Shown one piece after another: positions 1-64,000 of a DNA stretch of 64,000 nucleotides. The DNA is taken from positions 93,791,416-93,855,415 of the forward strand of contig CM057009.1 in assembly GCA_029891345.1 (NCBI GenBank), given 5' to 3'. The notes under the pieces were generated by a model, which worked only from the letters and a program-made list of their open reading frames with translations, was not told the DNA's origin and searched no databases. Numbering within the stretch: position 1 is the first letter of the stretch; every line of letters starts with the position of its first letter. Made by a program: the position numbers and the translations under genes. Source of the DNA: Dryococelus australis (taxonomy: Eukaryota; Arthropoda; Insecta; Phasmatodea; Phasmatidae).

Positions 1-2990
1 TGGGCGCCTTGGGTCCAATAGTCCCAAGAGTAGTTTGTGGTCCATAACCACTGTAAAAGACCTGCCTGCCAAGTGCAGCAGAAATTTTGTCACACCAAAA
101 ATTACAGCCAAGGCTTCCTTATCGATATGAGCATAGTTATGTTCATATTTCTGCAATGTGCGTTACACAAATGCCATTGGTCGTTCTTCACCATTAGCCA
201 TAATATGTGCCAAAACTGCACCAACCCCAAACTCTGATGTATCACGTGTTAACACAAGCAGCCTTGAAGGGTCATAATATTCAAGCGCACACTCAGATTG
301 CAACAATTTCTTCGCCCTGACAAATGCTTCAGAATGCTCTTTTTTTCACTCCTATGCAGCATGCTTGACATGAAGATGATGTAATGGTTCCAGCACACTA
401 GCTTTGTCTTTCAAGTTTCATTCATAAAAATTCAGTAATTCCAACAATGCCTGCAGGTCCTTCTCATTTGAAGAACTGATACCCTGCAAATAGCACCCAC
501 CTTGTCTTCTGTGAGGTGAATTTCTTTCTCGTTTATTCTGTATCACAAAAAGTTCACTACTGTTCAAGCAAAAACTCACTTGAACTTCTTCAGTCACAAC
601 CTTGCCTTGTCGATTCTAGCAACCACCTCTGTTACCCGTGTCCAATGTTCCTCTTCATTTGGGCCTGCTATTAATACATCATCTAACAGTACCACCACTC
701 CATCTACCCCTGCTAGTAGTGTTTCTATATAAGTCTTTGAAAAACTGCTGGATCACTGCTCACTCCAAACTGCAGGCGGTTAACCTTAAAAAGGCCCTTA
801 ATGGTATGTACGGTTAACAGCTTGGCTATTGCATCATCTTCTCCAACCTGTATATAAGCATCTACCATATCCAATTTTGTGAAAAAGTTTCCTATAGCCA
901 GTGATACCAGTGCTTCATTAATGGTCGGCAAATGGTAACACTCTGTCTTGCACGTGTGTTAACTGTACCCATGTAATCTCCACATATGCGCACCGAGCCA
1001 CCAGTTTTCATGATAGGCTCAATGGATGTTGCCCATGCTGAATATGCCACTTTTTCATAGGTCCCCCGTGACACAAGTTTGTCGATTGCTGTCACTACCT
1101 TCTCTCTCACTGTGAATGGGACTGGTCTACATTTTATGAATATTGGTTTATCTCCGTGTTGGAGTATAAGAGTGATTGGTGGGCCTTTATGCTGCCCCAG
1201 ATCACTTATGAAACCCTTCACATGCTATAAGTGCCTTTATCCACTGGTTTTCACAATTATTCTCATATGTACTTGTTCCTGCAGCATTCATCTCTTTCAC
1301 TACATTATGAACTGTAAAAATACCTTCCACTAAAATCCCCAGTGCCTCAAACCAATTTCGCCCCAGTAAACTGGGCCCATTTCCAGCAGCCACTATCAAG
1401 GGAAGTGCTGCTGCATTTCCACTCACTTCCATACAAACAGCCTTAGCCCCCTGAACCTTCAACTGTTCTTGCAACCAAGTGCGCAGGGCAATGTTGCAAT
1501 TGTCTAGAGTGGTTGTGTAGGCCACAGAGACTTGTAGGTTTCCCAGCTGATAACAGTAAAACTTGCACCTGTATTTTCTTTTATGTGATGCCTCTTGCCT
1601 TCCAAACACAAATTGATAACAAAGGGTGCTTCACTTCTCAGCACCTGCAAGCTGTATAAACTGTACACTGCTAATGTTTCATCAAATTGCTCCTCTAGTG
1701 TATCTAACAGCGTACGAGTCCTACCTGTCTGTGGTTTGCTTCTATCATTACTCTGTGGCCTATTATATACGTTTTGTTGTTTATTCTTCATAAGACATGC
1801 TTTCTCTAAGTGATCCTGTTTTGAACAATACCGGCACACTGTTGCCACATGCCTACATGTTTATAAGGCATGTTTCCCAGAACACCGCCAACACAACTGC
1901 TTAAATGGGCTTTCCTGTAACTTTTGCTTTACCCGTTAAAAGTCAGTGTGTCTGTCTGAGCCTCTTCCTTCCACCACGGCATGTACTGAATGTCGGTCCT
2001 CCCCAAGAGGGCTTACCTCTGTGCCAGTACATTGTATATCTGCAACATTTCCTTCCTGCTGCCTCAGCTGCCATGGCGATGTCGACTGCATCTTTGAAGG
2101 TGATTTGGTCCTTAGCAAGCAAGGTGTGCTGCACTGCCCTGGCACATACTTTACACACCAGCCAGTCTTGCAACATCCGTTCCAAATTAGGAAAGTTAGA
2201 ATGTGTGCTCAAATGCTATACTCTACCAGATACACTGCAATACTTTCCCCACCGTGCTGATTATGTTTCAGAAACTTGTATGTTTCAACAATTTTCTCAG
2301 CATCGGCTCAAAATGTTTTGTGAGTTTTGTAAACACCTCACTTATTCATACCTTATCTGTCGACCATGGTGCCAAAAAAAAAGTAACCAAGTCATATAAT
2401 TCTGTTTAACATACTGCAAAAGTACAGCGTGTTTGGCTTCATCATTTTTTGTTTTATTAGCAATAAAATAAAATTGTATTCTTCTGCGGTAAGTCTTCCA
2501 CCTGGTACAAATTCTCAGATTACACTGCTCATAGCCATATATGCTACTTCGTAATATTAACACTGCAGTCATGAAACAACTCCACAATCCTCGTCGCCAG
2601 TTTTATGTGCTTGGTTGTTCATCTTGCTCTGATGTAATCCAATAAAGTTGCCTTTTTAACGGCTTGTCCACCATCGATGCTCGCCCAAAAAGTATACTGT
2701 CTTTGTTCCACACTTGTGGTAAACACATGCACAATCACAGTTGCCAACCATCACCTTATGCAACTGAGGTACATAACTACTACCCATTACACTACACATA
2801 TTCAATAAAAAATTTATATAAGCTTCAAGTTGGTGCCAGACACACTGTTTCTGAGCCAACAATGGTTTTGTAAAATGTAGGCAACATTGTGATCAAATTG
2901 GACATGATAGATTGACAACATTCTCTTTGTTACTGCACCTATAATAAAATGAGCATGAATGTGTGTGTGTTTAGACCTTTTGCTGTTTTC
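1..2990 (-). mobile_element. Ty3/Gypsy LTR retrotransposon fossil, cut by the window's left edge
   Basis: The minus strand reads, in element order: a probable LTR at about 2605-2990; a primer-site-like stretch at 2583-2604 (ACTGGCGACGAGGAT, a form common in insect Gypsy elements); gag at about 1850-2580; a CCHC zinc knuckle at about 1790-1850 (CRYC, then H and C); a retropepsin-like part at about 1230-1620; reverse transcriptase at about 720-1225; and the start of the RNase H connection (about 1-700), where the window ends. RT is recognised by the KLDMVDAY and NRLQFGVSSDPAVFQR-type motifs, gag by LLAKDQITFKDAVDIA. The copy is broken and looks old. Integrase and the far LTR lie outside the window. 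The order gag-PR-RT is that of Ty3/Gypsy. Confidence 0.85.
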
Positions 2991-3039
2991 AGAATTTTTT
3001 ATCAAATGTACTGCACTTTGTCAACAAATAAAATAGAAC

Positions 3040-3680
3040 TTGGAATTTTGTTATCCAAATCTGAAATTTTTACCACACTTAGCAGACTTCTATGAATCTC
3101 TCAACTTTCTAAATTTGTTACTACCAGTGCAACAAAATTTTTTTCAGTCGTATGGTGCAGTTCAAGCTTTCTTGGATAAGATATCCCTATGGCAATGGTG
3201 CCTTCAGATTCCAAAACCTAATTACTCTTCCTTCCCATGGCTCAATGACCACCTTGATGATATAAATTCCCAATTAAAAGTGAAGAATGGATTTCAGCAC
3301 ATCATGTAGCCCTTAAGGGTGAACTTGGAAAGTTTTTTTCTGATATATTTCTCCAGAGATCTCACAATTTAAGTTTGTGAAGAAGCCATTCAAAATTAAA
3401 GTGGACATACTTCCAGATTAATTTTTCTAGAGTCGGTTATTGACTTTAATGTTATTCCCAAACAAGAGCAGAATTTTCAAATATGAATGTTGAAGTCTTC
3501 TGGTTGAGCTGTCTTCCTATCTTTTCAGCAAGTGAGTCTTCGTATCTTTCCAGCAAGTGACTATAGAAGTTGCAGAGGTGTCAGTGCAGTTTTCCTCTAT
3601 GTACCTCTGTGAATCTGGGTTTTCTACACCCTCTTATGTCAAACAAAAATACTTAGCACTGTTGGATGTAGAGTAATTTG
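3040..3680 (+). pseudogene. hAT-superfamily transposase remnant (ZBED5/SCAND3-like C-terminal part)
   Basis: An 89-residue open stretch (3040-3309) matches the familiar C-terminal region of domesticated and free hAT transposases: LADFYESLNFLNLLL, then QAFLDKISLWQWCLQ, then a FPWLN motif where the family usually has FPTL. About 270 bases further on, near 3590-3655, the same strand reads YLCESGFST followed by VKQKYLA, the hAT dimerisation signature (YLCE.GFS...). Stops and frame changes separate the two pieces, so this is a dead copy. Neither the BED zinc finger nor terminal inverted repeats were found. It lies in host intron or intergenic DNA beside an LTR fossil. Confidence 0.7.
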
Positions 3681-4377
3681 TGATATGCATTGGGTAAAGT
3701 AAATAAAAATGTTTGTGTGAACACACTCACAATTTTAAAGCAAATATTTGATTCCTTGTGAATAAATATTGAAGCATTTACTTGCCTGAATACTGACTCT
3801 GTTTCCGGGCACCTCAGATGTCACTTGTAATATGTGTGGATAAATTTGAGTAACTTCTCCAAGCTGGTGTTAATAATCAGATTTCTGAGAATCTATAAAA
3901 GGGATGCTCACTTTATGTTAGTATTATGCATAATGGCTACATGTGTGCAAGTTCATAATGTAAAAGTTTATTTTGAAAGAAGACAGATAAATATTCATAA
4001 AAACTTTTGCAATTCAATAATTATAGCATTGATGTTTTCAAACAAGAGTTTTTCCAGAAAGAAATTAAACATGTGGAGGCGCTCTTTCCCCACAATAAAA
4101 GCTGGAACTATTTTTAAGGTTTGCTGGTGATTCAGGTTTACAAAAAGGAGTTGTTAAAGATCTTGGTGTCTGCCATGCAACTGTGTGAAAAACAGTTAAT
4201 TATGCGATGAACAAAAAAATACTTTGAGAGAGGTAAGTGAAGCAACATTGTTATGGAAACCTCACTTTCAGATGCCTGTACTCATGAAAGCTCTATACTG
4301 TACACACTTTGAAATTCATTAGCCCTCCCTAGTTGGTGCTGAATATGTAAATCGTATTGGTTGCACAAGCATAAAAA
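3681..4377. other. AT-rich DNA without recognised genes
   Basis: Only short accidental ORFs are present, for example one of 98 codons at 3834-4130 that is rich in Ile, Asn and Lys as AT-rich DNA predicts. No splice-bounded exon or repeat copy was recognised. Confidence 0.5.
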
Positions 4378-5374
4378 TGTTATCAGCATCAAGTACTAGT
4401 GAATGTTGAGGCATTCAAGTTGTAGTTGAAATCCGAGGGTGTCAAGCCATGATTCTGCACATGGCCCTGGTGAGCAGAAACTCTTACGATGGTCATTACA
4501 TTGTCATATGACTATTTAAATTTATGCTTAATAACTTATAAAACTCTTCTGTTCTACAGCTGGCCTCGGGAAATGAAAAACAAAAGTACAAGGGTAGGGT
4601 TAACACTTAAGCATAAGAATTAAGGGTGTCCATGGGCACATTAAATCTAGAGCCATCCAGCATTTACTACTCACAAAAAGCACAATAAATCGCACAAGGT
4701 GTTACATACATATACTATGATAAAGAATAACAGTAACAAAGCCCTGAGGCACCAACTGTATTACTTATACCTCATCTGATCTAGCTCAACGAGAACACAA
4801 TAGTTACATAGTCAAAGGCCATATGACAACATAATTATTTACGTGCTTTCCATTCAATGGAAGGGCCTTGCTGGCTATCTATGGGGGTAACGAAAAAAGT
4901 TTTGAAAATAAATTACACAAACAGAATTACCCGATCAGTGAAAGCAAATCTCACTGCATGCACCTGTGCAGCTTGAGCTCAGAAATGAGACTGCCCAATG
5001 ACCATCGAAAGCAGGGTCAAATCCCGTATGCCAGAAGTCGTGGCCTTATAATCAAGCATGTGTATAAAGGATGAAGTATGATAGAAATGGAAGGAAACAA
5101 TATTAACATTAAATTGACAAAAATGTTCACAGGAGTGCATGAGCAAATAAAATACATAGAAACACATACAACGTAACATAAAACCCTTTCACACTTCGGC
5201 CCTCTAAATCTAACCACGGTGCCCCAATGGCAACATGCTGATGCATTAAACACATGCATCACATGCAATAACTTCATATACATCACACACAATGACCATG
5301 CTGCTGGTCGTGCATCTCGTGCATGCATGACCTATGACAGGCTTTCGCTGGCCGAGTAACAAAATTGGATGACA
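4378..5374 (-). repeat. Left (3') LTR of the 4.4-10.7 kb Gypsy fossil
   Basis: It begins TGTTAT and ends GACA on the + strand, and is followed by a polypurine tract read on the minus strand. It aligns along its length with 9803-10723, for example at the shared GATAAAGAATAACA and TCAAAGGCCATA segments. Confidence 0.75.
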
Positions 5375-8300
5375 AATGCTCCCCCCCCCCCCAAGCCCAT
5401 CATGGACATGAACGCACGAGACCAAAACACGCGTGTCTTGTCATACAGGGGCTTTCTGCTTGTCTGTAACATGAAAGCTATAGAGGAGGGGGCATGGGTC
5501 GCAACAGGTGTGCACTTGCCTGCTGCGGTAATTATGTGTAGGTTGTAGCACCTTGACGTTGTGATCTCCATGGTATGGGATGCCATCTCTGCATTGCATG
5601 TATGTGTGTCTATGGGCCGTTAAGCCTATGCTGGAGTAGGGTTAGACTCATGTCATACATCTATAACCCTGGTTCCCCCTCGCCACTCGTCCTATCACTC
5701 TCTAAACCATTCTGATCTAGGCATCCTGCAGCTCGCTCTTCCTGACAGGGTGTGGTTCGTCTCCTGACTCATCTACCACATAGTGAAAATGGAGTTACTC
5801 AATTAAATGTCCATTGGTCAATGTCCTGTGGTGTTTCTGGGTGTGGCAGTGGTTGCTCATTACTGGCCGTTGAGTCCCCTGAAGGAAAGCCTATGAAGCT
5901 GGTAGGTGTGTTCAGCCAACAGTTTGTGACACACGGAGTCCCAGAGTGGGTGAGTGGGCGAACTTGGTGTCTTTCGTGTAGAACTCTCAGGTGGAAATTT
6001 TTCAAAGCTCGTGTACATAACAGATGTATTAACCATGTTTTTCCGTGGGTTGTAAATACGACATCCAAGTTCATATCACCCCCCTGGTCATACAGCTAGG
6101 TGGAGACATCTGTGTCCAGTTGCCGTGCATAAGTCATCTCGGTGGATATTTTATAATTTGCAATGGCCAAGTCATGCGAGGTAGGATGATGTATCTGTGT
6201 GGTCTATTATAATCCTGGGTCCTGTCCAGCATGGTACAAATCCTGTGCAATATCTGTTCTGCTGATAGGGGGTGTGCAAGTGCATAAGCAAGTTGCCCTG
6301 GTTGTAACATGGAAGGGAGCAGGAAGTGGTGCGTATGTGAGCCTCTGTGTATGTTGTCGGACGTTCATGTGCCACATCCCTTTCATGTTCTAACTTCTCC
6401 CCTTTCTGTAGGGCATTTTTCTCTGTGTCCTCCTGGGCCTGCATTCCTAGTTGACCTGGCCTCAACAGGTCTGGTCCTTGCAACAATTATGCAGGTGATA
6501 TTCCAGTTACGGCATTGGCACACTTTCGCAAACCGAATTATGACCATGACAGATGTATGTCCCATTTCGTATGGTCTTTCTCAATACGTTCTATCAAATG
6601 GGGCTTCACCTCCTGATTCTGGGACTAATTTAGGCTGCTCTACGAGTAGTAGACAGGGGTGGTATGGTTTTTCATGTCCATTGGGTGCAGTTGGCTTGCT
6701 ATCTCCTACCCACGAACTGTGTACCATTTTCTATAAGGAGTACCTGGAGGTAATCCCACAGGAGAAAGAACTACAATTCTAACAGCTGTGTGATTTTACT
6801 GGATTGTGTGTTACCAATGGGATATGCCACCACCCAACAATTGAAAAGGTTGGTCACAAAGATGATGAACTATCTACCCTGGGCAGTCTTCATTTAGGAG
6901 CCCATAATATTCAGGGTGACTGTATCAAACTACCTTATGGGATTTCTGGAATGCTGCTGTTCTATGCTGTCATGGTGGCGGGTCTTGTTTGTCTGGTTCC
7001 ATGTGCACACTTATTTTTGGGTCTCCTTGTTAATACCCAGCCAGTGAAAGTGTTTGCCCATGGTCCACTTCATCTCGTCAGCGCCTGGATGGCCTGCCGA
7101 GGTGTCGTATTGGTGCAGTTTGTGCACAGCTGTGTGGGCCTGCTATAGAGTGAACAATCTCCAGAGTGCAGTGGCATGGCATTGGAGGATGCCATCAACC
7201 AGCCAGTAATGTTCTAGCTGTTCGGTTGTACGTACTGACCACTTACAATACACTAATTTGTCCATCTCCTGCACCTTGAGTGCTTCTTGCCACACCTTGT
7301 TAAATGCATCACCAGGGTCAACTTCTGCAGGCTGGCTTGGGGGTTGATTCATGTGGTCCTAGTGGTAGGGTGACAAAGTTCAGGGCCAGGAGTGTGAGTG
7401 CCCAATGGGTGAATTCCAGCTGCTGCCCCTGTGTTTTATCCAGTCAGAGAAAACACTGGTTGTATTTACACACTGTGATTTTGCTGTCCTCCAGATTGTG
7501 GCGGAAGTGCTTCAGCACCCACACAACCGCGAGGCACTCATGCTAATTCATATCATAGTTCCTCTCAGCCTTCCAGAAATTTGTGCTTGTATATTTAATA
7601 ACGAGGGATTCACCTTGGTCACTCATACAATGCAGCACCCAGGCCCTTGTGGTTTGCTTCCATCTGCATGTAGAAGTGGCAGAAGTAGTTGGGTGGACAA
7701 GTAGTTGTCATTCACAGAACATGTGCTACAGCTTGTCTAAGATGTGCTCTGTGTTCAACTAGCAGTACTGATACTTCAGCAAAAATAGGTCAGTGAGGGG
7801 TGCCGCAGTGGTGGTAAAATCTGGGATGTAGTTTCGTAACAAATTTACCTGTCGTCCGAACCGCTGCAGTTGTTTATGTATTTGGGTTGGGGATTTATTG
7901 TCGATTAGCAGCAACTGCTCTGGTAATTGGCTGTTTATTTGCATGTTCACATGTGCCCCAGGTACAGGAGTTTGGTAAGGCCAATGTGGCATTTGTGGGG
8001 GGCGCACGTGAAGCTGTAAATCGTGAGTCTGAATTACCAGTATGAGATGGTGGACTTGCTCCTCCCATGACTGTGACCATACCTCATTAAGATATGCCAT
8101 GATTAAAATGTAGATGTAACCTTCCAGCACCTGCAGCATGGGTGATGGGAAGGTCATGCAAAGCATCCTGTAGGTCAAAAGCCACAGAATGAAACTAGAA
8201 ACACTCCCAATCCGGCATGGTGAACATGGCCTTGGCTCTGTCATGTAATCTCGTGGGAATTTGCTACTAGCCTTATTTCATGTCTAGTATGGAAAAAGAT

Positions 8301-9802
8301 CAGCCTGTCTCAGCCCTGTATCAGTGGTGGGTGCAAATTTAAAGTCAGCTTGTTTACAAACTTGAAGTTAACACAAACCTGAGTGTACCGTCCGTATCCA
8401 CCATAGCCACTTGGCAATTGTAGGGGCTCTCACTATGCATCAATCACTCCCTCCTGTAGGATGTCCATGATTAGGTCCAGGATTGCCTGCCATGTTGGGC
8501 CATCATAAGTGATGGGCCTCACAAAAACCAGAGCATCTGTGATGGTCAGGATCTTGTGCTGAATGATCTGGTGATAAAGCGTAACATGTCCAATACAGCA
8601 AAAACAGCATGATGACGATTTAACACAATCTCAAACAATGATACATGATTGGGTGAAACCCAGTGACTTCACTTGTTCAGCAACACAAGCCCCTGAAGGA
8701 GTTTAGGGAGGGGGTTTGTGATGCAATATGCAGTATGTCGGCTGGCAGTGCCAACATAGAGTCAATCCTTTCTTACCTCGATGTTGGCATCTTGTTCATG
8801 TAGCAAAGTCTAATCCAGGATGTCTTCATCCCACAGCCCCTCCACCACAAGGGCAGTGGTGGTGGTTAGGTATCATATCTGGATGGTGATGGGGTATGAC
8901 CCCATGTCTACATCTGCAGACCCCTGTGGTGAGTCGGAGCAGCCCTGGCTGTGGTGCCAACTGGTGGGCTGGCACTAGGTGGGTGACGATGAATTTGTGC
9001 ATCACCGTTGTGTTAACCAGGGCCGACCTCTGCTGCCTGTTGATGTCCACCAGGATGCGTAGGAGATGCGTATTGCTCACCAAAATGTGTCCCAGGAGAA
9101 TGTGCCATCGTGGAACTGACCCACCACGCGACTCGACCATTCTACTGTCGGGATGGCGTGTCTGGTTATCTTCCCCTTGCACTGTCTTAAATACTCTCCC
9201 AACGCTTCCCACAGGCAGCCTGCGAAGGTTGGCAATGGGAAACCTGACACATGGCTTCTGTGTGCATACTGTATGAGTGACAAGTCCAGTTTCATCACTG
9301 CTCCGTCCAAACTTGTACATGGAGTGAAACATGCCTTGCATGCAAAAAACTCTTGCATAAAGGATAGGCACTTAATTTGATCAGCACATTTTCGGTGTTT
9401 ATGATGGTGGCACATGACACAAAAAACCATCTTGCCGACCAAGCTGATGCACACTTGCATGGTGCACTGTTCCTACGGTTTGGTGTTCGGGCGAAAGTCC
9501 TGTGTGCTAGCCCTGTTATTCTCTGTGCACATGCAAACTTTTCTGTCCATGCATACTGTGTAGTCCACTGGAATCTGGCGGTGGTGCACACATGGGCCGA
9601 TTCTCATTTCTATGCCCATACTGCAAGTTTCCAGGAATCAACCAGGCAAGGAGATGTTACAAGCACTGTTACACTGCTATGCATCTTTAATATCACTGCG
9701 CAGGGTGAGAAAAAATTTGCATTACACTGTCCACTGTACTTCCATTTATTCTTGAGATGTTGGTCATAGTTGACGTAAGCCACACATTGCCAGGTATCAC
9801 AT

Positions 9803-10723
9803 TGTTATGGGCATCAAGTAGTAGCAAGTTTTCAGGTGTTAAGTTTTAGTTGAAAACGCAAGGTGCCAGGCAGTGATTCTGTGCACTTGCCACGCGGCAA
9901 GCAAAAACTCTTACTAGAGTCACAACGTCACCATGTGGCTGTTTAAATTGATGCCAAGTAACTTAAACTTTTCTGTTACACTGTTTTTTTATGCCGCAAA
10001 ACACGCCAAACACAATTACTAGTGTGCAAGAATTGCTCACAAAAAGCACAAACCATGTAGGTATCATGATAAAGAATAACATTACGAAAGTGCTGAAGTG
10101 AAAACCAAATTACTTGAGGCCTCATCTGAGCCAGCTGAAAGTGAACACAAATGTAACTGTCAAAGGCCATAAGACAATATAATTATTCATGGGCCCTTTG
10201 TTTGATGGAAGGGCCCATCTGCCCAGGGGTAACAAAAAAAGGTTTGAAAATAAATTACACAAAAAGAAATACCAGATCAGTGAAAGCAAAGTTGAAGCCC
10301 CTGCAAACCTCACTGCATGTATCCGTCCAGCTAGAGCGCAAAAATGAGACTGTCCAGAGGCAGCCAAAAGCAGGGTCACATCCACTGCACTGGAAGTTGT
10401 GGCCATGTAGTCAAGCGTGGATATGAGGGATGAAGTGTGAATGAAATGGAACGAAACACTAAGTTTACAAAGATGTGCACAGAAGTGCATGAGCAGAACG
10501 AATACATATAAATGCTTAGAAATTAACTTAAAGCCCTTTTACACTTCACACGTTAGCCCGCTATGTTTAACAGTAGTGCATAACATGCTGGTGCATTAAA
10601 CACATGCACCACATGCAATAACTGAACTTGCATCACACACAATGATCACATTGCTGGTCTTGCACCTTGTATGTGCATGGCCCTAATGAGCTTTCACCAT
10701 CCAAGGTAAGAGGTCAGATGACA
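9803..10723 (-). repeat. Right (5') LTR of the 4.4-10.7 kb Gypsy fossil
   Basis: Direct repeat of 4378-5374 in the same orientation, slightly shorter because of small length differences. The divergence between the pair is visible throughout and points to an old insertion. Confidence 0.75.
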
Positions 10724-12106
10724 TGCAGGTGACATGAGATGGCAATGCAAATTTTAGTTGTAAGTGTAGAATGGCCTCATAAGTGAAAGCCAGGATATGG
10801 AGGCAAAGTTCATTCAGAAATGCTACTTAGTGGATTGTTGATACTGGCTGTTTACTTGGGGATTAATGTAATGGTGTTTCACCATGACTTATTACACCTG
10901 GCAAGCCTACTCACAATGAACATCAGTAAATTTTTAACCTAATTCACCCAAGGGGAAAGTGTGGTCATAAAAATAGTTTTTTGGACAGTGGAAAAAAAGA
11001 TCCCCAATTCTAAATAACTATATGCCAAAATTAATTGTTTATTGTTATGTATTACACATTGTAGTGGAACTTTTAAATTATGTATTTTACTTTTGAATAG
11101 CCCAAAGATGGCGAAGAATATTCAGATGAGCCCATCATCATGAGAATACAGCAACAAATTACAAGGTGAACAAAAGCATAAAAAAATTCTAGAAAGTGTA
11201 AATGTGTAATTGTAAAGAAACTATCAGACTATGTGTATTTAAAATATTGATATTGTTATAGTAGACTGTTAACTGAAAGTTAATTTTATAGCAAAAATTA
11301 CGTGTATTCTGTTTTTATACAAAGTAAAGTCCTACTTATATCCTGTACTGATTTGATAAGTTTATTTAATTAAGTACAAAATGTAACATAAAAATTATCT
11401 AAATAAATGCAAAAAATAATAGATAGTATTAGTTGTAAAAAAATTTCACTGACACACACAAGCTCTCTGGTGCTGACACACATATGCACACAATCACGAT
11501 TGGTACCCACATCAGATAGACACGCATGTTATGTTTTGTTATTTTTTTATTTATACTTAATAATATTTATTATCTTTATCATTTATTTGTAACTATTTCT
11601 TACAGTTGTGTTATATTTATTTTGTATGGAAGGTAATACATAACAAGGGTGAACAAACAAAATAATTAATTTTATTTTTTTTATAATTACACTATAACCA
11701 GCATCTTCTGGCAGTGTTTGAATAGATTGATAACTGAACATTTTGATAGCTTCATCTCGTGTAAATTGTAGCTGTTTTAAAAGAACAGTAACTGGAAATG
11801 TGAAGTAGACAAATCATTAGTTTCATCATCTTCATACTGTAGTGCTTTTTTGGCATTTTCCCTGTTTTTTTTCAGATTGTTTGTGCTTCATCAGTAACAA
11901 TAATATCTGAGGTATTCATTTTAGAGACAATTTTATTTGTTCATGCTGCAGAACTTCCAGGACTTAGCAGAACACAATAATCTGTGATAATGACTATTTC
12001 TATTATATCCCTTACCCAATGTTTTAATTTTAGTGGTTTCTTGAATGTTGCATTATGTCACTTTCTTTTTCTTCCCGTCTTCACGTAATTCAACATTTCG
12101 TAGATA
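10724..12106. other. AT-rich DNA, nothing recognised
   Basis: No exon, element or RNA gene was recognised. There is a short CA-rich, microsatellite-like patch near 11450-11500. The remainder is AT-rich with many stops in all frames. Confidence 0.5.
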
Positions 12107-12118
12107 ACTAGAACTCGA

Positions 12119-12371
12119 GTGAGTTAAGAGATTATGGCGGCTCTTAACATTGAAGTCTTGGGAGCTGATGAGGGTGAAACAAGGTGAGTATAGAGCAGTG
12201 CTGGAATGAAAGAGGAGGGGGAATGGGAGATCCCAGAGAAAACCCGCTGATTAGTGGCATCGTCTGGCATGATACCCACATGAGAAAATCCTGGAGCAAC
12301 CCCGTTGGAAGTCAAACCCGATTCGCCTTGGTGGGAGGCAAGTAGTTGAACTACTACTCTACCATGGTCCC
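12119..12371 (-). repeat. tRNA-derived SINE (copy 1)
   Basis: On the minus strand this reads a tRNA-like head (TGGTAGAGTAGTAG as box A region, GGGTTTGACTTCC as box B region) followed by a body containing GGGATCTCCCATTCC and GTTAAGAGC. The same body occurs at 22077-22321 and 61002-61193. It is flanked by a direct repeat ACTAGAACTYGA (12107-12118 and 12372-12383), the target-site duplication expected from LINE-mediated insertion. It is a SINE rather than a tRNA gene because no full cloverleaf forms and a long unrelated tail follows. Internal Pol III promoter boxes are the expected source of its transcription. Which LINE moved it is not visible here. Confidence 0.85.
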
Positions 12372-12383
12372 ACTAGAACTTGA

Positions 12384-15300
12384 AGGCATTCCAATAGACT
12401 TAGGGTATTATTCAGATATTGCTGACAATCTTTTTTTCTTAGTTGAATTAATAGCTGGAACTTTTGATTTGTCCATAACAACAGTGTTATTAGATTGTCC
12501 AAACAAGGCCTTGTCAAATTTCCTACCACTGCCACCACATCATATTCATCTCTAGTATAAATCACCACAATTATATAATTGCAATGTACATGTGTGAATG
12601 CACACAACAATGTAACAGTGTACCAGATATGTTGAGTAAACAATTTTGTCATGACAGGAAAAGAATAACTGCTCATGTGTTTCAAAGGGAGTACTCTTAT
12701 GAGCACGTAGTTAAGTTTTTTTTGGGTTCTACATAAATCCAGTGAATACGTACATCATGATTTAAACTTTGTTTTATTCATCCATTTTTTTGTAAGTGCT
12801 CCAACCACTGAATAACTGCTTTGAACATTTACTCACTTTTATTCACTTTATCCACTATCATAGTTCACACCAAACATATAAAAACCTTAAATGTTCAGTT
12901 ATACTCACCCAGCCTCTGGAGCCCTGGGATTATAACCTGACTGATAAAACAATACAATTCATTGATGTTATACCATTGATTTCTAGTGCACTCTTGATTG
13001 TTTCAAGAGGCTAAACAGTCTACCAATTTTAAAAAAATCACAGTGACATGTGAGCTGATGATTAATGATAAATAATTAAAGAAAACTTACTCATTCAATT
13101 CAACTGATTTTTATTACAATAAAACAAATACTTAGCTGACACAATGTAAAAATTAAATCAAATAACCATCTCAACATCATGGGTTAGGTTTAAGATCTAA
13201 TAGTCATTATATGACCTCAATTCACATGAAAAGGCTTTCTCATTATAATGCCAATTAAATTTTTATTCCCTTCCAGGTCACCCTGTGTTCGAGCTACAGA
13301 TACTAAAAGGTTAATAAAAGGTTTTTGTATTTAACCACAGACAAAACAATTCAACTTATTTCAAGCTTAAAATAAATTTGCAAAATATCATTGAATAAAG
13401 AAATGAATACTAAGTTTTTCCAATGCTGACTCTAACATGCTGATCGCTTGTTACCCACACTTCTCAAGTACCCAAAAGAATTTCTTAGCCTCCACAGATG
13501 ACCTACCTTAACTACAGTTAACATATACATACCCATGAATGTATCCTTGGTTCACTGACTGACCTCTATTTCTGTTCTCCCACATCTTGAAACTCCTGCA
13601 GGCTGGCAAAATTCCCTGTTCCTGACACGAGCATCATTATCACCTCACACAGCGAAATGCAGTTGCCCGGTTGCCATTGTTTTCTCTTCTGTCAATATTT
13701 ATCTACATGCGAGAATTTCTTGCTGGCTGTGTTGGAATATTATATATGCAGTTCATTATGTTTGTATTTGCTTAATTCATTAAATGTGGATCATTGTAGG
13801 TCCCTTTTCACAACAGTCGGCCTCAGTGAAATGAATTGACATGAGTCTGCCTTTGTAAAAGTGATTGTGCGCTGAAGTCCGCCATTTTCTTTGACTTTCG
13901 TGAAAAGCGTGAGCAGAAAAGTTTTTTAAATTTTTTGCTTTCATTAAATAGCTCAAGTGTTATGGTAAAAGTATAAGTCGCAAATAAATTATTTCATATC
14001 AGTGGCCGACAAAAGTGATTTTAGTGAAGTAATCTTCCAAAGTTCAGCATGTGCTTAGGAATTACGAAGTGAACAGTAAGTTTACATGTTTTATAAATGT
14101 TTTTCTTAAATTGTTGTTAGAATGAGAAACCTTGTTTTAACTTAATTTATTTTATTGAATTTCTAATGATTTTTATGTGAAAACTTAAATTTGCTGAACT
14201 TGTTTACATTGTGCATTTTGTACATCGGTATTACCAGTGCATTTTATTCTTGCAGGAGGTTTTAAAATGAATGTGTCCTGTATGAACACCCTTTTAGTAT
14301 AGTTCATTATATAAAAAATGCAATGATATTTGTGTTGAGTATTTCTCACTTCATTAACTTACAAACAGCTACACATTTATCTATTTAGTTCTTTCGATGA
14401 AGTTAAAATTGAGAGGTTATAGTAACTCAATGTTACTTCCGTATGAACAAAATTTTCCACTGCATTACAAAAACAATGTAAGTTCCAATCACCACTCTTT
14501 CATAAGAAGAACCGCAAAACAATCACGTCCCACGAAAGATGTTACTGTAAAACTATAGTTCCCCACACCACCAATAAAATAAACAAAACCCTAAATAGTA
14601 TATTATGTGATTGTAACAAAAATTAAAACAGTTGGGAATGGCAACCTGTTATAGTAGCCTAAGTACTGGACAGAACTTGTGAGTCTTTCAATGCCTGCCA
14701 TTGGATTCATAGTTTGTTTACAAGGTATGTTATGAACAGACTTTCAGCAACACATTTTTACACAAAGCAAAAAAAGCAACTGTTAGATCCCTAACAAGCC
14801 AGAATGACTGAATATTCATTTAAAACTGTGATTCTCTACATAGGGCCTAGGTACCAAAATTACTTAGTTTCTGGGAACAGCAGTGAATTTTTTCTTAATG
14901 TGTTTTATTGTGGACTTAAAAGTGAAAAGCTTAAATTTTTAAAATGTAAGTTTTCTTCAAATTTTGAGGTGAATGAGAAACATTTTTTTTTAGCATTCAA
15001 CCAATTCTTCCGTGTTTTCATGTGTTTGAATTGAAATTTAGTATTTCAGTAGTTTTTAATAAACAAACAGAACAATGTAGCTGTGTGATAGATAATGTAA
15101 CCACAGGACTAGAAGTGAATTTATGACAAAGTTACTTTTCATCAGAATTGCCGCATATCATTTCCGCAAAATTTTAGTCTTTCAAAATGTCTTCCTAATT
15201 TGAATTGTAGAAAGTTTGCAAGTATGTGATACCAGTGTGAAAGGTATCTCCAATGGTTGAAGGCCCTGGTTAAAGTAATTTTATAAGTATAGATTTTCTT

Positions 15301-18300
15301 GTAAATACGCTAAATTTGATACCTAATGACTGTTGTAATGTCAGTCTACAAGAAAACAGTAATACATTTATGACTAATTGATGTGTGCAGATTGCAAGTA
15401 CATATTTGCTATGGCAATGCTGATTATAAATAGGGGCATACATTTTTTCAGCAGAGCACGTGTGTCCCACAAGGAAGAGAGGATGAGATCACCACCTCCT
15501 CCCCCCAAATCACTATTCTTAACCTAAAGTCCAAGCTTTGTTCATAATGGGTAGAGGACATTGTGATTTAATTGTATTTACTATTAGAAAGAATTGAATG
15601 TCAACATTGAAGTGCAATCTATGAATATGCACCAGGAATCTAAATTTGAGTTCATAAAATTGTGTGCAGATGTGCAGGAAACCACATGACTGGTTATTGA
15701 TGTGAAGTTGTTATAAGCAAGATGCTTGCTGATTGGCCAGAAAATAATGCAGCAGCAAGGCTGAAGTTTAAGAATGTTTTCCTTCCGAAATATATTAAAT
15801 GAAAATTGAGAAATGTTGAAAGCACTCACATAATAAGAACTGTTAGAAGCTAACATAATTTCACACCTGAGGAGAGTGAGTAAATTATGTATTGCAAACA
15901 TTTCAGTCACTGTCTCAGTGAAAAAATATAGGACTAATTTCACCCTGATGCCTACCTAAGGTGTGCTACCTTAGGTTCTACGCTTGAAGTGGTTGGCATG
16001 AATACTGGTTATGGAGATTAATGATATAGTAACATTAAGTTTATTTTTGGGGAGATGCCGTAACAAGGAATTTGTCACCATTCAAGATGTTTGGAATAGT
16101 CTCACAATGTGCCTGCCACACTACGAGTAAGAGGTGTATTTATTACCACGGGTTCCGTTAGCCTCTGCCGACTAACACAATGTGAAGATGAATTCTCAGG
16201 GTGGCGTGGAATGTTCTGCTAGAGTGGCGGGCGAGCATGAGCACAAAATGGTAAAGGTTTCACCCTCGTTTTCATGACAGGTGTTGCTGTTGGGGTTACA
16301 CTGCACACCTGTGTAGAGAGGACTTACCCTTCTATGAAATAAGGACACATGCTCTGACTAATCATTGTTATCATTTTTAAAATGTCATAGCCACCACGTT
16401 GTACATAACACAAAACACATCACTCCTTTAAAACTGTAAAATATTACTGATGTTGCCAGTGTAGTTGTGTGGCGTGGAAATAAACAAATTTCGAGTCCAT
16501 TCCGATCTCCGCTGGCCAGGTTGTAAATGTACAGAAAATCTGGAGTCTGCTGATGCCGTATGCCTACAAACACAAGGCTGGCTGGGGGCCCCAAGCTCTG
16601 CCCTAAAACTAATTAAACGAGTCTGTGAGTGGTGAGAGCAGGCATGGAGGTGACAAAAAGTTTCCAGAAACTAAATTACAGAAGCCAGAAAGTAAAATGT
16701 TCAGTTTCAAAACTTAAGATGCAAGCTCCCATGGAACGCATGTTCATACCTTACCGCTGCTGTTTCACGATTGGCAACATGGCGACTGGAAGGCAGCCTC
16801 CCCAGGCATCGTTCTGATTGTAACAATAACAGCCAGAACCAATACAAAACTAAAACAATTAAATGTTAATTATTTTAAATATAATACTTCAAAACACTAA
16901 CCTATTCATTACTTTACACATCTCCAAATTAAAAGCACTTCGAATTGTTTAGCCTGGAGGCCAAGATTATGTGATATCACCATTTTGAGGGGTTCGAGAG
17001 TGTGTGATGTCATGTTGCTGCAGCACACTTGGAACTGGCCACTGCTTTCCATACCATCATCTCATACTGCTCCCTTGCCCTTGTTCACACACTCACATAT
17101 GCACTTAGAGTGTCTTCTGGGTGCTGCTGTGTAGCTGCTAGGACTGGGCTAAATTTGAGGTGAAAAGGTACTACGACAACTTCATAATTAGTATGTCAAG
17201 AAAAACAGACAGTGCATTCATTGAACACCCTAAATCCAGAAAGGGTGATAAATGAACCAGTTTAGCAGTTAGCTAGAACATGACAATCATTGAAATCAGT
17301 CGATAATATATAAGCAGACTGATTTCAACATTACACAGCTAGTAATGATGAACACATACCAGATAAGTGGGGTGGTGGCTGTTCTTTGTGACTAATGATA
17401 CTATAGTTAACTTAATCATAATTTTGTATTCATATTTTGGTTACGCTTAATAAGTTGTACATTTTGTTACACTTTTTTATGCCAAGATCTGGATGCAATC
17501 CAACAAATTTCTGTTTATAATGGTAAAAACTTTGACGATCGAACTTAAAAAGTGAGAGAACTGAAATTGAGTACACTTTTTTTTTAATGTCAAGTTAAAA
17601 ATTTCCTAGGCATGGTAATTATTACGTGTCACTTATGCAGTTGGTCATGTTATAAAAAAAGATCTCATGCACTGTGTTTTGGATGGATAAGCATGGTTTA
17701 CAGTCTGTTATATTCAAACATTTACAATCTGGGTGAACAGAACAATCCTTCATTCCTTTAAAGCAATGACAGTAATGCACAATTTTAGATGAATGTTCAT
17801 AATGTAACAGACACGAAACAATTATAAATTAGTACTCTTGAGGTCACAATAAGAAACTTACCTCGTATTATTGTATTTGAATTTACATTGAGTTGGGAAA
17901 ATCTACTTAGATTCTCTCTGTCACCTTTTTTTCAGAACTAAATATGATTGTTGGTACGACAGGATTTATAGTAAGAGCGTAATTTAATAAACAGGAGTAT
18001 GTCAAAGTTAACTGCTAATGGCAACTGAGTTAACTTAATGCATTTTGCTTACTTAGGTTGAAATGGCACAGGAATGAGGATGATGAAAACTAATATATTA
18101 GTATCAAGTTGGAGCAGTAATTTTGTGCTGTCTAAAATATTTTCTCAATTATTATTAGTGTCCTAACCACTGTAATCGTGTTTTATAAACTAATGTGTTT
18201 TTTATTTAGTTTTTTGTGTGTTTTTTTTTTGTTAGGTTTGGTTTGTTTAGTATTATACTTATTTCTTTAATTTGTGTATGTATTTGTTTTCTAATTTTCT

Positions 18301-18398
18301 TTTTTTTTCTTTTTTTCCTTTTTTGCATTTCTGCTTGTGTGGCCTGTGTTGGTTGTTTGGTGTTTTGGTTTGGCATTGTGTGCACTTGCCTACCACAG
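12384..18398. other. Long AT-rich stretch, probably host intron or intergenic
   Basis: No coding exon could be supported. A stretch at about 13850-14070 is less AT-rich and ends in a possible splice donor (GTAAGTTT), so it could be an untranslated exon, but nothing confirms this. A perfect 9-bp inverted repeat lies at 15954-15976. The region leads directly into the acceptor of the exon at 18399, so at least its right part should be intron. Confidence 0.4.
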
Positions 18399-18566
18399 TA
18401 ATTAGTCCAGAAATAGTGCGTGAAGTAGAAGCACGTATGAATCGACAACACACTCCCCAGAAATTGCCAACCCAGAATATAAGTCTGATACCATCTAGAA
18501 CCAAGACATATCCGAGGACCAAGAAACCCTCGTGTTTAGCTACTGTTCAGGAAACAAACAGACTAG
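18399..18566 (+). CDS. SIK3: SIK3-like kinase gene, internal exon 1 of 3 in this window
   Basis: The exon is bounded by a long pyrimidine tract ending CTACCACAG and by a strong donor GTAAGTAAG. Both ends are phase 1 and the length is 168 bases (56 codons). It reads ISPEIVREVEARMNR near its start and ATVQETNRLG at its end. The last base joins the exon at 48165 to give ..NRLG-GRESFKE.. without a break, which is why the two are placed in one gene. The product would be a cytoplasmic Ser/Thr kinase of the AMPK-related family that, once activated by LKB1, phosphorylates CRTC coactivators and class IIa histone deacetylases. This exon would lie in the long disordered region after the kinase and UBA domains. 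Assignment rests mainly on the next exon; alone this one would be unassigned. The intron behind it is about 29.6 kb. Confidence 0.65.
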
Positions 18567-20159
18567 GTAAGTAAGAATGGTGTAAAAGTATCTTTAACAT
18601 TGTAACATTTCACAAGTTTTAATTCACTACTAAAGGTTAGTGTTACTCATTAATAAAAATCACATAGGGCAATTGTTTTATTGGAGTGAATCATCATTGG
18701 CTGGAATGGGTGAAATTTGGTCCAAGATTGTCTTGACAGCCCTCACCAGAGGCTTTGTTGATAGAATTCCAATATAAACTGTAGTATGATTATGGTTTTA
18801 ATAACTTCAAACCTAAACATATTACTGAATTATTATAGCCTGCCATCATTTAAAAATTTTACTCTTGTTTAAATGATTTGGTTAGGTTTGATTTTCCATG
18901 GCAATGTTTTTTTGGAGAGATTTGCAAGTGGTGTCAAACAAGAAAACAGTGATTCATCAATGTTGCTTGTAAGTTTGTTAAAACAAATTTTGTAATGGAA
19001 AACCAAAACAAACCTAGCCCTTTATCCTACCATTTAAATTAGCATAGGATTTTTTGTGCAGTTAAATATATAACATAATTTACAAAACTATATTAAATAA
19101 TAAGCGTTGTTAAGCTGAAAACTTTTTATGTAAAATTTTTCCAGCACTGCTTGGAGTAGTTCTGTTTAGCCAGAACATCAAGAAAAACTCAAAATTCTTC
19201 CATATGCAAGTGGTTCAGCCATTCTTAATATATATGTCATCTATTTATGTTTGTTACAATTTCTTCCTCTTGAAAATATTTAAATTGTCTGCCATAAACA
19301 ACTTTTATATATGATAATTAGTTTTAAAGTAGATTATAAGAAATAAATATATTTGTTTAAATTTATTTTGCACATTTGTGATTTTACCTCGGGTAATATG
19401 TGTATTGTTTGAAAACACAAAATAAAATGTTTCTAATGTTGTGATGACCTCCATTACTGATACCTCTTCTTGTGTCCAAGGCAACCATTGGTTATTGTCT
19501 GGTAGCCTACCTGTTTATCATAAGTATATATTAGGAAACAAAAAATGTGCATAACTAAGTGACATGTAAATACATATATTTTAGCAGAATATGCTACATC
19601 CACGGTGAATATACTCAGTAAGTTCCAGCCACTGGCATTTAGCAACCATTCAAATGCCATGAAATTATATTTCTTGCTATTAATGAAATGCAAGCTAGGG
19701 CAGACAATTTTTGTAAGAGATTGGTGATGATGGTATTTTGTGAAACAGAAATAAGGTAGAAATGCAACAGAAGTTACATTGCTATTATTTATTCATATGA
19801 TTGTCTTCTTGTTTTAATTTTTTCAAAAATACTTTCTTTTAATACCAATTTTCGCTTAATATCTATTGTTGCCTCATAATTTATGTTGCATTTGTAACAG
19901 ATATAAATTATGTTTTATATTCTGAGGAAAACTATGTAACATCGCAGTCGTCAAAATGACTGGACATCACAGCTTGATTTAGCTAAGTCACTCGAGACAT
20001 GAAACTTCAAAGTTATCATATTAAAATTAGAAAATAACAAAAGATTTCATGTCTCGCATTAGTTCCTTTTTTATTTGAATTTCAAACAAGTTCACAATCG
20101 TCGAGTAATGCAGAATCCTGAATGGTTAGTTCACGAGACAAAACAAAATAGAACAGTGC
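18567..20159 (+). other. Start of the 29.6 kb intron, no other feature recognised
   Basis: AT-rich intron sequence of the SIK-like gene. Only short chance ORFs are present, and no repeat copy seen elsewhere in the window was recognised. Confidence 0.5.
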
Positions 20160-20650
20160 CACAGTAGTTAATTAGTTGTCACTAGCATCCTGAGAGAAAC
20201 ACTACCACGAGTCACATTGTGTTGCCTCCTCCACGGCTAGTTGTGCACAACAGGCCCTCGGAGCAGAAGTCGCCATGTGCCTACCACCCTACTTCGCACC
20301 TGTGTGAACCCTGTTTCCAACCACCTTCCATACTTTATGAACTGTATCGCAGCAAAACTTTATCAAACTTCTAGAACATCTCAAAAGAAAAACTGTTTAC
20401 AATGGTAGAAAAAATATTTTATCTACGAAACTGACGAAACCTCAACTGCGACTTCTGAGAAAGCAAACGCATTACAGATAAACATTCAAACATGGCTGCA
20501 ACTTCAAACTCTGATAAGAGATTCCTATTCCACGTGACATGAAAAAATATATATATTATACTCGCAAAAAAAAAAAAAAGGAAATTAACCAAATGTCCTA
20601 TTTATTTATTATAAATAAATAACTTGCCTTGTTACATTACCCCCTCAATT
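20160..20650 (-). repeat. Probable LTR edge with polypurine tract
   Basis: On the minus strand a G-rich tract (AATTGAGGGGGTAA, 20637-20650) sits directly before TGTAACAAGGC. This is the arrangement of a polypurine tract followed by the TG start of a 3' LTR. The less AT-rich DNA to its left (about 20160-20636) would be the LTR. The left end and the partner LTR were not found, so family and extent are uncertain. Confidence 0.35.
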
Positions 20651-21210
20651 TGGGAGAGATTTTGAAGAAACCTTTCCCAAATCGAAACCTACCTTATATG
20701 CGACTACTCTGCAAACTACTGTGACTCTGTTGTTTATAAACAACTTAAATTTACAACTCAGTAACCAAACTCATTTACATGACAAAAAAATATTCACTTC
20801 ACCTATTAAAGATCATCACTCAAGACATCTACTAGGATGCTGTAAGAATATGACATATATACCACTTATATATTACAATTATACTCAAATGTTATTTCTC
20901 ACTTAAAGTTGAGTGTGTACACAATATATGCCAATGATGATTCTAGGTAGACTACTAATTACTATTCTTGCAAGAAAAATTATTTGTTTACATGGTTATG
21001 CACTCGTATACAAAGTTTGCATTGCAGTAAAATATATCACATTACACTCCATCACACAAAGTAAATCCATCAGAACAAATTTTACATGTCTCTTTTTAAT
21101 ATTTACATTCATACTTAGTATTAAATTATTTAGTTTCATTAATGGCTTAGATGGTTTTGAAATTGATACTCAACGTGAAAAAAGGGGATCCATGGTCTTA
21201 CTAAAATACA

Positions 21211-21370
21211 AGAGAGCTACTGCCTTTCACTTTAGGTCAGTGCCAAAATTAAGTCAAGGTGCATCAGGAGAGCTACTGCTTTTCCTATGAGGTCAGCACA
21301 TTTAACTCAAGACAAGAGAGCTCCTGCCAGTCATATTAGCTCAGTGCCAACATTAACTCTTAGGGGCCTC
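21211..21370 (+). repeat. Imperfect tandem repeat, three units of about 50-56 bp
   Basis: The units begin AGAGAGCTACTGCC (21211), GGAGAGCTACTGC (about 21267) and AGAGAGCTCCTGCC (about 21315). Each is followed by a variant of GGTCAGTGCCAA. The end of the third unit and its flank (GGGGCCTC then GACCT) resemble 28180-28250, across the Gypsy fossil that lies between. Confidence 0.6.
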
Positions 21371-21740
21371 AGACCTATCCCCACAAAAGTTTAACTCTTT
21401 GTGCTAGTAATAGATTTGATTTATTATATGTATATTGTTTTACCCCCCAACTACTCAACTACTTTGGACAAATACTCTTTTACCAAAAGTTTCACAATTA
21501 ATTAAAGTTACAGTCAAAACAAGGAAATAAATCATTTATATATTACACATATTACAAACACACCATCTGTTGGTTAACTAACCTCCAAAATCCTGAAAAC
21601 TTCTGTGGTACAATTGTTACAACTAATTAATATAGTAAAACACCTAAATAAAACTATCTGGTGATATTGTTGCCATACTGCGAACTCTGAGCTTGTAACC
21701 CACACAAAAATACACTGTCATGACAAAAGTCATGGGATAC

Positions 21741-23045
21741 CCATCTAATAACGTGTAGAGTCCCCTCTAGCCCAAAGAATTGCCGTAACTCAAGTGGCAT
21801 GGACTCCACAAGTGGATGGAAGACCTCTGGAGCGATGTTAAGCCATGCTGTCTGAATAGCTGCCCAAGGTTCCCTGGTATTTCTAGGTTCAGAATCTTTG
21901 TTGTGAATGGCTTTCTCCACCACATCCCATAAATGCTTGATTGGGTTCATGTTGGGGAAATGTGCTGGCCACTCCATTTGCTGGAAATCTCCTGAGTGAT
22001 CTTCAAACCAGTCCTGGACATCTGCAGCCTGATGTAACGGTGCATTATCATGTTGGAACATCCCATTGTTGTCAGGGCCGCGGTGGCTGAGCGAATAGCA
22101 CACTCGCCTCCTTACAAGGTGAACCGGGTTCAATCCCCGGCCGGGTCACCGGATTTTTGCAAGTGGGAATCGTGCCGGTCGATGCCATTGGTTGGCGAGT
22201 TTTCTCAGGGATCTCCCATTTTACCCACCCCTTAATTCTGGTGCCGCCAAATACTCACTTCAATCACCCTCATCTGCTTCCAAGACCTCGCTGTTAAGAG
22301 CCACCCAAATATCTTCACTCACCCATCGTTGTCAGGAAAACTGAAGTCCAAGAACGGCTGAAAAAGGTCACCAAGGAGAGTTTTGTAGCGGTTACCATTG
22401 AGTTTGGTGGGTACATGGACAAGTCAACCCAATCCATGCCATGTGAACACACCCCACACCATTACGGAACCACCACCAGCCTGCACGGTGCTTTGTTGAC
22501 AATTTGGATCCATGGCCTCATTGGATTTGCGCCATACTTAAACCCTGCAATCAGCCTGAAACAACTTGTATCATGACTCATCGGACCAGGCCACATGTTT
22601 CCAGTCCTCCAGGATCCAATTAGCAACCTCACAAGCCCAATTGAGGCATTGTGCCCGGTGTCATACTGTTAACAGGGGCGCTCTGGTGGGTCTTCTGCTT
22701 CCATATCCCATGGAAGCTAATGCGCATTGCACAGATCTGCTAGATATACGTCTGACACCACCTGCATTGAATGTGGCTGTGATTTGAGCAAGTGTTCCTG
22801 CTCTGTTAGCACGGACAATTCTACTCAACCTCAGCCGATCACAATTTATCAAGTAACTTTGGATGGCCACTGCATTATCCAGGGAGGATCATAATGGCTT
22901 AAATTTGATATTCCCTGTACATATGTGACACCGTAGATTGAGGAATATTGAAGGTCTCCACAACTTCTGAAATCAAATGTCCCAACCTTCTGGCATCCAC
23001 TATCATGCTTCGTTCAAACTCTGATAACTCACGTTTCCTTGCCAT
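21741..23045 (-). pseudogene. Tc1 transposase pseudogene
   Basis: The start is MARKRELSEFERSM at 23045, the usual beginning of this Tc1 group. It continues with a paired-type helix-turn-helix (ETFNIPQSTVSHMYREY), a second DNA-binding part (DRLRLSRIVRANRAGTLAQ ... SMGYGSRRPTR, 22661-22870) and the catalytic C-terminal part (21740-22076). The last has MFQHDNAPLH for the second catalytic Asp and WPAHFPNMNPIKHLWDVVE for the third acidic region, which reads N-M-N-P-I-K where active members have D-x-N-P-I-E. Several frame changes and stops, plus the SINE, interrupt it. The enzyme would have cut and pasted the element at TA sites; this copy cannot encode it. Confidence 0.92.
22077..22321 (+). repeat. 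tRNA-derived SINE (copy 2), inserted in the Tc1 transposase
   Basis: It has a clear tRNA-like head: box A TGGCTGAGCGAATAGC and box B GGTTCAATCCC, followed by CCGGCCGGGTCACC. The tail contains GGGATCTCCCATT and GCTGTTAAGAGCC. The insertion duplicated CCCATYGTTGTCAGG (22062-22076 and 22322-22336), whose sequence belongs to the transposase gene, so the SINE came after the Tc1. It is the best preserved of the three copies in the window. Confidence 0.92.
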
Positions 23046-25982
23046 GAGCATGTAAACAACTGTCAATCCGAATGACACGACCACCTTTTCATATCTGAGA
23101 CCGGTTTAGGCAGTGCAACATTGTTCTGCAGCAGCGCCACGAGTCATTCAGTTACATAGTGCTATCCCATGACTTTTGTCATGTCATTGTATAACATATT
23201 ACACATTTTCAACTTACACCATTACAAGAAAAATAGTACCCAAGATTATCCACTTTCACTTGATACAAAACTTAACACTGATAGCCATTAACTTTTAAAT
23301 TATGGTTCGCAGTGTTCTTCCATATTAGCTGAAATTCTTTTTCATCAAATTGTATTATATTGTATTATCCTCGCAGGTCCTCAGCCCAGTAGACATTATC
23401 TAGTTTAACTACAATGCGATATGGACCATCCCATTTGTCAGCAAGACCAGCACCAAACTAGTTGCTGGCCTTGCTGAGGGGATGACTTCTGAGTAGGACG
23501 GCTTCGCCGACATTGAATTCTCACATCCCTGTCTATAGCTGAGTGTATTTCCTTTGTATATAGGCATACTGAGCTTTCTGGGTGTTAGTGACCCGGGTCA
23601 GCATAGCTAGTTGGATGTCCTCTGGTTGTAGCATATCCGTGGGTTCACTCTCTTACTGCCAGTTGCCTGGTTGGCGCAGGGGTTGGCCCAGAAGAAGCTG
23701 GCTCAGACTGGTGTTTACCGCTTCATTGGTACGGCGACGAAGGGCAAACAAGATGGTAGGGATATGTTTATCTTAATGTTGGTGGTCATCACCTACACTG
23801 AGTTGGAGACACTTCTTAATCTTCTGGTTCCTCTGCTCAGTGGGGTTAGCCTAAGGGTGTTGTGGTGAGATAGTTCATGTTTCTATACCCCCATCCTTGG
23901 CATGCTGACTGCCATTGGTGACAGGTAAACTGTGTACCATTGTCAGACAGAATGGCTTGAGGGTATCCCCAATGTGCAAATACCTTGGCTTCCATTTTTC
24001 GAATGATAGGGGTGGTTTCCTGTCTGGGTAGCGGAAATGCCTCTACCCACCGGGAAAACTGGTCTGTTACTACCAATAAATACCAGTTCTCCTTTGTACT
24101 TCAAGGATATGGTCCCATTAGATTGGCAGCTAAATGGGTCCATGCTGTCTTAGGTCTTCTCTGTTTAGTTATAGGTGGAGGAACAGGGTATGCCTTGCCG
24201 CAGCAGCATGTGACACAGTTGGTCACGTTCTGCTGGGCATTGTGGCTTATTCCATCCTAGCTATAATGGGTTCCAATATCCAATAAAGTTTCTCTGGTAC
24301 CCGGGTGCCCTGCTTGGGGATGCTCATGGTGATGATGGCAGATGTCTGTTCGTAACTGCTGTGGTACCCATATCTTCCACCTTACTGTGGGTTGTCTGCT
24401 ACAAGTCCACACGCGTTCATCCCTTAACTCAAACCTTTAAGACTGTTCCTGCAGGAGGCGGTGGATTTCAGGGTCTTCCTGTTGGCTTAGCCTTATTTAA
24501 TAGCATGTTATTTGTAACTGGAGTAGACAAATTTGTTCCTCTGTACTTCGTTCTGGTGAAGGAGGATGGGATGTGTTCTCCCCTTCTTCCTTGGCTTTTT
24601 TGTCCTCTTCCAATGTTGTAAACTGAGATAGGTCCAGAACTTGTTTTAGTTCGTTAAATTCCAGTTCTCCTAATTCAGGGTTGATCCTGGTTGGGTAAAA
24701 CGGCTTCGGGATTGTGTTCCCAATTCACCATTACCTGGTCCTTATCTCCCAAGTAAACTCGTTGTTACCCATGGTCAATGACACATTGCTTTTGTCGAAG
24801 CTATGGGCAACCAAGTATTACGGCTTCTGTCAGCACAGGTGAAACCAAGAACTCGGCTGGGTTGGAGTGTCTGTATAAATTTACAGTTAGGGTGATTAGG
24901 CCGTCAACCTGAAAGGTGGCATCTGGTTGTGCCATTTATACAATGTTTGACTGTGGTCAAATGGCAGCTTTTTGTTGTGGACTCAGTAAATCGCTTCTGA
25001 TAAAATTCCCAGTTGCGGCCGAATCTAATACGGCTAGAACCCTGCTTCTGTTAATTTCCACTTCAATGTAGGGGGCGATAGGAGAAGTAGATTCCTCGTT
25101 TAAGCGCTGGATGCTTGGCCCTTGTCCGCTGGTGGCGGCCTGCTTCGCACCCCGGCTTCGGCGTTTCCCACCTTAGGAGTTGAGGGCATTGTAACTGTAA
25201 TGTTGGGTTGGTTCGATGCTTCTGTCCGGTTGGTTTGCTTATTAGTTGGGATCCCTTGGCTGGTAGGTTTGCATGGGCAGTCCTCATTCCAATGGCTATT
25301 GGGACAGAACCAGCACTTTGGTACGAATGAAAGGCGTGGCATAGGAACAGGTGAGTTCCTGGGTGCCTCTGCTGACGGAGTTCGTGACTCAGGTGTTTTT
25401 TTCATTGTAGGCTTGTCGAATGCAGTCTATGTGGCGAAGTTCTGTTCTGCCTCTCTGGCACGCTCTACCAGTTCATCATTTGTTGACGGTTTGGACATAA
25501 GTAATGTATTCCACAACCTGCGTAATAGCAGTTGACTAATTGAATGGACGGAAGTCACCTCATTTACTCCTGGAAATACTCGTAGAAATATCTGTTCTTT
25601 CCTACAGATGAATATTTCCGCTTCGTCGTCGGGTACCTGGTTCTGACTGTAGAGTTGTTTCGTTAATCGGGCGAGGACCTCTTCGCCAGTAAACTCAGTC
25701 GCTGATCAACTTTGAAACAGTTTCCATTCGGTTATAAACCCACTGTAGCGATTCCACCATCCAGCGCTAGACCTTTAAGGTGAGTTTGGGCATTGCTCAC
25801 CCATTGTTTTATCGGGAGGTAGGTTTCCTTGAATTTTTTTTTTGCATGCAGTGATAAACGTAACCGGGTCCTCAAGTGGTTGCCCCGCAAAGTCGGTGAT
25901 CTGTATATCACAATAGTTTCTTTTTGCCGGGTATCATGGAGCTGAATCAACAATCATAACCAGTGGGAACGGGTTGTGTAGG

Positions 25983-26167
25983 TTTGCCTACACCTCTCAC
26001 ACTGGCATGCTATACCTGATCTGGTGACCCTTTCGTTGGCCAGCCTATACTGGCATGGTGATATGGCTCGCTACAGGTGGTGCAGCGTATCTTGTTTATT
26101 CCATTTCCTAGACATGTGATTTGGTCAAGTGGTCGATAGTGTCCAGCAGGCTTTGCACCTGTACTCC
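25983..26167 (-). other. PHD-like zinc-binding cluster upstream of gag (fossil)
   Basis: The minus strand shows CKAC, then INKIRCTTC, SEPYHH and finally QCERCR. This is the spacing style of a C4HC3 PHD finger. The + strand sister copy shows the matching pieces CKHC, INRSRCTTC, ESYHHLC and QCERCR at about 54847-55020. Conservation of these residues between two otherwise decayed copies is the main evidence that it was a real domain. Confidence 0.55.
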
Positions 26168-26514
26168 AGTCCCTCCGTATTTGTAGCTTCGTCCATCCAT
26201 CTTAGGCATAGATGATGGAATGAGTTACCACAGTGGTGCATTCAGTGCTAAACGTGGCATTTCCCTGACATTTGATATGGCTACATTTATTATCGGATAT
26301 ATCTGCCATGTTATCATTTGCCTCTTTGGCGGTACTAACACTGGTGTCAGACATATTGGTGCTAATGGATGTAACAAAGTGTTTAGATGACTCCCTGAAG
26401 TCCATTTCAGTCCCCGGTTGACTTTTAGGCCTCTGAGCCATTCTAGTCTGGTTCTGGTGTTTACCGCTTACAGATAATTATGCTGACGCCCCAGGTTGGG
26501 CACCAGAAAATCAC

Positions 26515-28166
26515 TTTACGCATGCTGGGTTAAGGACTGAATGTACTGTCAATGTGGTTTTAGTAGCATTCGACCATTCACGCTGGTAGTTCACTAATTA
26601 TTTGTTTATTTTACATTTAGTGGTCGCAACTTTAGCTGGTCGTGTCGGTTGCAACTAGGAATGGAATTTTCCACTACCAGGATTGCAACTGGTTTGTTCG
26701 TAGTGCAAGTTGCTTTGGTACCACCTGTCTCGCCAGGGATTGTTTGAGTTGGTGGTGACGGAGCTGCTGCAGACTGGCCAGAACTGGTATAGCTGGTGGC
26801 CAGTTGTTGGACATTGATACTGTGCCGACTAACACAGTACCATCGCCTCCACTCGGTTTGACTCCGGACTTCAGAATCTGTGGTTGGTTGTTCCATACTT
26901 TACCTCGGTATCCTGTATAAGACCTTTAACCACAGGGTGATATTCCCTAGCAATGTGCGTGTGCTCCGGGAAATGAACGTATTTTAAAATACAGGAAAGG
27001 AAGACCTGTCCAGGAGAAGGGTGAGAAACGCTCGATCCCACTCAGCTTGCCTACTTGGAGTAGGCAGGGCTGGTACATACTCTTGTTAGACGGCCTTATA
27101 AGCCGCCTTTTTCTCTGTCCTCTTTGAACCTTGACTCCCACCTAAAGGCATGGAGGTTGGATTGACACTTGAGATATCTACTGATTGTTGTCGACGCAAA
27201 ATAGTTCCCTATCTTAGTGTACTTCCAATAGTAGTTGATGGTACAAGTTCGGTGCTTTAATTAACCCCTCGCCATCGCACACAGACCTAGACTGTTGAAC
27301 CGTGTGGGCTGCCTCCCTATTACTTTTGGGTGTAGTTTGCAACAGAGTTATGCAGTCAGTCTCGAGCAAATATCCTGACTGGTACCAAAAGTTTCGGTGA
27401 CCTGCTCCTAAACTACCCAAGGTAACTAGTGGCATTGACAACTATGATAGCAACTCAGTCGGAGCTAAAATATTCAAGGGGAGTCTAGAAGAAACAATTT
27501 AAAATGGGGGCCACTACTTTAAGATCAGTGGGTGTAGTTGCATCTACCAGCCCCGACTGCTGTTCCAGAAGGAGCAGCAGTAAAAGGCGTGGTGTCATGA
27601 AGATGAAGAAAAGCTTCTGGTTGATGGTGGTGGTTGTCAACAATGAAGCCTCTGGTAGCTACAGATGTCTGCAGCAGGAGCCTCTGGTAACTTCAATGGT
27701 AGCAGCCTCTGGTGGCTGCCGAAGACAGTTGAAGGAACGAGCTACTGGAGAAGGAAATAACTCGCGAGTCCGGTACTGCACTGACTTTTATGGACTGAAA
27801 GACAGGTGCAGCGCCGGGCCACGGTGTGAAGTGTGATGTCATCTAATTATGTCCCTCTCTTGCGAGGCCAGGGTGGAGGTAGCTATCATCTGTCCGGCTC
27901 TTGGCTTCGTGCATAATCGGCGGCACTCAGTTTCGCCCAGAGATGTTTGACAGCTTGTTGGCTCTCAGCACGCGCGGGGGTTGCTCACTGGCTTGCGCAA
28001 ACCTTATTTTGCACATGTTTGGAAGGAATCGCCGTTCAGGGTTGTAGCGATCCAAGACACTAGTGTAATAAGTTGCTGGATTTGACTCTCCCTCAGGTGA
28101 AGTATAAATAATTGAGTCAGATGATTCGTAGTTATTGTAGTATTATATAGGAAAGTGGCATGCATA
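26515..28166 (-). repeat. 5' LTR of the RT-less Gypsy fossil, copy 1
   Basis: It lies immediately upstream of the primer-site stretch and shares segments with the LTRs at 52445 and 58595: GCGCAAGCCA, CGTGCTGAGAGCC, and a CCAGAAGCT-containing region. Antisense reading gives a Ser-rich chance ORF at 27504-27836. The right end is placed by similarity to the start of the other LTRs and may be off by tens of bases. Confidence 0.6.
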
Positions 28167-28735
28167 AGACTGTCTTATTCATTAGGCCAGTGCTGACAAA
28201 GAAAAAAAGGGGCCTCTGACCTGTACCATCAAAAAAGTTACTTTTAGTACTAAGATCCAAGGACACCATACAAACTGGAGCAACATCTTACCCTTTCATA
28301 TCTGTATTAGTAAGGCCCATCACACAACAAACCCTCACTAATTTTATGACTAGTAAATGTTATACCTTCCTAATTTTATTCTTTATTACTCAGATTTTTA
28401 AACACTGAATTTAAAAAATAACTAAAAGATTATGTTCATTCATTACCTTTCTTAATGTAACTTACATTTTCAACTGGTTTACAAATTGTCATTTCATTTG
28501 AAAATTTAATTAAATTCTATATGATTCAGTATAGCTATATTCATTAAAATCTATCAGCATCGATAATACTTTTCAAAACTCCCAGCAGAGTTCCAAAATT
28601 ATTTGTTTTTAATTGAAATTTCAACTTTTTACTTTTTAATATCTGAAACACAAACAAACTTTTTAATATCCATTGCTCTTATATAGCTTTTCCTGTTCAG
28701 TACTCTGCTTGAAGTACAAGAACTAAATTCTAATA
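28167..28735. other. AT-rich intron DNA
   Basis: Apart from the segment at 28180-28250 that resembles 21340-21420, nothing was recognised. Confidence 0.5.
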
Positions 28736-28820
28736 CAGTAGAAACCCGGAATACCACGCCCCGTTATACTGCGGATTCTGTTATACCGCGGCGCAATTTA
28801 TGTACCCCGGCCTGAATAAA
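28736..28820 (+). repeat. pogo/Tigger-like terminal fragment
   Basis: TA followed by CAGTAGAAACCCGG and a further CGTTATAC/GTTATACCGCGG pattern resembles the terminal inverted repeat of pogo-group transposons, which begin CAGT and insert at TA. No opposite end or transposase was found nearby, so it may be a solitary end or part of a MITE. Confidence 0.4.
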
Positions 28821-28854
28821 TAGATAAGTGGAAAGCGTGCAGTCAGGTAGGCAT

Positions 28855-29375
28855 GTGGTCTGTCGGCAGGTGTTTATGGAGAGAACAGGGGATTACATTA
28901 AATCCAGCTAATCTCATGGAAAATACCATTTTGGAGTTGTCAGCATCTTGGCCTGGGGCAGCATCATGTTGGGCTCATGTAAACTTCTCCATATGTTAGG
29001 TCATGGCTCTGTAACTGATCAGGTGTATGGTAGATTGTTTTAGGGTTGCAATAGTTGCACATTTCTTTTTTTATAGATGACAATGCCTGTCCATGTCATT
29101 CTGCATTGGTGGGTGACTACCTGGAAAACAAGAACATTGCCTGTTTGGATTGGCGGGCAAGATCCACCAATCTCAGTCCTAGAAAGCATGCTTGGGGATC
29201 ACTCTGGTGTCATATTTTGAAGTGTTCAGTGCCTCTACATACCATCCAGGAGCTTCTGGTGTCTGTGGTACTGGAATGGCTCTTCATACTCTTAAGAACT
29301 GCTCAACAATCTTGTTTTCAACATAAGAGTCTGTTGTACTGCATGTATTACTGTCCAGGATGACTGCATGTTGTA
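28855..29375 (+). pseudogene. Tc1-like transposase remnant
   Basis: The + strand reads a middle part with SILAWGSIMLGSCKLL (compare the VMVWG core of Tc1 enzymes) and an open C-terminal stretch at 29055-29363 with FIDDNACPCHSALVGDYLE, ACLDWRARSTNLSP and KHAWGSLW. These correspond to the D-N-A-x-x-H and D-W-P-A-x-S-P-D-x-N-P-x-E-H-x-W motifs of Tc1 transposases. The third acidic residue and its proline context are changed, and the frame is not continuous, so it is dead. It belongs to a different subfamily from the element at 21711-23191. No terminal repeats were found. Confidence 0.82.
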
Positions 29376-29605
29376 TTGACTCTTTACATTACCCTGCATA
29401 AGTGATGTGACATAGGTCATGTTAAATGTCATGTTGTCTATGGTAGATTGTCAGTGTGGTACATTGGGTGTTTGGTATGTTGAGTGCCCTGTAGCTGGTA
29501 GTCGGAACATGGAAGCCTCGTATGAACTCTAGAATAGTCATTGTGTTCAAGCCAAATTAAGTGGTTATTAAAGGATACAACATTGATGATGAGAATGGGA
29601 TGCAT

Positions 29606-29606
<1 letters not shown>

Positions 29607-29659
<53 letters not shown>
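29607..29659 (+). repeat. 53-base poly-T tract
   Basis: An uninterrupted run of T between the primer-site region and gag of the split Gypsy fossil. It may be a recent microsatellite expansion, the reverse-strand A tail of an inserted retroposon, or in part an assembly artefact. Confidence 0.95.
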
Positions 29660-30598
29660 CAAGAGAGATGATACATTTTTTTAATATCAAAAATGTCAGG
29701 GTAATTGGTTTGAGAAATTCACACTGCGAGAAGATGCATGGGACTGGTATTTAGAAAGACTTAAGCAATTTGTTATTGCAAATGGCACGGGGGACAAAGG
29801 CAAGGATCAATAAAGGCATTGTAGTAAACTTATCTCGTCCGTGGGAAATAAACCTGCAAAATACTACACAATATAAGTGAACTTAAAAAACCAATGACTG
29901 CACGGAATTACTGAATTTGCTAACCTGACATTCTGACATTTTCTTCTAGGCCATCTGTTATAGCAGAGCATCATAATTTTCAAAGAAGGGTGCAGCAGAA
30001 CCATGAAAGTATCCTGATTTGGTTCTAAACTTATGTAAACCAACACACTTTTGCAATTTTGGAACTTCCCTAGAAATGACACTACTAAAGCAGTTTGTGA
30101 TAGAGCTGAATATAAAAACTTTACACAAAAAATTTATCTGGAGTCTGATGACTTTACTTTTAAAAAAGTGGTTAGTGTACCACTTTCATATGAAGCAGCC
30201 ACTGTCAGTGCATCCTTTGATATGGGAAGTCCAAGAGCCTACCTCCCATATCTCCGACATTTGTCAAAGACCAATCTGTTAACATAGTGATGATGTGTCT
30301 GCAGAAAGACAGTGTGTAACACCAAAAGTTTCTATCAGTTGGTGTACATGTGTTATGGGTACCCCAAGTCATTTTGTGCAGAATTACAAGATTTGTAAGC
30401 ATAAGCGCAACATCTGCAAGCAACTGGGACATATTAAGAGAATGTATCCAAATATTTGGACAAGTGGCATAAAAGGGTCGGCCCATCACAACTTATAGTC
30501 GGTAATCCAGAGAACCTGGGTTCAGAAAAGTTGGAAAAGAATTTGCTTCAGTGTGTGATGTGCAGCTTGACATGTAAATTGACAGTGGGGCTTCCATA

Positions 30599-32278
30599 TG
30601 ATGTGGTGCAAGGTTCAGGGTGTTGCAATTGGTGCATGATTTTCCAGGCTGAGGTGAAAACTATGAATATTGCCCGGCGCCATAACTCAGTGGAGTTAGT
30701 GAGATGGGTCATGTGGCCAACGGCCCTGTGGGACCCTGGAGTCCTGCGTTAAGTCTGTTGATTGGCTGATTTGACACTTACCCGTAACTATGTTCACGTA
30801 GTTTTGCACCTATTAGCAAGATTGTAGTCCACCTTGCACACCATACTTACACTGAAGTTACTCTGCTATAGGGCGTAGTACTCCTAGTATTCCCGAAGAG
30901 AATTATACATAAAACACTGTATTGAATTCTGCATTAGGGCACAGTACCCAAAATATCCTTGAGGATAAAGACTCAATTAAAGTTTTTACTTTGGTTAAGA
31001 CATTTTATTGGCCTGTTGTGATTACATAACAATGACACTATTACAATGAAATAATGCGGGCTCGGTACTTGGTCTGCTGGTAACCTATGTGGTGTAAAAG
31101 GCTTGAGCCATGAACTTACATATAGCATGTAGCGCGTTATGTCATGGTTATGAACACAGGAAGGCCAATGGTCTACCCTCGGCACGTGAAGACAAAGGTT
31201 CCTGTTATTAAATCACTATTGGTATACTACATGGTTACAGCCAAACATTGAATGTGCCGAGGGGGAATCGCATGAGCGAACTCGCATGCTGCCAGCTGGG
31301 TCGAGTGCTAAGGTCAGACTAATTTGATGGCGTTAACCTGGGCGGAAGGTGATAGAGGCCGATGTCAGAAATCACTTTGAAATATTAATATTTACACAAA
31401 TATTGACATACGAAAAATAATGGTGATTTTAAACACTTCTACTTATTGTATTAATACATATTGGTGACTTTCTCGTGTGTCATAAGGTGTTAATTCTGCT
31501 TGTGAATGTGACATCACATGATATGTTACTGCACTTAAAATATGTTATTACGTGAAATGAGACCGATGTAGGCAGTTTCCTTAGAAATAAAAACACAATA
31601 ACCATTTTACAATATGTACATAATTACAATCACAGAAATAGCTGGAATAACTGTACGTTGTTCAGCTATTTTGGTTTCCGATTGAAACTTTCAAAGTAAA
31701 TTGTAGCTTCCGGCGAACTTCCAAAGTAAATTTTGGTTTTCGGCATCTCATGACGTTGGATGAGTCCATCCCTGAAAGGGGCATAAGTAGCTACGCTCGA
31801 TTACACTTATTACAAAAGAGATTCACTGCATGGTTTATTTTACTTGAAATAAAGACTTGTAGCACTTGGGGGAAAATATCCCCTATTGATTTAATGCCTC
31901 TGGGGCCATATAGCACTGTGAAATAGGCCAGCAGGCCAGTCAACGTTACACACCAGAGGGCCATTGGGCGTCGTAGCGCTAACTGATCCGATGTTCCCTC
32001 CAATTGCCGGAGCGCCTGACGGCTGTAGCTTTCATTGGGACACTGTTCTGGACCACATACTAATTTATTCCAAGAGTTACACTTTCGAACAAATAAAGGA
32101 AGACAGCCACTTGAGTCATGTAGTACCTGTCGGCAAGGCGGTGTAAATAGCCGTTCTCGTCGACCTACACTATTGTATTCGCGGTCATTTGTGTCAACCT
32201 GGTGTCCGCTAAATGGAACAGATGACCACGGAGCTGCAAGCAGTCGTGAGAGCACTCGTGGATGCCTGGTTCACATCA
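30599..32278 (-). repeat. Left (3') LTR of the 12.8 kb element
   Basis: Direct repeat of 41778-43415 over its whole length. Shared blocks include TGATTTGACACTTACCCGTA and CATTTTATTGGCCTGTTG. It ends CATCA next to the polypurine tract. Its antisense carries a 154-codon open stretch (31791-32255) of no recognised family; the other LTR has only a shorter open stretch there, in another frame. Confidence 0.92.
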
Positions 32279-32496
32279 AACAGCCCCTCCTCTGGTGATC
32301 ACTTGACCCCGCAGTCCCCCAGGTGACCCATCACGCCATCAGGCACAACAGGTGGTTGGTGAATTGATGGTGTGGCACGGCCTTAACTGGTAAGGCCCAC
32401 ACATATATGATGCAGCGCAGGCTACTGCTGGCACAAGGTCATGACCCTGGCAGTGCTGGTGAGCTGCAGGACACGTGGGGGGTGATGGTGTCCCCA

Positions 32497-33333
32497 CTAC
32501 AAGCCATGCATGCCGGGCAGTGCTGGTAAGCCACCAGCACTTTGCTGCTTTGAGTGGCGGAGAGGGGTGGAATCCCCCTTCTTTCTCTGTTTTATAACCG
32601 CTGCTGCTGCTGGCATGTGGAAGTTGGCGAGGGGGAAGGAGGGTGTCCGTTTGTCAGGCTTGTGGAGCCTGACTCCCCTATCACTATGCTGGTCGTCCTC
32701 TGGCGTGAAGTCATGTGCTTGAGTCACCTTTAAAAGCGTTGCTGCACTGCCAGACAGAGAACTGTCCTGTGGGGTGCTCTTGCTCACAGGTGCTTCCGGT
32801 GGCTTGCCCTTGACGATGTCTTCGGCATATGGCATCATGACGCTGGGCATCATGATGCTGCAGATTGATCCTGTCAGGCCTGCAGATGCGTTGGTTACTC
32901 TACCATTCTTGTCTAGTGCAGGTGACTGTCTGCTGTGCTGTGCTGTACTGTGCTGTGCTACTTCCCCTCCCTTGTGTGCGTCACGATGCCGGGCATCGCA
33001 GTGAGAAATAGGCGCCGGAGGGCACTCCCATTATTCTCAGAACATCGTTCTGGGTTTGCTGTCCGAGGTGGCTGGTGTTGTTACTCATATTTGCACTTGT
33101 GCGCCCCATTGACTGGGCATCGCGGTGCTGGGCGGTGTCACTACTAGGCGGAGGTCACAGCATTGCACTGTGATCCACCTCCTGCTGCTTATCTTCACTA
33201 GGTACATGGTGTACCCTAGTGGTTTCACAGTGGTGTGTAGCCCGCTCCATTTTGGTGCAAATCCTGCACAGTAATTCTTGGCTGCACTGGAGAGGCAGTG
33301 TTCCCAGACATACACCAACTGACTAGGAATCAA
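32497..33333 (-). other. Integrase C-terminal module and disordered tail of the 12.8 kb element (fossil)
   Basis: The minus strand reads FAPKWSGLHTTVKP (33085-33333), the Gypsy integrase C-terminal module that resembles F.P.W.GPY.V. It is followed towards the 3' LTR by a Pro/Ser/Lys-rich 118-codon open stretch (32497-32853) typical of a disordered pol tail. Confidence 0.6.
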
Positions 33334-36159
33334 TCGGCGTGGAACGTGTGTTGTAGATGGAACCCATTTTCCAATGTAATGGGCTTGGTTCTCGCGAGTG
33401 GCCTGCAGTTCTTTCTCCCTGCATTGCCGTCGTGCTGCGCCGTCCTCTGGTGCGCTTGTATTCTCGTTGCGCCGTCTGGTGAACTCGCTGGGTAGCGGTT
33501 ACTCCCACCCTAACCAAATGGAGGCAGGTGACTTTCCAGTTGCCAAGTTCGCTCACCTTCTTATTGTGAATAGGATTGCTGGCAGATGTTTGACCCTACT
33601 AGTGTGGTTCTTACCAACCTGCAAGCGCAACTGTGTCTTCAGCTCTTGGTTGCGCCTTCCAGTCTGGTTGGCCTGCAGGTGGTATACAGCAGTTGTCTGA
33701 TGTACTATTCCTCACCGGGTGTATAAATCATACCATTGCCGTCCCGTGATTTGCATCTCGTTATCCGTTAGCAATGCGCAGGCTTACTCCAGCAGGGGTA
33801 TAATTCGGTCTCCAGCACATACACAATGGTGCTGCACATGCGCTGGAGACTGGGTAAGCTTCCGTCCATCTGGAGGAGTCACTTACCACTAATATGAAGC
33901 ATTTGCCAATTGGTGTTCAGGAGTAGGGGGCCATTAGGTCTAGTGATGCTATTTTAAAGGGCTCACGAGGTGTTCACAGCTGCTGTTGCACTTCCCCATT
34001 TGCTCTCCAACTCTTAAATTGGTTGCAGCTTATACTTTCCCTGACATCTTTGTGCACATCCCTCATGACTCCTGGCCTGTGGAGATTTTACTGTATATTC
34101 TTGGTGGTTTGCTCTGCCCCAGGGTGACCTGCAAATTGGCTGCTGTGAGCATGACACAATACCGGTTCTCTTGCACCCTTCGGTACGTAGAGGCGCCATG
34201 GTGTGTCCGGCTGTAACAGTCATGTTTCGATGCGTGCACCTTCCATGCACAACCACTTTGTGCTACCTTGTGCAATCTCCTCTACACGCCACTGCATGTC
34301 TGCACATTGTTGTTGGATGTTCTAAACGAGTGCTTGGAGCTCATCTAACCGGAGTTCTGTTTCGGTGGGGACCTCAATGTGACTAGAATAAGCTATGCCC
34401 TTGCCAGGTGTTCGGCAGATGGCTGCAGTAGGAGGCAGTAGGTCATCCCACTGATCCACTGCTATTACTTCGCACTACAGTTTTTCTGCGAGCTGATTTA
34501 AGGTGATTGTTATTCTTGCTATTTTATGTTGTTAGTTTCATGATTTGTTGCAAGACAATTTGTTGAGGTGTTTGTGTTACGTTCTGCCTGATCTGTTGAG
34601 GTGTGTGTGTTACGTGCATACTAGTAGTTTGGTGGTAGTCAGCGTCCAGTTCGCCTACCCCGGCAGGTTGTTTCCCTTCGGTGAGGTGTTGTTTTCTGAG
34701 TTTGCTTCCTCCTTGAATTTAAGTTTTGGTGTACTCGCTGTGCCAGTGGTACTGCTGTCTTTCACAGTAACGGCATGCAGAGGGAGGGGGGACCCTACTA
34801 GTGCATCCCTTTGCAGTGGCCTCTCCCGTCACGGTTGGGCCCGTGGGTTTAGGCGCTGTGACACGGCTGTGCTCTGCATCTCCGCGTGTTATGGGGTGGG
34901 CTGGCTCAGTGTTGCGATTGACAGCTGATGTCTGTGGTGCCATGTCCCTTTGTGCACTTTCCTGCTCCCTGTTTCCCTGATCTAGGAGTGCAGCTTAGCA
35001 CATAAAAGCTTCAATACTAGAGAGAATGAAGGGTACCAAAGTGAGTTGGTTTTCTCGTTGCATTGTAGATGCTACAACTTCCAAAATTTCTGTTTTGCGC
35101 ATTTGCAGGTGAAAGTGTCTTATGAGATTAATTTTCCATTTAGCAAATGTGGTTAACGTCTCTCTGTGCCACTGCACTTCTAAGGCTCCGTGCCTGAAGG
35201 GATGAATATGTGTTTATGAACCTGCTCTGGAATGCACTTAAAAACTCTCCCCATTGCATCCCATAATGACTTATGGTGCTCCACCACATATGTGCTTCTC
35301 CCTTTAACTGGCACCCAACACAATTGGGCCAATCTGGCTCACACACTTCATACCTTTTTAATCATCCTTGGCAGTCGCTCAGGAACTCCTGCGGATCCTC
35401 ATTCATATGCCCAGCGAAAGTGGGCAGCAACTGGAATTGAGTTGGTGTTGTGCCCAATTCCGCTGTTGGTGCTGCGGGTGTTCCAGTTGTGACTGACACG
35501 TGTGGTTGTGGCCACATGAAGCCAGTCGGTGTCATTGGTGCTGGTTGCGTTGGTATGCCCGTGGAGTAGGCCAACTGGCTGATGTAGTAGTTCATTCTGT
35601 TGTTGTTGACAGCAGGTGGGTGTGGCACTGTCAACAGTAGCACAGGGATGACCTGTCCGCACCGGAATTTCCCAGCAGTTGTATTTACCACGTTTCTTTT
35701 GGTCGCACATTCCCAGTGTATAATTTTCCCGCACTGGTCACCACACCCAAGGTTGTTAGAGAGGAGGAGTTTGGCCCGGTTTGCGGAGTTAAAGTGGCTG
35801 GAGGAGCGACCTCACCCCGTGATGTAGCTGGGAGCAGTCCCTCCCGCATTCCACAGTCTTACCACTGTAGTATTCTGCATCAAACTATTTTACAAGCAAA
35901 TGTACCCAACATTTTAGGATATAAATTACAGGAAATTTTCGTGAACACTGGCAATTTACTATGTAAAAACGTAACTGCATGTTTACTGGTATTTATCTTA
36001 TAAAGATATACATTTCTTGTAACATTAGAATTTAAATTACACAAGTGTTTTTCCCTTGTGTTTATCACCACAGTGTTTTAGATCATGTGTATTGAAGCGA
36101 GGAATGTTTGTTACTTAAATTTTTGTTATGTAAGGCCGTGTTCCAATTCACACTTCTTT

Positions 36160-36950
36160 TGCTAATAAAATAGTCACATAACCCGATTTTGTCTGCTTCA
36201 AAGATTACAAATCGCAAACTCCAGGCAATAGCAAAGTAACAAACAATTGACAAACTAATCGTTCCGAACAGAAGTTACAAAACACTAATTACAAATAGCA
36301 AATTACCAATCTCAAAACCAATTGACACTTTTTGTTAACCAAATGGTCATGTGACCCGGTTGTCTGCATAATAAATTAGGTGTTTTCGTAGTTTGCATTT
36401 TGACAGATTTGAAGCTTTCAAATATCAAATTACCATTTAATCACAGTCATATTTGTTTTTTGGTTGTTAGCTATTATGGGTGAAATGAGTTCTTATTTTA
36501 CGTGTAAGCCGAATATATTTGTGTGATGATTTTAAACCTATCAAAATTTAATTTTAAGTTATATTTACTAATAAAATAATACTACAGTTAAGCCAAAAAT
36601 TTTAATGTGTCTTTATTTCCAACCTTGATATGCCGACCGAGTTTTGTACATTCTTTTTTAAATGCGTGAGAATCCTTGGCAGTCATTATTTGTTTACATG
36701 TTTAATTGCCTACTTTTCATCATTCTCCTTTTATTTTTACGTCCTACAATTTGTAACACCATTACAGGACATAGATCTTTACCTAACCTATTTGCGCACT
36801 GTAATTTTTTGTGATATAACTTCGCTGTCATAACTCCAAGCAGCAGCACAACATTAAACAAATTACAAACAAACCGTTCCGTATGGAAGTTACAAAACAC
36901 AATTTACAAATCGCTAATTACCAAACTGAAAACCAGTTAGAATATGATGT
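36160..36950. repeat. Internal direct repeats near the P-element's left side
   Basis: A segment of about 90 bp occurs at about 36240-36330 and 36860-36945, sharing CGTTCCG and GAAGTTACAAAACAC. A shorter block with GTCAYRTRACCCG followed by TGTCTGC occurs at about 36170 and 36347. These could be subterminal repeats of the P element, or part of its 3' flank. Confidence 0.5.
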
Positions 36951-37289
36951 AGGTGTAATGCAAATACTCCTCATGAAAGAATTGTGAATCAAAAAGAACT
37001 AGCTAAACATACATTTCTATATATTTGAATTTGCAATCTCGTAGCACTGAAATATCATAACAAGAATAAATTACATTTTGGGGAAAACAGTCAAGAATTT
37101 TCAAAATATCAATAAACAGTAATTTCCAAACCCAGCAAAACACAAAATTATTTAAAAACATAAACAATGCTTACTATTAAATTGTGAACAATGAGGATTT
37201 TTACAAATATATAAATGTACGCATTTGAAATATACTATATTACAGCTTACATTTATGAATGTTTATAGGCTGAGAGATTGTGCATTCTT

Positions 37290-39842
37290 ACTTTTAAGAC
37301 CGTGTGAATTGCTGCTTCTTTCTCAGCTCCCTTTTTAAACTGCTAGTTTCTTCTGCTTTTCTATTTAAATGCCTATGACGAAAAAGTGTTCTTGTTCTGG
37401 CAATCTTCATGAAAACTTTTGGGTTAGTTTCTGGAAATTTTCTCACCAGGGTGTGATAAAATTTTTGTATGATGCCTGCCTCTGTGTTTATCTCCTCACC
37501 AAGGAGATGCTAAAACATTTCCTCCGCTATTATCACAGTATTTAGAAAGACCAGTGACGGAATAGCTAGACCATCTCAACAAATTTTTTCTATCCATCCA
37601 TATAAACAAACATGAAATAAAATACCATAAGAAGTGTATTTACTGACAATCATTTAATTAATTAAGAGTGTGTCTCAGCAAATCAACATACCTTCGTTTG
37701 CAGGAACATCAGAGGTGAGACTTCCGTTGCTGGTGCTGTGAGCTAGGTAGCCAGCAACATAACGCAGTGCTTCATTCTTTTCTGTGTTCATGTCAGGGAA
37801 GGACACGTCGCAGGATTGATGCTCTGTTGTGTTTGCACTTGTTCCTCTAGACAAGTGTTTAAAGAAATAAACATTTGGCTTGTCAAATATGGCTTGTCAG
37901 CCAAGCTGTCATCACTAACACACACACCTACTGGCAGAGGCATTTCGCATTCTAGCAATATAACGTAGCCTATACTTGAAATCCAGGGCTTTAGGGTTTT
38001 GGTTTCCATGTCCGACACTTCTAATCCGCAAAAAAAAACTATCCAGGGCGTCTTGGTTGAGACAAGACGTGAGAATGTACTTCAGTGAATATTGCACCTT
38101 TAAAAATTCAGGCAGTTCACAAAGTGAGTTTATTGTTACTAATATGCCTTTCTGGAACAGCATTAGACATTTGTATTGCAATATTCTCATGTTTACTGTT
38201 TCATTTTCCATGACTTGTAAAATGCTAAGTTGCTTGTCAATGAAAAGACCAACTGCATTTTTTGGGGGGGGGGGGGGGTGGGGGGATTCATGACAGCAAA
38301 GAATTTATCCACTGTTTCAAAAAAATTTCCTATTTCAGGCTGACTTTTGTAATGTACCAAAAGATACATAGCAGTATGATGTGAAAAAAGTTGCACAGCG
38401 TATTTAACTTTCTGCCTTGCGCTGCATTTGATGTTTAAATGCACATTCGATAGCTTGGGACATAGCTTCAGTTCCATTGTCTTCTATTATATTGCATATG
38501 TGTTCTTTGCATATTACTGTTCCATTATGCAACTGTATATGCCATAATCAAGAAAGTTATTTCTCAGTAATTTTATAAGATGCAGAACGTCAGCAAAACC
38601 CACACATTTCTTTTTACGTCCGACAGGTTCAGAAACTAAACATTTCCAAATGATATACTTAAACTTTACCACATGCCTTGATTACTACCACCCATATGAC
38701 TGACTACTGCAACAACAATAAATCCTCTTTCTTCCAACCTTTTAATAACATGAAAATGTAAATCCCCGGTGACCTTAGTGTCGAAATCATAAAATATTTG
38801 TTGCTTCCATTTGGAGGCGAGTCCTCTTGCCATTATCACTTGCACATTTTTGCATGGACAAAAAATCTGATCAGCTGTTTGATCATAACAATACCTTCCG
38901 TCGTTTTGCATTTCATCCATAGAAAGAACCATGAGCCGTCAGAAAGAGTAATTGTTTGTTACTTTGCATGCAGAACAGTCAAAACTTCTTCGAGGCCTCC
39001 TGGAACGCATTTCACATTTCTCGTCCATTTCCGTAGAGTCGACAGGTTAGGAAGAGGAATGCCAACTTTCTTCCTTAAATAAGAGTAAGCTTTACGCGAG
39101 ATAGAACGTAACGTAATGGCAGCAGCTATATCTCCGTCTTTCCACCATACTTGCAGTTTGCTTTTATTTTATAGTTTTTCTGTTAGTTTAGAAGTGAAAA
39201 TGTTTTCTAAAATCTTCCTTAATTCTTGCCTAACTGATACTTTACATCATTTGTAGGTAAATTTCAGAGCAAGTAACTGTGATTTCAGAACTTTGTTTTG
39301 CTTAAGAATTTGCAATTTAAGTAGGTCTATTTCTTTCTGGAAGTGTAGATCTGGTTTAGAATTAAGTGGTGGAGCTGCTTCAGTATTAGCAGTAATACTT
39401 TCAGTTTCAGATATTTGATACTTTTCCTGCAGTACTGTTTCATTATCACTGGATTGAAGTTGTTTTGGTTTTGTTGTAATCAACTTATCAACAAGTTTCC
39501 TTTTAATGCTTCTGCATTGTAGCCTCTCACTTCTCACAAAATCAACAGTTTCCTTTCTGTTCGGCAAGTTTTTATTTGGAAATGGTTCCGGTTTCAGCAG
39601 TTTTCTTCTTTCCTCTCCCATTAACTCAGCACGCAAATCTCTTTGGTAGTCATCATTGGTGAAATGCTAGGAACAAATTCTCATGGTTTTGTGGTCGAAT
39701 TTATCATTTCTTGCACACAGAAATATCCACTTTTTCGAAAGATCTTTGTTTTTTGGAAATCTAAAGTAACTTACAGATCCTCCTGTTTTTTTTTGTGTTT
39801 TTTTTTATAGTTTTTACAGTTTTGCCTGGCACAACATGGCAT
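37290..39842 (-). pseudogene. P-element transposase (THAP9-like) pseudogene
   Basis: The start ATG at 39842 opens with MPCCARQNCKNYK, the first Cys pair of a THAP C2CH zinc finger; the fold continues with FRFPKN, KKWI and a C..HF pair near 39660-39760. A basic coiled region follows (39247-39636). The catalytic RNase H-like part includes DIAAAITLRSISRKAYSYLR, LPNLSTLRKW (about 39020-39130), MDEMQNDGRYCYD (38890-38932) and KQQIFYDFDTKVTGDLHFHV. The C-terminal part has KYILTSCLNQDALDSFFLRI (38030-38130), EALRYVAGYLAHS (about 37740-37790) and a final region (37290-37640) rich in Lys/Arg. In life it would catalyse GTP-dependent cut-and-paste of the P element. Frame changes and stops interrupt it, so it is a pseudogene of near full family length. 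Neighbours are fossil LTR-element parts, so the P element jumped into that element. Confidence 0.88.
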
Positions 39843-40560
39843 ATTTTAAAACTAATAAGAATAGTAGCTATTTACATTATACACAGTTCAGTAAATAAAT
39901 TAATAAATAAATAAAATAGACAAAAATGTTTACGATGCATATTGCATATTCCTGATTCAGTAAGCCTCAACAAAAAAATATATAAAAAAGAAAATGATAC
40001 ATTACAACTGGCGTATAGTAGCAGTGCAGCGGATAGCAGCAGACAAGCGTGAGCTGGAGCACAGGCACGGCATGGGCGAGCGACTCTCTACTCCCGGCTA
40101 CGTCACCTGCCTCTCTCTCAAGTACCATTACTCTCAGGCTTTAAATCGGCATCCCCCTGGGGGGTCACGCCACTGTCTCTATCCTACTTTGTTGACATGA
40201 GTCCTGCTGGCAACGGTGTGATATTGTGCCGCCCGTGATGAAGTCAGCAGGGGCCTTTGATAGTGTTAACAAAATATTAGTACACTTTGCGCATAAAATA
40301 TTTCCATTTATATGTGTTGTTGCATGCTCCTCTCAGGTGAGGCATTCAGGGCAGTTCCCTTTATTACAGTGTGCGCATGTAATTATCCTGCTGCTGACAC
40401 CATCACACGTGATGTGTTTGTTAAATCATCAATTTTTAAATTCCCTCGTATTTGTGTTGGGAAATTGTTTTTGTGTGTTAACAAGTGTACATTTACACAC
40501 ATTACTGCTTACAGGGTCGACGTCACCCCAGACCACTCATGGTCTGTTGCAGTCTGCACA
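39843..40560. other. Region between the P-element gene and LTR-element leader
   Basis: AT-rich DNA to about 39990, then abruptly GC-richer DNA (40000-40250). The P element's right end should lie here, but its terminal inverted repeat was not identified. The GC-rich part could be its promoter side or the invaded element. Confidence 0.35.
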
Positions 40561-40593
40561 TTGCTGTACCTTCGCACCATCAGAGGTACTGCA

Positions 40594-40800
40594 TCACGCA
40601 CTGTCAATATGCTTGCAGTTTACCTGGCGAATGTCCTTGGCGAGGCTCCTTGCATTTTCCGGCTCACACCACAGGCACCTGGATTCCCAGAACAGATTGG
40701 AACCGTGCGTAGGCTGCACACACTTTAAGCATAATGTTATTTGACTGCCATTGCTGGTGCACCAATTACGGTTGCATGTTCTGAGTACCGGCTCGGCCAC
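40594..40800 (-). other. Cys/His-rich open stretch of the 12.8 kb element (fossil)
   Basis: The stretch shows CNRNWC, then LCLKCVQPTHGS, then WESRCLWC. The paired cysteines, a His after the second pair and a Trp before the last pair resemble a PHD/RING-type finger. In element order it precedes gag, the same place as the PHD-like cluster of the RT-less Gypsy family. The domain call is tentative because spacing departs from the canonical pattern. Confidence 0.4.
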
Positions 40801-41777
40801 ACAGCAGCTGATTTCACCACAGTTGTTTACCTGCTTTCCTTTGCGTTTGCATGGGAAAAAAGGATGCCGTTACAGCCCGTGTGGGTTAGTGGTGACAACT
40901 GCGTACCCGAGAGTGGTCCGTCACACCGCTCACCCACACTGGAAGATGTGGGGGAGGGTAGTGGTGCCTGCTTCTCTGGCTTGACTGGTTCACAATTGCC
41001 GCTTTCAAAGGTGCTCCCTTGTGGAACACTTTTGCAAAAATGGTGGAAATATCCAAAATTATAATTTATTGTTTGAAAAGTCCAAAATTTCTTTGATAAC
41101 TTTCAATTGAAGACTGTTGAACATGTGTCCCTTTTGGCATGTACTCATGCACGTAAAATACTCTTGAAATGTACCAATTTACCCTTAAAGTTTTACGCGA
41201 CTTGTAAAACAAAAGCTGTTTTGAAATTATGTGATCCAAAACACAAAATAAAATTTGTGTTGGGATTGCTACAATAGTTACTCTATAAATGTTGCATGTT
41301 GCATCAACGCATACAAAACCTTTAAATTTGCCGTGAAGTGCAAAAAGAGAACAAAAATCACTTTGAAAAGTTATGTGTTTTGCACACATAAACAAAGCAC
41401 AATAACTTATGCTGAAATTACGTGAAGTTACTCTGAAACATGTTAATTACACTTTGTTACAGTTTATTGACATGTGATTGTATGTAAATTGCAATTTCCC
41501 TTCATTTTAAATGTTTACAAAGTATGCTGAAACATCTAGAAGACGTGAAAAAGGGGCACAAGTACATTGAAGCGCCGTGAAAAACGGGAGCGCCAGGGAA
41601 AATGTACACTGTGATGTTGGAACATAATACGCTGCACTGTTCTTGTTTTCTGGGTTTTTACTCATATTTTTTGTTGTTAGTGATGGATGTTTCCACAAGC
41701 CTTTGCGGCCCTTTTGGTGTGGAGTTATTGTTTGTGTAATCCTGTTGTTCAATTTGTCCTACTTTGGGTGCAATTTT

Positions 41778-43415
41778 TGATGTGGTGCAAGGTCTAGGAT
41801 GTTGAAATTGGTCCCCACTTCACTTGATGTACCAGGTTGAGGCGAAAACAGTGAATATTGCCCAGCGCCAAAACACAGTAGAGTTAGTGAGATGGGTCGT
41901 GCGACCGACAGCCCTGTTGGACCTTGGAGTTCTGCATCGAGTTGATTGATTGGCTGATTTGACACTTACCCGTAACTATGTTCACGTAGTTTTACACTTA
42001 GTAGCAAGGTTGTAGACCACCTTGCACACTGTACTTACACTGAATTTACTCTTCTGTAGGGCGCAGTACCCGTAATATTCGTGAAGAGAATTATACATAA
42101 AACACTGAATTGAATTCTGCATTAGGGCACAGTGTCCATAATACCCTTGAAAATAAAGATGCAATAAATGTCCTTACTTTGGTTGAGACATTTTATTGGC
42201 CTGTTGCAATTACATAATGGTTACTCTGTTATAATGAATGAATGAATGAATGAATGAATGAATGCGGGCTTGGCATACTGTCTACTTGTAATATATGCTG
42301 CACAAAAGGCTTGGGCCATGAACTTACATGCAGCGCGTAGCATGTTAAGTCCTGGTTATGACCACAGGAAGGCAGACGTTCTATCCCTCGGCATGTGAAG
42401 ACAAAGGTTCCTGTTATTAAATCACTATTGGTATACTATATGGTTGCAGCCAAATTATGAAGAATGTGCCGAGGGTGACTCACGTGACGAAACTCCAATG
42501 CTGCCAGCTGAGTCATTACTGAGGTCAGACTAATTTGATGGCGTCGGCCTGGGCAGAGGCTGCCGTTAGAAATCGCTTGAAAAAACTAATATTTACATAC
42601 GAAAGATAATGGGGATTCTATATACTGCGACTTATTGAATTGATACATATTTGTGTTGTCGCAGGGTATGTCACTTCACTTAAAATGTGATATTCCTTTA
42701 AATGAGGCCGGTGTAGGCAGTTTGCTGGGAAATAAAAACACAACCACCCTTTTACAATGTGTACATAATTACAACCACTGAAATAGCTGGAATAACTGTA
42801 AGTTGTTCTGCTATTTTGGCTCTCGGTTGAAATTTTCAAAGTGAATTGTAGCTTCCGGCGAACTTCCAAAGTAAATGTTTGGTTCCTGTGTTTTATGCTG
42901 TTTGGATGAGTCCATCCTTGGAAATACGTATGGCTAGCCACGCTCTATTTCACTTATTACAAAAGAAATTCACTGCATGGATTGCTTTACTTGAAATAGA
43001 GTCTGGTAGCACTAGGGGAAAAATATTCCCTATTGATTTAATGCCCTTGGGGCTATATAGCACTGTGAAATAGGCCAGCAGACCAGTCGACATCATACAC
43101 ACTGGTGTTGCGGTGGGAACTGATCTGACGTTCTCTCCAATTGCCGAGGTGTTTGGTAGCTGTGGCTTTCAGAGGGACGCCATTTTGGACTGTTTGCACA
43201 TTTATTTCAAGAGTTATCGTTTGGAGCAAATAAAGCAAGACATCCACTTGAGTCACGTAGTACCTGTCGGCGAGGCAGTGTAAATTGCCATTCTCGTTGA
43301 CCTGCACTATTGCATTAGCAGCCGTTCGTGTCGACCCGGTGTCCGCTAACTGGAACAGATGACTGTGGATGTGCAAACGGTCGTGAGAGCACTCGTGGAC
43401 GCCGGTTTCACAACA
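41778..43415 (-). repeat. Right (5') LTR of the 12.8 kb element
   Basis: Partner of 30599-32278. It starts TGATGTGGTGC and ends CAACA, and is followed directly by the target duplication CATA and the continuation of the invaded Gypsy protease. It contains an (AATG)8 microsatellite at 42233-42264 that the other LTR lacks. Confidence 0.92.
42233..42264 (+). repeat. (AATG)8 microsatellite
   Basis: Eight perfect AATG units inside the right LTR of the 12.8 kb element. The matching place in the left LTR has only a non-repeated sequence, so the expansion happened after insertion. Confidence 0.97.
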
Positions 43416-43750
43416 CATATTGGCTATATCAGAGAGAATATACAGAAACTTTTTGCAAGCTACCAGTTAACACCTACCACAGTTTGCCTCAAGTTCTATT
43501 ATTAATGGTGCTCTACATTTTTGTAGTCCAATGAAAGTGTAAATGCATGTGAAGGTCCAGCAAGAACCAAAGGAGTTAAATTGATTTTGACCCGTGATGC
43601 ATAACTGCATTGGTGGAAAGTGCTCGCTACCAAACGACTTTGCCCCAGAATCACCCAATGGGCATGCCACCTTTAAATCAAAATAATATTGGAGCCAGGA
43701 CATGTGTTCTACCAGAGTTGACAGAGCCTTAATGTAACCTTTAACCACGT

Positions 43751-46294
43751 GATGTCAGCTTATATTGTTCACAGTCTCTCTTCACAAAGCCATCCTATCA
43801 ATGCACCTATCTGAAGACGTGACAATTTTTAAATTATCCATGCCCTGTAGGACTTCCGCGATATTTAAACTTTGTGCTGTTGAAGGGTAGCAGGCTGCTG
43901 AACAGAGAGTCGCGGTCTTCTCTAGAGCACTAGGGCATAATGTGTCATTGCCTCATGCTGAACGCATTTAAGATAAAATTCCACGGACCCATGTGTGATG
44001 TCAGATCTTCCAACCCCCAAGAAGCGGGGATTATTATCCCCTGCACCCTCTTCTGAGAGCCAACAAGCTGCCTCAGGGCAGTCTACTACACTTCTCACCG
44101 CTGTAGAAGCCAAAGGTGTTAGCAAAGGGCTGAGACGCCTTACACCCATGCCGGTGACTGCAGTAGAACCAGTAGCCGTTGATGACTTCAGCAGCTCCGG
44201 AGGACCAACACCTTCTAAAGGCCTTTAACTTCTTCAGCAACCACAGACAGCGTCCAGGACAACCACCGCCTTCCAGAGGCCTTCCACTTCTTTCACCCTC
44301 TGCCAGCAGCTCCATAGGGTCGCCAACAGTTTCCAGAAGGTCCTGCTGACATTGTCCTCTTCCACTTCCTCAACCTCTTCCTGCCTCTTTACTGCCTAGG
44401 TAACTGTAGGTCATGGCGACGACGTCCCCTCTGGACATCCCATAAGGTCTTAGCCAAACCATTTCTACACCACTTGGGTGAAGATCTCCCTCTTTGATTG
44501 AACAGTTAGGCCCCTTCAGGACAATCCTCTTCAATTAATTTAGAATTATAATGATTGGATATTTTATTGTTGAATGAATTCACAGCATTGAAAACCCCAC
44601 ACCAGACTACATCTTTTTATGTTTTATCCAGGTTGCCTTCACCTGGCTTTAATTGTGACAACTTCCGTTAAATACTATTAATTTACTTTTGATTCAATTC
44701 AGGAGAGAGTGGATCCACATATAATTTTATTTAAATACGTATTTCATTGAAACTTATTTGTATTTGCAATATAATTTTTCGTGTTCTTACTTCTAGTTAT
44801 AGTCAACCCCTTTGACCCGTAAAATACTTGCAGTATTTGAGCTTGCATTGCTCGCGCTTTAAGGTGAAGCCGGCTACCGGACAAAGATAGCCACAAATGC
44901 AAATACACCACACCATTAAGAGGCAAACCGAGATCTGCTGGCAAAATACAATGTATCTCGCTGGTATATCTACGGGAGCACCCAAAAGCTCTAGGTACTC
45001 CTTTGTTCGTGGAATCAAGTATTGCTGATAGCATCCTACTCTGCTCTGCTGGAGAAAGGCCAGGACAGAGGGAGATCTATTTGATTCTATTTAACCCTGT
45101 GTGGAAACCACACCCAGGAACTACTGGCTGCCTACATAAATATCTTATGCCCTGTTTCACTGCTGGCAACTGCTGATAGTTCCATCCACCACTGGGTAAT
45201 GGTCGGGTGCGGAACGTCAAGGTGGAAATTACGTTGCGGGACCAGTGCTCCTGGCAGTGCACTGTAGGGCTGCTGTCTTTAAACGGCTTCATCTTAAGGT
45301 TCATTTAGTCGGCCTTATGCCGTACAAGTTTAAGAGAGGCAAGAAATATAAATTAAAACAAATCCTGAAACAGTTGGAGCCAGATATATCAAACTTACCT
45401 GCCACAGAAATAATCGAAGAGAATGCTCTATTTACACAGTTTACCATAGTATCTTATCTCTCACAATTAGAGCATTTATCAGTGGTGCATTTTGACACAG
45501 CCGTCCTGGGACTTGATCCCACAATAATACCTGAATCTTACACCACAACTCCTCCACCTATACCCCAGGAGTCTACCAGCAGCTCAAGCACTACTCCACC
45601 GCAACCAGTGTTGGCCGCCGTTCAACCGCTGGCCTCCTCATCGAGCCAGCCGAATAGGACGAGGATGCGGGTACCTCCTGGACAGCAGGTTACAAGTCGT
45701 AAAGTGGCACTCCAGTGTCTCTCAACTTTGTTCCCAATCAAAAACGAACCAGACCCATTCTTTATTCAGGCGTCCTGCCTAAACGAGAGTAGAAATCCAT
45801 GGGTATGATCTCTGCAACACTGGCATTGCACTATTTGAAGGCCAACTCTGTCACTAAAACCAAATCTGCTTATCACAGATTATTAAATGTAAAGTTAGTC
45901 GTAAGGATTGTAGTCTCCATTACACCGATCAGGAATAATAAACCCAAGTTCCCCAAAACAGTAACCCTAACATTCCTTAACGTGGAGGAACCCACCAAGG
46001 CCAAAGCAAACTGAGGGGCTTGTGTTCCACTTCCATTGACATCAGGGCTTACCACTACGACAGTTATTTTAGCTACGGGCTGACTCTGCATGATGAGGTT
46101 TCAACCCTCGAATACCTTTCAATTTAAAGTTGATTTTGTAATTAATTAATTTAGTCTAGAGATCACGCCTCTTTCCTGAACTAGTGATCCCCTGTCAGTG
46201 ATCAGGTGGCTTAAAATGCTTCAATTTATAGTGCCAAACTCTGGCCCTCTATAACTCTGCAGGGATTAGTATTAAGCTTTGGCATTGCCGTAAC
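43751..46294 (+). mobile_element. LTR-like insertion between protease and RT of the split Gypsy fossil
   Basis: About 2.5 kb separates protease sequence (to about 43740) from the RT start (about 46330) of the + strand Gypsy fossil, where no such spacer is expected. Part of it (about 43990-44650) resembles the LTR at 52860-53200: CCAGAAG, TCTTCAGCAGC and a GCCTNCACCTGGCT block are shared. It may be a solo LTR or a truncated element of the same long-LTR group. Target duplications were not found, so both ends are estimates. Confidence 0.45.
45317..45808 (+). CDS. Unrecognised ORF with Pro/Ser-rich middle, inside repeat DNA
   Basis: The open stretch begins at 45245, with a more plausible start at 45317 that gives a basic N-terminus (MPYKFKRGKKYKLKQILKQL). 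A region of ordinary composition follows, then a low-complexity Pro/Ser/Thr segment, then a C-terminal part with QCLSTLFPIKNEPDPFF. The length is 163-187 codons. No family was recognised. It lies within the LTR-like insertion, so it may be a remnant of an element protein (gag-like), or a chance ORF favoured by composition. A host exon is less likely since no splice frame was identified. Confidence 0.3.
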   Translation: MPYKFKRGKKYKLKQILKQLEPDISNLPATEIIEENALFTQFTIVSYLSQLEHLSVVHFDTAVLGLDPTIIPESYTTTPPPIPQESTSSSSTTPPQPVLAAVQPLASSSSQPNRTRMRVPPGQQVTSRKVALQCLSTLFPIKNEPDPFFIQASCLNESRNPWV

Positions 46295-47720
46295 ATGTCC
46301 TTACATAAAAAATTCTCCAGAAGATGAAAACATGTCAGTGAACATCATCATAGCACATAAGTACCCTTCTTTGTTTGCTGAGGGACTTACAACATTCACA
46401 GGAAGTAAGGTTTTGTTGTGTGTAAAGGAAAACATGACACCAATCTGTCTCTCTGCCCAGAAACTTACCTTCATGCTCAAAAGCAAGGTAGATGAGCAGT
46501 TGGATAGGCTGTTGAAGTTGGGTATCCTTTGCCCATTTAATTTCAGCAAGTGGACCCCCATCCCTTTTCCATATTGCCAATGGCTAAACAAGACTGCATT
46601 GTTTGTATTTCACACACTATAAAATTATAGTTACCCCTAAGATGGTAATAGAACACGTTCCATCTCTTCATGTGGATGAAGTTTTCTACAGATTATAAGG
46701 AGTAGATTTTTCAAAAATTGATCAGTCCAATGTGTTCCAGCAGCTGCAAGTCTAGTAATAGTTGCTGTAACTATGCATAATCAATACTCATAGAGGACTC
46801 TTTTGGTACACCAGACTGCCTTTTGAAATAGTATTGTTCTCTACGATTTTCCAGAAAACCCTGGCATAGGTCTTGCAAGATTTAGATGGGGTGGTGTGTT
46901 TTCAAAATAACATGTTGATAACTGGTGCAACCAAGGAGCAGCATTGAAGAAACCAACACAAATTCCTGCAGTAATTACAAGACAATGGTTTCAGGCTGAA
47001 CAAAATTAATGTAAATTATTATGTGCATCAGCAACATTCCTTTGACATATGATAGACAAGAATAGTTTGTATATTTTTAACAATGTGAAAGCATAGTAAG
47101 GACCCCACTTTGGCAGGATCAATGGTAATTGTAATCATGGTTGGGCATTGTCAACTATAATGCAAAGTTTTTGCCAGACCATGCAACAGTTTTGCCATCT
47201 CTACTTGAACTGTTAAAAAAAGTGATCATAAATGGCACCTGTCACTAGAATGTAACAATGTTTTTGAAACACTCAAGCAGTTGGTTATGTTTACACATGT
47301 ACTCACCTACTGAAATCCAGATATCCCAGTTAGGTTTGAATGCAATACATCTATGTACAGTGTTGGGGCTGTTCTTAGTCACATATTTCCAGACTATGTG
47401 GAAAAATCATTTTCATTTGCATCTTATATATTGTCTTCTGTAGGATATAATAATTAGCTACTCAACAGAGAGGCCTTGGCTATCATTTTTGCGGTATAAA
47501 AGATGACTACAAATTCACCTTAGTGACTGATTATCAGCCACTAACCCATATTGTCTGCAGCAGTTATTGCAGAATCTCATAGCTTGCTGTTAACAAGCTA
47601 AAATAATAGGGAGTGCTGCTTCAGAATTTTCACAATACAACGAAGTCTGTTAAGAGTAATGTAAACAGTAATGCTATGGACTATCCAGGCTGTCTCTCTC
47701 AAGTGTTGAAAATTCTGTAG

Positions 47721-48164
47721 CACAGTATTCATATTTGCAGGATGGGGTATAAGTTTTAGCCAATTATTCCTAAGGTTATAAGTATAGCACCTGAAAGAAA
47801 TTCAGTTTTAAGTAAACTGATTCTGTGCATGATAAATGGTTATTCCACACAATTTACGAGTTGCAACGGTACAATTTTATAATATACTTTTTTTTTTGGG
47901 ACAGTCAGCAAAGTTAAATTGGTGGCAGTAACACAGAATTCTTACATATCTGTAACTAGGTTATATTGGTACTTTCACAATTGGTATGTGCCAATATTTT
48001 CAGTTCTACATTTGTCCAGTATTTCTTGACTATAAAACATTAATTGTGAACATGACAAATAGGCTAAATTCTATCTTGTGGTTGTGATTTAAAGTATGTT
48101 TTATAATAGTAGTATACCTTGCAGTATAAGACATGTGACTCATGATATATAAATTTTTTTGAAG
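47721..48164 (+). other. Intron end before the second SIK-like exon
   Basis: AT-rich sequence between the last recognised RNase H-like sequence of the Gypsy fossil and the splice acceptor at 48164. No other feature was recognised. Confidence 0.6.
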
Positions 48165-48379
48165 GTGGTCGGGAAAGTTTCAAAGAACTAAACAGTCTCC
48201 ATCTTACTCAAGAGCGTTACAGCCCTGTGAGACGAGCTAGTGAAGGAAGCACATCAAATGTTGGCAGCCAGTATCGCTGTAGTCCTCAACATAATGCCAG
48301 CTGCTTTCAGCCACCACAAATGTCTCTTGATAAAGATGCATGTGTCAAGGCTTTGCAGCATGAGTATCAGCAACTTCAG
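48165..48379 (+). CDS. SIK3: SIK3-like kinase gene, internal exon 2 of 3 in this window
   Basis: The acceptor TTTTTTTGAAG and donor GTTGGT bound 215 bases that enter in phase 1 and leave in phase 0. Translation gives GRESFKELNSLHL, ERYSPVRRASEGS and VKALQHEYQQLQ. SIK2 and SIK3 carry ERFSPVRR[F/A]SDG followed by a short helix with LQQECEQLQ; the match in order and wording is the reason for the gene call. The Ser of RRAS (codon 48239-48241) corresponds to the PKA site that binds 14-3-3 proteins and holds the kinase inactive in the cytoplasm (Ser577 of SIK1, Ser587 of SIK2). An extra Ser/Gln-rich segment lies between the site and the helix. SIK3 is favoured over SIK2 by that helix, but the call between paralogues is not firm. 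Confidence 0.8.
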
Positions 48380-51154
48380 GTTGGTTTCAACGTTTGTAAA
48401 ATAAATTTGTGTACATAAAAATGACAAAATATTAATCAGTAGTGTAATGTCAACTGGGTATGCTTGGGACAAATTAAAGTCCTTATTTTGACGTGTGAAG
48501 TAGAATTATGCAGTTGCTTAAAGTTTGTTTCTTATAGTAATTTATTGCACATGAAGTTTTATTTTACTCAAAGCTGTTGCTTGTACAAACAAAATTCATT
48601 TTAAAATCCCAAGTTACCCCAGTGTCCCAAGTGTACCCAGGTTGATGTTTCTCTATTTTCAGTTGTTTTAGCAAAACTATTTTATATCAATGTTTTCATC
48701 CAAGCCACTCCTCTGTAGATTGGAATAAATTATAGTTTCTAGAATATTACAGCTGACTATGGTACTTGAACACGACCAACACAGATTTTAACAAAAAATT
48801 AAACTAAACTAATTATGAGGAGTGGGGGTGAAATTCACTTCATTATAATATTGTAATTTTGGCCAGACAACACGGAGTTGCACTCGCAGCCGGCTCGTAT
48901 GGCAGGTAGAAAACAAGTACGTTACTCGCTAGAGGCCACAAGATGGCCTTGCACCTCTACAGCTAGCTGGCGTTGCTCGCGAAAATTATGTAGAACAGAA
49001 ATGAGTGTACATTGCGCATGTACATGCGGAGCAAAATTATTAATTATGATGCAGACCAGTTCGGTTTCACTCATTTGTAAACATAAGGCATCATGAAATG
49101 CACAATTGGAATCAACAAATTCATACATAGGCTCACCTAGCCTTTGGTATCTATAGATACAAAGTTACATTCACATTGGTGCTTAACACACGGGGGGAAC
49201 AAAACCTTGATCACACTGCGTTTAAAGCCTGCAAAGGTACCACCGTCTAATGACCTAATGTCCTCGCAAAGTAACTGTAAAATAAATCCTTATTTAATTG
49301 CAATGACATTTAGGAGACTATCATAACTCAAACTCAGACTAGCTATTTTCCTCACTGCAATAAATAAATATAAAATATTAACTCGTTCTAAGGATGCCAA
49401 GGGAGAAAACTTCTGTAAGGCTACCAGGAATAACTTTTCTACTTTAGGCGGGCAGTTGGTAACACTCACTGGGACCGCTTGCTCAGAGGGTTGCGCCATC
49501 AGAACTTGTTGACGCCAAGAGCCCACTGCAGCTCGGCGCAGCTTACCTACGGTTATCGCTTCGTTCACGTCATATTCGAGGTCCCGAAACAAATTCAAAA
49601 GTTTATCCTTCTTCAAGGCGTAGATAAATTCGACTTTGGCAATTTCATGCAACAAATACAAAATGCAGATGTGAGAAAACAATTTAGCAGAGTTGGCGCA
49701 GAAACTATTTGTGCCGAAGCACAAATAAATGCAGACAGCAAATTGATTTATTACCTATATTTTTGCCAAATAAACATAAATAATGACAGACAGCACCCTA
49801 AAATTTGTTACATACAACTTCGCAATTATTAAAGCTGTGATCAGAAATGTTCTTAGATTCCAGATCTATACAAAATATTTAAAAGTTTACAAAATATAAT
49901 ACAAAACGTAGAATAAATCAGTGAATTTCTCAGTATTTTGTGGCATATTTAAAACATCATGATATGCACATTACCAACAGATTGTATTGATTTAAAACAA
50001 TTATAATTTGCAGATTGCAATTAAAGCGTTATGTTGACTAGACTTGTAAATATGAGCAATTACAAAAAAAAAAGGAAAGGCTTCCCTATGAGCCCAGCAA
50101 AGCCTCCTTTTTATAAAAGTGACACTTTAAAACACTTACTTAAAACCTATTTAAGAAATGAAGTTTCAGTGGAGGCTGTCAAGTGACCCATGAAAGCTCC
50201 AGCGAATAAAATTATAATGAACAACCACATTTAAAAGCTAACTACATCCTATGCGAGAGTTGTGGACACAAAGCATTTTGAAATAAGTTTAAATATTCTT
50301 GAGCAACAGCCAAGACTAAACACAACATTTTAAAATGGGAAACACACAGGAAAGCTAGGTTTATGTTAGGCCGAAACCAAATTTGGCTGGCGACCGAAAC
50401 CACAATTTTGAAAAAACACTTAACTTACCACAAGCCCAAGACACACAAACATTAAAAACATTTTAAAATGATCCAGCTAACATACAACTCGCAGTCCACA
50501 AATCGCAATTTCAAATTGCTCAAACATCTTCGCAGTTCAGGCGCCGAATTAAAATATTTGGTGCCTGATTACGGTGAAATGTCCAAAGGATGACAATTTT
50601 AACAGCTTAATCATGTTGCAGCTCTTCAGGGACTCGCACTGACGATGACCTGTGCGTAGAGTGGGATGGACGAAGGGTGTGCAATGACCTAAATAAACTG
50701 CCCCGTTAAACAAAATTTATGACCTATGAGAGGAGGGAGAGCATGGAAGGAAAAAGGAAGGGGATCCAAGTCGAGCATAGAGCAAGCCACCATGCAGAGT
50801 AGAAAATGATAAAGACATCTTGCATGACAAGTGTTAGTGTCTCAATCCTTTTGTATTTTTTTTCTTTTTTCATTTCATTTTTTCCTAAATTGTGAAAAGA
50901 AAAAAAAGCAACATTCTATACCCCAGTGCTTCTGTCCTCTTCTGGACTACAACCTCAAGATACGTTGTAAGTTTTGGAAATGATGCCTTATTCATGTTAA
51001 AGAGTATTATATATTAACAGGTTTCAAATTAACAAAGTTTCATTGTATGACAATTAATATTTCTGTAGACAAACGTGAAATGACAATTTTAAAATTTGTA
51101 TCAAGTGCATTGTTCTGGGTATTCATTTTTTGGATTTTTCAATCATTGTTGCAG
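48380..51154 (+). other. Intron of about 2.8 kb with possible gag scrap
   Basis: Mostly AT-rich. On the minus strand 49290-49724 has a 144-codon open stretch with AKVEFIYALKKDKLLNLFRDL and EAITVGKLRRAA, which resembles the N-terminal helices of some insect Gypsy Gag proteins. Surrounding GC-richer DNA (48870-49600) could be the rest of that element. No LTR pair or pol part was found, so this is a weak call. Confidence 0.35.
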
Positions 51155-51320
51155 AGGCACAGCAGGAACACAACTGATTCAGAAATGCAGCTGCAGCGCT
51201 CACTACATGTTCAGTACATGTTATCAGGAACACCTGTCAACATGTTGTCACCTCTCAATACACCGTACATATCTCCAATGCCGTCTCCACCAATCAACCA
51301 CAGTCCTGCATCAATACCAG
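51155..51320 (+). CDS. SIK3: SIK3-like kinase gene, internal exon 3 of 3 in this window
   Basis: The acceptor ATTGTTGCAG follows a T-rich tract, and the donor is CCAG|GTTGGG. The exon is 166 bases, enters in phase 0 (fitting the exit phase of the exon at 48165) and leaves in phase 1. It reads RHSRNTTDSEMQLQRSLH, then a Pro/Ser-rich segment (NMLSPLNTPYISPMPSPP). Such SP/TP-rich disordered sequence is usual in the long C-terminal half of SIK2/SIK3. The direct continuation from the LQHEYQQLQ helix supports its place. The following exon must begin in phase 1; none was recognised before the window ends, implying another intron over 12 kb. Confidence 0.75.
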
Positions 51321-52444
51321 GTTGGGTATAATTTTAATATATGTTAATTTTCTCGCTTCACTGCCCCAAATGCCTTGCTTTGTATTGTATGCAATTTTTG
51401 CACATAAAATAAGCTCAAAATCAATGCTACTGATCTTTGATATTTTTTCTAAATTGTCACACTTAAGTTTTGAAGCAAAATTCTTGTAATTTTTAATTAA
51501 ATTAGCTTTTTTAATAGTACTTACTGTTAAGATACATGTAAATGAGTGTAATGTGTGTGTGCTGCCAAGAAAAATGTAAAAGTACATCCAAATAGAATTG
51601 ATGTGAAACTCAGCTAATCAAGAGTTTTGAAAATAATTATCAAATACACAACCATTTTTGTATCCCTTTTATGTTTCTGCATTTGTTGTGATAGCTAATC
51701 TTTTTTTATTTAAAATATGTTAAAAATGGGTATGTATGTGAGCTGTTTAAGTTTATGTTTTTCTGCTTTGAATATTGAGGTATTTTAATAATTTTCATAC
51801 AAGAAATTCACCGTTAAACAATTTTATTCTTCTATACAAAAATTATTACTTCAAGATGTGACCACTGTGATTATATATTACCACAGAAAAAAATTTAACG
51901 TGACAAACATTATATTAGTAAATTTATGACTTGAATAGAATACACAATTGTGCCCTTAAAATTCTTCGGAAATTTTGGAGAATAAATAAATTGTTGTTTT
52001 TGAATCACATGGCGGCAGACTGCTCAGAGGTCTGAGCGGCATGGTGGCAAAATTTGAGAAAAGCAAGTTGTGTTACAAAAACCAGCATAGAAAATTCTGA
52101 AATGGCAATACATTAATACAAGACACTTAAGGATACAATTATATGACAGATTAAACATTATAAAAATACATTAGTTGGCAATTAGGGTACAGAATTGCGT
52201 CACTGGAAAGAAATTAGGAGGTGTCTTTCTCAGTACCTCATGACAATTTACACAAGTACTTATTACTTAATGAATAGACAAAACAGAAAACAATATAAAT
52301 TACAACACAAAATGTGGCACCAGGACTCTTGACGTCACTCGGTTGATCTGAGTAGAAAAATTGAAGAAGGGGTGTAGGTAGCCAACATAACTGGGTAATA
52401 GATCTTGGTTTACTATCTATCACTATCCAAATAAGCATAGCCTT
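51321..52444 (+). other. Intron DNA, nothing recognised
   Basis: AT-rich sequence between the third exon and the left LTR of the Gypsy fossil. Only short chance ORFs are present. Confidence 0.5.
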
Positions 52445-54479
52445 TGACGTGTACCGTTTATACTACTATTAATTACGATTGCGACTCATCTCACTTCAAA
52501 CCAAATATACCTACTTATACCTACAAGTGAATTCAACCCTGCGCCAACCCGTACACGAATGTAGTGACCTGCCACAATCCTGGAGGGCAGCCTGACACGT
52601 GGATACGAGGGGTTGCGCAAGCCAGCAGTGCTTCACCCCCCACACCCACCCCTCTCCCGCGCTGAGAGCCTAGAAGCCTTCAGCCGCCTCAGGCATGGCC
52701 AAGTGCCACTGAAAATACGCGCATGCAGAGAAATGACTAGAGGGTTGCAACACTCACTCCAGCCTCGCACCAGAGGGACATCACGTACCCCCCTCCTGCT
52801 GCCACTACGATAACTGCAAACCTTACTATATAAGTCCATGCACGGTGGACCACGCCAGTTGTTCCATCCTGTTCTTCGAGCTCGCTCCACCACTTCCAGT
52901 GCTGGGGCCTCCGACTACTGCATTATCTTCAGCAGTCACCAGTGGCTGCCAGCCTTGCTGTCACCATTAGAGCTCTGCAGCACCCGTGACCAGACGCTCT
53001 AGTGACGTCAATCGACAACAGTTACCAGAAGCTCTTCATTGGTAACTAGAGACATTCCACACACCAACCTTCACCGTCTCTTATAGACACCCCTCTTTCT
53101 AGATAGTTCGTTTTTACATTAATTAATCTTCAACAGTTTTTATTAACTTTTACCAAATTAGCCAAGGACCAGGTCGCCTACACCTGGCTAATGTAGGTTA
53201 TTTTCAGCCACCCGTCTGCTTGGCAGGAGTTAGCACGAGTCACTGTGTTGCTAAGCAAATAATAAACACAGATTTGTTTCAACTGCGAGTCTTATTCCTA
53301 GAGTACTTCCAAAGTCAGCTGCTAGGAGAACATCAAGTCGTGCACTACCGACTGGGGATGCAGTATTTTACTACAAACTAGCTACGGCTGGAGACACCCC
53401 TTCAGGAGGCTCCAGATCGATACACACCCATTAGACGGCCATCTAGTATATTCCCACCTTGCATCCAGGTGCTGTAGGTATATCATTGAAGAGCCCCTAC
53501 CACTAGGAATACCTTTTCAACCAAGGAGAGACAGTACACCAGAGTTGTATCCTCACCGAGCACTGAGGTGCTGGCAGGGATATTTGCTCAGTTGCTACGG
53601 CCAGGCTTTGGCTTTGAACACATACCCAATAATAGCTGTGGTAGCCCCCACACCTCCAATGCCGCTGATCTGCCCGCTAGAGTAGGGGATCTTCTGAGGC
53701 ACCGGGGCTCATGCTACCAAGTCGTTACTGGGCTGGAACTATTCTAGGGTTCCTCTTCGTGTCCGTGGTGCTCGAACTGCCATTCTCAGTAGCCATTTCT
53801 GCTCTATATCATATAAGGTGAGACACGTTACAAGGAGGGAGGAGTAAAGGATTGCTCATCTTGCTGCCAAGCAGCGGACTGGTTTAGCTCCCCTACAGCG
53901 GAACGACAGGCGGAACGAGACTGTGTTACCTTTCTTAGGTTATCGAATAGACCTTTATCACAAGTGTGTATGTTCTATTGTCTCTCCCCCTACTTGTACA
54001 CACTCTGACTACCACCCTATCCTGAGTGGTGTGGTGAACGAGACAGAGGGACGTCTTGGAATCTCCAACGCCACCTTTTGGAGTTCAGTTGCAGCTAAGT
54101 GGAACTGTAAATTTTGGGTCATTGAGCCCAGTGTCCTCATTACAGCCTTGACCCACTAGGCCAACATCAACCGTCTGCAGCCAGCCACCACTCATCATCA
54201 TCATCATCATCATCAAGACATCAGTAAGTTGAGTGACCCTAACAACTCCCGCCAGGTGTTAATGGCAACTAAATACATGGTCAGTAAGAGGGTATACCAG
54301 CATAAGGAATTAGTTAACCGAAACCTATAGAACTTTGTTCCTCTGCGCAAGGCTACGTGCCCAATCGCGATATCCAGCCGGGAGTGACTCCTGCCGAAAA
54401 CCTTAGACGCTCCTCTGACCTAAGCACAACTAAAGCCACGAAGACCGTGTCCTAGCCTTAGTTAACCAGGCACGAGTCA
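52445..54479 (+). repeat. 5' LTR of RT-less Gypsy copy 2
   Basis: It starts TGACGTGTACC and ends GAGTCA. The first about 600 bases and last about 100 bases align with 58595-60232 (shared ATCCTGGAGGGCAGCCTGAC and GTGTCCTAGCCTTAGTTAAC). The central parts of the two LTRs differ. A (CAT)n run lies at 54192-54215. Confidence 0.8.
54192..54215 (+). repeat. (CAT)n microsatellite
   Basis: About eight CAT units in a row within the 5' LTR. This part of the LTR has no counterpart in the 3' LTR. Confidence 0.9.
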
Positions 54480-54846
54480 ACTGATTTTTTGGTGCCCAAC
54501 ATGGGGCATCAAGACTAAGTAACTGTTAGTTAAGCGAAAGGCCGAACTATTTCACCTGACCCAGAGACCTAATAGTCAACCGGGATAACCCAGCGAACTT
54601 CGGGGAGTCCAATAAAAACCCAGTAGCGCCCAAAAGCCATAGACATGTCAGCTTCCGAGATAAATGCTGCCTCGGTCATAAATCATGACTCGTGAACGAG
54701 ACATACAAGATCCAAAATGTAGCCATACCAAATTTCCAGGTATCGGCTCATTACAGATAGAGTGAACCTATTGCTTGAAGACCTACCGCCATGTATGCTT
54801 AGGCTGGCCAGATGATGTCTGGGATACAGAAGGCCTCGAATACAGA

Positions 54847-55025
54847 TGCAAACACTGCCGTCAACACCCAACCAGTTTTTGTAATGAAATACCTGTCCCG
54901 GCCGAGGCATAAACCGTAGCCGATGCACCACGTGCTGTGAATCCTACCATCACCTGTGCATAGGATGTCACGACAAGTGCGTCTCTATGCCAGGGATGGC
55001 ATACCAGTGTGAGAGATGTAGACGG
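54847..55025 (+). other. PHD-like zinc-binding cluster upstream of gag (fossil)
   Basis: The sequence shows CKHC, then INRSRCTTC, ESYHHLC and, after about 17 residues, QCERCR. The order CxxC, CxxC, YHxxC, CxxC is that of C4HC3 fingers. The same residues appear at 25983-26167 in the sister copy. Confidence 0.55.
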
Positions 55026-57795
55026 AAACACGTCTCCTACTCCCAACGATCAAAGCCATAGAGGATTTGTATCCAACCTGGGACAGCATCCGGCCACCCG
55101 GCAACTGGAAGAGGCTATGATATTCAGATCACCGGTTTTGCAGGCTGACCACACAAGGACCCGGTGGCGTTCACACAAGAGTGTGAATAAGCATTCCGGG
55201 ATACCGATTTACCAACGAAGCAATGGTAGACAGGGCCCAGTTACCCCTGAAAGGCTTAGCGTTAACATGAAGGGAGAGATACGGTGAGTTCCTCATGGAT
55301 TGGAAGCAGTTCTGCAACCGCATTGCATCTGAGTTCACTGACGAGGAGGTGTCAGCGCAATTGACGACTCAGTTTTACAGCCAGACCCAGGTACCAGAAG
55401 ATGAGGCCGAAAGAAGTAGATGTTTCAACGTATGTTCCCTGGGGTTCCGGAAGCAATATCCGTGCGATCGATTAGCAGGATTCTACTGCCCAGCCTGAGG
55501 AATGTCCTCCTCATGGCTAAACCCACAACTATAGATGAATTAGTTGAACGTGCATGGGAAGCCGAGCAGAATTTCGCGGCGCAGGTAAGTCTGGAAAAAC
55601 ATCAACCGGTAAAAACCCCGGAGCCATGAGCCCCACCTGTCGAATCACCCAGGAATGTGCCCGCTCTCCCGTCACACATGACATTCGTACCAAAGTGTTG
55701 GTTCTGTCCGTAGAGCCCCTGGAGTAAAGATTGCCCTCGCAAACCAGCTGGCCCAGCGATTCCCCCCGGGCAAGTCTGATTGAACACTGAAGCCTGCAAC
55801 GTCGAGGCCCACAGAGAAACCGTCTTCCATTACTAATGCGGGAAACGTCACCGCCGGGCTGCAAAGCGGACCGCCACCACCGGGCTACACCGCCCCATCA
55901 TCCAGGGCTTAAGTTGGGAATCGTCAATCCCCACAGCCCCACATATAGAGGTAAAAATTAACGGCAGGAGGGAACTCGCCCAACTAGACTCCGCAGCGAC
56001 TGGTAACTTATCAGAAGCAATCTACTAACTCTGAGGCTGTTATCGAAAATACGACCCCAAACCAAGACAGTCCAAATGGTGCTGCCCGATGCAACCCTGT
56101 GTGTAGACAGTCGAATTACCTTAACGGTAAATCTACATCACATCTCGACATCCACTGAGTTCATAGTATCCCCCTCCCTGTCAGAAGCAATGATACTGTG
56201 ATGCCAGTGGCTCCATACAAACCAGTGCATAGTTGACCATGGGCGGATCCCTGTGCAGTGGGAAAAACGAACAGAATGATAATAAACTGGAACCATAGCC
56301 CAGACAACATTGTACCCACGCCCATCAATCATATGCAACTAAACAAGGAAATCAAAGTTAACAAACTCAAGTCAGTACCGAATGACCTACCAGACACCAT
56401 GCCTCGTCTCCCGACACTGGAGGACAAAGCCGAGGAGGAAGAAGACAAAGATACACCCCCCCCCCCCTCCTCAGATCAAAAGAAGTCTGGAAGAACGAAT
56501 CCGCCTCCTCCAGTTACAAATCACCAGTCATCAGGTCACATTCAGCCAGCAGGAGGACGCCGACGTATGCTGTCTGCTACGAGAACAGCCACAGCGCTTC
56601 GAAGCAAGGGATGATATTGTGTGGACGTGGAGCGGCCAACCCAATGCACGTTGGAAAATCTCGGTTCCACAACAACAGTGAGCCGACATCTGCCACCACG
56701 ACCACACTCAAGCTGGACACCCGAGCACTCGAGAAACCCTACTGGACATCGGGATCTGATATAGCTGGGACGGGATGAGCAGTGACGTCCAACAGTACAT
56801 CAGCAACTATGTAACGTGCTGCCGCGGCAAAGCCTACCTTGTTCTCCCTCCTACCGCATGACTTAGGAGACCCAAGACGGTATGGACACACATAGCCACT
56901 GATCTGATGGAACCATACCCACGTAGCACAGAGGGGAACCGCTACCTACTGGTAATTACCAACCAATTCTCCGGGTGGGTGGAGGCCTTCCCTCTACCTA
57001 GCCAGGAAACCATCCCAATTGTGCAAAAAATGGAGGCAGAAATATTTGCATGCTGGGGATGCCCGAAGACTAAACTGACTGACAATGGCACTCAGTTCAT
57101 GAGTCACCAATGGCAGTCAGCATGCCAGGGATGGGGAGTCAAAATGTGGACTACTCCTTCGTACCACCCTCAGGCCAACCCCACTGAACAAAGGAACCAA
57201 AAAAATCAATAAGTCCCTTCATATCAGTGTGGGTAACGACCACCTTCACTGGGATAAGCATATCCCAATAATTTTGTTTTCCCTACGTCGTCAAACGAAC
57301 GAAGCGGTGGACACCAGCCCAAGTACACTCCTCCTGGGACAGACCCTACGCCAACCAGGCAGCTGGCAGTGGGAAAGTGAACGAACCAATATGCCTCATC
57401 CAGAAGCCACACTAGCACGTACTACCACTGCCCAGAAGGCCCAGGATGAGTATATCAAAACAAAGTACCCATAACCGAAGATAGGGGTACGCGAATTTAA
57501 CCTCGGTGAAGCCGTATTGCTCAGAACTCATCCCCTCAGCAGGCCAGTAATCAATTCAGCTTTGGCCTAGCTGACAAATGGGACGGACCTTATCGTATTG
57601 TCTGTAAACGAGACGTCTACTGGGCCGAAGATATATTAGGACAGATCCGGAAGGCCGCCCGAGGCCAAATAAGACCATATCCAGGGATATGCCACCAATT
57701 GAACACAACGATGCCGTAGGGGAAAGCCGGGCGACTTCGACAGTGAGGACGAACCACCACCCCAAAAGGCAGCTCCAGAACTTGAACCATGACTA

Positions 57796-58212
57796 ATGAA
57801 GAGATCTGAGGAGAGACCCATCGAAGCCCAACGGGCACCCAGCTATGTGCCACCATGGAGGCCGGATGTAGAAACACGCCAAGGCGCAGTTACCCTCAGA
57901 TCACTGCCCTCAATGCCATGCAGCTACGCTGACAAAGTCGCAGCCCAATGCTACAGAGCGATCCCGAGCTGCTACAAAGTGTCATGGCGTAGCTTACAAG
58001 ACCGAGAAAGCCGCCAGGCACCCCGCCGATCGAGTCGCATCAGCGAAAGGTTAGAAGCACCATCGGTGAGGGTGGTAGAAGCAACCAGAGCGCCTACCCC
58101 TCCACCTAGTACAACTCCACAGCCTGAGATCAAGGTCGTTCCAACTTTTCCGAAGGTGATTTTGAGCTTCAACGAGGAAGTGCTACCCGCCACTAGACCA
58201 CCGGACAACTAA
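57796..58212 (+). other. Disordered integrase tail of RT-less Gypsy copy 2 (fossil)
   Basis: A 138-codon open stretch rich in Pro, Arg, Ser and Glu, including RRSSRISERLEAP and TPPPSTTPQPE. It follows the integrase C-terminal side and precedes the polypurine tract, the position of a pol tail. Confidence 0.55.
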
Positions 58213-58594
58213 CAGATAGTGAGCTCGCAACCCATTAACGCCATTGAGCACGAGAGACACGTTCTGCCTCTTGCTCAATTGAACACCGATACAGAAGGCA
58301 TCGAGACCGTTGATGCCTCTTACTACCCAACACTTGGTGCAACTCCCACAGTTGAAGTCGAGCCCCGTCTCCCTCGCACTGCCTCACCATAGGATGACCC
58401 CAGAGCACACAGTGAGCAACGATAGAGTGGGCAAGCAGCCCAACACTAAGGGTCCTGCCTAACCTGACTTCAAAAGTTTTTTCTTCTTCTCTTTAAGACT
58501 ACTCCCAAGAACTTCATGATTGGGGGGGGGGGGGTATGCCCTTCTCCGTCGAACCTTCACTATGAGTCTTCATCGCAACAAGGGGGGGGCGAAT

Positions 58595-60232
58595 TGACAT
58601 GTGCTGCTTATACTACCATTAATAAAGATTGCAACTCATCTCACTTCAAACCAAGTATACCTACTTCTAACCACTAGTGAGTCGAGCCCCTCGCCAACCC
58701 GTTCATGGATATTGCAGCTTGCTACAATCCTGGAGGGCAGCCTGACACGTGGATACAAGGGGTTGGGCAAGCCTGTGGCGCGCCACCCCCGCTCCCCCTC
58801 ACTGAGAGCCTACAAAGCCGTCAGCCGCCTCAGGGCATGGCCGAGCACCACCAAAGATAGGCAAAGGCCGAGAGATGACTAGAGGTTTGCTACCCCCACT
58901 CTACCCTCGTACCAGAGGGACATCACATGCACCTCTCCCCCCCCACCCCCCAACGCAACCGCTGCGACACCTGCAACCCTGACTATATAAAAGTCAGTGC
59001 GCTGCAGACCACGCCAGTTGTTCCATCCAGTTCTTCGAGCTCGCACCACCACTTCCAGTTCTGGGGCCTCCGACTACTGCGTTATCTTCAGCAGCCCAAC
59101 CGTCTTCAGCAGCCATCAGAGGCTGCCAGCCTTGCCGTCACCGTTAGAGCTCTGCAGCACCCGCGACCAGACTGTGACATCAATCGACAAAATTTACCTG
59201 AAAACCAGCAAACATGTTGGCTAATATAAACATTTGATTTACCAACTTAACAAACAAAATTACTCTTTTTGGGTATGTTAAAGGGATCTCATCAAGAGGA
59301 AAAGAGGGGGAATGAATTTAACTCTTCTTGCATGTCTTTTGTCAGTCTAATGTTATTTATATATATTGCTGTATAATATGTTGGACTTTTCCCTAAGGAA
59401 ACTCCATAAATTTCACTATTAATTTGAATAATAGGATTTTTTAAGGGTACACTTTTTGAGTATCTAGTGTGATGTCCTTCACGTGTATTAATATCACTCC
59501 GTATATTTAATAGCATTAAATAAATGTTCAAATATTCCCCCCTCAATACAACCCCCTTTTTAATATAAAGGAAAGGAATATAAAAAATGCAATCAAACGC
59601 AGCAGTACATTTCACTAATCTCCTTTACCTACAACACCTTTATTTACAAAATAAATGTTGTTTAACACCCGGAAGTGGCAGCTTGGTGGGGCCTGGAAGT
59701 ACATCCAGTGATAAGGTCCCAGCAATTAGCGACAGCGAATAGAGATATGCAGAACTGCCATGGAGTTTCCCATTTGCATGTTAAATGCAGAGCGAGTAGG
59801 TTAGAGTAGGTGCGGGCTGATCCTGGACTTTCTGTTTTCGGTTTTTTTGTGTTCTTGTTTTGAAGTATGTGTCATGTTGTATTAATAGTTTAATTCCTTT
59901 TTACATATTATATAAATTATTAACAGTATTGATTGTGTTTTTGCAGATTTCATCCTGACATGAATCGGAGGCAAATTCATTCTTCTGGTTATTACCCGAG
60001 GAAGGTTTATCGTAATATCGTGTCTTTTACTAAGGATGTCAATAAAGATTGTAGGTCTTGGACAGTTAAGATCGCTGATATAGAAGAGATTTATATTTTG
60101 TTGTCTTTTTTGTACCGTTTTGATTTTCAGGGAGTAACTGCTAAAGCCGAAAACACTAGACGCGCCTCTGACCTACACGCAACTAAAGCCACGAAAACCG
60201 TGTCCTAGCCTTAGTTAACTGGACACGCGTCA
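58595..60232 (+). repeat. 3' LTR of RT-less Gypsy copy 2
   Basis: It starts TGACATGTGC after the polypurine tract and ends CGCGTCA. Both ends match the 5' LTR, but the central stretch of about 0.9 kb (about 59190-60128) does not and is strongly AT-rich in part. It carries a 107-codon minus-strand open stretch at 59292-59615 and possible inserted DNA of unknown origin. Confidence 0.75.
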
Positions 60233-60729
60233 TCTTACTGGGAGTATTTTATCAAAATTAGGGGTTGTGCACAACACACACACACTCACTTCAATTGATT
60301 CACTCAAACTGGGGTGTAATTGTGGGATGAAAGAGCACATGTGGAGTCACTGGACTATAGTCGCCATTGATGCCCCAAAGTGGCCTTAATTTTCCTAATG
60401 TTTCCTCTATTGAGGCTTAATTTAGAGGTGCTCAGCCGGCCTGAATGAGCATGCCCCCAAAAGTTACCTCTAGGGGAACGAACGTGGTACGGGACAGCTG
60501 CTTGATGCTGGTGGTGGCATACCAGCTTGGCTGGACATCTTCCCAAATGCCACTCCAGTCAGCAGTGTTTACAGCAGCTGTCTGCAGTTCAGGCATGGAG
60601 AACTTGGTGGAGGGGCTGCACGTTCTGTGCAGGGGCGGCAGGACGAACAGACACTAGGAGCTGGGGATGCAGCATGCATCAAGTGTCTCAGGGAGACCAA
60701 CCTCACAAAGTAAAAGTACACAGTTATTA

Positions 60730-60880
60730 GTATGCAACAATGAGGTGATGCTGGATAATTTAAAAATTAATCCACATTTATTTAATAACATTCTGTGTTC
60801 TAAAGAAGCCCACTTCAAGTTATCTGAACACACAAACTGGCATAACTATACTGTTACAAGATACCTGAGGGACGTATTCA
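60730..60880 (+). pseudogene. mariner-like DDE transposase scrap
   Basis: A short open part reads LKINPHLFNNILCSKEAHF followed by KLSEHTNWHNYTV. Arthropod transposases of the Tc1/mariner (DDE_3) kind read ...FFD.I.FSDEAHFHL.G.VN.QN.R.W at the first catalytic Asp. Here the Asp position is Lys, and no other motif is found, so only a fragment survives. Terminal repeats were not seen. Confidence 0.45.
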
Positions 60881-61001
60881 TGTTCATGAGTGATGGAGGT
60901 CTTAGTAAAATAATTAATTAATTTATTAAATTTGAGATTTCCCTAGAGGAAGTGCTCAATCAACCAGCTACAATTGCTTTGGGTGCAGTATCATCACATG
61001 G

Positions 61002-61193
61002 ATGTGCCATGATGGTGTAGTGGTCAGATTTCTTGCCTCCCACCTAGGCAAACCGTGGTGGTCAGCAGATTTTCTCGAGTATCTCCCATTCCCTCCACCC
61101 TTGCATTGCGGCGCCACTCCACACTCACCTCACTTCACCCTCGTCGTCTCTCAACTTCTTGATGTTAAGAGCATTCCAAATCTCTCTACAATG
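61002..61193 (+). repeat. tRNA-derived SINE (copy 3), shorter
   Basis: Same family as 22077-22321: a head with GATGGTGTAGTGGTCAG and TGCCTCCCACCTAGG, a body with GTATCTCCCATTCCC and a tail with GATGTTAAGAGC. It is flanked by ATCACATGG (60993-61001 and 61194-61202), a target-site duplication. It is about 50 bases shorter than the other copies through internal loss in the box B side. Confidence 0.85.
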
Positions 61194-61202
61194 ATCACAT
61201 GG

Positions 61203-62290
61203 TGTGATTGGGCCATACCTCGACAGAAAATTCAAATTACAAGTGAACTCGTATTTACATTAGAATGTGGTATGAAGACTCCTAATTCATGTGGAAAACT
61301 TTGATGGTATTTTCAATGAAAGTTTCATAGGATGGCATGCTGCATTTGAAATGCCATTATATTTTCCTGATTTCACCACAGTGTACTTCTGTGTAAAATT
61401 CACCTCACTTCATTCATTATCTAATTATTAAATGAAAAATTAATTTTGCTTGGTATTTATTTTGTTTTAGCTCTCTCCAAAATAATCTGAACCCATTAAT
61501 CACTCACATAAATCCATGATTTAAAAAAACATGACATTAATTTGAAGACTGATGTTTAACATGATCCACCTAAAAATATATATCACCCTTTTTTTGTAAA
61601 CTCCTAAATTACAATCTGTCCTGCCACTGCATTCTATTTTACTAGTTGTTAGAAATGTGTCATCAAATATACATGTATAAATAATGAGCCCTGATGCATT
61701 TATTTGTGTTATAATAAATAAAACTTGTTTCCACTCTGTGCTTATTATTAAAACAAAACAAAAAATTAGCAACAGTTTGCTTATTACTAGTGCAACTGTT
61801 CTGTGTTAATTTATAGTATACTAAATAGCTATTAGTAATGTCAAGGATGCATTCTGGGTGAGCTTGTATCTATACTAATGAGAAAAAAATTGACTCGAGC
61901 AACAATGTCATCTTTTTAATGCCTTTAGGTATAAATGTAGTATTAAGTATTAGATTGCACTCTATTCTAGCTATGGAGGTGATGTTTGTCTAATGCGCAG
62001 GAGTCTGGCAACTAGTGCCATGGTGTTGGTCAATAAGGATATTGGTTTGGTGAGGAGCAGTGAGTACAGGTTTGGAATCTCGGTGGAGATAATTACCCAG
62101 GGTGCCAGATATTTTCGGGATGACAATATCATGAAGTCGGGGAGCAACTGTGGACTCGTTCGGCAGACGACCATGGCAAATCCTCCAAGTGTAGTTGTTG
62201 TCTCCTCGTAGAATAAAATTAATACTGACTGAGTAACTCCCTTACTTGATGCATTGTGGGATATCTGGGCTCCTCACACACCCATACGAA
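61203..62290. other. AT-rich DNA, nothing recognised
   Basis: A 72-codon + strand ORF at 61993-62211 of ordinary composition was noted but matches no family recognised here. The rest is AT-rich with stops in all frames. Confidence 0.45.
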
Positions 62291-62293
62291 GCA

Positions 62294-62377
62294 CTGTTAC
62301 TTGTTATGCCAACTCGTGACCCTGTTACTTGTTATGCCAACTCGTGACCCTGTTACTTGTTATGCCAACTCGTGACC
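62294..62377 (+). repeat. Three perfect tandem copies of a 28-bp unit
   Basis: The unit begins CTGTTACTTGTTATGCC and ends ACTCGTGACC. The three copies at 62294-62321, 62322-62349 and 62350-62377 are identical, so the array is young. It lies near the left end of the LTR of the fossil that follows. Confidence 0.97.
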
Positions 62378-62379
62378 AT

Positions 62380-64000
62380 TTCAAATATACTTGCACAGTA
62401 AATTACACTGAGAAAATTGGCAGGAGAAGGCTTAAATAAGCCTTGCGGCGAACAGGAAATAAACCACACGTGGTACCTAGTCACTGCTGTGATTTATTCA
62501 GTTACATGAATACATTCCCGTTGGGAAAAGCTTACATTTGGTGCTGCTTACGAACCCGTCAGCTCGGGTGATACTGTGAAAAGACACATGGTCACATAAA
62601 ATAAATTAGGTGGAATGTAAGCCTACTCAGGTGATGCAAGCACTGGGTAGGTGCGAGGGGCGGTAAAGTCTCAGGCAGCTGAAATACGAAAAAGGTTCCA
62701 GTATGCTAAATAACTATTGTAGTGAAATGATTAGTCCAACATGGTGTTGGCTGCCCGAGTGCGCGAAACACAAGCCCCGATGTGACGTGGCACACCCCTC
62801 ACAAAGATGAACAACTACTGAACTTTCTCCATGCGGCGTGCCGGCCGGCTTGGTGGCCTGGCACCGTGCGCTGCAATACTTCCTTGCATACATCATTTGC
62901 AAATCAGACACATACCCTGCATGCCGGTTGTTACATATTGTTTCTAAAATTAACCCTGTAAATAATATTCATTATATCAAAACATTGCACTGGGAGGGAT
63001 GATGTAGATATGAAAGACACTTGAATGAACATTACAGGAAATTACAAAAAGACACTTTGTAAACACTGAGGGCTTTAGGGCTGCGAAGGCAGACGTCTTT
63101 ATTAGTTGTGTCACCTTGCATAAACGTACCTTGCCCTTTAATTGCACAAATTAATTTAACAAATTTTACAGGGTCTACTTTCAGATTCCTGCACCACACG
63201 CATGTGGTCGTGCTCACTCTACTGGCCACCTGGTACGGCTGGCAAACGTGATAAGGGGAAGGGGTCAACATGGGCACACATCAACCCCCCTGCCCTTGCG
63301 AGACTGTTTGCAGCCGCATACGTCACTGATGACAGACACACCTCCTTGTGTCTGTCCTTCATTGATGTAGCATGTAGGGACATCTAGCCAGCTCCCTACG
63401 TTGTGAAACCGCCGGCTGCTGCCATTGTTCTGCATGTTCTTGCCGTCGCTATGGTGCTCACACGTGTGGCATGCCGAAGGTGGCCGGCATTGGTGTGCTG
63501 AGTGGTGGACCTCGTACGAGTTGTATGATCCTCCGTCATCGCTGCCACTGCTACTGTCCTCATGCATAACCCCACATCGCTGCCCTTAGCTAGTCGGACT
63601 AGCGACTACTGCGGGGTTGGAGTCATCCTCTGGTGAGTCCCCAGCTGGTGTTGGCACCATTGCATCTTCTGTCGTGCTGTCCCCCTCGATGATCTGCGTC
63701 CCATTTATGGGTGTCACATCAACAGGCATCGCATCGTCTCCTGAGGGATGCTCTCCCAGAGGTGTCTTCATTGTTTGCAGTTTCGGGTCTCTTCGGGTTA
63801 CGCTGGTAGCTGCTGCACCATCGATCTCCGTGGAGCCGGCTGTCGGATGCGCCCTGACTGGCGCCACTGCGCCGGGCGACATTGTGTCTTGGGCACCCAC
63901 TGCTTGTGGTCCTGGGGCAGGTACTGACCCACTTCTCGTGCTTGTTGTTCCCCCCTGGAGCTCGTACTCGACGGCACCGTTGTTAGCCTCCAGGTCTCGT
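62380..64000 (-). mobile_element. Gypsy-like LTR fossil, 3' part only, running off the window
   Basis: On the minus strand a G-rich polypurine tract (GGGCAGGGGGGT, about 63284-63296) is followed by TGATGTGTGCCCATG, the start of a 3' LTR that occupies about 62380-63283. Upstream in element order are two open stretches of disordered, Ser/Pro/Asp-rich composition (63265-63567 and 63586-63900), the usual look of a Gypsy pol tail. The LTR start and tail composition resemble the 12.8 kb element at 30599-43415, so a related family is possible. The gag, RT and integrase parts, if any, lie beyond the window. Confidence 0.5.

What the first reader, a model, noticed from the sequence alone, without database searches (positions are those of the whole stretch)
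23365..60232. Two copies of one Gypsy family show gag, protease and integrase but no reverse transcriptase part
Copies at 23365-28166 (minus) and 52445-60232 (plus) share the same part order: long LTR, TGGTGCCCAAC primer site, Cys/His cluster, gag, protease side, linker, integrase. The linker leads directly into the integrase zinc region in both. Because two separate insertions share the layout, it looks inherited by the family rather than a private loss. Established: LTR elements without RT depend on enzymes supplied in trans; keeping integrase while lacking RT is an uncommon combination as far as I know. Inference: a non-autonomous lineage mobilised by an RT-bearing relative.
Basis: partly seen in the sequence, partly recalled or inferred. 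Interest (0 to 1): 0.72.

Follow-up and report, generated by a model that had tools for sequence, protein, structure and literature searches.

The report
RT-less Gypsy elements, lost twice
Two old jumping-gene copies in an animal-like genome really lack reverse transcriptase, but most sampled relatives still have it; two sister lineages seem each to have cut it out cleanly, and mosaic copies suggest that the RT-less form was copied by enzymes borrowed from complete relatives.

Summary
In detail: both copies have a primer site, Cys/His finger, gag side, protease side and integrase, and neither matches RT or RNase H of its own family. The family does not lack RT: 17 of the 20 fetched relatives carry RT and/or RNase H pieces, between protease and integrase where both sides remain. 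The copies belong to two subfamilies (65% identical) with different in-frame excisions of RT-RNase H. Copy B's junction is spanned by all 39 other scored matches and is the same in 22 sequenced ones. Copy A's junction is spanned by 3 of 39; 36 stop there, and two sequenced copies share it. Copy B is a mosaic: protease-junction of RT-less type, integrase of RT-bearing type; so are 5 of 22 RT-less copies tested, with crossovers at about three places. Co-packaging of both RNAs, with RT supplied in trans, explains this best; gene conversion is the main rival. It works like mouse IAP IΔ1, cattle D-type ERVK and wheat Cereba/Quinta; keeping integrase while losing only RT-RNase H is the unusual part.

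The parts
52445..54479 (+). copy B 5' LTR (TGACG...GAGTCA)
   Evidence: direct repeat with 58595-60232
54490..54507 (+). copy B primer-binding site, 2 mismatches to TGGCGCCCAACGTGGGGC (complement of tRNA-Lys(CTT) 3' end, identity recalled); exact in relative L019
54888..55058 (+). copy B PHD-like Cys/His finger piece (weak)
   Evidence: translation; Pfam PHD 0.12, under cut-off
55271..55626 (+). copy B gag pieces (weak)
   Evidence: 55271-55495 Retrotrans_gag 0.043, under cut-off; 55420-55626 no match
55837..56198 (+). copy B protease pieces (motif LDSAATGN), RT-less type by tree
   Evidence: no Pfam match
55840..56600 (+). RT-less-type module inside an RT-bearing-type backbone in copy B; limits approximate
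56380..56385 (+). copy B excision junction (GAATGA, 6-bp microhomology GAAYGA between the start of RT and the end of RNase H); same join in 22 other sequenced copies
56680..57209 (+). copy B integrase zinc region and core, RT-bearing type
   Evidence: rve 6.8e-13; H2C2 0.00024
57793..58209 (+). copy B tail reading frame after integrase, no Pfam match
58394..58398 (+). private deletion point: about 2.2 kb of tail present in relatives is missing
58595..60232 (+). copy B 3' LTR; its middle (59203-60129) does not match the middle of the 5' LTR
26488..26505 (-). copy A primer-binding site, 2 mismatches
26128..26241 (-). copy A PHD-like Cys/His piece (weak); 25957-26070 also Cys-rich
   Evidence: PHD 0.002, Zn_ribbon_4 0.0014, both under cut-off
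25430..25705 (-). copy A gag-side piece, by DNA match to copy B only
   Evidence: no gag match in Pfam
24804..25172 (-). copy A protease pieces (motif LDSAATGNFI)
   Evidence: Asp_protease_2 0.19, not significant
24631..24635 (-). copy A excision junction (a different one), shared with L057 and L058
24260..24436 (-). copy A integrase zinc region (H2C2 2.9e-6)
23849..24256 (-). copy A integrase core pieces (rve 2.9e-14 in 23849-24100); the copy ends at about 23365, just after the integrase

Best explanation
The two copies are decayed members of two subfamilies (A, B) of one Ty3/Gypsy-type LTR retrotransposon family whose ordinary members have PR-RT-RNase H-IN. In each subfamily a separate deletion removed RT and RNase H almost exactly and in frame, leaving a Gag-PR-IN reading frame. 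Each RT-less form then multiplied (39 further places span the B junction; at least 2, perhaps 3, further places have the A junction). Lacking RT, their RNAs must have been reverse transcribed by RT-bearing relatives in shared particles. The trace is recombination: in five of 22 B copies tested, the window's among them, the RT-less module is joined to RT-bearing-type integrase. Shown: shared junctions, frame, RT in subfamily B relatives, mosaics. Inferred: RT in subfamily A (from spacing), co-packaging, RT in trans, use of the element's own Gag, PR and IN.
For: RT and RNase H domains between PR and IN in relatives (ten pieces: RVT_1 to 4e-26, RT_RNaseH to 3.8e-31; 17 of the 20 loci fetched, which are the 20 best matches to copy B's integrase). 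The B-junction query is spanned by all 40 scored matches, the window included; the same join in 22 sequenced copies, with a 9-bp deletion seen in the seven RT-less rows aligned with RT-bearing ones. In subfamily A 36 of 39 other places stop at the junction and 3 span it; in the 10 of the 36 also found with the integrase query the gap to the integrase is 1463-1620 bp against 293 in copy A (read by hand, uncorrected for up to 17 query bases); L057 and L058 share copy A's junction. Protease tree: all 23 B RT-less rows one clade, 100/100. Integrase tree: 17 form one clade, 100/99, but winB, L029, L032, L038, L051 lie among RT-bearing rows; well-supported branches force at least 3 changes; one clade rejected, AU p 1.03e-5. 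Diagnostic sites in winB: 55 RT-less to 11 RT-bearing left of 56690, 1 to 27 right of it. Frames open across the junction in L041 and L050 and winA. Fixed differences lie mostly at third codon positions, PR 6/3/26 and IN 0/1/12.
Against: Gene conversion between inserted copies could also make mosaics. Third-position bias on the stems may predate RT loss; within RT-less copies it is seen in IN (non-CpG shared variants 4/2/12) and the linker (3/2/10) but not in PR (5/1/4), and such variants may have come in by recombination. Singletons in PR are themselves somewhat third-position-heavy, 112/92/149. In 54044-54443 copy B is less like RT-bearing copies (66-78%) than like RT-less L029 (81-85%), so two crossovers may be too simple. 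Placement of winB, L029 and L038 within particular RT-bearing groups has only 93-95 bootstrap. RT in subfamily A is inferred from spacing; one of the 36 A places has the right side only 182 bp away, so not all 36 need carry RT. Only the 40 best matches are scored per search, so true proportions are unknown. One RT-less copy (C11, L037 with L063) has no gag where expected.
Confidence: 0.82

Rival explanations
1. Mosaics arose by gene conversion between copies already in the chromosomes, not by template switching in particles.
For: All copies look old (integrase tree end branches about 0.1) and many lie in one genome; L052 carries a short RT-bearing-type patch at 56358-56500.
Against: Eleven other places match copy B's gag-protease combination over nearly the whole 801-bp query at 77-84%, while copies known to be non-mosaic there are at 72-75%, as expected of a recombinant that multiplied; this is modest, since only four of the eleven are known to be RT-less and their sequences upstream were not all read. 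The RT-bearing-type part runs from about 56600 to at least 57167 in the mosaics, and to 58394 in copy B.
Confidence: 0.2
2. One ancestral RT loss shared by subfamilies A and B, with junctions later altered.
For: Same two domains lost, both in frame, junctions only about 15 bp apart on the right side.
Against: Copy A lacks the 9-bp deletion of the B RT-less rows and joins different codons; the A protease rows are apart from B with 100/100; RT-bearing members are in both subfamilies, in A by spacing only.
Confidence: 0.12
3. Private decay: each window copy lost RT after insertion.
For: Copy B does have one private deletion (tail); copy A is truncated.
Against: Same join in 22 other B copies and in 2 A copies.
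Confidence: 0.02
4. Gmr1-like element (integrase before RT, as recalled), with RT lost from the end.
For: PR is followed directly by IN in the window copies.
Against: In relatives that keep both sides, RT and RNase H lie between PR and IN; eight pieces after IN, seven of relatives and one of copy B, have no Pfam match.
Confidence: 0.01

Closest known systems
Mouse IAP IΔ1 (PMC6466679, passages read)
   Same: An internal deletion gives a fusion reading frame; moves with proteins in trans; common among copies
   Different: IAP is a retrovirus-like ERV whose 1.9-kb deletion removes part of gag and pol; here gag, PR and IN are kept and only RT-RNase H is cut, in a Gypsy-type element
Cattle ERVK[2-1-LTR] C and D types (PMC10924933, passages read)
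   Same: Defective and competent forms side by side, with recombination between them read as co-packaging
   Different: D type lacks all intact genes; activity there is observed, here only fossils
Wheat RLG_Cereba / RLG_Quinta (PMC11302176, passages read)
   Same: Autonomous and non-autonomous pair with same primer site and LTR ends; recombination among lineages
   [quoted passage not shown] here IN is kept
Sorghum CR2-Sb-B and noaCR5 (PMC4079200, passages read)
   Same: Nonautonomous subfamilies; recombinants between subfamilies of one family
   Different: In CR2-Sb-B the RT and integrase domains are both absent or truncated
TR-GAG elements (PMC8704663, passages read)
   Same: Non-autonomous LTR elements that keep a gene and can move
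   Different: Only gag is kept

Membership tests
Ty3/Gypsy LTR retrotransposon | LTR pair, PBS, gag, PR, IN | tested here: met
   copy B; IN strong, gag under cut-off (0.043), PR by motif only; copy A has no second LTR
Ty3/Gypsy LTR retrotransposon | order PR-RT-RNase H-IN in complete relatives | tested here: met
   for subfamily B; subfamily A by spacing only
Ty3/Gypsy LTR retrotransposon | RT phylogeny within the Ty3/Gypsy group | not tested
   no RT tree with named references was made
Non-autonomous partner of an autonomous LTR element | same PBS and LTR ends as the RT-bearing partner | tested here: met
   PBS and bases before it alike in RT-less L029, L032 and RT-bearing L019, L026; copy B's LTR 66-92% identical to RT-bearing ones in 200-bp windows
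Non-autonomous partner of an autonomous LTR element | lacks a needed enzyme in many copies by descent | tested here: met
Non-autonomous partner of an autonomous LTR element | mobilised in trans | not testable with these tools
   only inferred from mosaics
TRIM / LARD | no coding capacity (recalled) | tested here: not met
   integrase and gag-protease side present
TR-GAG | single reading frame for gag only | tested here: not met
   integrase kept
Gmr1-like Gypsy | integrase before RT (recalled) | tested here: not met
   RT lies between PR and IN in relatives

The most novel reading that the evidence does not exclude
Clean, in-frame removal of RT-RNase H is a repeatable strategy in this family: it happened at least twice, each time leaving a Gag-PR-IN frame that kept working (third-position bias, seen also in integrase among RT-less copies), so these elements were semi-autonomous partners that brought their own particle, protease and integrase and borrowed only RT, and the RT-less module was passed between backbones by recombination like a cassette.
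Probability: 0.3. Interest if true: 0.7.

Novelty: new variant of a known kind. Interest (0 to 1): 0.5.

Why it matters
The non-autonomous LTR elements described in the passages read lose RT and integrase together or lose nearly all genes, apart from IAP IΔ1, which has a gag-pol fusion. A lineage that keeps gag, protease and integrase and loses only RT-RNase H, apparently twice, lets one ask which proteins must act in cis and which can be borrowed. The mosaics would be a fossil record of RT-less and RT-bearing RNAs meeting in one particle.

Tried and rejected
Gmr1-like order was considered and rejected. A private loss was rejected for RT and accepted for the tail. Looking for env or another gene after the integrase gave no Pfam match in 8 pieces, seven of relatives and one of copy B. 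A selection test within RT-less copies gave no signal in PR. A literature search for PHD fingers in gag gave nothing specific; the one PHD mention in PMC3286476 is a host gene. The gag of the C11 copy (L037) was not found; two others (L052, L055) have it. Papers: search listings (one search found no paper). Passages only were seen in PMC6466679, PMC10924933, PMC4079200, PMC11302176, PMC8704663, PMC3286476. The IAP cis-effect paper was not held. No claim is made that an RT-less, IN-bearing element is absent from print; the searches nearest to that question were 32, 54 and 61.
Full report
The two copies were checked first. Copy B (plus) has LTRs at 52445-54479 and 58595-60232 and a primer-binding site at 54490. 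Copy A (minus) has a primer site at 26488-26505 and runs to about 23365, where it ends just after the integrase; it has no second LTR. Their interiors match over 2.6 kb at 65%. Piece by piece, the integrase core is clear in both (6.8e-13 and 2.9e-14), H2C2 is over the cut-off in A and under it in B, and the Cys/His finger (PHD 0.002 in A and 0.12 in B), gag (0.043 in B, none in A) and protease (0.19 in A, none in B) are weak; the protease call rests on the LDSAATGN motif. No RT was found in 63 stop-free pieces. tblastn with RT and RNase H pieces of relatives finds nothing in either copy at E 1e-3, while the same queries find RT and/or RNase H in 17 of 20 relatives (16 with both, L030 with RNase H only); five of the 20 supplied the queries. 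In L029, one of the other three, an RT match of 37-54% lies outside the element.

A search with copy B's integrase DNA gave 40 scored places of 2982 candidates; the 20 best of the 39 others were fetched. Most have about 1.35 kb more between protease and integrase, and that stretch encodes RVT_1 and RT_RNaseH in the ordinary Gypsy order. L029 and L032 lack it with both sides present; L034 is truncated and tells nothing.

The RT-less state is nevertheless shared. A 381-bp query across copy B's junction was spanned by all 40 scored matches (698 candidates), copy B included. The 22 other copies that were aligned (L029, L032, L037-L056) have the same join, point changes apart; L032 has a further 10-bp gap just left of it. 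In the seven RT-less rows aligned with RT-bearing ones a 9-bp deletion upstream is also shared. The join lies at a 6-bp microhomology GAAYGA between the codons just before RT and those that end RNase H, and keeps the frame: L041 and L050 still have reading frames of 190 and 195 aa that cross it.

Copy A's junction is another one. It lacks the 9-bp deletion and joins other codons. A query across it matched 39 other scored places; 36 stop at the junction and 3 span it. For 10 of the 36 the integrase was also found, 1463-1620 bp further on against 293 in copy A, so they have room for RT-RNase H; this was read off the two tables by hand and RT itself was not sequenced there. One of the 36 has its right side only 182 bp away. 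L057 and L058 share copy A's junction. In the protease tree A and B are apart with 100/100. Two independent, in-frame excisions are therefore the best reading.

The strongest evidence for mobilisation in trans is recombination. In the protease region all 23 B-type RT-less rows form one clade (100/100; 37 rows, 3 short rows and 8 loci without a match left out). In the integrase region (46 rows, L047 and L058 left out as short; L034 was labelled RT-bearing without evidence of RT, L059-L062 by spacing) 17 RT-less rows form a clade (100/99), but winB, L029, L032, L038 and L051 lie among RT-bearing rows; well-supported branches force at least 3 changes, and the exact groups of winB, L029 and L038 have 93-95 bootstrap. 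Holding all 22 together is rejected (AU p 1.03e-5). At 94 diagnostic sites winB has 55 RT-less and 11 RT-bearing states left of 56690 and 1 and 27 right of it; L032 changes at the junction, L051 at about 56500, and winB, L029 and L038 between 56500 and 56690. In 200-bp windows copy B is mostly 76-92% like its nearest RT-bearing copies (L017-L023) from 52444 to about 55700 and 75-90% from 56644 on, but only 64-79% like RT-bearing copies in 55844-56643, where RT-less L029 is at 83-89%; a second dip lies at 54044-54443. Two RT-less copies, at least one with integrase of the RT-less clade and both in that clade (L052, L055), carry leader, finger and gag at 67-68% to copy B and 84% to each other, so the RT-less lineage has its own gag. 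Eleven other places match copy B's gag-protease stretch over nearly all 801 bp at 77-84%, which suggests, modestly, that a recombinant itself multiplied. Template switching between co-packaged RNAs explains this; gene conversion in the chromosomes is the main rival.

Did the RT-less elements use their own proteins? Fixed differences between RT-less and RT-bearing rows are mostly third-position: PR 6/3/26 (23 against 5 rows; 16 RT-bearing loci were offered) and IN 0/1/12 (18 against 16 rows), while singletons are 112/92/149 in PR and 113/127/112 in IN. This shows selection on the stems, which may predate RT loss. Among RT-less copies alone, shared non-CpG variants (3 or more of 18 rows) are 4/2/12 in IN, 3/2/10 in the linker and 5/1/4 in PR: suggestive for IN and linker, nothing for PR, and recombination may have brought such variants in.

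Compared with what is known, from passages read: IAP IΔ1 has a gag-pol fusion and moves with proteins in trans (PMC6466679); cattle ERVK D types recombine with competent C types, read there as co-packaging (PMC10924933); wheat Quinta keeps gag, lacks RT and IN, and is paired with Cereba by shared primer site and LTR ends (PMC11302176); in sorghum CR2-Sb-B RT and integrase are absent or truncated (PMC4079200). The present elements work like these and are a variant: integrase kept, RT-RNase H alone removed, apparently twice. The identity of the primer tRNA as tRNA-Lys(CTT) is recalled, not tested; the primer-site sequence is exact in L019.

Noticed in passing
window 26128-26241 (-) and 54888-55058 (+): A PHD-finger-like Cys/His cluster sits between primer site and gag in this Gypsy family (Pfam PHD 0.002 and 0.12, under cut-off).
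   Followed up: partly
window 58394-58398; L018, L022, L024, L026: Relatives carry about 2.2 kb after the integrase, including repeated segments, without a Pfam match in the seven pieces of relatives tried; the join in copy B is private.
   Followed up: partly
window 30599-32278 and 41778-43415: A 1.7-kb direct repeat, 78% identical, 11 kb apart; one piece of the first copy has no Pfam match.
   Followed up: no
window 6678-6947 and 7375-7875 (-): Fragments of another, distant Gypsy element: integrase and RNase H matches at 23-28% identity.
   Followed up: no
window 33643-33970 (-): A further distant Gypsy integrase fragment (32-44% identity).
   Followed up: no
window 21657-22145 (-): Transposase fragment (DDE_3, 2.4e-9), Tc1/mariner type by recall.
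   Followed up: no
L063 with L037 (C11): An RT-less copy without gag where expected, beside which an LTR and tail of the family stand in inverted orientation.
   Followed up: partly
L052 (56358-56500 in window terms): A short RT-bearing-type patch inside an otherwise RT-less-type copy, possibly a double crossover or gene conversion.
   Followed up: no
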